NCBI GenBank assembly: GCA_001784175.1
Contig: MFPR01000005.1
Coordinates: 1-32,192 of the forward strand
Reading direction: 5' to 3'
Length of the DNA stretch: 32,192 bases
Origin: Candidatus Lindowbacteria bacterium RIFCSPLOWO2_12_FULL_62_27
GTDB lineage: Bacteria; Lindowbacteria; 2-12-FULL-62-27
The position numbers were made by a program, and so were the translations under genes. The notes beneath the pieces are model-generated. The model was not told the origin of the DNA and did no database searches. It worked only from the letters and a program-made list of their open reading frames with translations. Of this stretch, positions 1-32,192 are shown piece by piece; the stretch's first letter is position 1; each line of letters begins with the position of its first letter.

Positions 1-209
1 CGCCTTAGATCAATGTTGTCCAAAGACGTATCCCAAAACAGCCGACGGAGTTGGCCCGGCACGGTTTTGACGGCGCGCAGCCGGCGGATTTTCTCTGACA
101 CGCCCGGATCGTCCGCACGGCCCAGATAACGATGCCGCACCCGCCCGCCCTCGCGGTCGACCCGGTACGCGTATGCACGCCGGCCCACCTTGCGAATGAG
201 TATGCTCAT
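1..209 (-). CDS. N-terminal part of a small unrecognised protein, cut by the window edge
   Basis: An ATG at 209 opens a reading frame of about 70 codons that runs off the left end with no stop. The visible product starts MSILIRKVGRRAYAYRV, is very rich in Arg, and ends with RRLFWDTSLDNIDLR. The FWDT-x4-ID pattern is reminiscent of small DUF6922-type proteins, which are often found with toxin-antitoxin or nucleotidyltransferase genes, but that is recollection and not a search. I chose the ATG at 209 over the out-of-frame ATG at 219 because the 209 frame is open to the edge and reads like a real protein, and because it begins 8 nt after a TATAAT box. No Shine-Dalgarno fits between, so the message may be leaderless. 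Confidence 0.5.
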   Translation of the reverse strand, partial: MSILIRKVGRRAYAYRVDREGGRVRHRYLGRADDPGVSEKIRRLRAVKTVPGQLRRLFWDTSLDNIDLR

Positions 210-217
210 CTGGGGGC

Positions 218-246
218 ATTATACACTACAATGTTGTGTAAATCAA
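218..246 (-). promoter_or_regulatory. Sigma-70-type promoter with embedded 19-bp dyad
   Basis: On the minus strand TTGATT (246-241) and TATAAT (223-218) are separated by exactly 17 nt. The spacer and the upstream edge of the -10 box carry an interrupted palindrome, TACACnACAnTGTnGTGTA, at 222-240. That position fits an operator by which a repressor would block RNA polymerase. The predicted transcription start falls on or next to the ATG at 209. Confidence 0.6.
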
Positions 247-264
247 CGCGGCCACCGCCGCCTG

Positions 265-744
265 CTACTTCTTCAGGCCCCGGCCGAGAATGTCCTGGAG
301 GAACTCGAGGAGGTCCGCCGACGTCACGATCCCGATGAGGCGGGAGGTTTCGGGATCCACGATCGGAACGCTGTTGAACCGTTTGGCGCGCAACAGGCCC
401 GCGCACTCGCGGATGCCGCTGTCCGGCGGAAGGGTGAATACCTCTTTGGTCATGAACGACCGGACCGGCAGGTTCACCGTCTGCCGGTCCCGGGCCGTCT
501 CGATCTTGGAGCCCGCAAACGCGCTGATCACCCGCTGAAGATCCCCCTTCGCCACGATCCCCACCAGCCGGTCGGGCCCGCCGGGACGCTTCTCGGTCAC
601 CGGCAAATGGTGGAACCCGCGCCGCTCCATGATCCGCAGCGCCTCTCCGGCGGTCGCCTCCGGCGTGATCGTCACCGGGTCCGGCGTCATGATCCGATGG
701 AGGGAATACGTTGAATACTTCTTCTTGTCTGATCCAAGCTCCAT
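265..744 (-). CDS. Tandem CBS-domain protein
   Basis: The product is about 159 residues and consists almost wholly of two CBS modules forming one Bateman unit. The first runs from about IMTPDPVTITPEATAGEAL to VGIVAKGDLQRV, and the second from SFMTKEVFTLPPDSGI to IGIVTSADLLEFL. CBS pairs bind adenine nucleotides and usually regulate a partner enzyme, channel or transporter; there is no fused effector domain here, so the partner is unknown. It is cytosolic, with no signal peptide or membrane helix. An in-frame GTG at 759 is an alternative start; neither start has a well-spaced ribosome binding site. The downstream neighbour in transcription is the partial gene at 209, which has its own promoter, so the CBS gene is probably monocistronic or follows the porin at 2059. 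Confidence 0.85.
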   Translation of the reverse strand: MELGSDKKKYSTYSLHRIMTPDPVTITPEATAGEALRIMERRGFHHLPVTEKRPGGPDRLVGIVAKGDLQRVISAFAGSKIETARDRQTVNLPVRSFMTKEVFTLPPDSGIRECAGLLRAKRFNSVPIVDPETSRLIGIVTSADLLEFLQDILGRGLKK

Positions 745-790
745 TTCCCTATTGTACACGCATTGGCTGGGCTTTCAATGCCCAAAAGAC

Positions 791-2059
791 TCAGAACTGC
801 CAGCCGATCCCGGCGTTGAACTTGTCGTTGTCGATCGCCGTCCCGTCGGCGTCCTTGAACGACGTGTAATCGACTTTCACCGCCAGATTCTGCACCGGTT
901 TGAACGTGAAACCGTACACCCACTGCTCCCGGTCCCGGTTGTTCTGCGCCGTGTTCGTCGAATTCGACGGCATCTTCTTGGCGGTGTCGTAATCCTCAAA
1001 GCGCACAAAGGCCGCCAGACCGGCGTCTTGAAGCAGTCCCGCCCGGTCTCCCGGCTGAAACAGCCAGTAGGCGCCCTGCGCGTACCAGCCTTCAAGCTGT
1101 TTGGCCTGGTCGGTGCCGGTCAAGGTGCGGAGTTTGTCGGCGTCGTCGATGTCGAATTGGGCCCACTCTCCCACAAACTCGACGCGGTCCTGTTTGTACC
1201 TCGCGTCAAACGCCAGTCCCGTGATGTCCGGCTTGCCGCCGGAATCACTGACTTTGTCCCCCGCGTCCCCTCCATAATAAGAGAATCCCAGATTCAGCGG
1301 ATAGCGCTCGACGGCGTAATCGAGCCGCGCGGCGATGCCGATGTCAAACACGTTGCCGTTGGACTCCGATCCGAACTGTTTCTGCCGAAGATCGCGGATG
1401 CTGACGGTCCCGAGGTTGATGGCGGGTGTGGTATTGTCGTTCTGGCCGGCGATAAACTGCAGTGAATTGATGCCGTAGACTTGATACTTCAGATTCTCCG
1501 TCAGGCTCCCGAAGAATCCCGCCCCCGCGGCGAACCACGTCGACGGAATGATCAGGTTGTCCACAGTCGGCCGCTCGACCCCATGAAACGCCGGCGGCTC
1601 GTGGAACTGGTTGATCACGCCCATCGGCACGACGATGACGCCGGATCGGATGCCGAAATTCTCCTTCGGCGTGAATTCCAGATACGCCTGCTCAAGCTCA
1701 AATTCCCCCTGGCGGTCCCGGATGAAGGAGTGCTCGAATTCCAGCTCCGAATGAAACTGAATCCAGTCGTTGAACCGGTGACCCACGTACATGACGTAGC
1801 GGTGAAAATCGAGATTCTCGCCGTCCCCGGACTGCGTCGACAGGTAGTGCATCTCCATGTACCCGCCGAGCCTGGTTTTCTGGATCGAGCCGTATTCCAC
1901 ACCGCCGGCGCCCTTGCCCATCTTCTTCAATTCCTCGATCTCGCGGCTCAGGACGTCCACGCGCCGCTCCAGCTCCTCGCTGCTCGCCGCAAACGCGGCG
2001 ACGGCGGACCCGAACAGGATCCACGCGGCGAGGCCCAAATTTGCAAGAACACACTTCAT
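791..2059 (-). CDS. Outer-membrane porin-like beta-barrel (OprO/OprP-like)
   Basis: This 422-residue protein has a Sec signal peptide (about residues 1-24, ending AAFAAS) and a short coiled coil (about 26-47, SSEELERRVDVLSREIEELK). A long series of alternating aromatic and polar strands follows, including YMEMHYLS, GHRFNDWIQFHSELEFEHSF and LGFSYYGG, ending in GIGWQF. A C-terminal Phe is the usual BamA recognition signal of outer-membrane barrels. The coiled coil plus barrel layout resembles phosphate-selective porins O/P and related trimeric porins, but substrate specificity cannot be read from the sequence. The start has a good GGGAGG ribosome binding site and lies about 60 nt below a promoter at 2123-2152, so it is probably its own transcription unit, beside molybdoenzyme cluster A. 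Confidence 0.85.
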   Translation of the reverse strand: MKCVLANLGLAAWILFGSAVAAFAASSEELERRVDVLSREIEELKKMGKGAGGVEYGSIQKTRLGGYMEMHYLSTQSGDGENLDFHRYVMYVGHRFNDWIQFHSELEFEHSFIRDRQGEFELEQAYLEFTPKENFGIRSGVIVVPMGVINQFHEPPAFHGVERPTVDNLIIPSTWFAAGAGFFGSLTENLKYQVYGINSLQFIAGQNDNTTPAINLGTVSIRDLRQKQFGSESNGNVFDIGIAARLDYAVERYPLNLGFSYYGGDAGDKVSDSGGKPDITGLAFDARYKQDRVEFVGEWAQFDIDDADKLRTLTGTDQAKQLEGWYAQGAYWLFQPGDRAGLLQDAGLAAFVRFEDYDTAKKMPSNSTNTAQNNRDREQWVYGFTFKPVQNLAVKVDYTSFKDADGTAIDNDKFNAGIGWQF

Positions 2060-2122
2060 TTGACTGCCTCCCTCTTTGATTTAGACTTCAAATTAACTGC
2101 TGACCACAAAGCTAAGTTTGAT

Positions 2123-2152
2123 GTATAAAACTTATTTGGGCAGGCTTGTCAA
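2123..2152 (-). promoter_or_regulatory. Sigma-70-type promoter for the porin gene
   Basis: The minus strand has a perfect TTGACA (2152-2147), an 18-nt spacer and TTATAC (2128-2123). A start site near 2116 would give a leader of about 57 nt with GGGAGG just before the porin ATG at 2059. Confidence 0.6.
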
Positions 2153-2299
2153 GAGGGGGATGCGGAAGATTTGACATCGCTGGATCTCCCGCGCCGGGTC
2201 CCGGGTGTTGGGCCGGAGGATGAGGCGAAGCGGTTTGAGGCCGATACGGCCGTTTTCGAACAGATCGACGAGAAACAGGCGCCCGCCTTTCGGTCATAA
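2129..2299 (+). pseudogene. Possible remnant of a plus-strand gene (weak)
   Basis: In the 2060-2438 intergenic stretch one plus-strand frame is open from just after a TAA at 2126-2128 to a TAA at 2297-2299. It reads LTSLDLPRRVPGVGP and later VFEQIDEKQAPAFRS, with G/C-biased third positions like the real genes. It has no ATG and no ribosome binding site, and it overlaps the porin promoter. It could be the C-terminal stub of a decayed gene or chance. The rest of this 379-nt gap holds only the porin promoter and the cluster A terminator. Confidence 0.15.
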
Positions 2300-2302
2300 G
2301 TC

Positions 2303-2334
2303 AAAAAAACGGGGCGGCCGCAACGTGCCGCCCC
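2303..2334 (-). terminator. Intrinsic terminator ending cluster A
   Basis: Read on the minus strand, GGGGCGGC (2334-2327) pairs perfectly with GCCGCCCC (2318-2311) around an 8-nt loop. It is followed by G and seven T residues (2309-2303). It sits about 105 nt after the cytochrome stop at 2439 and upstream of the next promoter (2123-2152), so it separates cluster A from the porin unit. Confidence 0.85.
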
Positions 2335-2438
2335 ACCATCCAATCAGCCTCTTTGCCAACGGAAGATCGGACCTTACCGGCAAAGGGGGTTCCTGATCCT
2401 TCACAAATGGCAAACCGGCCAAATGAAAACAGATAGTC

Positions 2439-3068
2439 CTACTTCTTCGCGGGCGCCTCCTTGGGCCTGGGATGCGCGATTTTTTTCCACGCCTCCTTGA
2501 AATTGAATTCCGCGCGGTCGCCCATGCGCGGCGCGGTCTCGTTATGGCACTGCCGGCACATCGCCTCGGTCGGGATGATCAGGCCGTTGGCGACGGATTT
2601 GGCGCGGTCCTTCATGATGGGGACTTTGGCGTAATCGGCGCCCGCGCCGTGGCATCGTTCGCACTGCACGCCGTCCTCGATTTTGAATTTTTCGCCCAGA
2701 AGCGCCGCGTCGGCGCCGAACCCCGCCGTGTGGCACTTGAGACACTCCGGCGCCTTTTGCGGGTCGCCCTTCACGCCGACCTTGGCCGCCAGGTCCTTCG
2801 CCTCCTTTGACGCCAACATCTCGTAGGCTTTCGCGTGTTTGCTCTCCTGCCAGTGTTTGAGTTGGTTGCCCTTGGCGTCGCTCTTGTGGCACATGCCGCA
2901 TTTGGCGACGCCCACAAACCCGTGTTTTTTTGCCGCCGCCGGCTCGGGCTTGGCTTTGGCCGGGCCGCCCGCGGACGCCGCGTCCTCCGACCAGATCATC
3001 ACCGCAACGCACAGAAGGGAGAACACGATGGCGAGAATGACTCCCGTCACGATGAACGTCCGCTCCAT
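2439..3068 (-). CDS. Membrane-anchored tetrahaem cytochrome c (c554-like)
   Basis: The product is 209 residues. An N-terminal uncleaved helix (about 5-26, FIVTGVILAIVFSLLCVAVMI) anchors a periplasmic domain, after an Ala/Lys/Pro linker. Four CxxCH haem motifs lie at about residues 57-61 (CGMCH), 109-113 (CLKCH), 136-140 (CERCH) and 171-175 (CRQCH). The spacing and sequence around the first two (KHWQESKHAKAY, CHTAGFG) match the cytochrome c554 / multihaem family. It is the last gene of the cluster A operon and probably carries electrons between the membrane and the molybdoenzyme, since no NrfD-type anchor is encoded there. An in-frame ATG at 3107 lies inside the TorD gene; the ATG at 3068 has GAGGGAAG upstream and places the helix at the N-terminus, so I prefer it. 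Confidence 0.85.
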   Translation of the reverse strand: MERTFIVTGVILAIVFSLLCVAVMIWSEDAASAGGPAKAKPEPAAAKKHGFVGVAKCGMCHKSDAKGNQLKHWQESKHAKAYEMLASKEAKDLAAKVGVKGDPQKAPECLKCHTAGFGADAALLGEKFKIEDGVQCERCHGAGADYAKVPIMKDRAKSVANGLIIPTEAMCRQCHNETAPRMGDRAEFNFKEAWKKIAHPRPKEAPAKK

Positions 3069-3087
3069 TAATGTGACTTCCCTCTCG

Positions 3088-3687
3088 TTAAATTCCACCG
3101 CGTTCATCTCCTTCCTCCTTCTCCAAAAAATCCGCGGCCAGATCGGTTACCTGCCGGTAGAACGGCAGGCGCGCGGCGCCGGCCACTTTTCCGGCGAATT
3201 TCGGGAACCACGCGCCCAGATGCTCCGACAAAAATTTCCGCTCCGCCTTGAGGCACTCCTCCGCCATCGCCACGTCTTCCTCCCGGCGCGCCCGCGCCTC
3301 GCGCTCGACGAGCCTCTGCATCAATTCAAATTCGACCGACACGTGGTCCGGGATGAACGTCTCATCGCCGATGGAAAGTCCCATGGCCTCGATGAATCGC
3401 CGGACGGCGGAGGTCTGCGGACCCCACAACAGCGCCGGCTGGCCGGTCGCCGCCGCATGAACCGACTCGTACGGCGAAATATGCGGCCCCGGGCCGAGAA
3501 AAAGGCGGGTGAACTCGACCGCCAATTCCTCCATTCCCTGCCCGCCCGACGGGATGTCCAGCTCCATATCGGCGGCCTTGAGCGCGTCCAAAATCTCGGC
3601 GGTCGGCGCCTCACGATAGAGGCGGGAGAACAGGCCGTAGAGAGCCGCGCGGGACAGCGCTGTCTCTTCCTCGACCTCGGGCGTCAT
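3088..3687 (-). CDS. TorD/DmsD-family molybdoenzyme chaperone
   Basis: This 199-residue all-helical cytosolic protein has the family pattern: an N-terminal ALSRAALYGLFSRLYREAPT stretch, then EFTRLFLGPGPHISPYESVH near residues 75-95, then a central PDHVSVEFELMQRLV. The Y/F-x-P-x-ES and DH-x3-E-x2-FM signatures are hallmarks of TorD/NarJ-type chaperones, which bind the Tat signal of a molybdoenzyme and hold it until the cofactor is inserted. The gene starts 14 nt after the stop of the cluster A molybdoenzyme, its obvious client. The ATG at 3687 is the first start past that stop; longer in-frame extensions would overlap the upstream gene and do not look protein-like. Confidence 0.88.
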   Translation of the reverse strand: MTPEVEEETALSRAALYGLFSRLYREAPTAEILDALKAADMELDIPSGGQGMEELAVEFTRLFLGPGPHISPYESVHAAATGQPALLWGPQTSAVRRFIEAMGLSIGDETFIPDHVSVEFELMQRLVEREARARREEDVAMAEECLKAERKFLSEHLGAWFPKFAGKVAGAARLPFYRQVTDLAADFLEKEEGDERGGI

Positions 3688-3701
3688 TGTCGTTTCCGTA
3701 T

Positions 3702-6140
3702 TCAGGCCTTCTCCACCGTGACGACCGTGTCGTTCCAGCGCATCTGGCCGCTGATGTGGTCGGCCTTGTTGGCGATCAGCCAATTGGGATGCTTGCCGAA
3801 CGTGTCCCATGTCGGCTTCTCGCCCTCAACCTCCGGGAAAACCTCCTTGCCCGACGCGTAGCGGCCGTACTCCCAGTGTCCGACGCTCATGGAGATGGCC
3901 ACGACCTGCGGGTGGATGCCTTCTGTCACGCGCGCGGTGGTGACGATTTCGCCGATGGGAGACTTGAGACGCACTTTGTCGCCGTTGGCGATTCCGCGCG
4001 CCGCCGCCGTCTTCGGATTGATCCACATGGGATTGTCGTGATAAATCTCCGTAAGCCACTTGCAGTTCGCCGTGCGGGACTGCGTGTGGAACGCGACCTT
4101 GAAGGTCGTCAGGTGCAGTTCGCCCTCCTTCATCGCCTCATGCTCCGCGATGGGTTCGTAGGACGGCATCGGCTCGTGGCCCTTCATCTTGAGCAGGGTC
4201 GAGTAAATTTCGAACTTGCCGGACTTGTTGACAGCGTCCGGCGCGAATCCGACGTAGACCTTGTCGCCGATCTTCTGCCCGACGTACTTCTTGAATGCAT
4301 CCTTCGTCGTGGTGTAATCCTCGCCTGCCTTGCCCTTCCACCAGACGCCGGTCTTCTCGTCTAATATGGCGTCTTTGAGATCCTCCGGCTTGACCTCCTT
4401 CTCGTGCTTGCGGTACTTGCCCTTGGCGTTCTTGTCGTACCACGCGCCATACTTTTTCATGTACTCAAATCCACCGACGGCCTTGATCTCGGGCGTGTTC
4501 TCGCAGCCGTCCTTGATGAACTCCTCTGACGAATTGAAGGGGAGGTCGATGCCGAGCCGTTTGGCGATGTCGATGCAGACATCCTGGAACTGGCGCGATT
4601 CGCCCAAGGGCTTCACGATGGGCTGGCGGATATACCATTCGGAGATCTGATCGTGCGACGCCATGTCGTCGAGGGTCCAGCGTTCGAGATAGGTGACGTC
4701 GGGCAGGATGAGGTCCGCCAGCGCGGCCGATTCGCTCATAAAGGGCGTGACGGCGACACTAAACGGCAGGAGGGTCTCGTCTTTCATGACGTCGATGTTC
4801 TCCTGGCATTCGCCGTTCACGTAGACCGGATTGTGGCAGTAAAACATGTAGACGTCCGGCCGGCCTTCCTTGCCTTCCTTGATCACCTTGAAGATCTGGT
4901 GGCTGACGTGGTGCGTCGGATAGGCGCAGTGCTCGATGCCATGGTCCAATGCCAGCGCCTTGGGTTTGGCGTCCGGCTTTTTGTAGGAGTTGACCCACTT
5001 GGGTCCGACCGCCCGGGCGCGCCCGCCGGGAACGTCGATGTTGCCGCAGAGCGCCTCCAGCATGAGCGACGCGCGTTCGCCGTCCGCGCCTTCCTGGTGG
5101 GCGACCAATCCGCGGTAGGTGACGCACACGGATGGCTTGGTCGTGGCGAATTCCTTGGCCAGCCGCGTGATGGTGGACGCCGGCACCCCGCTGACCTTCT
5201 CGGCCCACTTCGGCGTGTACTTCTTCAGATGCTCCTTGAGCTGTTCCACTGTCGCGGTCGTCCATGTCTCGATGAAGGCGGTGTCCTGAAGGCCTTCGTC
5301 GAGGATGACCTTGCACATGGCGAGGATGACGGCCTTGTCCGTGCCGGGTTTGATGGGAATCCACTCGCGGGATTTGGCGGCCGTGTTGGAGAGGCGCACG
5401 TCGAAGGTGACGAGCGGGACGCCGCTGCCGAGCGCGGCGGCAAGCCGCTGGGCGAACGGAACGTGATTGGTATGGGCTTCGAGCGGATTGCATCCGAAAT
5501 TGAGGATGAACTTCGAGCGGGACACGTCGAAGACGTCATAGTGTTTTCCCCACGTCAATTCCTGGGCCGTCCATTTGCCGCCTTCGCAGATGGACGTGTG
5601 ATTTCCGATGGTTTTCGTGCCGTAGGCGGGAAGGAAAAAGCCTGTGACGATGGTGGAATCGGAGCCTTTCATGCGCCCGTAATGGAACATGAACTTTTCG
5701 GGCGTTCCGTCGTCGCGGAGTTTTTTGAGGCGCGCCGTCAACTCATCGAGCGCATCGTCCCACGTGATGCGCTTCCACTTGCCTTCGCCTCGCGCGCCGA
5801 CCCGCCGCATCGGGTAGAGGATGCGGTCGGGATCGTAGACCTGATTGACTCCGGCCTGGCCGCGGGCGCAGATGACGCCGCTGGTGCGCAGGAGATTCGG
5901 GTTGCCTTCGATCTTGACCAGCCGGCCGTCCTCGACGTAGCCGATGATGCCGTCGCGGACGACGCACTGCCAGCAGGAGGATGGGACGGCCGTCCGGGCG
6001 ACGCCCTTGAGGGATACGTCGGCCCAGCCGGATTTGAGTTCGACCGCGCCGGCGAGGATCGGTTTTCGAACGCCGATCGTCGCGAGCGTGGCCGCGGCCG
6101 CGCCGAGTTTGAAGAATGACCTTCGCGTCATATTAACCAC
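3702..6140 (-). CDS. Tat-exported molybdopterin oxidoreductase (DMSO reductase superfamily), cluster A
   Basis: This 812-residue catalytic subunit has a twin-arginine signal (TRRSFFKLGAAAA, about residues 5-17). Next comes the FeS domain at about 50-95, with C56, C59 and C91; the position of the third Cys is D63 (CWQCVVRDGI). The body carries the Mo-bis-PGD fold, with WDDALDELTARLKKL, GCNPLEAHTNH and LPDVTYLERW motifs, and a C-terminal MGD-binding domain (LTTFKVAFHTQSRTANCKWL). C185 in GNHTSICEGGKW is the likely Mo or W ligand. The fold is closest to polysulfide, thiosulfate and tetrathionate reductase-type enzymes by memory; the substrate is unknown. The GTG start at 6140 has GAGGGGGTG seven nt upstream and overlaps the FeS gene; an ATG at 6131 is the alternative. 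The chaperone follows directly. Confidence 0.9.
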   Translation of the reverse strand: MVNMTRRSFFKLGAAAATLATIGVRKPILAGAVELKSGWADVSLKGVARTAVPSSCWQCVVRDGIIGYVEDGRLVKIEGNPNLLRTSGVICARGQAGVNQVYDPDRILYPMRRVGARGEGKWKRITWDDALDELTARLKKLRDDGTPEKFMFHYGRMKGSDSTIVTGFFLPAYGTKTIGNHTSICEGGKWTAQELTWGKHYDVFDVSRSKFILNFGCNPLEAHTNHVPFAQRLAAALGSGVPLVTFDVRLSNTAAKSREWIPIKPGTDKAVILAMCKVILDEGLQDTAFIETWTTATVEQLKEHLKKYTPKWAEKVSGVPASTITRLAKEFATTKPSVCVTYRGLVAHQEGADGERASLMLEALCGNIDVPGGRARAVGPKWVNSYKKPDAKPKALALDHGIEHCAYPTHHVSHQIFKVIKEGKEGRPDVYMFYCHNPVYVNGECQENIDVMKDETLLPFSVAVTPFMSESAALADLILPDVTYLERWTLDDMASHDQISEWYIRQPIVKPLGESRQFQDVCIDIAKRLGIDLPFNSSEEFIKDGCENTPEIKAVGGFEYMKKYGAWYDKNAKGKYRKHEKEVKPEDLKDAILDEKTGVWWKGKAGEDYTTTKDAFKKYVGQKIGDKVYVGFAPDAVNKSGKFEIYSTLLKMKGHEPMPSYEPIAEHEAMKEGELHLTTFKVAFHTQSRTANCKWLTEIYHDNPMWINPKTAAARGIANGDKVRLKSPIGEIVTTARVTEGIHPQVVAISMSVGHWEYGRYASGKEVFPEVEGEKPTWDTFGKHPNWLIANKADHISGQMRWNDTVVTVEKA

Positions 6141-6969
6141 GAGCGTTCACCCCCTCGCCGAGCACTTCGGGTTTATCGAGCGCGATGTAGTACGTGTTCG
6201 GTTTTGTTTTTGCTTCCGGTTTCCAGACGCCGGTTTTGGCGCCTTTCAGGCGTTTTGAAATTTCGCTGCCGGGGTCGTTCATGTCGCCGAAGACGATGGC
6301 GCGGCCGACGCAGGTGTTGGCGCAGGACGGCTCGATGCCCTGGTCCAGCCGGTGGACGCAGTAGTCGCACTTGCCGATGCCGTTCTGATCCGGATCGCCG
6401 CCGGCTTTCATATAAGGATGAACGTATCGCGCGCCGTAGGGACAGGCCTCGACGCACTGCTGACAGCCGATACAGCGTTCGTTGTTGACGAGGACAAGGC
6501 CGTCGGGGCGCTTGTAGGTCGCCTTCTGCACATATTCGACGGTCGTGCCGTCGGGCGCGTTGTAGGTGACGGTGATGGGATCGACGGGGCAAGCCTCCAC
6601 GCAGGGCGGCGCGTCGCAGTGATTGCAGAGGATGGGCGCGATGGCGCGGCCTGTTTTCGGATAAGAGCCGTATTCGAGATAATTGACTTTCCGGCGGAAC
6701 ACACCCAAGGGTACATTGTTTTCGCTCTTGCATGCAACCTCGCAGGCCTTGCAGCCGGTACAGCGCGTGAGGTCGATGAGCATGCCGTAGTGAGGCGTTT
6801 TTGTTTCAGCGCCCAGAGCTTCGAGCGGCCGGCCAGTCACCAGAGTTGCGGCGCCGGCGGCGGCCGCAGCCGCGCCAATACCGAGGGTTTTTAGAAAATC
6901 CCGGCGCTCGGCAACCGCTACGGCGCCCTCCTTGCCTTCCCCGGAGGAATCCCTTATTTCCGAATCCAT
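6133..6969 (-). CDS. Tat-exported electron-transfer subunit with four [4Fe-4S] clusters (cluster A)
   Basis: This 278-residue protein of the NrfC/TtrB/PsrB/DmsB type has its own twin-arginine signal, ERRDFLKTLG (about 21-30), followed by an Ala-rich core. Four Cys groups follow: CTGCKACEVAC (70-80), CNHCDAPPCVEACP (115-128), CIGCQQCVEACP (166-177) and CDYCVHRLDQGIEPSCANTC (201-220). Together they bind four [4Fe-4S] clusters. It probably shuttles electrons between the molybdoenzyme encoded next (8-nt overlap) and a cytochrome or membrane partner. A Tat signal on both the catalytic and the FeS subunit is usual for TtrB and NrfC but not for DmsB, and it places this complex on the periplasmic face. 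AGGTGAAGGGG supports the start. Confidence 0.9.
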   Translation of the reverse strand: MDSEIRDSSGEGKEGAVAVAERRDFLKTLGIGAAAAAAGAATLVTGRPLEALGAETKTPHYGMLIDLTRCTGCKACEVACKSENNVPLGVFRRKVNYLEYGSYPKTGRAIAPILCNHCDAPPCVEACPVDPITVTYNAPDGTTVEYVQKATYKRPDGLVLVNNERCIGCQQCVEACPYGARYVHPYMKAGGDPDQNGIGKCDYCVHRLDQGIEPSCANTCVGRAIVFGDMNDPGSEISKRLKGAKTGVWKPEAKTKPNTYYIALDKPEVLGEGVNARG

Positions 6970-7011
6970 GCCCCTTCACCTGCCTTTTTCATGTTGTGTA
7001 AATCGCCGGGA

Positions 7012-7039
7012 GAGGAGGGGGCCACCCTCGGCCCTCCTC
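7012..7039 (-). other. GC-rich hairpin between porin and FeS gene
   Basis: The inverted arms GAGGAGGGGGCC (7012-7023) and GGCCCTCCTC (7030-7039) pair with a 2-nt bulge. There is no T-tract on the minus strand, so it is not a classical terminator. It may be a processing or stabilising hairpin, lowering or separating expression of the porin and the redox genes in one operon. Confidence 0.4.
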
Positions 7040-7094
7040 CCTCCTTCGGCTATAAAAACACTTCGATGCCAACCGCGCGAAAAATGGCCCTGCT

Positions 7095-8228
7095 TCAGAA
7101 TTTCACAGCCACCAGAAGCGACTGAATGTCGTCGTCCGGGTCGGTCAACCCGCTGCCCGACGTGAAGGTGCGCTTGTTGTTCGTGAAGGCGTACTTGAAC
7201 GTCACCCACTCGCCCAGCTGATATGCGATGCCCGCCTCCACGCGCTTCATCTCGTTGACGTTAACTCCCATGCCTCCCGTCCCGCCCGACGGGGCGAGGA
7301 AGTTGGAGCCTTTCAGGTCGATCTTGCTCCACTGCAGGCCGAGATAGACCTTCTCCGTCACATCGTACCGGCCCTCGAGCATCCATACCTTGCCCTCCCG
7401 CTTGCCCTTGTTGCCGTCGGCCGCCTCCGTGTCATCATCGAACTCGCCGTAATAGCCCTTGACCAATCCCTGCTCAAATTTGTAGTCTGCATGAAGCAAC
7501 CAGAGTTCCCGCTCCGCGTTTTTGCCGGCGCCGGTCAGCGTAACGCCGCCAACCGCCGCGGACGACGTGCCGTTCACACCGAGATCGCCGGAATTGTGCC
7601 AACTGCCCCACACCGACAGCGCGTCGGTGAGCTTGCTTCCCAGCCGGAACGTGATCGACTTCTCGCTGTCAACGTCGGGATCGTCGCCAGTCGAGGCGGC
7701 GGCGGCGCTGACGGCGCTCGCCGAGTTGTGCGCGCTGCCCTCCGTGAAGGCCAGGTCGTAGGTGATGCCGTAGTCGGAGACATCGGCCTTGCCGAAAAAC
7801 ATGATGCCTCGATCGTTTCCGTTGAACAGGCCGACCGAGTTGTTCACCAGGTTCTGCTCAATCGAGTTGTCAATGAACGTTTCAACGCCCAGTGGAATTT
7901 TGAATTGACCGACCCGGGCCTTGACGTCCGCCAGACCCACAAACCCAAGCGGAACGTCCAGGAAGGCATAATCCACGCTGCCGAATTCCCCCTCGTTGAT
8001 GTTCATCCGGAACGTCGCCTTGAGGTCGGCCGGCAACTCAAATGTGGTGACCAGCTTGACGTCCGGCACCCGGAAGGTTGCGGTGTCATACACGCCGCCC
8101 TTGTCCGATTGAAAATACCCCATCGCCGAACGGCCGCTCATCGTGATGAACTTGGCGTCGGCCGAAACGGCGAACGCCAGCGACATGGCGATCAACAGCA
8201 TCCAGATTACTGCATTGCGATTAAACAT
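7095..8228 (-). CDS. Outer-membrane porin-like protein, first gene of cluster A
   Basis: The product is 377 residues. A signal peptide (about 1-25, core AVIWMLLIAMSLAFAVSADA) precedes alternating amphipathic strands such as ATFRMNINEGEFGSVDYAF, RVGQFKIPLGVETF, KVYLGLQWSKIDL and WVTFKYAFTNNKRTF. It ends in LLVAVKF, with the terminal Phe typical of BamA-assembled barrels. The RVGQFKIPLGVE motif is common in OprO/P-like and short-chain porins of deltaproteobacterial type. It leads the operon containing the FeS, molybdoenzyme, TorD and cytochrome genes, so it may bring in the substrate of that enzyme; this is inference. The gap to the next gene is 125 nt and holds a hairpin. The leader has two hairpins flanking the ribosome binding site. 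Confidence 0.8.
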   Translation of the reverse strand: MFNRNAVIWMLLIAMSLAFAVSADAKFITMSGRSAMGYFQSDKGGVYDTATFRVPDVKLVTTFELPADLKATFRMNINEGEFGSVDYAFLDVPLGFVGLADVKARVGQFKIPLGVETFIDNSIEQNLVNNSVGLFNGNDRGIMFFGKADVSDYGITYDLAFTEGSAHNSASAVSAAAASTGDDPDVDSEKSITFRLGSKLTDALSVWGSWHNSGDLGVNGTSSAAVGGVTLTGAGKNAERELWLLHADYKFEQGLVKGYYGEFDDDTEAADGNKGKREGKVWMLEGRYDVTEKVYLGLQWSKIDLKGSNFLAPSGGTGGMGVNVNEMKRVEAGIAYQLGEWVTFKYAFTNNKRTFTSGSGLTDPDDDIQSLLVAVKF

Positions 8229-8274
8229 GGCTGATACAGCCCCCTTTGCCTCTCGATCCGTTTGCCGGATCGAG
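8229..8274 (-). promoter_or_regulatory. Two-hairpin leader framing the porin ribosome binding site
   Basis: Immediately upstream of the porin ATG the minus strand carries CTCGATCCG-N5-CGGATCGAG, a perfect 9-bp stem (8274-8252), and GGCTG-N3-CAGCC (8241-8229). The Shine-Dalgarno-like AGGCAAAGGG lies between them (8251-8242). This arrangement could control translation initiation through RNA structure or a bound protein. Confidence 0.45.
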
Positions 8275-8349
8275 GTAGATTTGCTTTTTCGTCTTCACGC
8301 CGCGGTCAACATCCGAAATATGCGGACGACCGGGGTCTTAGGGGAACTG

Positions 8350-8366
8350 TGCAAAGGATATTCCGA
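8350..8366 (-). promoter_or_regulatory. Sigma-54-like promoter upstream of cluster A
   Basis: The minus strand reads TCGGAATATCCTTTGCA, giving the GG-N10-GC spacing and a perfect TTGCA of the -24/-12 class, although the -24 half (CGGAAT) departs from TGGCAC. It lies about 122 nt before the porin start. A near-identical 17-mer (16/17) occurs upstream of cluster B at 27299-27315 in the same orientation. The remaining upstream part of this gap (8367-8517) holds a direct repeat of GACAA (8393-8397, 8405-8409) and otherwise nothing I recognise. Confidence 0.45.
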
Positions 8367-8517
8367 TGGGGGGGGACGCCGGCGAAAAAATCGACAAGCT
8401 CTTTGACAACATAGAGATAGCAGGGGCTGTTATGGAATGGAGTGTGGGAAAATGTGTGTCATATCCACGCAGTTGTACTGATTAATTACATCCTATGAAC
8501 AACTCCAAAAACGGGGC

Positions 8518-8862
8518 CTAACGGCGCGGCTTCAGATCGTTCAGCGTGTCTCGAACCCAGGAAAAAGCGGCGACCGTAGCGGGCATGCCGATCGTGCCGG
8601 CGGCCATGGCCACCACCTGTTCGATATCCCGCCGCGATATGCCCATCTTCGACGCTTTGCGAACGCCTGAATGGATCGCGCCTTCCCGCAACGCGCCGAC
8701 GGAAATTCCCAATTTGATCAGCCGCCGGGTCTTCTCATCCAACCCGCCGGCCGTCTCGCCGGCCCGGTTGATCAGTTCCCAGGCTCGTTCGAGATCCGGG
8801 TATCGCGCACAGAAGTCGTTAAAGGTCTTCGGAGGTTTCGGAAGTTTCGATTTCTTTTTCAT
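8518..8862 (-). CDS. Carboxymuconolactone decarboxylase (CMD/AhpD)-family protein without the CxxC
   Basis: This 114-residue cytosolic protein has the CMD helical core: LDEKTRRLIKLGISVGAL (about 40-57), EGAIHSGVRKASKMGISRRDI (about 60-80), and the VVAMAAGTIGMPATVAAF helix. AhpD-type peroxidase partners have a CxxC in the second helix; here the equivalent is EGAIHSG, keeping Glu and His but no Cys, so a thiol peroxidase role is unlikely. The activity is unknown. The ribosome binding site AGGGATG is good, and the gene begins 58 nt after the membrane-protein stop, so it is probably the last gene of the arsR operon. Confidence 0.8.
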   Translation of the reverse strand: MKKKSKLPKPPKTFNDFCARYPDLERAWELINRAGETAGGLDEKTRRLIKLGISVGALREGAIHSGVRKASKMGISRRDIEQVVAMAAGTIGMPATVAAFSWVRDTLNDLKPRR

Positions 8863-8920
8863 ATTGCATCCCTATCACGGATATTTCACGATGTACAGCC
8901 GATTTCTAAACCAGATTTCA

Positions 8921-9361
8921 TCATGGTTCTCGACGCGAACGCCGGCTCAACCACCACGCTGCGGCGGCTACCGATAGGAGCGTGATCACGGCGACCAGGG
9001 GTCTGGCCAAGGGCAGGAGCGCAGCGCCGAACAGGTTGAGGTAAACCACGAGTATCGGGGACCCACAGCACCCCAGCAGGTAGCAACCGGCAACAGCCAG
9101 AACCCCGGAGAAGGTGATTCCGCCGATGGCCAGACTGCGCGATCCGCACAACTTATCTTCCCGATACCGTCGCAGCGCCCACACCGCAAAGGCCAGGGAG
9201 AGGGCGTAGGAGAACCCGAGGAAGTAGGATTGGGTTGCGGCGTAGCTCCTCCCGCCTTCCGGGAACAACCCGAGCCAAAGATAGTGGACACCCCAAACAG
9301 CCCAGAAGACCGCAATCGGCAAGACGGACCGCAGCACGAAATGTTTCACCCTCACAAACAT
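8921..9361 (-). CDS. Four-helix membrane protein with a GCCG motif, unrecognised
   Basis: I do not recognise the family. The 146-residue product has four predicted membrane spans, at about residues 11-30, 43-61, 78-95 and 105-138 (possibly two helices there). A basic patch (RRYRED) follows the second span and the C-terminus is Arg-rich (SRRSRREP). The third span ends in AGCYLLGCCGSPILVV, a paired-Cys intramembrane motif that loosely recalls metal transporters such as MerT, though overall similarity is not evident. The ATG at 9361 overlaps the stop of the MtrA-like gene (TGATG), which indicates translational coupling, so it probably works with that corrinoid-type protein. Confidence 0.7.
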   Translation of the reverse strand: MFVRVKHFVLRSVLPIAVFWAVWGVHYLWLGLFPEGGRSYAATQSYFLGFSYALSLAFAVWALRRYREDKLCGSRSLAIGGITFSGVLAVAGCYLLGCCGSPILVVYLNLFGAALLPLARPLVAVITLLSVAAAAWWLSRRSRREP

Positions 9362-10521
9362 CACAGCAATCGCATGAGGTCGTGACTCGGGTTGGCGGGG
9401 CGCGCTTCCGGCGCACCGTCCTGGACGTATCCGGCTCCGGTCAGAAGGGCTGCCTCGGCGCGGGCCAACTCTCGTCCGAGATAGGCCGCGTGGTCAAGCC
9501 GGGAAACCAGTCCCTTTTCGATGGCCGGTATGTAGAGCTCCGCGGCAGCGCGGCCTTCTATCACCATGTTGAGCACGCCGTTGTTCCCAAAGTGTTCAAG
9601 CGAAAGTGCGCCGCGGACGCGGTCCACGTAGAGGACGAAGTACCCAGCGGGATCACCGGTCATACGTTCCGGCAGATATCCCGTGATGGGGTGGAGTTCC
9701 TGGATAGAGGGAAACGGGTCGGCCGGCCCCGGATCGCGCGCCGCGCAAGCGCGAACACGGCGCAGGATCGCGTTCAAGTCGTCCACGCCGATCAGGTCGG
9801 CAATCTCCACGCTCCGCCGCAAGTGTTCGACCGCCTCGCCGCCAACGTTCTTGAGGATCGGCCGCTTGCCGTTGGCCCCTATGATGCGTCCGCGCTCGTC
9901 GATCCCGGAACGGCCCAGCGAGAGCAGCGACTGGCCCGGCAGGTGTCCGATGGCCTGCCGGGAATCCGCGCCGCAGAGGACGAGAAAGCGGATATTCGGG
10001 TTGGCCAGGACATTCGTGATGATTCGCTCGATGCCCAGATTCTCCGTGTGGAGCGTGCCGACAATTGAGATTGCGTCTTCTCCGCTCCGGACAATCGGTT
10101 CAACGAGATCCCCGGCGTTGAGCGTGCAGACCGCGACGGATGCTCGATACCGGAGGACGGTGTAATCACCCGGGAACGGTGGCCAGCCCGCATGTGCTTC
10201 GGCTGCTTCCGCGGGGCACGGATCAATCTCCAGCTTTGTGCCCGATCCGTTCAGGGCGTTGACCGCCAGCGCGGGGTGGCAGACCTTGCATCCCAAGCAG
10301 TCGTACGTGCGATCGGTGAGTACAGCTTTCCCCGCCTCGATGGCCGATGAGAGCCGATCCGGCCGGGCAGTCGCCGGTATCGCATCCCCAATCGCCTTCA
10401 AGGTGTCGTGGAAGCATCCGCATGGCCGGCACTTGCTGGCGGCGGTGGCATGGTCGATCTGTGCGGCCGCCTCCTCCACGGATGAGGTCGATGCCGCATG
10501 AATGGAATTTTCGCCTTCCAC
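9361..10521 (-). CDS. MtrA-like corrinoid-protein homologue fused to a DUF4346-like domain
   Basis: This 386-residue protein has three parts. An N-terminal Cys-rich region has CRPCGC (31-36) and CLGCKVCHP (75-83), suitable for a metal or FeS site. A central domain (about 115-260) matches subunit A of the methyl-tetrahydromethanopterin:coenzyme M methyltransferase, with GTLHTENLGIERIITNVLANP, LCGADS, GHLPGQSLL and GIDERGRIIGA; H193 in GHLPGQ is a candidate cobalt ligand. A C-terminal domain (about 275-370, HPITGYLPERMTGDPAGYFVLY) matches DUF4346. It lacks the C-terminal membrane helix of archaeal MtrA. Its job in bacteria is not known; a role as corrinoid methyl carrier is inference. The GTG start overlaps the ArsR stop (TAGTG), with GAGGAG upstream. 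The operon is arsR, this gene, membrane protein, CMD protein. Confidence 0.82.
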   Translation of the reverse strand: MEGENSIHAASTSSVEEAAAQIDHATAASKCRPCGCFHDTLKAIGDAIPATARPDRLSSAIEAGKAVLTDRTYDCLGCKVCHPALAVNALNGSGTKLEIDPCPAEAAEAHAGWPPFPGDYTVLRYRASVAVCTLNAGDLVEPIVRSGEDAISIVGTLHTENLGIERIITNVLANPNIRFLVLCGADSRQAIGHLPGQSLLSLGRSGIDERGRIIGANGKRPILKNVGGEAVEHLRRSVEIADLIGVDDLNAILRRVRACAARDPGPADPFPSIQELHPITGYLPERMTGDPAGYFVLYVDRVRGALSLEHFGNNGVLNMVIEGRAAAELYIPAIEKGLVSRLDHAAYLGRELARAEAALLTGAGYVQDGAPEARPANPSHDLMRLL

Positions 10522-10925
10522 TACCGCCGCGCTCCTCGCAGGTCCGACATCAAGGTTCGCGCGCCGCTCGGCCGGTCCTCTGTCAAGCAGAGGCCTTGAT
10601 CGAGAAGACTCACCACGCACGGGTCCACGATGCGGTAGTGCATCTGGGTTCCGTTGCGCCGCGAGGCCACGATCCCCTTGTCCACGAGCCTCCGAAGTTG
10701 GTTCGAGACGGCCTGCGTCTTCACGCCGACAGCCTCCGCAAGGTCCCCCACGCACAGGTCCGGCTCGCGGACCAGGGCATGGAGCATCCGCAGACGGGTG
10801 CCGTTGGCGAGCACCTTAAACGCCGCCTCCATACTTGCGGACTGTTCCGAGCCGATGAGCGGGCGCTTCCCAATCTTCGGCTTCGGCGGGCAACAGGCGA
10901 CCGAAGTTCGCCCGGATCCGGCCAT
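10521..10925 (-). CDS. ArsR/SmtB-family repressor of the MtrA-like operon
   Basis: The 134-residue winged-helix regulator has ANGTRLRMLHAL, then DLAEAVGVKTQAVSNQLRRL as the recognition helix region (about 61-80) and the wing ASRRNGTQMHYRIVD. C58 in DLCVGDL is at the alpha-3 position used by CadC/CmtR-type sensors, and a CysCys pair (C11-C12) sits in the N-terminal tail. Together these could form a soft-metal or thiol-reactive site; C103 and C113 are additional candidates. The ATG at 10925 follows a promoter containing a perfect 10-bp inverted repeat, so autorepression is likely. The stop overlaps the GTG of the MtrA-like gene. The effector could be a metal, arsenical or organometal; this is inference. 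Confidence 0.9.
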   Translation of the reverse strand: MAGSGRTSVACCPPKPKIGKRPLIGSEQSASMEAAFKVLANGTRLRMLHALVREPDLCVGDLAEAVGVKTQAVSNQLRRLVDKGIVASRRNGTQMHYRIVDPCVVSLLDQGLCLTEDRPSGARTLMSDLRGARR

Positions 10926-10938
10926 GGCTGCCTTCCGT

Positions 10939-10981
10939 TTGGACACTACGACATCATATGGTGTAATAGTGTCCAAGTCAA
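10939..10981 (-). promoter_or_regulatory. arsR promoter with perfect 10-bp inverted-repeat operator
   Basis: The minus strand has TTGACT (10981-10976), a 17-nt spacer and TATGAT (10958-10953). An inverted repeat, TTGGACACTA-N18-TAGTGTCCAA (10976-10967 and 10948-10939), overlaps the -35/spacer with one arm and the start site with the other. This is typical of an ArsR-family autoregulated promoter. Confidence 0.8.
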
Positions 10982-10993
10982 GTATGGAGGCAT

Positions 10994-12313
10994 TCAGAAA
11001 CTGTATCGCATCCTGAAGTAGAGGTTGTCGTTCCCGTCGAGCTGGCCGAACTCGGTATGAGCGCGGCGGCCTGTGAATACGTCGGCGCCGACGACCAGTG
11101 TCCACTCGTCCGACATCTTCCATGAGAGGCACGGCCTGAGATGGGCGTCGCGGTCGGTGGGACTGTAAAAGGCGAACAGGGAGGCCTCGACGGTTTGAAA
11201 CCGGAAGAGCCGGGTCAGCCGCAGGGTCAAGACACGCCGCCGCTCGGCGCGGGGCGGATTGCCGGGCGCGGCGCTTCGTTGAAACGCGCCGAAGTTGCGC
11301 ATCCGCTCGACGTAATATTGAATCCCCACGCGCGCGTCATTCGGAAAATCGCGTTCGTATCCCGCCAGATATTTCATCGCCGAATTCTCGACGAGGCGGT
11401 CCGTGCCGCGGCGGTCGTCGATCGAATCGTACCAGCCGGCCTCAAACCAGCCGATACCGCCGAGCCGCGCCACAGGCCCGCGAATGCTTGCGCCCCATAC
11501 CGCCAGACGCGGATAAAAGAGTTCCCGGCCGCCTGAACTCACAAACCCACGCGGCTGTTTGAAAAACCCGCGGAAGGCGTACAGGGCGCACTCGGCGCTT
11601 CCATACGAGCGCGCGAGGCGCGCCGCCGCTTCCGTGTGGTCCAGGCGCGCAGCAGGCTCGATCAACACGCGCCGCGCGTCGCTCCCCGCGATCCGGCCCA
11701 ACGTGGGATCGAAGAAACTGAGGCGCTCGCCGCGCAGGGGGGCGTCGGGCGCGAAGAACGGAACGAACACAACGTCCAGGGACGCGCCCGGCCCGAACGC
11801 CGAAAATCTGGCGGCGTCGGAAGGCGCTTTGAGATATTCGTCGTCCCGGCCGATGAAGAACGAGACGAAATCTTTCGGAAACAGATCGTTGACGAACAAC
11901 AGGTCCCCCGTTCCCCACGTGAGAATCTGCCGGCCGATCTTGACGTCAAGCCACTCCGCCGGGCTGAACAGAACATGCGCTTCGCGAATCCGCATCTGGA
12001 CGCTCGATGCATTCCGGTCGCCGGCGAGATCGGACTTGGAGAACAGTTCCGCGCGCCATTTGTTTTCCCGGGCGGGCCGCCAGAGGGTTTTCAGTTGAAG
12101 GCGGGATTCGAGGAAGTTGAAGCCGGCGTGCCGGGTCTTTCCCTCGCCGCCGATCTTCGGCCCGAAGGCGGCTTCGGCGAATCCGTGGATTTCGCGGGCG
12201 TCCACGCGCGCCGCGCCCGCCGAGAACGCGGCGATGCAGGCGGCGACGAGAAACGCCCCGTCAGCGAATCCAGGACGCCGGCGGACGGCGGAGACTCCGT
12301 TCCTGAAAAACAT
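10994..12313 (-). CDS. Outer-membrane beta-barrel protein, last gene of cluster B
   Basis: This 439-residue product has an unusually long signal region (about 1-39), with Arg residues then a hydrophobic core GAFLVAACIAAFSAGA. Barrel strands follow, among them FNFLESRLQLKTLWRP, WLDVKIGRQILTWGTGD and TVEASLFAFYSP, and it ends in LYFRMRYSF with the terminal Phe of outer-membrane barrels. The KIGRQ-x2-TWG-x-GD motif is widespread in DUF1302/alginate-export-like barrels, which often accompany MMPL exporters and LolA-like carriers, exactly the two genes upstream here. It probably forms the outer-membrane end of that export route. The ATG at 12313 overlaps the carrier gene by 53 nt and lacks a clear ribosome binding site; ATG at 12355 would add 14 residues. 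Confidence 0.75.
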   Translation of the reverse strand: MFFRNGVSAVRRRPGFADGAFLVAACIAAFSAGAARVDAREIHGFAEAAFGPKIGGEGKTRHAGFNFLESRLQLKTLWRPARENKWRAELFSKSDLAGDRNASSVQMRIREAHVLFSPAEWLDVKIGRQILTWGTGDLLFVNDLFPKDFVSFFIGRDDEYLKAPSDAARFSAFGPGASLDVVFVPFFAPDAPLRGERLSFFDPTLGRIAGSDARRVLIEPAARLDHTEAAARLARSYGSAECALYAFRGFFKQPRGFVSSGGRELFYPRLAVWGASIRGPVARLGGIGWFEAGWYDSIDDRRGTDRLVENSAMKYLAGYERDFPNDARVGIQYYVERMRNFGAFQRSAAPGNPPRAERRRVLTLRLTRLFRFQTVEASLFAFYSPTDRDAHLRPCLSWKMSDEWTLVVGADVFTGRRAHTEFGQLDGNDNLYFRMRYSF

Positions 12314-13067
12314 TGGCTGAAAGGCCGACGTCGTAGGACACGTCGCCGACGGCAATTTCGGTAAACCGCCCGTTGTCGAGGTCGGTCATCATTGCCTTCG
12401 TGATCGTCGGCGTGCCGCCGATCGTCCGGATTTCACGCGTCTCATAGATCTTGTACAGCTTCCCCTGCGGACTGTAGTGCTCGACTTTGAGCGGCAAAAA
12501 CGTCGCGGTGTCCATCCAGAACAGGCGATACGCGAACTCGGACTCGCCCGGCCGTTTCGCCGCGCTCTTCACGACAAACGCCGCGCGATCACCGATCGCT
12601 TCTTCCCGCAAAAACGCGTGGTCGTCCTCATCAATGTCGCGGCCGGAGATGTCCTCGTAGGAGAAATCGGATCCGGCGAAGCTCGTGCGCCGGTCGGCGG
12701 CGGAGATTCGTTTGACGAGGTCGAGCGCGGGCATGTAGAGCCAGCGGTCGTCGTCCCTGCCGACATGCTTGAACACCAGAAAGCTCATCCCCTGCACGTC
12801 CGGGGGCGCGAGGAAGTGGAGATAGTACGATTGTTCGCCTCCGTCTTTCAGATCGCGCCGGAGCATGACGAGCCGCCGTTTGCGTTCCTGTCCCTGCCGG
12901 TTCACGATCCGCATTGTGACCGCCATTTTCGCGTCATCGCGCGGATAGTAATACGCCAGGATCATCCGCTCCGCAATCGCGTGTCCATCCATCGGCGGCC
13001 CGGCGCTGACGCCCCCCTCGACAATGAGAACGGCCGCGAGCGCCGCAAGAATACGTTTCAGTTTCAT
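12261..13067 (-). CDS. LolA-like outer-membrane lipoprotein-sorting protein
   Basis: This 268-residue periplasmic protein has a signal peptide (about 1-23, KLKRILAALAAVLIVEGGVSAG). The body matches the LolA_like family found beside MMPL exporters: MTMRIVNRQGQERKRRLVM, YYLHFLAPPDVQGMSFLVF, WLYMPALDLVKRISAADR and DFSYEDISG. The family has an open beta-barrel that shields lipid or lipid-modified cargo across the periplasm. It starts with an ATGA overlap with the stop of the exporter gene and has GGAG upstream, so the exporter, carrier and downstream outer-membrane barrel form a coupled three-part unit. The cargo is unknown: hopanoids, lipids or lipoproteins are possible. Confidence 0.85.
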   Translation of the reverse strand: MKLKRILAALAAVLIVEGGVSAGPPMDGHAIAERMILAYYYPRDDAKMAVTMRIVNRQGQERKRRLVMLRRDLKDGGEQSYYLHFLAPPDVQGMSFLVFKHVGRDDDRWLYMPALDLVKRISAADRRTSFAGSDFSYEDISGRDIDEDDHAFLREEAIGDRAAFVVKSAAKRPGESEFAYRLFWMDTATFLPLKVEHYSPQGKLYKIYETREIRTIGGTPTITKAMMTDLDNGRFTEIAVGDVSYDVGLSANVFQERSLRRPPASWIR

Positions 13068-15442
13068 GTGTGTTCTCCTCCGATAAGTTGCCGGCGCAGG
13101 AGCCGGATCAGGGCGGGAAGATAAACGAGGCTCATGGCCGACGACAACAGCATGATGGCGGCCATCAATACGCCGACGGTGATGTAGGGCGTGAGGTCGG
13201 CGAAGATCATGACGAGGAATCCGGATGCGAAGAGAATCGCGTTGCAGATAACCCCGCGGCCCGGCCGGGACACGGTCCAGATCAGCGTCTCGTCGATCCC
13301 CGAGGCCGTGTCGATCCCGGCGAGGCGTTGGCGGAACCGGCCGACGAAGTGAATGGCGAAATCGACGGCCATGCCAAGCGTCAGCGTTGAGAGCACCGCC
13401 ACCGGCATGTCGAAATCTTTTCCGATCCACCCAACGACGCCGTAGATCACGGTAATCGTCGCCAGGAGAGGCAGAAAACAGACGCATCCCCACAGCGCCG
13501 AACGCATCTGGATCACCAGCAGAATCCAGACCATTCCCAGTCCCCATAAAAAACTTTCGAGCATGCCCCGGAGGACTTCGTGATTCCACACCGTATTGAA
13601 GTAGGCGATGCCGGCCGGGCGGATTTGCGCCCCGTCCGGAAGCGGATGCGCCGCGAGATGGGCGTTGGCCCGCCCAATCACGCCGTTCATGGCGTCGGCG
13701 TCCCATGTTTTGAGTTGAATCATGATGTTGGCGTTTTTCAGCGGGAAATCGACGACGTTGTCGATGTCGCGCGGTTTGGCGGAGGAACTCAAAAGAAGGA
13801 GAATCTGCCCGACCGCGCCGGCGGATTCCGGGATGCGGTCGAATGAGGGATCGTCGTCGTGGAGGACGCGATTGGCGCGCCGGATGTAGTCCGCGATCGA
13901 AACGGTTTTGCCGACGAGCGGATCGCGTTCGAGTTCCCGCTGAAGACGCTCGATCGCCGTCAGCATCGCCGGATCGCCGATGGCGCCCTCCGACCGGGCC
14001 TGCACGACGATGTAGGCGGTCGACGTTCCGCCGAGATGCTCGTTGAGAATCCGGTCGGCGCTTCGAACGGCGCTTTCCGGTTTGAACCAGTGCACCATGT
14101 TGTTGTTGACCCGGATGCGCGCAAGGCCCGCCCCCGCGACAAGGATCACCGCCAGGCCCACCAGCAGAACGGGCTTGGTCCGGCGCACGCAAAATCCGCC
14201 GAGCCGCGTAAGCCATGCCGCGCCCGCACTCGCGGGATCGTTCTGCCGCCGCGCCAGCCGGTCGACGCATGCGGCCGGTACCAGCATCAGCATCGCCGGC
14301 ACAAGCGTGTAGCTCATGAGGAGAACGACGAGCGTTCCGAATCCGACGACAAGCCCGAAAATTTTCACGGGCACGATGTCTCCCGCCGCCAGCGCGGCGA
14401 ATCCCACCGCGGTCGTGATGTCCGAGTAGAAAACCGGCGGGCCGACGACGGCCATCGTATCGAGCGCCGCCTGCCGCCTGTCGACGCACCCTCCGTCGGG
14501 CACTCGACATCCGTGTCTCGCGCAAACCCCGACTCCGGGTACGGCGACATCCCTGTCGCCGCCCGCGCGAAAGGCGAACTCGTTCAGGATGTGGACGGCG
14601 TCCGTGGCGATGGCCATGAGAAAAACGGGACTCATGGAACTCATGATGTGCACCGGAAATCCAAGTCCGATGAGTCCGCCCATGCTCCAGACGATGCTGA
14701 TCATCGCCACGGCCATGTTGGCCGCGATCACCCAAACATTCCGAAACATCAGCCAGAGCGCCAAGCAGATCACGGCGCCGGCGAAGGGCGAGAAAAACGC
14801 CATCTGGCGGAACATCTCCGCGCCGAATGTGTCGCGGGCGATGGGATCGCCGGCAAGATGGAAGACGTCGTCTCCCGAATTCTGCGGGAAAATCGCGCGG
14901 ATTTTGTCCGCGATTTCCTTGCCGTTGACACCCGGCTCAAGCGGAACGGAGATGACGGTCGCCGTCGCCCGATCCGAGATGAGGCGATTGACGAAAAGCG
15001 GGTTGTCGAGGAGCTGGCGACGCAGGGCCGCCAGTTCCACGTCCGACGCGGGAATGACCGCCAGAGGCGGCTTGACGATCAGGTCACCGTTGGCGCTCGT
15101 TACGTTGTCCGTGGCGGAAAGGCTTGCCACGTCCCGCGCGACGACGCCGGGGATCGACTGAATCGCGCGCGTGAGTTCCGCGACGCGGCCGAGGGTTTGC
15201 GGATTGAAGACGCCATGCGGATTGACGATTCCGACGACGATCACGTCCGCATGAAGGGCGAAATCCCGCTCGACCTGATCGTTGTATCGCCGCACTGGCG
15301 ATGTTTCCGGCAGCATGTGTTTGGGATCCGTGTCGACGGTGACTTTGGGAAACTGCATTCCAAAGAGGACGCTTACCATGGCGACCGCGGCGAGCACGGC
15401 GCGCGGATGGTCGACGCTAAGTTGCGTGAGACGCTTGAGCAT
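13064..15442 (-). CDS. MMPL/RND-superfamily exporter carrying an in-frame palindromic insertion
   Basis: This 792-residue inner-membrane protein has the duplicated RND layout of the HAE3 (HpnN-like) group. It has an N-terminal helix (about 14-30), a large periplasmic domain, a first block of five or so helices (about 215-410, with ATDAVHILNEFAF), a second periplasmic domain (about 430-600), and a second helix block near the C-terminus with LGMAVDFAIHFVGRFRQ. Such proteins use proton motive force to move lipids or hydrophobic compounds. A stretch at residues 293-323 (AGGDRDVAVP...GCRVPDGGCVDRR) interrupts the loop after helix 4, normally a short cytosolic linker. It is encoded by a palindromic element also seen in the FeS protein gene at 21932-23233. 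The frame stays open. It overlaps the carrier gene by 4 nt. Confidence 0.88.
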   Translation of the reverse strand: MLKRLTQLSVDHPRAVLAAVAMVSVLFGMQFPKVTVDTDPKHMLPETSPVRRYNDQVERDFALHADVIVVGIVNPHGVFNPQTLGRVAELTRAIQSIPGVVARDVASLSATDNVTSANGDLIVKPPLAVIPASDVELAALRRQLLDNPLFVNRLISDRATATVISVPLEPGVNGKEIADKIRAIFPQNSGDDVFHLAGDPIARDTFGAEMFRQMAFFSPFAGAVICLALWLMFRNVWVIAANMAVAMISIVWSMGGLIGLGFPVHIMSSMSPVFLMAIATDAVHILNEFAFRAGGDRDVAVPGVGVCARHGCRVPDGGCVDRRQAALDTMAVVGPPVFYSDITTAVGFAALAAGDIVPVKIFGLVVGFGTLVVLLMSYTLVPAMLMLVPAACVDRLARRQNDPASAGAAWLTRLGGFCVRRTKPVLLVGLAVILVAGAGLARIRVNNNMVHWFKPESAVRSADRILNEHLGGTSTAYIVVQARSEGAIGDPAMLTAIERLQRELERDPLVGKTVSIADYIRRANRVLHDDDPSFDRIPESAGAVGQILLLLSSSAKPRDIDNVVDFPLKNANIMIQLKTWDADAMNGVIGRANAHLAAHPLPDGAQIRPAGIAYFNTVWNHEVLRGMLESFLWGLGMVWILLVIQMRSALWGCVCFLPLLATITVIYGVVGWIGKDFDMPVAVLSTLTLGMAVDFAIHFVGRFRQRLAGIDTASGIDETLIWTVSRPGRGVICNAILFASGFLVMIFADLTPYITVGVLMAAIMLLSSAMSLVYLPALIRLLRRQLIGGEHT
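14474..14566 (-). repeat. Palindromic element inserted in frame in the MMPL exporter
   Basis: About 93 nt code for the atypical loop at residues 293-323. The element contains GGCGACA-TCCC-TGTCGCC (14543-14560 on the plus strand), a perfect 7-bp stem with a 4-nt loop, and weaker GACA-TCCG-TGTC (14506-14517) and CCCG-N4-CGGG stems. The first stem aligns closely with 23009-23027 in the FeS protein gene. Translated on the minus strand both give AVP...GCR. Confidence 0.65.
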
Positions 15443-15462
15443 CGGCGCTCAGGGCCGCCTGC

Positions 15463-16305
15463 TCAGTCTTCAGTCGCGCCGAAGGCTAATTTGTCCGCGA
15501 TGTCGAGGATGGCGCGGGCGGCGGGATCGCCGGGCTCGGCGAGAACGAGGGGAACGCCCTTCTCCTGCGCGCGGAGAACCGCTGGGGATCGCGGCACCCG
15601 GCCGAGCAGAGGCACATGAAATCGCTCGCAGGGTTGTGAGCCGTTTCCGGCCGTCTCTTCGATGGACCGGCCGCAGTGCGGACAGACCGCGCCTGACATG
15701 TTTTCGATCCAGCCGAGAACAGGGGCGCGGAGCTGTTTGAACATCATCAGAGCTTTGATCGTTACGGACTCGGACATGGGGTCCGGGGTGGAGACGAGAA
15801 CAACGCCGGTCAGGGGCAGAAGGCCGCAGATGGAAAGATGCAAATCGCCGGTACCGGGAGGCAGATCGACGAGGAGGAGGTCGAGTTCGCCCCACATCAC
15901 ATCCCGGGCGAACTTGTTCACCGTGTCAATCACCAGCGGCGCGCGCCAGACCACCGGTTCGTCCGGATCGGCGATGGATCCCATCGAAAAAAACCGCACG
16001 TCATGCCGAACGAGGGGGCGGGGACGGCCATCCTCGATTTCCGGGACGTCATCCGAGCCGAGCAGGATCGGGGTACAGGGTCCGTGAAAATCGAGGTCCA
16101 TGAGGCCCACGCGAATTGTCCCTGTCGCCGACCGACTGGCCAATGCCGCCGCAAGATTGACGGCGACGGTCGATTTGCCGACGCCGCCCTTGCCGCCCGC
16201 CACCGCCACGATTTTCCGGACGCCCGGAATCGGCGGGGCGGCCGGCGGTGCGGCCGGTGCGGGCATTTTGATCGGGCAGGCAAACGGTTTCGATGGAGAT
16301 TGCAT
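15463..16305 (-). CDS. mrp: Mrp/NBP35-family FeS-cluster carrier ATPase
   Basis: The product is 280 residues. A deviant Walker A, GGKGGVGKST, lies at 37-46 with VDLPPGTGD (146-154) as Walker B/switch region, and the pair CPHC (208-211) binds a bridging [4Fe-4S] cluster between two subunits. These are the features of ApbC/Ind1/NBP35 scaffold proteins, which deliver FeS clusters to target apoproteins. The setting, one operon with a molybdoenzyme, two FeS proteins and a Rieske protein, suggests a dedicated maturation role. The Pro/Ala-rich N-terminal tail (PAPAAPPAAPPIP) is a linker. The ATG overlaps the preceding stop (TGATG), so longer upstream starts are unlikely. Confidence 0.9.
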   Translation of the reverse strand: MQSPSKPFACPIKMPAPAAPPAAPPIPGVRKIVAVAGGKGGVGKSTVAVNLAAALASRSATGTIRVGLMDLDFHGPCTPILLGSDDVPEIEDGRPRPLVRHDVRFFSMGSIADPDEPVVWRAPLVIDTVNKFARDVMWGELDLLLVDLPPGTGDLHLSICGLLPLTGVVLVSTPDPMSESVTIKALMMFKQLRAPVLGWIENMSGAVCPHCGRSIEETAGNGSQPCERFHVPLLGRVPRSPAVLRAQEKGVPLVLAEPGDPAARAILDIADKLAFGATED

Positions 16306-17261
16306 CAGCAGTTGCAGTCCTCCTCGGCGGAGATGTTGATTTGCGCCGACGATTTCTGGCCGTTTTCGTCCTCGATGCGCAGGATCACGACGTAGAGACC
16401 CTGCGTGAATGTGTGCTCGGCCTGCCGGCCCGCGGCCGTTGTGCCGTCGCCGAAGTCCCACTCGATCTTTTTCATCTTGCCGCTGCCGCCAGATATCAGC
16501 GCCTTGAACTGAACTTTGTAGGGCGCTGTGCCGCGTCTGGCTCGAACGCCCCCAATCCGGGCCTTCAGCGGCCCGCCGATCTTGCCCTCCTCCTCTTTCA
16601 GGAGGCTCCCGCCCAGATCGTCGGAAACTTTCGCGAGCGCCGCGCGCGTTTGGGCCGACATCGGCGTCTCAACCGCCGTGTCTCTTCCGGCTTTCCGGCT
16701 GACGGCAAGCTGTCGGCCGTCGTCGATCCGCAGTCGCTTGTAATTCACGTCGGTCACAACGCGGCCAAGAATCGTCCAGAGCGTGGCGGACCCGCCGGGC
16801 ACGGTCGGATCATAGGTGAGGGCGAATTCGGCGCCCTGACTCAAAAATTTCCACGCGCCGGCGGCGATCTGAAACTCACAGAACAGATGTTCCGGCACCT
16901 GGGCTTTGACGAACACCCGCCCTTTTTCAAGCGTGATCACCGTCCCTTCCATTTTCTTGTCAAGGTCGAACGTCACGCCTTCGAGGGAAATCCTGCCGCC
17001 CGGATAAAGACGAAAGATGCCTCCGTTGGACCACGTGAGGACGGCGGAGGATTTGTCCGCCGTTTCGATCACGTCGCCCCGCTCGATGATCTGCCCCTCT
17101 TTGGCGCTGACGGCTTTGTCGACTCCGTACTTTTTCACGGTGGCCGTCCCGTCCAGGCGCGTCAGGCGCACCACCGAGACGTCCTCAGCCGCCGACCATC
17201 CGGCGGCGGCGATCACCATCGCAATACATGCAAGACCCCGGACAAATCCGGTTCGCATCAT
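16305..17261 (-). CDS. Secreted FecR-domain protein with a C-terminal PKD domain
   Basis: This 318-residue protein has a signal peptide (about 1-25) and a FecR-like beta domain (about 30-190) containing VVRLTRLDGTATV, GDVIETADKSSAVLTWSNGG, FRLYPGGRISLEGV and WKFLSQGAEFALTYD. After a charged helical linker comes a PKD domain (about 225-308), with YKVQFKALISGGSGK, WDFGDGTTA and HTFTQGLYVVILRIEDENG. FecR domains without a membrane helix occur in surface and periplasmic proteins; PKD domains mediate protein or polysaccharide contacts. It ends in CNC. Its position between a beta-barrel and Mrp within cluster B points to a periplasmic structural role. GAGAGGTGATGG supports the start at 17261. Confidence 0.8.
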   Translation of the reverse strand: MMRTGFVRGLACIAMVIAAAGWSAAEDVSVVRLTRLDGTATVKKYGVDKAVSAKEGQIIERGDVIETADKSSAVLTWSNGGIFRLYPGGRISLEGVTFDLDKKMEGTVITLEKGRVFVKAQVPEHLFCEFQIAAGAWKFLSQGAEFALTYDPTVPGGSATLWTILGRVVTDVNYKRLRIDDGRQLAVSRKAGRDTAVETPMSAQTRAALAKVSDDLGGSLLKEEEGKIGGPLKARIGGVRARRGTAPYKVQFKALISGGSGKMKKIEWDFGDGTTAAGRQAEHTFTQGLYVVILRIEDENGQKSSAQINISAEEDCNC

Positions 17262-17280
17262 CCATCACCTCTCAAGTTGT

Positions 17281-18852
17281 TCAGTACTTCAGCTCCGTTC
17301 CGATCACAATCTCATGGGCGCTTCTTGGATGCGCTCCCGACGGAAGGGCATAGACATCTTTGGGTCTGAAATACCCGAAATTCAGAAATCCTTCAAGCCG
17401 CTCAAGAATCGGAAACGTGGTGTTCAGGTCGAATTCCCAGCCGACCTCGTTTGTCGTGGCCGTTGATGTTGCCTGACCCCCGCTCCAGTCGCCGACCACC
17501 CCGCGGCCGCGGTATACATCCTCGGTGGTCCGGAGCAGCATAAACGACGGCGTGATGACAACCTTCTTCGCCGGCGACGCCTCCATGAATACCTTATAGA
17601 CTGTCAGGTTGGCGAGGTTCGATTCCCAGAGAAAAAATCCCGCCCGGACGTCCTCCGTAAAAATGTTTCCGAATTTTTTGCGGTCCCGGCACGTGAACAG
17701 CGCGTTGAAATCCTTGACGTCCCCGGCCGCCGGATCGGTGACTTTGTTGCCGCTGCCGCGGGCGTATTCGAGGCCGGCAACCAGACGCGCAAGGGCCGAC
17801 GATTTCAGCGGGGCGCGCGCGGAAACGAAAATGGCGTTCGCGTCGGCATTCCGGCCTCCGGCGTACGACCCGCCGAGGCGGATACCCTCGAACTCCCAGT
17901 CCACCCCGCTTGTTGTTCCCTTTCCAGCGATGCCGATCCAGAGCGGCTCGAATTCGCCGTCGCGCCTCACCGTGCCGGCGTCGAAATCCTTGTCGAGATT
18001 GAGATCGGCGTCCCCGGTGTCGCCGTTGTCCAGAACCTTGACGGCATACAGCTCCAGACGCGACATCCCCGACGGCGGGCGGACCGTGGCGCTGAAAAAA
18101 GCGCCGTTGAGGCGGTTGTCCGCCTGAAACACCTGCTGGCGGTCGCCGGCGGGCGGACCCGTCTTGCGGAAATCGGAGTAGGTATTGTACCCGCCGGAGA
18201 GGGCCGCATACCCCAGAGAAAAATTGCCGGAGCCGAACGCCGCCGATTTCATCGGGACGGAGACTTTCACCATATCCGTCGGGCCTTCCATCACGATGTC
18301 GTTTCCGAACGTCAAGTTGGTCCGGCCGATCTGCACGGCGAAGGGTCCCGTATATTGCACATATAAATCCCTGAACAGCGCATATCGCACGGTGAGGAAT
18401 TCTCCCCAGCGCTCAAGCGTTCCTTCGCCGTCCTCCTTCCAGTCGAACGTGAAATTGCCCTTGTCCATCAGGGCGACGACCTGCCAGGACTGCCAGAGGG
18501 ATTCGATCCTGAGTTGCCAGCGGTAGTCGACAAAGGCGCGGTTGTCGAATTTCCAGCGCATGCCGGCGTGGTCGAAGTTGAAGTTGTCGCGGACGTTGTA
18601 TCGGATTTTGTATTTGCCCGACAGGTCGAACTTGAATTTGCTCTCTTTCTCCTCCTCAGCCTTGGCCTCGCGGGCCTCCATCTTCCGAATTTTTGTTTCC
18701 AGCTCCGCGATGCGCCGTCGCGCCTCCTCGTCCCGCCCGGTCTGCGGCGCCGACGCCACCTCCGGCTCGGTCCATTCCTCCTGCGCAGACGCGGGATGAT
18801 TGAATAGCGCCGCCATGAGAAACCACGCCGCAAAAACGCCCGCCCATTTCAT
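17281..18852 (-). CDS. Outer-membrane beta-barrel with N-terminal coiled coil (cluster B)
   Basis: The 523-residue product has a signal peptide (about 1-24), a charged coiled coil (about 42-72, EEARRRIAELETKIRKMEAR) and a long barrel with strands such as SGKYKIRYNVRDNFNF, RWQLRIESLWQSWQVVAL, LYVQYTGPFAVQIGRTNL and EGFLNFGYFRPKDVY, ending in GTELKY. The terminal Tyr is an accepted variant of the barrel C-terminal signal. The layout resembles alginate-export-type and multihaem-associated porins. It starts 12 nt after the cytochrome bc genes, so it may let substrate or product of the molybdoenzyme pass, or form part of an electron conduit. No multihaem partner large enough for a porin-cytochrome conduit is encoded next to it, which favours the transport option. 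Confidence 0.78.
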   Translation of the reverse strand: MKWAGVFAAWFLMAALFNHPASAQEEWTEPEVASAPQTGRDEEARRRIAELETKIRKMEAREAKAEEEKESKFKFDLSGKYKIRYNVRDNFNFDHAGMRWKFDNRAFVDYRWQLRIESLWQSWQVVALMDKGNFTFDWKEDGEGTLERWGEFLTVRYALFRDLYVQYTGPFAVQIGRTNLTFGNDIVMEGPTDMVKVSVPMKSAAFGSGNFSLGYAALSGGYNTYSDFRKTGPPAGDRQQVFQADNRLNGAFFSATVRPPSGMSRLELYAVKVLDNGDTGDADLNLDKDFDAGTVRRDGEFEPLWIGIAGKGTTSGVDWEFEGIRLGGSYAGGRNADANAIFVSARAPLKSSALARLVAGLEYARGSGNKVTDPAAGDVKDFNALFTCRDRKKFGNIFTEDVRAGFFLWESNLANLTVYKVFMEASPAKKVVITPSFMLLRTTEDVYRGRGVVGDWSGGQATSTATTNEVGWEFDLNTTFPILERLEGFLNFGYFRPKDVYALPSGAHPRSAHEIVIGTELKY

Positions 18853-18864
18853 CGCAAATCAACC

Positions 18865-19626
18865 TTACCGCCCTACGCCGCCCAGCGAATGGCAGCTCAT
18901 GCAACGCCCCTCATCCGGCAGAGATTTCATGTATGCCACAAGCGACTCGCGCTCCTCCACCAGCATGTCAATTTTGGGCATGACCGTCCCGGGGCTGACC
19001 TCGCGCGGCTCCTTGAAGTGTTCCTCCAGCCATTTGGCGTCGCGCCGGAGGCCCACGTCGCTCAGGTTGGGGCCAACCGTGCCGCCTTCTCCGAAAACGG
19101 AGTGGCAGTTGCCGCAGCCGAATGTGGCGAACAGGAGCTGTCCCTCGGTGATTTTCGGATCGGTCCGGATGGCCCGGTTGATCATCGGCGTTTGGGCGCC
19201 GTACCAGGTCAGAACAACCACGGCCGACAGGGTCGCCATCCCCAGCGCCGTCCAGCGGGGCCGATCCCACGGATGGCGCGAGATCGTTCGATCGAGCCGT
19301 GGGACGAGAAGCAGAGCCATGACGCCGACGAGAGGCACGCCCACCGCCGCCAGCGCCTCCAATTTTCCCGGAAAGAGTTTGAGCATCTGAAACAGGAAGA
19401 GAAAATACCATTCGGGCCGGGGATTGTAGGTGGTGGAGGCCGGATCGGCCATTTCATCGAGTTCCGCGCCAAGCGTCAACGCGAGAACGAGGACGATGAC
19501 CGTCAGCGCCGCCATTGCCACCAGGTCCTTGAAGACCGCATACGGGTAGAAGGATTTCCCGCGTTCTTTGGCCTGCCGGTACTCATCAAGAATTTTCTCG
19601 CGGTCCCGGTCCATTCCGGCGCTCAT
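18865..19626 (-). CDS. Cytochrome bc complex subunit IV fused to cytochrome c, with a second terminal haem site
   Basis: This 253-residue protein combines a subunit IV-like part, three helices with PEWYFLF (71-77) at the quinol-oxidising site, and a cytochrome c domain with CGNCH (171-175), probable axial Met in TVMPK (M216) and VGPNLSDVG. Subunit IV-cytochrome c fusions are known from Gram-positive QcrC and from several deep-branching Gram-negatives. A second CxxCH, CMSCH at 242-246, lies eight residues before the C-terminus and is not part of the standard domain. The gene overlaps the cytochrome b gene by 4 nt (ATGA). Together with the Rieske protein it makes a quinol:cytochrome c oxidoreductase, here next to a molybdoenzyme rather than an oxidase. 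Confidence 0.9.
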   Translation of the reverse strand: MSAGMDRDREKILDEYRQAKERGKSFYPYAVFKDLVAMAALTVIVLVLALTLGAELDEMADPASTTYNPRPEWYFLFLFQMLKLFPGKLEALAAVGVPLVGVMALLLVPRLDRTISRHPWDRPRWTALGMATLSAVVVLTWYGAQTPMINRAIRTDPKITEGQLLFATFGCGNCHSVFGEGGTVGPNLSDVGLRRDAKWLEEHFKEPREVSPGTVMPKIDMLVEERESLVAYMKSLPDEGRCMSCHSLGGVGR

Positions 19627-20297
19627 GGCTTTCTCTCCGGCGGCGCGGATATGCCATGCCAGACGACCAGAAAGAGGTGGACGACGACGAAAATGAGAAG
19701 AAGGGCGGGAAGAAGCAAAACGTGAAATGAGTAGAACCGGGTGAGCGTTCGGGCGCCCAGCACCTCGCCGCCCTTCAACACGCTTGCCGTCGCCGGCCCG
19801 ATGAGCGGAACCTGTTCGGCCATTTCAGTGCCGACTTGCGTTGCCCAGTAGGCTTTCTGATCCCAGGGCAGAAGATAACCGGTAAAGCCGAACCCGAGGA
19901 CGATGACGAAGAGAAAGACGCCGGTCGCCCACGTCATTTCGCGCGGGTACTTGTACGCGCCCATGAAAAAAACGCGAAGAAGGTGCAGGGTGACCATGAT
20001 CACCATGAGGCTCGCCGCCCATTTGTGTACGGCGCGCAGGAGACCTCCCATGGGCGTCTGGTCGATGAACTGGATGGACGCGTAGGCGTGGTCCGGCGTG
20101 GGAGCGTAATTCATCGCCAGAAGGATTCCGGTGAAGACCTGCACGAGGAACAAAAAGAGCGTGGCGCTGCCGAAGGTATACAGCCACGAGACCCGCCCGG
20201 AAATCTCCGGGATTTTTCGATCGAGGAGCGCGGCTTTGACCCGGCGCCAACCGCAGCGCTCATCGAGTTCCTGAAGCAACGATTCGTAACGGCTCAT
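19623..20297 (-). CDS. Cytochrome b, b6-type N-terminal half (cytochrome bc complex)
   Basis: The 224-residue membrane protein has four helices and the four haem b ligands H91, H105, H192 and H207. Spacing is 13 residues between the first pair and 14 between the second, the b6-type pattern. TGYLLPWDQKAYWAT (about 139-153) is the conserved Qo region. In plant and firmicute b6 a Cys near the first helix holds an extra haem ci; the aligned site here (WLYTFGS) has Thr, so that haem is probably absent, leaving a two-haem protein. The ATG at 20297 lies 1 nt after the Rieske stop. A longer in-frame frame upstream runs through the Rieske gene and is an artefact. Confidence 0.92.
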   Translation of the reverse strand: MSRYESLLQELDERCGWRRVKAALLDRKIPEISGRVSWLYTFGSATLFLFLVQVFTGILLAMNYAPTPDHAYASIQFIDQTPMGGLLRAVHKWAASLMVIMVTLHLLRVFFMGAYKYPREMTWATGVFLFVIVLGFGFTGYLLPWDQKAYWATQVGTEMAEQVPLIGPATASVLKGGEVLGARTLTRFYSFHVLLLPALLLIFVVVHLFLVVWHGISAPPERKP

Positions 20298-20298
20298 G

Positions 20299-20811
20299 CT
20301 ACACCCCCGCCCTTTTCTGAGCCACCGGCATGACATGCAGGCGGCCGTCCACCAGACGCGTCGGATACCGGTCCAATGGCCTCGGCGGCGGGCCTTCCAC
20401 CACCGCGCCGGTTTTGTCAAAGACGCCCATGTGACACGGGCACAAAAATTTCTGCCGCTGGGCGTCCCAGCGGAACGGACAGCCGAGGTGCGGGCAGTGC
20501 GGGTCGAATGCCTCGAAGGCCGATTCGGCCGTCCGGACAACCCAAACCGTCGCCCGGGATTGCGCGACGATCCACCCGTCCCGTTTTCGTTTCGAGATTT
20601 CGACTCTCTGGGGAACGCCGATTTTGAAGCCGTCCACGTCTCCGACGTCCGACCAGTCCGCCTCCCGTTTTCGCAAGAGGGGCGCAGAAAAAACCGTTCC
20701 ACCCACGCCCGCGAAAACGATGGCGATGAATCCGCCCATATAGTTGATGGCGCGGACAAACCAAGACCGGCGGGTCAATTCCGCCTCTTTGGGACAGGGT
20801 TGATCGCTCAT
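20299..20811 (-). CDS. Rieske [2Fe-2S] protein of the cytochrome bc complex
   Basis: The 170-residue protein has an N-terminal Tat-like stretch and anchor helix (TRRSWFVRAINYMGGFIAIV, about 13-32) and a periplasmic Rieske domain. Its cluster motifs are C106-x-H108-x-G-C111 (CPHLGC) and C124-x-C126-H127 (CPCHMG): C106, H108, C124 and H127 bind the cluster, and C111 and C126 can form the stabilising disulfide. It accepts electrons from quinol at the cytochrome b Qo site and passes them to the cytochrome c domain. The ATG at 20811 overlaps the cytochrome stop by 4 nt. A 22-residue longer start lies within the upstream gene and is less likely. Confidence 0.93.
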   Translation of the reverse strand: MSDQPCPKEAELTRRSWFVRAINYMGGFIAIVFAGVGGTVFSAPLLRKREADWSDVGDVDGFKIGVPQRVEISKRKRDGWIVAQSRATVWVVRTAESAFEAFDPHCPHLGCPFRWDAQRQKFLCPCHMGVFDKTGAVVEGPPPRPLDRYPTRLVDGRLHVMPVAQKRAGV

Positions 20812-21248
20812 GGGTTGCCTCCCTTGGCGAGGGGCGATCCGTAGAGCACTTTGATCTTGCTGTCCGGGCCGTGGCATTTCACGCAGACGAGTTCCTGAAG
20901 GTTCGGTTTGAAGAGATGGGGATTTCTCAGCATGACAGCCTCCGTGAATATCGGTTCGCCCTCCGACCGCCGGGGCCGAACGATGATCCTGGACATGGTC
21001 TTTTTAAACGAGTTGGGGTGCAGAACCGTTCCCTCGTTGAAGTAGCCTTCCCTCTGATCCCCATCGCCGCCGGCCATGCGAAAACCGGCGTGGCAGGTGA
21101 TGCACGAATGGTTTTCGTGATTGTAGGCCGGATTGGTCGACCGGATGTGTCGCTCGTGGAGCGGCGCCGGCGCCTTTTCTCCGCAGGCCGAGCAGAACAC
21201 CGCCACGGCGAATACGGCGCAAATCCCGGCAGGTTTTGAGAAACGCAT
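20808..21248 (-). CDS. Secreted dihaem cytochrome c, possible lipoprotein
   Basis: This 146-residue protein has an N-terminal hydrophobic segment, AGICAVFAVAVFCSACGEK. A Cys at residue 22 might be lipidated, though the box is not canonical. CITCH (49-53) and CVKCH (122-126) are the two haem sites, separated by an unusually long stretch with NEGTVLHPNSFKKTMSRIIV. I do not recognise a named family. It lies between the TorD and Rieske genes, so it plausibly carries electrons between the bc complex and the molybdoenzyme on the periplasmic side. GGGAGGAA precedes the ATG at 21248, and the stop overlaps the Rieske start. Confidence 0.82.
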   Translation of the reverse strand: MRFSKPAGICAVFAVAVFCSACGEKAPAPLHERHIRSTNPAYNHENHSCITCHAGFRMAGGDGDQREGYFNEGTVLHPNSFKKTMSRIIVRPRRSEGEPIFTEAVMLRNPHLFKPNLQELVCVKCHGPDSKIKVLYGSPLAKGGNP

Positions 21249-21261
21249 TCCGGATTCCTCC

Positions 21262-21939
21262 CTATCCGGCGGCGGCGCGCGCGCCGGCCAGCCGAGTCTG
21301 TTCTTCGGACATGAAATCCTCCGTCATCAGCGCCACTCCCGCATAAAAACGGGACTGGCTTTCTTTCCGGATGTATCGGCAAAGATCGAATATCCATCGG
21401 AGCAGATGTTCCTTCAGAAAATCGTTTTGAATGACCCGGCATTTCTCCACCTCGGCCGCAAGACCCCGATCCATGGCGTCAACTTCTATACCGCACAGAA
21501 ATTGCATGAACTCCATCTCCACCCCGACGTGATCCGGGTGCTCGTCGCAATTTTTTCCGAGAACCGCGCCGGCGTAGTCGTAGAAGCGTTTGACGCCGAT
21601 CGTCACCTTGCCGCCCAGACGCATCTGGGGGTCGGTGAAAACCGATTCGTGGGGGCGTATGGGCGGGCCTTTGCGGCCGAGGGGAAGAACAAAGAGGCGT
21701 GTGTATTCCGCCGTGAGATCGCGCTCCAGGCCGGGGTCAGCGGCCGATTCGTCCAGAAACGCCGCCAGTTCCGCCCGCGCGGGGGAATCGTCCGAAAGCG
21801 ACAATTCGTCCAGCAAGCGCCGGGACCGGATCAGTTCAACGATACCGGCCGGAGGCGGCTGGGAATAGACGGACGAGAGAAACACATACAGATCGGCCCG
21901 GCGGCGGGATTCGAGAGATTCCGTGGACAACTCAGCCAT
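21262..21939 (-). CDS. TorD-family molybdoenzyme chaperone of cluster B
   Basis: The 225-residue cytosolic helical protein shows the family motifs: RRADLYVFLSSVYSQPPP at the N-terminus, LTAEYTRLFVLPLGRKGPPI then RPHESVFTD (about 80-107), and the EHPDHVGVEMEFMQFL signature (about 138-153). Chaperones of this family bind a Tat signal and guide molybdenum cofactor insertion. It differs strongly from the cluster A TorD, which fits one chaperone per enzyme; the client should be the 978-residue molybdoenzyme at 23874-26810. The ATG overlaps the preceding FeS protein stop by 8 nt. Confidence 0.88.
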   Translation of the reverse strand: MAELSTESLESRRRADLYVFLSSVYSQPPPAGIVELIRSRRLLDELSLSDDSPARAELAAFLDESAADPGLERDLTAEYTRLFVLPLGRKGPPIRPHESVFTDPQMRLGGKVTIGVKRFYDYAGAVLGKNCDEHPDHVGVEMEFMQFLCGIEVDAMDRGLAAEVEKCRVIQNDFLKEHLLRWIFDLCRYIRKESQSRFYAGVALMTEDFMSEEQTRLAGARAAAG

Positions 21940-23233
21940 TGCCGGACAACACCCATCGGCGCGCCATGGCGCGGCGCTTGCGTTCCTGATTCATGCAGAG
22001 CGGACAGTAAGGATCATCCGCCTGTTTGGAAACAAACGACGCGCGGCATGCACGGCAAATCTGACGGCGGCTTTCAATGAGTTTGCGCTCTCCCGCAAAC
22101 AGTATCGCGGGGTCGGCCGTCCGCGAAATCGTTATCGCCTTCGGCAGACACGCCGCGGCACAAACGCCGCAGGCGGTGCATGATTTCGGATCAAAATACA
22201 GCTCGAAGACATTACCCGATTCTACGCGCCGGATCGCATCGGTCGGACACAAACTCTCGCAGACGTTGCATCCCATGCAGGATTGCGACACGGAAATCCC
22301 GGCGAAATTTGCCGGATTTGCCGCGGGATCGGCCGTGACCGTATTCAGAGAGATCGTGTCGGCGGGCGTTTGGGTGGTCGCCCCGTCACTGTCTCGGAGC
22401 GATTCGATAAGTTCCAGAAGATGTTGCCGGCGGGGTGACGGGATTTTCCTCAATATTCTTTCACGGAACTTCTCCCCCACGCTCTTTTCTTCCCTTGTCG
22501 CATCCGGCTCGGGCAGAATCGCGGCGGCCTGGCCGACCGCCGATTTCAAGAACGTCCGGCGGGACGACAGGGGCGCCGGCAGGCCGGCCGGCTCAGGACA
22601 AAACGGCGCGGCGACGACGGACAGGCGGTCCGGCTCAATTCCGGCAAACTTCATGACCCGCCGCGCAATCTCCACCGTTCTTTCCATGCCGGCGCCGGCG
22701 CTTCGCATCGGACAGGTTTCACACGACGGCTTCAGAATCTCCACGCGTGCCGCTCCGTGACGGAATGATTCGAGAATGACGGGAACTGTGAGGCGGCCCA
22801 GACACACGAGCACGGCATCCGCCCCCGCGGAGTGACTGCAGGAGATGTTGAGAATCCGCGGAGCCGGCGGACGGGTATCCAGCAGGCGGCGGAATTTGAG
22901 GCCCCATTGCCTGTCGGTGGCGCAAACGGCGTCGAACCCTCCGTTCAAATCGGGAGACGCCGCCCCCGACTTGAGCGAACGGCATCCCTGCCGTTCGGGG
23001 TCGGGGACGGCTGACGTCCATGTCGCCGATCCCCTCATTTCAATCGCGCCGTTCGGGCAGGCCGGCACGCAAGCTCCGCAGGCGATACAAGCGTCGCTGA
23101 CGCGCGCGCCCTCCGCGCCGATCTGGACGGCGTCGACCGGGCAGGCCCGCGCGCACAGATCGCAGTCGGATTTGGAACAGAGGTACCGGCTGCAAAGCCC
23201 CGATTCGACGGCGACCGGGATTTGCGTCAGCAT
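21932..23233 (-). CDS. Multi-[4Fe-4S] protein with internal RRTFLK segment and C-terminal Zn-ribbon
   Basis: This 433-residue protein has no recognised name. Residues 14-60 hold a two-cluster ferredoxin (C19-x4-C24-x2-C27-x3-CP and CIACGACVPACP). Residues 68-99 derive from a palindromic insertion. About 130-215 is a Rossmann-like segment with CLGRLTVPVILESF, SCETCPM and FAGIEPDRLSVV, distantly reminiscent of hydrogenase delta (MvhD-like) domains. Then SRRTFLKSAVGQAAAIL looks like an internal Tat-like segment, followed by a second two-cluster ferredoxin (CMGCNVCESLCP and CTACGVCAAAC) and a CRAC...CPLC zinc ribbon. It probably relays electrons to or from the molybdoenzyme complex. Whether it is cytosolic or exported is unclear. 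It starts 4 nt after the FeS subunit. Confidence 0.78.
   Translation of the reverse strand: MLTQIPVAVESGLCSRYLCSKSDCDLCARACPVDAVQIGAEGARVSDACIACGACVPACPNGAIEMRGSATWTSAVPDPERQGCRSLKSGAASPDLNGGFDAVCATDRQWGLKFRRLLDTRPPAPRILNISCSHSAGADAVLVCLGRLTVPVILESFRHGAARVEILKPSCETCPMRSAGAGMERTVEIARRVMKFAGIEPDRLSVVAAPFCPEPAGLPAPLSSRRTFLKSAVGQAAAILPEPDATREEKSVGEKFRERILRKIPSPRRQHLLELIESLRDSDGATTQTPADTISLNTVTADPAANPANFAGISVSQSCMGCNVCESLCPTDAIRRVESGNVFELYFDPKSCTACGVCAAACLPKAITISRTADPAILFAGERKLIESRRQICRACRASFVSKQADDPYCPLCMNQERKRRAMARRWVLSGNG
22934..23032 (-). repeat. Palindromic element inserted in frame in the multi-FeS protein
   Basis: The element codes for residues 68-99. On the plus strand CGAACGGCA-TCCC-TGCCGTTCG (22976-22997) is a perfect 9-bp stem with the same 4-nt TCCC loop as the MMPL copy. 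It is nested within CCCCGAC (22964-22970) and GTCGGGG (23000-23006). A neighbouring stem at 23009-23027, GGC(T)GACG-TCCA-TGTCGCC, aligns with the MMPL stem at 14543-14560. Confidence 0.7.
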
Positions 23234-23237
23234 TTCA

Positions 23238-23858
23238 TCACATCGAATACATCGTGCTGGGCTTTGTGCCGCTCTCGATCGAGAGCTTCACTTCCTTCGC
23301 CCGCTTCTGCCGAATCAGCGCGGTGAGGTCGTTGACCTCGCCGAAAAACCGCGTGCGGGCAATGCAGGCCGTCACGCAGGCCGGCAGAAGCCCCTTATCA
23401 ACCCGGTGGACGCAGAGCGTGCATTTTTCCATCGTCTGCGTGTCGGCGTTGTACTGCGGCGCGCCGTAGGGACAGGCCCAGGCGCAGTACCGGCATCCGA
23501 TACATTTGTCGCCGTTGATGAGGACAATGCCGTCCTCCTCGCGTTTGGTGATCGCTCCGACCGGGCAGGCGGCCACGCACGCGGGCTTGCCGCAGTGCAT
23601 GCAGGGCATCGGCACGAAATAGACACGCATGTCCTTCGCGGGCTTCGAAGGGTCGGTGAATTCTCCCTCTTCCACGGTGATCACGCGGTTGTAATCGACG
23701 CCGACCTGCGTGTTGTTTTCAGCCTTGCAGGCCATCGAGCAGGAGTTGCACCCGACGCAGTATTCGAGATCGATCCACAGGGCGAACTGTTTCCTGCCTC
23801 GCTTCTTAAAACTGGCGTCCAGAACTTCCTGCGAAATAAACGCGCCGCGCTCAGCCAT
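23238..23858 (-). CDS. FeS electron-transfer subunit of the cluster B molybdoenzyme (DmsB/TtrB-like)
   Basis: The 206-residue protein carries four [4Fe-4S] cluster motifs: CVGCNSCSMAC (34-44), CMHCGKPACVAACP, CIGCRYCAWACP and CTLCVHRVDKGLLPACVTAC. It has the same order as the cluster A FeS subunit, but there is no Tat signal (the N-terminus is MAERGAFISQEVLD). Like DmsB it is presumably carried out by the catalytic subunit, bound before Tat export. It takes electrons between the molybdoenzyme encoded 15 nt upstream and a membrane or periplasmic partner. No NrfD-type anchor is in cluster B, so that partner may be the dihaem cytochrome or the bc complex. Confidence 0.9.
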   Translation of the reverse strand: MAERGAFISQEVLDASFKKRGRKQFALWIDLEYCVGCNSCSMACKAENNTQVGVDYNRVITVEEGEFTDPSKPAKDMRVYFVPMPCMHCGKPACVAACPVGAITKREEDGIVLINGDKCIGCRYCAWACPYGAPQYNADTQTMEKCTLCVHRVDKGLLPACVTACIARTRFFGEVNDLTALIRQKRAKEVKLSIESGTKPSTMYSM

Positions 23859-23873
23859 GTCTCATCACCCCCC

Positions 23874-26810
23874 TCAAAGTCTTTCGACGCGCAGGGGCGT
23901 GCCGTAACTCTGCGTGCCCCCGGCGACGGGATCCATCAGGATCCGGTCCTTCAGAACCGGATCGGCCATGTAGAGGGGGTTGATGTGGAACCCCGCGCCG
24001 ATGCGGTCGTCCTGATACTGCGGCTTGCCGTTCACATACCACATGCGCGCGCCGGCGCCCCAGCGGCCGTAAGACTGCGAGACGGAGAATACGCCGGGCC
24101 GGACGCGGCTGGTGACGCGGACCTGAAATTTGTACCAGCCGTCGCCGAGCGAGTTGGCGTACTCCTTCACGGGGATGCTGCTGGGCGATTTCACCCTGAC
24201 CCAGTCGCCCGTGACGACGCCGAGTTTGACGGCCTCGGCCGGATTGATCTCGGCGAAATTCTGCGGCTGAATGGACATGAGCCACAGGTTCTGGGCGGTA
24301 CGCGACTGCGTGTGCCATGCGTCCTTGTGCGTATGCAGCGCGAAGGGATACTCGGCCCAGAGTTTCGGGTCGAGCGGCTGTTCCGTGCAGTCGAAAATTC
24401 CGCGATAGGTCGGCAGGCCGTCGAAGAACGATCCGGTCATGCAGTTCTTGGTCGTCGCGACTTTTTGCTGATAGGCAAACAGCGCCCGGACCGGCCGGCC
24501 GCCCGGGAACCGGCAGTACTCGCCGTCGTATTCCTTGGTGGGATTTTCGAACTTCCCGCCCATTTTGACGAAGTCGCTGTTCGGATCGAGTCCGTCCTTG
24601 AAGTCCTCATGCTTGTAGTACTCGTTCCAGTAGTCCCAGGAGTTCATGAGGTCGATGCCGTCTCCGCCGCCGTTCTTGCCGAATCCGGGCAGACCGCACC
24701 GGATGCCGATCTCGATGAGCACATCATCGGCCATCCGCGCGTCCGGATGGACGCCCCGATACTCGTGCGTCTTCGGATCCAGCTCGCCGACGACGGGCTG
24801 GCGCAGTCCCCAGACCTGGGTGTTGACCGGCGGATAGGTTTTGAATCCGCCAAACCGCTCGAGGTACTCGGTGTCGGGCAGGATGTAGTCGGCGAGGGAC
24901 GAGGTTTCGCCCATGTAGGCGTCGATGCTGAAAAGCAGTGGGACGAGGTCGGTGTTCTTCAAGTTCTCGATGACGGGCGCGTTGTAGGGCATGGTGTAGG
25001 CCGGGTCGTTGTAGTAGTTGAGAATCGCCTTGATCTTGTACGGATACCCGTGCTTGAGGTTGGAGAGAAAATTCGGTGTGACGGTGCGCCGCGCCAGCGG
25101 ATACCAAGGCCGCGTCGGAACCGGCTTCTTGCCTTCATACTTCTTGGCGCAGTCGACCGGAACGCCTTCGGGCTTGCGAAGCGTCCCGCCGACCTTGCCC
25201 TTGTAGGCGGCGTGGCCGGGCGAAAATCCGCCGCGCCGGTCGATGTTATCGACGAGCATGTTGATGATGCATAGCGCCTGTCCATTCCACCAGCCGTTGG
25301 TCTGCTGGACAGGCCCGCGGAACATTTCGATGACGGGCGTTTTGGCCGACGTAAACTCCCTTGAGAGGCGCGCGATCGTTCCCTTGGGAATGTCGCAGAG
25401 CCTGTCGCACTCCTCAAGCGTTTTCTCCCGCGCGCGCTCTTTGAGCATCCGGAACACCGTCTTGCACGGAATGCCCTTGATCGTGACCGACGCGTCGAGA
25501 TCCGCCGGCCCTTCGGCTTCGTGAAACGCCGTGGGACTCCCTCCGGCCATGACGACATAATCGGCCTGAACCGGGAGGCCCGCTTCGGCCGCCGTCAAAT
25601 ACGTCTTCGGCTCCGTCTGCTTGACGAGGTACGTCATGTCGGTCCAGTTGCGCCGGCCGGCGGCCTTGGCCGATTTTTCGTTCGGCAGGCGCAGGTATTC
25701 CCGGTTGAATTTTTCGTTGTCGATGATCCAGCGGATCATGCCGACCAAAAAGAACGCGTCGGCCGCGGGTTTGATGGGAATCCATTCGCCCTTGCCGTTA
25801 TGAGTCGCCTTGGCCGCGCCCGACGAAAGCCACGGATCGACGACGACGTGTTTGAACTCCTTGGCGTATGGCCCCAGCCGTTTGGCCCATTTCTGGAGTT
25901 TGCGGGTGCGAAGCTGCATGGGATAATCGGCGGCGGTGATGTTGGAGCCGATGGAGATGAGGTACGAGGTGAACGGGAGATCGGCGTAGGCGCCGATTTC
26001 ATACGGGGGAAGATTCAGAACGTCTTCGATGACGTTGTAGAACGTGCCGGCGCATCTGGCGCAATGGTTCAGCATGTGCGGCACGCCGCAGACTTCCTTG
26101 ACAAAACGCGGCGTCAGGGGCGACTGCTCGTTTCGGCCGTGCATCCAGACGAACTGATTGCGTTTGGGGCCCCAGCCGGCCGGCGGCGCCTCGTCCATGT
26201 AGGCCGAATCCTCCGGGCCGAGCGGCGAGTTGTCGTTGAGGATTTTGTTCAATCCGTCGACGTGGCGTTTCTCCTCGCCGGGAACGTCCTTGAACAGGCG
26301 GCCCCCGTTCAGGATCTCCTCCATGGCCTCTTCCCACGAGATCTTTTTCCACTGGCCCGACCCGCGCGGTCCGACGCGTTTTAAGGGATGCGTGAGGCGG
26401 GCGGGATTGTAGAGCGCAAAGACGCCGGCGTTGCCTTTCGGGCAGAGCGACGCGACGTCCTTGCCGGCCGGGCCGCCGTCGAGGTCGGATTCGGCCGCGA
26501 GGTCGCCTTTGGCGGAATAGTCATAACAGTTCGGATGAAAGGGATTGCCGTCGAGCTTGATAAGCTCGCCGCCTTTGATTTTGGCCTGAAGGCCGCATCC
26601 GCCGTGGCACATGAGACAGACGCTCCGCACGATCCGGACGTCCTCGCTGATCGGATCGGGTTTGGTGCCGCGCGATCCGAGCTGGTCGCGCCATTCGGCC
26701 GCGCTCGCCGGTTTGATCCGGCCAAGCACGCCGGCCGCCGCCGTCAGAGCCGCGCTCACCTTCACGAACGACCGCCGCGTGATAGAATTTTGTGTCAGGG
26801 TTGAAATCAT
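23874..26810 (-). CDS. Large Tat-exported molybdopterin oxidoreductase (cluster B)
   Basis: The 978-residue catalytic subunit has a Tat signal (TRRSFVKVSAALTAAAGVLG, about 11-30), then a complete FeS motif, C65-x2-C68-x3-C72 and C123 (VCLMCHGGCGL, LCPKGNAG). A 30-residue insertion lies before the fourth Cys. The body is that of DMSO-reductase-family enzymes. C253 in LNHCARCAGTFYNV aligns with the Mo-ligand Cys of the cluster A enzyme. Length and layout resemble tetrathionate reductase TtrA and arsenate reductase-like enzymes, but substrate cannot be decided. WHTQSRTAQNLWL near the C-terminus marks the cofactor-binding domain. The ATG at 26810 has GGAGGAGG upstream; the longer frame to 26900 overlaps the regulator. 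It heads the 14-gene cluster. Confidence 0.92.
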   Translation of the reverse strand: MISTLTQNSITRRSFVKVSAALTAAAGVLGRIKPASAAEWRDQLGSRGTKPDPISEDVRIVRSVCLMCHGGCGLQAKIKGGELIKLDGNPFHPNCYDYSAKGDLAAESDLDGGPAGKDVASLCPKGNAGVFALYNPARLTHPLKRVGPRGSGQWKKISWEEAMEEILNGGRLFKDVPGEEKRHVDGLNKILNDNSPLGPEDSAYMDEAPPAGWGPKRNQFVWMHGRNEQSPLTPRFVKEVCGVPHMLNHCARCAGTFYNVIEDVLNLPPYEIGAYADLPFTSYLISIGSNITAADYPMQLRTRKLQKWAKRLGPYAKEFKHVVVDPWLSSGAAKATHNGKGEWIPIKPAADAFFLVGMIRWIIDNEKFNREYLRLPNEKSAKAAGRRNWTDMTYLVKQTEPKTYLTAAEAGLPVQADYVVMAGGSPTAFHEAEGPADLDASVTIKGIPCKTVFRMLKERAREKTLEECDRLCDIPKGTIARLSREFTSAKTPVIEMFRGPVQQTNGWWNGQALCIINMLVDNIDRRGGFSPGHAAYKGKVGGTLRKPEGVPVDCAKKYEGKKPVPTRPWYPLARRTVTPNFLSNLKHGYPYKIKAILNYYNDPAYTMPYNAPVIENLKNTDLVPLLFSIDAYMGETSSLADYILPDTEYLERFGGFKTYPPVNTQVWGLRQPVVGELDPKTHEYRGVHPDARMADDVLIEIGIRCGLPGFGKNGGGDGIDLMNSWDYWNEYYKHEDFKDGLDPNSDFVKMGGKFENPTKEYDGEYCRFPGGRPVRALFAYQQKVATTKNCMTGSFFDGLPTYRGIFDCTEQPLDPKLWAEYPFALHTHKDAWHTQSRTAQNLWLMSIQPQNFAEINPAEAVKLGVVTGDWVRVKSPSSIPVKEYANSLGDGWYKFQVRVTSRVRPGVFSVSQSYGRWGAGARMWYVNGKPQYQDDRIGAGFHINPLYMADPVLKDRILMDPVAGGTQSYGTPLRVERL

Positions 26811-26835
26811 TTGCAGGCCTCCTCCATATTTATAT

Positions 26836-26854
26836 TTGGAACCTGGTGTTCCAA
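26836..26854 (-). promoter_or_regulatory. 7-bp dyad in the arsR-molybdoenzyme gap
   Basis: TTGGAAC-N5-GTTCCAA lies in the 67-nt gap between the ArsR stop and the molybdoenzyme start, just upstream of its GGAGGAGG ribosome binding site. It could be an operator for a second regulator or an mRNA hairpin. It does not match the arsR dyad at 27267-27292. Confidence 0.45.
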
Positions 26855-26877
26855 TCCGCAATCTATTATCCAAAAAC

Positions 26878-27192
26878 TCACGATCTCGTTCCACCCACAA
26901 TTTGCGCCTGCTTTCGGATTCGCTCAGAGAGGATGTCCCGAATCAGGTCGAACGCCTCCAGCATGCGCGGCGCGGCCAGGCGGTAGTAAATGCGGTTCGC
27001 ATCCTTTCGGGAGAGCAGCACGCCGCGCCGTTTCATCATGAGCAGATGGGGCGATACGGTTCCAAACCCCACGCCAAGTTTTCTGGCGATCTCTTTCACG
27101 CACTCCTCCCCGTCCCGCAGCGCTCCCAGAATGCGCAGGCGCACCGGATGCGAAAAGATTTTGCACATGTCCGCATGAAGTTCGCACAGCAT
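26878..27192 (-). CDS. ArsR-family regulator at the head of cluster B
   Basis: This 104-residue winged-helix protein has KIFSHPVRLRILGALRDG, then EIARKLGVGFGTVSPHLLMM as recognition helix region (about 35-53) and wing GVLLSRKDANRIYYRL. C31 in EECVKEIA occupies the alpha-3 sensing position, and C3 and C10 lie in the N-terminal tail, so thiol, metalloid or sulfur-species sensing is possible. It is distinct from the ArsR at 10521. It is followed after 67 nt by the molybdoenzyme gene and is preceded by an 8-bp inverted repeat. ATG at 27192 has no clear ribosome binding site; GTG within a longer frame, with a purine-rich tract upstream, is an alternative. Confidence 0.85.
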   Translation of the reverse strand: MLCELHADMCKIFSHPVRLRILGALRDGEECVKEIARKLGVGFGTVSPHLLMMKRRGVLLSRKDANRIYYRLAAPRMLEAFDLIRDILSERIRKQAQIVGGTRS

Positions 27193-27266
27193 TTCGTCGG
27201 ACGATCGAGAAACCCCACGAACGGCTTTCCTCCTGCCCACCTCACGCCCCCCTTCGCTTGCGAGTA

Positions 27267-27292
27267 TTCTACAGAACTCAAGAACTGTAGAA
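27267..27292 (-). promoter_or_regulatory. Probable operator of the cluster B ArsR
   Basis: TTCTACAG-N10-CTGTAGAA is a perfect 8-bp inverted repeat about 75 nt upstream of the ArsR ATG. It covers the predicted start site of the sigma-54-like promoter at 27299-27315. Confidence 0.6.
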
Positions 27293-27298
27293 CGACAT

Positions 27299-27315
27299 TG
27301 CAAAGGGTATTCCGA
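27299..27315 (-). promoter_or_regulatory. Sigma-54-like promoter upstream of cluster B
   Basis: The minus strand reads TCGGAATACCCTTTGCA, with GG-N10-GC spacing, 107 nt above the ArsR start. It matches the site upstream of cluster A in 16 of 17 positions. A start site about 12 nt downstream would fall inside the ArsR dyad. Confidence 0.45.
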
Positions 27316-27472
27316 CAAAGACCAAGGGGAAGAAAAAGGCGGCAACTACTTTGAGGGCATTGAGTTGGTTATGGGGAAGCCATGATGTCCTGAAGGGGGG
27401 TATGTATTGGATCAAAACAGTATGTCCGGATTAGTTACAGAAAGTGAATCGGTGGGTGAAAGCGGAGAGGAT

Positions 27473-27495
27473 CACGACGGCGGCGCGCCGTCGTG
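27473..27495 (-). terminator. Strong hairpin after the secreted-protein gene
   Basis: CACGACGGCG-N3-CGCCGTCGTG is a perfect 10-bp stem 40 nt past the stop at 27535. There is no T-run, so it may act as a barrier, processing site or Rho-assisted terminator. The rest of the 27193-27534 gap holds the ArsR operator, the sigma-54-like site and nothing else I recognise. Confidence 0.45.
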
Positions 27496-27534
27496 CGACT
27501 CCATTTCATAATGCGCTGTCCGCGCGAGTTGACC

Positions 27535-28602
27535 TCAACCTTCCGGCACGGGACGGAGCGGATTCAGGTACAGTCTGGTTTTCTTCCCTGCCGGTTCGAC
27601 GAGTGGGAGGACCCAACGGTTGCGCCACATGGCCACATTCGGGATGGTGCCCTTGAGCCGGTCCGTTTCCCAAAGCACGACGGCCCGGCGGCCTTTCACG
27701 TCGAAGGCGGTCACCTGGGAGCGGTCGTATCGCCGGCCGAGGATTTGCTGTTGGATGGGAGCGGGGATGTTGGAGAGCGCGAGAAGTTCCAATTCCGGAT
27801 CATCGTCGAGGTTGACGGGGACCGGTCCTCGGGACAGTTCCTCGCCCGGGCGCTTCTCGAACATCTCCCGATCGACGCCTGCGACCAGCAGGAGACTTCC
27901 GCCAAACGCGCCGTCGGCCTCCCACACCGCCTCCCAGCCTTCGCCATCGGGCCGGTAAAGAACGAGCCGCCGGTCGTCTCCTTCAATCCTCGCCACGCCC
28001 AATCCGCCGTTCGGCCAGAACGCGCCACGGGCGAAGGCGTACAACCGCGTATGTTGCGGCAGGGGCAAACGAGACGCCTCTTTGGCCCGGCCCTTCTTCA
28101 GAACGCAGACGGAGATGTCGTTCTTAAAAGGCCCGCCGCGGCCGACATCCTGGCGCAGAAGGACGCCGTCCATGGAGCGAAAAAAGGACGAGGAATCGTA
28201 GCCGGCGCGTTTGATTTTGCCGCGAGCGAATTCATAAAAATAGGTGTTGATGTCGCGTCCGAACGCCGACACGACGTAAAACAGTATTCGATCCGCGGCG
28301 GATTCACGAACGAATCCGCAGGCCAGCCCCTGTCCGCGGACTTTCACGGACGCCCTTTCATCGAGCTTCGGAAGAGAAAGGATTCTCAGGCGGGATTTGG
28401 AGAGGGCCAACAGGAGGTCGGCCGGCTCCTGGGTCGCGATGTCCACGATTTCATCGTTCAGGACGAATCCCTCGGCAAGCTCCGCCGTCATCCCGCGATC
28501 AGGCCGATGAACGGGAATCGGGTCCGCCGCCCTTGACGCCGAACTGAACGCTCCGCACAACAGGCAGAACAGGATGAACCATCGCCCGCTGGTATGTGTC
28601 AT
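27535..28602 (-). CDS. Secreted hypothetical protein, VCBS/FG-GAP-like
   Basis: The 355-residue product has a signal peptide (about 1-25, WFILFCLLCGAFSSASRAAD) and beta-rich repeats. Segments such as NLDDDPELELLALSN and VTAFDVKGRRAVVLWE recall FG-GAP/VCBS repeat propellers, in which an Asp-rich loop precedes a hydrophobic strand, but I cannot name the family. No catalytic motif is visible. The ATG at 28602, preceded by GGAGGATGAG, puts the signal peptide at the N-terminus; an ATG at 28647 overlaps the VapC stop and has no ribosome binding site. It may be co-transcribed with vapBC by position only. Confidence 0.65.
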   Translation of the reverse strand: MTHTSGRWFILFCLLCGAFSSASRAADPIPVHRPDRGMTAELAEGFVLNDEIVDIATQEPADLLLALSKSRLRILSLPKLDERASVKVRGQGLACGFVRESAADRILFYVVSAFGRDINTYFYEFARGKIKRAGYDSSSFFRSMDGVLLRQDVGRGGPFKNDISVCVLKKGRAKEASRLPLPQHTRLYAFARGAFWPNGGLGVARIEGDDRRLVLYRPDGEGWEAVWEADGAFGGSLLLVAGVDREMFEKRPGEELSRGPVPVNLDDDPELELLALSNIPAPIQQQILGRRYDRSQVTAFDVKGRRAVVLWETDRLKGTIPNVAMWRNRWVLPLVEPAGKKTRLYLNPLRPVPEG

Positions 28603-28643
28603 CTCATCCTCCAACGACCTCATGTTCGGAAGGAAAATCCGTT

Positions 28644-29084
28644 TCATGCGCCGGCACAGGAGGTGAAGGGGTTGACGACGGTCGTGCGGTCGAACTCCTC
28701 GCCATCTTTGAGATCTTCACTGTAGACGACACGACAGGACAGTCTGGTGGCGGCGTGAATGATTAGAGCGTCCCAGAAGTTCATGTTTCGACTGTCCTTT
28801 AGGGTGAGCGCCGGGCCGATATCCTCCACAAGGTTGTCTACATGATGGAGATGGGCGAATCTGAGGACTCTCGTTTTCGCTGTTGCGGGATCAAGCGGGG
28901 TCGAAATTTTCCGAGTGACGTTCCAATAAAACTCGTGCAACACTTGGGTGCTGATCCAGTAGTCATGGGCAAACGCGTGCTCGACCAGCGCCGCCGCCGT
29001 TTTCTGTTTGACCCGGTCCGCCTGGTCAAACGCGTAGATCAGGATATTGGTGTCGAGAAACGCCCTATCGCTCGTGAAGTTCAT
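28644..29084 (-). CDS. vapC: VapC-type PIN-domain toxin
   Basis: The 146-residue protein has the PIN fold with its acidic metal-binding residues: D11 in AFLDTNILIYAFD, E51 in QVLHEFYWN, D105 in NFWDALIIHAA, and D124 or D127 in YSEDLKDGE. PIN toxins of this type are Mg-dependent ribonucleases that cut tRNA or rRNA and stop translation. It overlaps the antitoxin gene by 20 nt, the usual arrangement. ATG at 29084 gives the canonical start just before the first Asp; a start at 29108 would add eight residues. The locus sits between cluster C and cluster B and is probably an independent module. Confidence 0.9.
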   Translation of the reverse strand: MNFTSDRAFLDTNILIYAFDQADRVKQKTAAALVEHAFAHDYWISTQVLHEFYWNVTRKISTPLDPATAKTRVLRFAHLHHVDNLVEDIGPALTLKDSRNMNFWDALIIHAATRLSCRVVYSEDLKDGEEFDRTTVVNPFTSCAGA

Positions 29085-29298
29085 CTCTGGAGACTCTCCG
29101 ATCCACACGGTAGAGACCCTTGGCGAAGTCCTGCCGAAGCAGGCGGAGCGCCTCTTCTTTGGTGTCAGGACTCTGGGTTACCAGGCGCCTCAGATAATCC
29201 CGTACCAGTTCGGAGAGACTCTTCCTCTGCTTTGCCGCCATAATTTTGGCTCGGTACATGAGGTCGTCATCCAAACGCAGGGTAAGATTCTGCTTCAT
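29065..29298 (-). CDS. vapB: VapB-type ribbon-helix-helix antitoxin
   Basis: This 77-residue protein has a ribbon-helix-helix N-terminus, NLTLRLDDDLMYRAKIMAA, followed by KQRKSLSELVRDYLRRL. The tail (about 45-77) is charged and probably wraps the toxin groove. RHH antitoxins bind their own promoter, and a dyad-rich promoter lies directly upstream. No ribosome binding site precedes the ATG at 29298; with the TATAAT box ending seven nt before it, the message is probably leaderless. Longer in-frame starts would run through the promoter and the cytochrome gene. Confidence 0.88.
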   Translation of the reverse strand: MKQNLTLRLDDDLMYRAKIMAAKQRKSLSELVRDYLRRLVTQSPDTKEEALRLLRQDFAKGLYRVDRRVSRDELHER

Positions 29299-29300
29299 TT

Positions 29301-29333
29301 GCACATTATAATGTGCGGCACATAATTTGTCAA
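29301..29333 (-). promoter_or_regulatory. vapBC promoter with full consensus and overlapping palindromes
   Basis: TTGACA (29333-29328), a 17-nt spacer and TATAAT (29310-29305) match the sigma-70 consensus in all 12 positions. GCACATTATAATGTGC (29301-29316) is a perfect 16-bp palindrome containing the -10 box. The 13-mer ATGTGCCGCACAT (29323-29311) is a second palindrome that shares one half-site. This gives three half-sites for the VapBC complex. Confidence 0.85.
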
Positions 29334-29341
29334 CGGGTGTT

Positions 29342-30880
29342 TCAATACAATTCAGCGCCGCCCTGATGACATTCATGACAGGCGGTCTCTTTCCACATGT
29401 CGCCCACGTCGCCCGGATGCTCAAACCCCGGCGCCTCGATATAGCTTCGCGCCTGCCAGCCACCGCTCGTTTCAGGTTTCAGGAACGTGTGGCAGGTCTT
29501 GCAGTCTCGCGTCATCGTCTTGCCTTTGGTCGACACCATGTCGTCCGTGTGGCACCGGAAACACCCAGGGGACTCGAGATGGCCGATGTGGTCGGGATAG
29601 GCCTTCCACCGGACCCGCATTTCGGGGAACTGGCTTTTGTTGTGCATGTCCTGCACGGCCAAAATGGCGTCGGTGATGCGGCGCGGGTTGGTTTGTTCAA
29701 TCGCCGGATATTGTTCGGAATAAAAATCGTGGAGGGCGGCGGCGATCCCGGCCATGGCCTCCGACCGGCTCGCGTACGATTTGTCCAGCGCCCGCACCGC
29801 CTCCCGCTTGATATAGGGAAGCGTCCGGTCCAGCGTGCCCGCCTCCAGCGCCTCGTTCACGATTTTCTGCGGCGAGAGAAATTTGTGCGAGGGGCGGTTG
29901 TGGCAGTCGATGCAGTCGACGCGGCGCGCCGGTCGCGCGAAGAGTTCGGAGTCCGAAATCGTCAGGGACTTCGACCGGTACTCGGAAATCTCGCCCGTGA
30001 TGCGGTCCGTCGCGCGCACCCAGGCGATGGCCTCCCGGGTGTCGTCATAGGGGATGTACTCGATGACATGGTTGATGTTCATGTGCAGATGAATCCCCGT
30101 CTGGCCTTTTCCGACGCGGCCGCCGCCGACGTTGACCATGAGCCGGACGGGAACGGGCGTGTTTTTCTCATCCGACAGGAAATGCGGCGACGTGCGCTCC
30201 TTGGGCGAATAGAAATGCTGGGGCCAGTGGCATTGCTCGCACGTCTCCTGGGCCGGCCGCAGATTTTTGATCGGCGCCGGGATGGGTTTGGGATAGTTGT
30301 CCGTGAGAACCGCGTAAATCTGGTAGCTCCCGGTAATTTTGGATTTGGCGAAATAGCTGGCGCCGGCGCCGATGTGGCAGGAAGCGCAATTGATGCTGGC
30401 GTGCGGAGAGGTCTTGTAGACGGTGAACTGCGGCTCCATGACCTTGTGGCAGACCTCGCCGCAGAAGGTGGACGATTCGGTGAAGTGATACGTCTGATAG
30501 ATGCCGGCGGCGCTCATCACCAGGATCACCATGCCGCCGAGGATGAACGCGAATGCGGTGTTGCGGTGGACCGGATTGGCGAAATCGATATGAATGTGCT
30601 TGGTGACGGCCGTGCCGGGACTGCGCCGGAGCCGGCGGCGCGTCCACCATGCGCCCGCCGGAATCAGAAGGATCCCGAGGCCGAAAAACGGCGGGAGAAT
30701 CAGATACAGGACGAGACCGAAATAGGGCGATTCGACGCCGAGAAACATCTCCGTCGCCCACAGGACGGCCTCCACGACGAGAACCAGGACCGACAGGATC
30801 ATCCCCGCCAGCGTGACGGGATTGTAAAAATAATCGGCAAACTTGTGCCGGACCGCCGCCTCCGGCTGTCCTTCGTTCAT
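29342..30880 (-). CDS. Heptahaem NapC/NirT-like membrane cytochrome c (cluster C)
   Basis: The 512-residue protein has two N-terminal helices (about 23-45 and 53-78), a basic loop (WWTRRRLRRS) and a third helix (about 108-128). A large periplasmic haem domain follows, with one CxxxCH, C140-x3-C144-H145 (CGEVCH), and six CxxCH at 165-169, 214-218, 323-327, 440-444, 460-464 and 501-505. HKVMEPQFTVYKTSPHASINCASCHIG is typical of NapC/NirT-family quinol dehydrogenases, here enlarged. It overlaps the NrfD gene by 4 nt, so it may accept or donate electrons to that quinone module. The TM region plus seven haems suits a quinol-to-periplasm electron conduit. Confidence 0.9.
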   Translation of the reverse strand: MNEGQPEAAVRHKFADYFYNPVTLAGMILSVLVLVVEAVLWATEMFLGVESPYFGLVLYLILPPFFGLGILLIPAGAWWTRRRLRRSPGTAVTKHIHIDFANPVHRNTAFAFILGGMVILVMSAAGIYQTYHFTESSTFCGEVCHKVMEPQFTVYKTSPHASINCASCHIGAGASYFAKSKITGSYQIYAVLTDNYPKPIPAPIKNLRPAQETCEQCHWPQHFYSPKERTSPHFLSDEKNTPVPVRLMVNVGGGRVGKGQTGIHLHMNINHVIEYIPYDDTREAIAWVRATDRITGEISEYRSKSLTISDSELFARPARRVDCIDCHNRPSHKFLSPQKIVNEALEAGTLDRTLPYIKREAVRALDKSYASRSEAMAGIAAALHDFYSEQYPAIEQTNPRRITDAILAVQDMHNKSQFPEMRVRWKAYPDHIGHLESPGCFRCHTDDMVSTKGKTMTRDCKTCHTFLKPETSGGWQARSYIEAPGFEHPGDVGDMWKETACHECHQGGAELY

Positions 30881-32100
30881 GCGCCCGCCTCCCCCCTGCC
30901 TTCTCCCTCCTTCTGCCATGGCGGGAAGAGTTTGACAAGAACGGCGAGAATCACAAACGGAAGCACCATGATGACCGCGGCGCTGAAGAGCCCCTCGCGG
31001 CCGGCGATGCCCAATTTGTAGGTGGTCAGGCCCCGGAAACTTTTCGAGACGAACTGGCCGCCGATCACGACGTTCCAGCGCATCGCCAGAACGCCCAGCA
31101 AAATCAAAAGGCTGCTGATGGTGTAGACCGCCTTTCTCACCCGCTCGTGCACATGGGCGACGCGGGCGAATCCCAAAAGCAGCATGGGCACGATCGATCC
31201 CAGAAAAACCTGCACGACCAGCATGCTGAGATAGAGCATGCCTTCCAGCATCACCACCGTGATGTCGTAGTGCTCCTCGGCCTCGTAGGATTTCTGGATC
31301 ATCTCGAGCGCCTCGAGGCTGAAAGAGACGATGAGGGCGACGAGGAGGTACCGGGCGATGGTGTCGACGCAGTCCATCCGTTCGCCGACGACCTGCTCGC
31401 CGCGCAGCCAGCACGAGAACATGTAGATCACCATGACGGCGGCGATGCCGGACACCATCGCGGAAAAAAGAAAGATGATCGGCATGAGGGCGGTCGACCA
31501 CCAGGGGATGGCCTTGATGGAGCCGAAGATGAACCCGACGTATCCGTGCAGGAGGACGGCCGACGGAATGCCGACGACGGTGATGGCGCGGCCGATCTTG
31601 TCGTCGAGTTTGAGGGATTCGGGCGAGAGGTTGTCGGCGCCGAGCGTGAGGATTTTGTAAAACCAGCGAAGCGGCGCGGGTTTGGTTTTCGACAGGGTCA
31701 CGATGTCCTTGCGATAGTCGAACCAGAGTTCCAGCAACAGAACGATCGTCAGATACCAGAGATAGACGAACCCGAACATGGCCATGGCGGACGTGGGATT
31801 GGGCGTCACCAGAATTTCCCATGCGCGTTCCGGCCGGCCCAGGTGCGCGTTGAGCGGCATGGGCGCGACGAGCAGAAATGCCAGCGAGGTCAGGAGCGAC
31901 AGCCGGTAGGCGGGCGCCATCGCGCGCACGTTGAAGACGCGCACGAGGGACGCCAGAATGAACGCGCCGGCCACGAGGCCCGTGATATACGGATAGAGGA
32001 CGATCAGCACGCTCCACTGCAGCTCCACTTCGTTCGGATAAATAAACCCGGACACCCGCTCGAGCGCCTCGTAGAATTCCTCGATCAGATGCGGATCCAT
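30877..32100 (-). CDS. NrfD/PsrC-family membrane quinone-reactive subunit (cluster C)
   Basis: The 407-residue protein has about 10 membrane helices, for example LQWSVLIVLYPYITGLVAGAF, LLTSLAFLLVAPMPL and FGFVYLWYLTIVLLLELW. The NAHLGRPERAWEILVTPNPTSAM segment between helices 2 and 3 is a family hallmark. NrfD/PsrC proteins bind quinone and in some complexes help translocate charge. The ATG at 32100 has AAGGAGGTGAG upstream and follows the FeS subunit stop by 1 nt. Its stop overlaps the multihaem cytochrome start. The usual partner would be a molybdoenzyme, a multihaem protein or an FeS subunit; here the last two are adjacent. Confidence 0.92.
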   Translation of the reverse strand: MDPHLIEEFYEALERVSGFIYPNEVELQWSVLIVLYPYITGLVAGAFILASLVRVFNVRAMAPAYRLSLLTSLAFLLVAPMPLNAHLGRPERAWEILVTPNPTSAMAMFGFVYLWYLTIVLLLELWFDYRKDIVTLSKTKPAPLRWFYKILTLGADNLSPESLKLDDKIGRAITVVGIPSAVLLHGYVGFIFGSIKAIPWWSTALMPIIFLFSAMVSGIAAVMVIYMFSCWLRGEQVVGERMDCVDTIARYLLVALIVSFSLEALEMIQKSYEAEEHYDITVVMLEGMLYLSMLVVQVFLGSIVPMLLLGFARVAHVHERVRKAVYTISSLLILLGVLAMRWNVVIGGQFVSKSFRGLTTYKLGIAGREGLFSAAVIMVLPFVILAVLVKLFPPWQKEGEGRGEAGA

Positions 32101-32101
32101 T

Positions 32102-32192
32102 TTATCTCACCTCCTTGTCCAGACCCTTGTAGACCAGTTTGGGCTGGGTGCCCAGATGAGGTTTCAGGACGTTGACGCGGTTTTCCTGCGAG
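32102..32192 (-). CDS. C-terminal end of an FeS subunit, cut by the window edge
   Basis: The last 29 codons read NRVNVLKPHLGTQPKLVY then KGLDKEVR and stop (32102-32104). The VLKPHLGTxPKxxY ending is characteristic of the four-cluster ferredoxin subunits (PsrB/NrfC/DsrO/HmeA-type) that pair with NrfD proteins. The gene overlaps the ribosome binding site of the NrfD gene by 1 nt spacing, so they form one operon. The rest lies outside the window. Confidence 0.75.
   Translation of the reverse strand, partial: SQENRVNVLKPHLGTQPKLVYKGLDKEVR

Follow-up and report, generated by a model that had tools for sequence, protein, structure and literature searches.

The selenate reductase SerABC is fed by a bc1 complex and follows a quinol-bc-cytochrome c-molybdoenzyme logic. 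The ext cluster of Geobacter is already known to carry a dedicated Rieske/cytochrome b pair together with a porin-like protein and cytochromes (PMC5877670), and an unnamed lineage sister to the TtrA/SrdA group has been mentioned by Wells and co-workers (Wells 2023, PMC10100899). Here, a locus of Candidatus Lindowbacteria was analysed in a window (the whole stretch of DNA, 32,192 nucleotides) that corresponds to the entire contig. After an ArsR gene, it holds 14 minus-strand genes (26810-10994), whose identities were backed by Pfam and NCBIfam models. With slightly better than even confidence, the block is read as a composite operon, in which a core reductase is combined with a captured, dedicated b6-type quinol complex and an appended trio of MMPL, LolA_like and barrel genes.

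Gene order and packing

The genes of the operon and its regulator, all on the minus strand, are as follows.

26878..27192, minus strand: ArsR-family regulator (PF01022, E 6.7e-10; start probably 27192 or 27240)
23874..26810, minus strand: molybdoenzyme (PF00384, PF01568, PF04879)
23238..23858, minus strand: four-cluster FeS electron-transfer subunit of the DmsB/TtrB type (TIGR02951, 182 bits)
21932..23233, minus strand: Fer4 - FlpD/MvhD domain - Fer4 - zinc-ribbon-like protein (PF02662, PF00037)
21262..21939, minus strand: TorD/NarJ-type chaperone (PF02613, E 9e-25)
20808..21248, minus strand: dihaem c-type cytochrome, cytochrome F (two CXXCH; cluster c5, in 26 loci)
20299..20811, minus strand: Rieske protein, start 20811 (PF00355, E 2e-11)
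19623..20297, minus strand: b6-type cytochrome b, 224 aa (PF00033, E 1e-50; ExtP model, 227 bits)
18865..19626, minus strand: subunit IV-cytochrome c fusion (PF00032, PF00034)
17281..18852, minus strand: barrel1, outer-membrane pore-like (AF2 model, AlgE match)
16305..17261, minus strand: FecR-like and PKD exported protein (PF18911, weak PF04773; cluster c3, in 27 loci)
15463..16305, minus strand: Mrp/NBP35 (NUBPL) P-loop FeS carrier (PF10609, E 1e-71)
13064..15442, minus strand: MMPL (RND) transporter of the trio (PF03176, E 4e-24; orthologues about 50%)
12261..13067, minus strand: LolA_like periplasmic protein of the trio (PF17131, E 3e-55)
10994..12313, minus strand: barrel2, outer-membrane partner of the trio (weak DUF1302; orthologues 34-47%)

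Distances within the block ranged from about -53 to 20 nt. Taking the most likely starts, the individual values were 15 nt (molybdoenzyme-FeS), 4 nt (FeS-FlpD), -8 nt (FlpD-TorD), 13 nt (TorD-cytochrome F), -4 nt (cytochrome F-Rieske), 1 nt (Rieske-cytochrome b), -4 nt (cytochrome b-subunit IV/c), 12 nt (subunit IV/c-barrel1), 19 nt (barrel1-FecR), -1 nt (FecR-Mrp, TGATG), 20 nt (Mrp-MMPL), -4 nt (MMPL-LolA) and about -53 nt (LolA-barrel2, the start of barrel2 being uncertain), and both ATGA and TGATG junctions were present. The preliminary description, in which all gaps after ArsR were overlaps or at most 20 nt, holds within the block, but the ArsR and molybdoenzyme genes are separated by 67 nt. 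Its b6-type cytochrome b (petB/ExtP-like, 224 aa) and its dihaem cytochrome (a cytochrome F with two CXXCH motifs) were confirmed, and its second FeS protein actually combines two ferredoxin parts with an FlpD/MvhD domain.

The packing of the block is far from chance. Terminator-like sites inside it were at background (19 versus 20.0 ± 4.4 in shuffles), as were promoter-like sites, and a single transcript for the whole block is plausible from the sequence. A sigma-70-like promoter site just past barrel2 (10981-10953) could be the start of the next unit (ArsR2, MtrA-like).

Both flanks carry further genes. Just past the operon (9361-10925), a second ArsR gene is followed by an MtrA-like (corrinoid methyltransferase subunit) plus PterinBD-DUF4346 protein, an unusual pair. 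Upstream, PIN-domain and ribbon-helix-helix genes (28644-29463), likely a toxin-antitoxin pair, lie between the operon and an NrfD module; the latter (29342-32100, at the contig edge) consists of NrfD (30877-32100) and then a membrane-anchored six-haem cytochrome, and forms a further quinol module.

Molybdoenzyme family and core cassette

The molybdoenzyme (978 aa) has a Tat-like signal (ITRRSFVK), an N-terminal CxxCxxxC cluster motif and three molybdopterin domains, and belongs to the DMSO reductase (MopB) superfamily, with three Pfam families over cut-off; Cys250 is the predicted Mo ligand. The best curated model was TtrA (NF011567), at 351.8 bits against a cut-off of 1750, followed at a distance by the type II DMSO reductase model of the SerA/PcrA type (TIGR03479, 92 bits against 985) and ArrA (NF041714, 71 bits against 1600), and membership of all three was rejected. 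A scan of genome contigs gave about 32 loci at 64-71% identity and then a sharp drop to <=37%. The antimonate reductase AnrA is known from Geobacter sp. SVR and Desulfuribacillus; no Geobacter locus was among the close matches. In a tree of 62 sequences, obtained by a quick search with some long branches and with AnrA, SrdA, ArxA and Pyrobaculum sequences left out, the window enzyme and its close relatives formed one clade (100% SH-aLRT), far from the ArrA-family rows, which themselves score under the NF041714 cut-off of 1600 (1016-1334). This clade was placed outside the 34-row TtrA-like radiation (100, quick tree), which includes TtrA and the ars-island enzyme of Citrobacter arsenatis. By sequence comparison, the enzyme represents a monophyletic family, uncharacterised but widespread, that stands apart from ArrA, has the TtrA-like radiation as its sister group, and is possibly the unnamed lineage of Wells 2023 (PMC10100899). 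The phylogeny, which the preliminary description had proposed as a way to narrow the substrate, excluded the TtrA radiation and the ArrA clade. The earliest two branches of the clade were the window and an Armatimonadetes locus (L013). Since the enzyme was absent from both genomes of the window's own family, its horizontal gain is likely.

Other molybdoenzyme loci were also noted. A second cluster on the same strand of the window (2439-8228) encodes a Porin_O_P-like barrel, an FeS protein, a PhsA/ArrA-like molybdoenzyme, TorD and a tetrahaem c554-type cytochrome. In a more distant TtrA-like locus (L089, 2-13730), LolA, barrel2 and an ArsR 48% like that of the window lie on the strand of the molybdoenzyme, about 7.5 kb upstream of it.

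A core of molybdoenzyme-FeS-FlpD/ferredoxin-TorD-haem c-barrel1-FecR/PKD was found in about 30 genomes of several phyla, and this gene set was kept in nearly every complete neighbourhood. Identities across the core loci were 64-71% for the molybdoenzyme and 65-74% for the FeS subunit, and the core cytochrome carries 2-3 haems in relatives. A literature search found no published description of the cassette. The FlpD-ferredoxin family, in which 22 of the 38 invariant columns are Cys, gave Foldseek matches to MvhD and to an FeS subunit of a formate hydrogenlyase, and would serve in electron transfer or maturation. At about residues 225-240 of this protein (window 21932-23233), an internal twin-arginine-like SRRxF motif precedes an Ala-rich stretch, which looks like a Tat-type ferredoxin fused behind the FlpD domain. 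A Mrp gene also lies alongside a haloarchaeal TtrA-like enzyme. The Armatimonadetes cassette (L013, 9512-16055) is without barrel1, and its bc genes run into genes for 8-haem and 29-haem cytochromes. A single conserved system of 14 genes, as first supposed, was rejected: the trio and the bc genes vary independently of the core, and among 198 Nitrospirota genomes the trio barrel was found in 50, the molybdoenzyme in 4 and both in 2.

In eight relatives (L022, L024, L026, L028, L029, L033, L038 and L048), a TGA codon lies exactly at the position of window Cys250 (NHCARCAGT to NH*SRCAGT). At the position of FeS-subunit Cys89, a putative [4Fe-4S] cluster ligand, TGA was found in eight relatives as well (L022, L026, L027, L028, L029, L037, L048 and L086; PCMHCGKPAC to PCMH*GKPAC); five relatives have both, and the frames are open otherwise. 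A SECIS-like hairpin (CUUCUACA-GUGU-UGUAGAGG) starts 20 nt downstream of the enzyme TGA in seven of the eight; it goes with an Asn-to-Ser change that the Cys forms lack, except L086, which looks like a reversion. tRNA-Sec scored over the cut-off in the TGA-type genomes (marginal in G087, a contig-edge fragment in G089) and below it in the window's genome. The in-frame TGAs probably encode selenocysteine, and these variants would mark residues important for catalysis and electron transfer. No Sec form of this enzyme appears in the available text of two recent selenoprotein reviews, which is not proof of novelty.

Quinol modules, probable outer-membrane pore and trio

A cytochrome bc/b6f complex is encoded in the operon (PF00355, PF00033, PF00032 and PF00034). 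Apart from the window, only the Armatimonadetes locus has Rieske, cytochrome b and subunit IV-cytochrome c genes with the cassette. A tetrahaem c-FeS-NrfD module precedes the enzyme in 13 loci, and c554 and NapC/NirT genes lie downstream of the cassette in several Betaproteobacteria, where a second molybdoenzyme may be their actual partner. The quinol module is exchangeable while the core stays. Because b6-type cytochrome b is encoded three more times in the window's genome, the operon copy is extra and dedicated to the enzyme, and the dedicated quinol-bc-cytochrome-molybdoenzyme chain of the preliminary description is indeed encoded in one operon. The window cytochrome b was 46% identical to the L013 copy, against up to 53% for general or unrelated copies. 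Given this lack of special kinship with L013, the association with bc genes probably arose on two occasions, or on a single one followed by rapid divergence, and the dedicated bc complex was probably captured locally. Membership of the Geobacter Ext system was rejected (ExtP, 227 bits against a cut-off of 290; no cytochrome with more than two CXXCH in the block). As a separate observation, c554, NapC/NirT, MoaA and an enzyme of the type II DMSO reductase family are encoded downstream of several betaproteobacterial cassettes (L016-L036).

The AF2 model of barrel1, of moderate confidence (pLDDT 64, pTM 0.66), has about 18 strands and a periplasmic helix. Its nearest match was AlgE (Z 23.2, rmsd 3.9 over 353 residues), Occ channels also matched, and a PDB sequence search with barrel1 gave no match. 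As modelled, the fold resembles 18-strand anion/solute pores rather than MtrB-type conduits, and barrel1 would fit better as a selective AlgE/Occ-like pore than as a 26-28-strand electron conduit. Porin-cytochrome (MtrAB) systems combine 26-28 strands with a decahaem partner; here, about 18 strands (in the moderate-confidence model) and only a dihaem partner were observed. No MtrB-type fold was among the matches listed, which is not proof of its absence.

The MMPL, LolA_like and barrel genes were identified in this order by PF03176, PF17131 and synteny. A frameshift in MMPL residues 295-320 was considered and rejected, as no better frame was found, and the region was taken as an insertion or divergent stretch. 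Barrel2 orthologues, which adjoin MMPL/LolA in nearly all cases, were found together with MMPL orthologues in 21 of the 33 cassette genomes. In 13 of these 21, window included, the trio lies <=13 kb from the cassette on the same contig and strand, a rough count, since contig breaks in draft genomes may make some trios look unlinked. Apart from the window, the linked trios, from several phyla, were all co-directional with the cassette (12/12), and one locus (L027) has the contiguous array MMPL-LolA-barrel2-tetrahaem-FeS-NrfD-Moly-...-FecR. Shared descent of the linked trios was not seen: the linked copies form no clade, and the window barrel2 grouped with trio copies from enzyme-free genomes (long branch, place unsure). 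Where the cassette is absent, genes for ArsR, DsrE, DsrE, DsrH, an SQR-like protein and DsrE2 often precede the trio. The window ArsR was closest to trio-upstream Nitrospirota ArsRs (t9; 32-43%, E down to 1e-27). On a fair reading, trio and cassette are two modules in recurrent, probably functional, association. The joining of the trio with the redox unit, as originally proposed, therefore stands as a linkage that recurs (13/21), but not as an obligate coupling; the independence of the block from the redox genes in relatives refutes the latter and leaves recurrent linkage untouched. Among the Nitrospirota (L148-L167), ArsR-DsrE-DsrE-DsrH-SQR-like-DsrE2-MMPL-LolA-barrel was itself seen as a recurring operon, apparently a sulfane-sulfur module.

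Proposed function and comparison with described systems

In the composite reading, electrons would pass from quinol through cytochrome b/Rieske and the fused and free c haems to the FeS subunit and the Mo site, where an oxyanion entering through barrel1 would be reduced. Mrp and TorD would serve cofactor loading, and the trio would be a separate envelope/export module appended under the same ArsR, probably handling a toxic product or related sulfur/metalloid species. The observed gene content, packing, conserved core, exchangeable quinol module, independent trio and recurrent linkage are the ground for this reading, to which an electron direction, a substrate, roles for the pore and the trio, and a single transcript are added as proposals. 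The reductase direction rests on the enzyme family and the module types: each quinol module found with the cassette belongs to a type that typically draws its electrons from quinol, and the main ground for the direction is that all of them carry quinol electrons to the periplasm. The enzyme is probably a reductase of a dissolved oxyanion.

In relatives, a sensor set of PhnD-family protein, histidine kinase and sigma54 regulator lies beside the cassette; a domain search of the window found no PhnD-type X/S/R oxyanion sensor, and ArsR only. The X protein of the divergent X-S-R cassette in betaproteobacterial loci (in L036, 8660-9508) has AioX as a match (E 1e-48) and retains Cys106; of the pocket (residues from PMC5908839), Tyr, Ser161, His and Asp are visible in the alignment, and Ser163 is Thr. 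A TtrS-type sensor was rejected for these loci, with weak matches only. The Nitrospirota X protein is PtxB-like and without the Cys. The AioX-like sensor points to an arsenic-type oxyanion in the betaproteobacterial loci, and both the surroundings of the trio and the kinship with TtrA point to sulfur; on this mixed evidence, arsenic, antimony or selenium oxyanions are placed somewhat ahead of sulfur compounds.

It is possible, though unlikely, that the enzyme acts on a sulfur compound (tetrathionate, thiosulfate or polysulfide) and that ArsR and the trio are the sulfane-sulfur stress/export module of the same pathway. TtrA as closest characterised model, the Dsr/SQR-like context of the Nitrospirota trios, the grouping of the window ArsR with trio-linked ArsRs, rhodanese, cysteine desulfurase and TauE neighbours in relatives, and the PhsA/ArrA-like second molybdoenzyme (3702-6140) all agree with such a pathway; however, the betaproteobacterial sensor is AioX-like rather than TtrS-like, the enzyme family lies outside the TtrA-like radiation, and the trio and sulfur neighbours are found without the enzyme.

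Two neighbouring transcription units without functional link, the trio being a passenger in an envelope/redox island, are considered unlikely: the Mrp-MMPL gap is 20 nt without terminator or promoter excess, and the linkage, always co-directional, recurs in several phyla, although the trio occurs without the enzyme in most Nitrospirota genomes, the window barrel2 groups with copies from enzyme-free genomes and the sequence offers no proof of a single transcript.

An oxidase, e.g. of arsenite or antimonite, that delivers electrons into a c-type cytochrome or the quinone pool would suit the betaproteobacterial sensor, in which Cys106 and most of the pocket are retained and whose similarity to AioX (the regulator of arsenite oxidase) exceeds that to ArrX. 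Against it, all attached quinol modules are of usually quinol-oxidising types, and Nitrospirota and Desulfobacterota are menaquinone-based hosts, in which arsenite-to-quinone flow is unfavourable. The characterised TtrA-side relatives are also reductases (PMC10100899). On the whole, an oxidase appears improbable.

That the trio serves to transport or mature the redox proteins towards the outer membrane, as first suggested, is very improbable. In its favour, the operon combines a LolA-like fold and an outer-membrane barrel with a cytochrome that may have a lipoprotein signal at its N-terminus. Against it, barrel2 was not detected in 12 of the 33 core-bearing (draft) genomes, the trio is common without the enzyme, LolA_like/MMPL trios are to our knowledge distinct from the Lol lipoprotein pathway, and the partner that the enzyme keeps in the outer membrane is barrel1 rather than the trio.

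To return to the composite reading, the analysis delineates, in subsurface lineages, a molybdoenzyme cassette that is conserved but uncharacterised, and whose exchangeable electron-supply module makes enzyme direction and substrate testable via compact operon expression. It further indicates that a terminal-reductase operon can acquire a dedicated bc complex of its own, and that such operons repeatedly attract the RND/LolA/barrel module. Only tentatively, the cassette may represent a new multi-phylum respiratory family for metalloid oxyanion reduction, with its own pore, interchangeable quinol modules, Sec as Mo and [4Fe-4S] ligand in some hosts, and an export trio recruited for the product.

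Among described systems, TtrABC, SrdA and the archaeal alternative arsenate reductase share with this operon a periplasmic Cys-type molybdoenzyme of about 1000 aa, a TtrB-like FeS subunit and TorD, but the window enzyme belongs to a separate sister family (about 27-37% identity), and in comparison with TtrABC its operon is without TtrC and has extra FlpD, cytochrome, pore and FecR genes. AioX-type three-component regulation, known from ArrAB/ArxAB with XSR, is likewise present in the related betaproteobacterial loci, whereas the window enzyme is not ArrA by model score or tree and its regulator is ArsR only. SerABC has the same electron-flow logic, with a molybdoenzyme of a different family and a bc complex that is not in its operon. 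The window trio has the same three gene families in the same order as known MMPL-LolA_like-barrel trios and differs in being joined to a respiratory operon. The Geobacter ext cluster (selenite/tellurite; extHIJKLMNOPQS) shares the dedicated Rieske protein, ExtP-type cytochrome b, c-type cytochromes and selective-porin-like barrel (PMC5877670), but, unlike the window operon, is without a molybdoenzyme.
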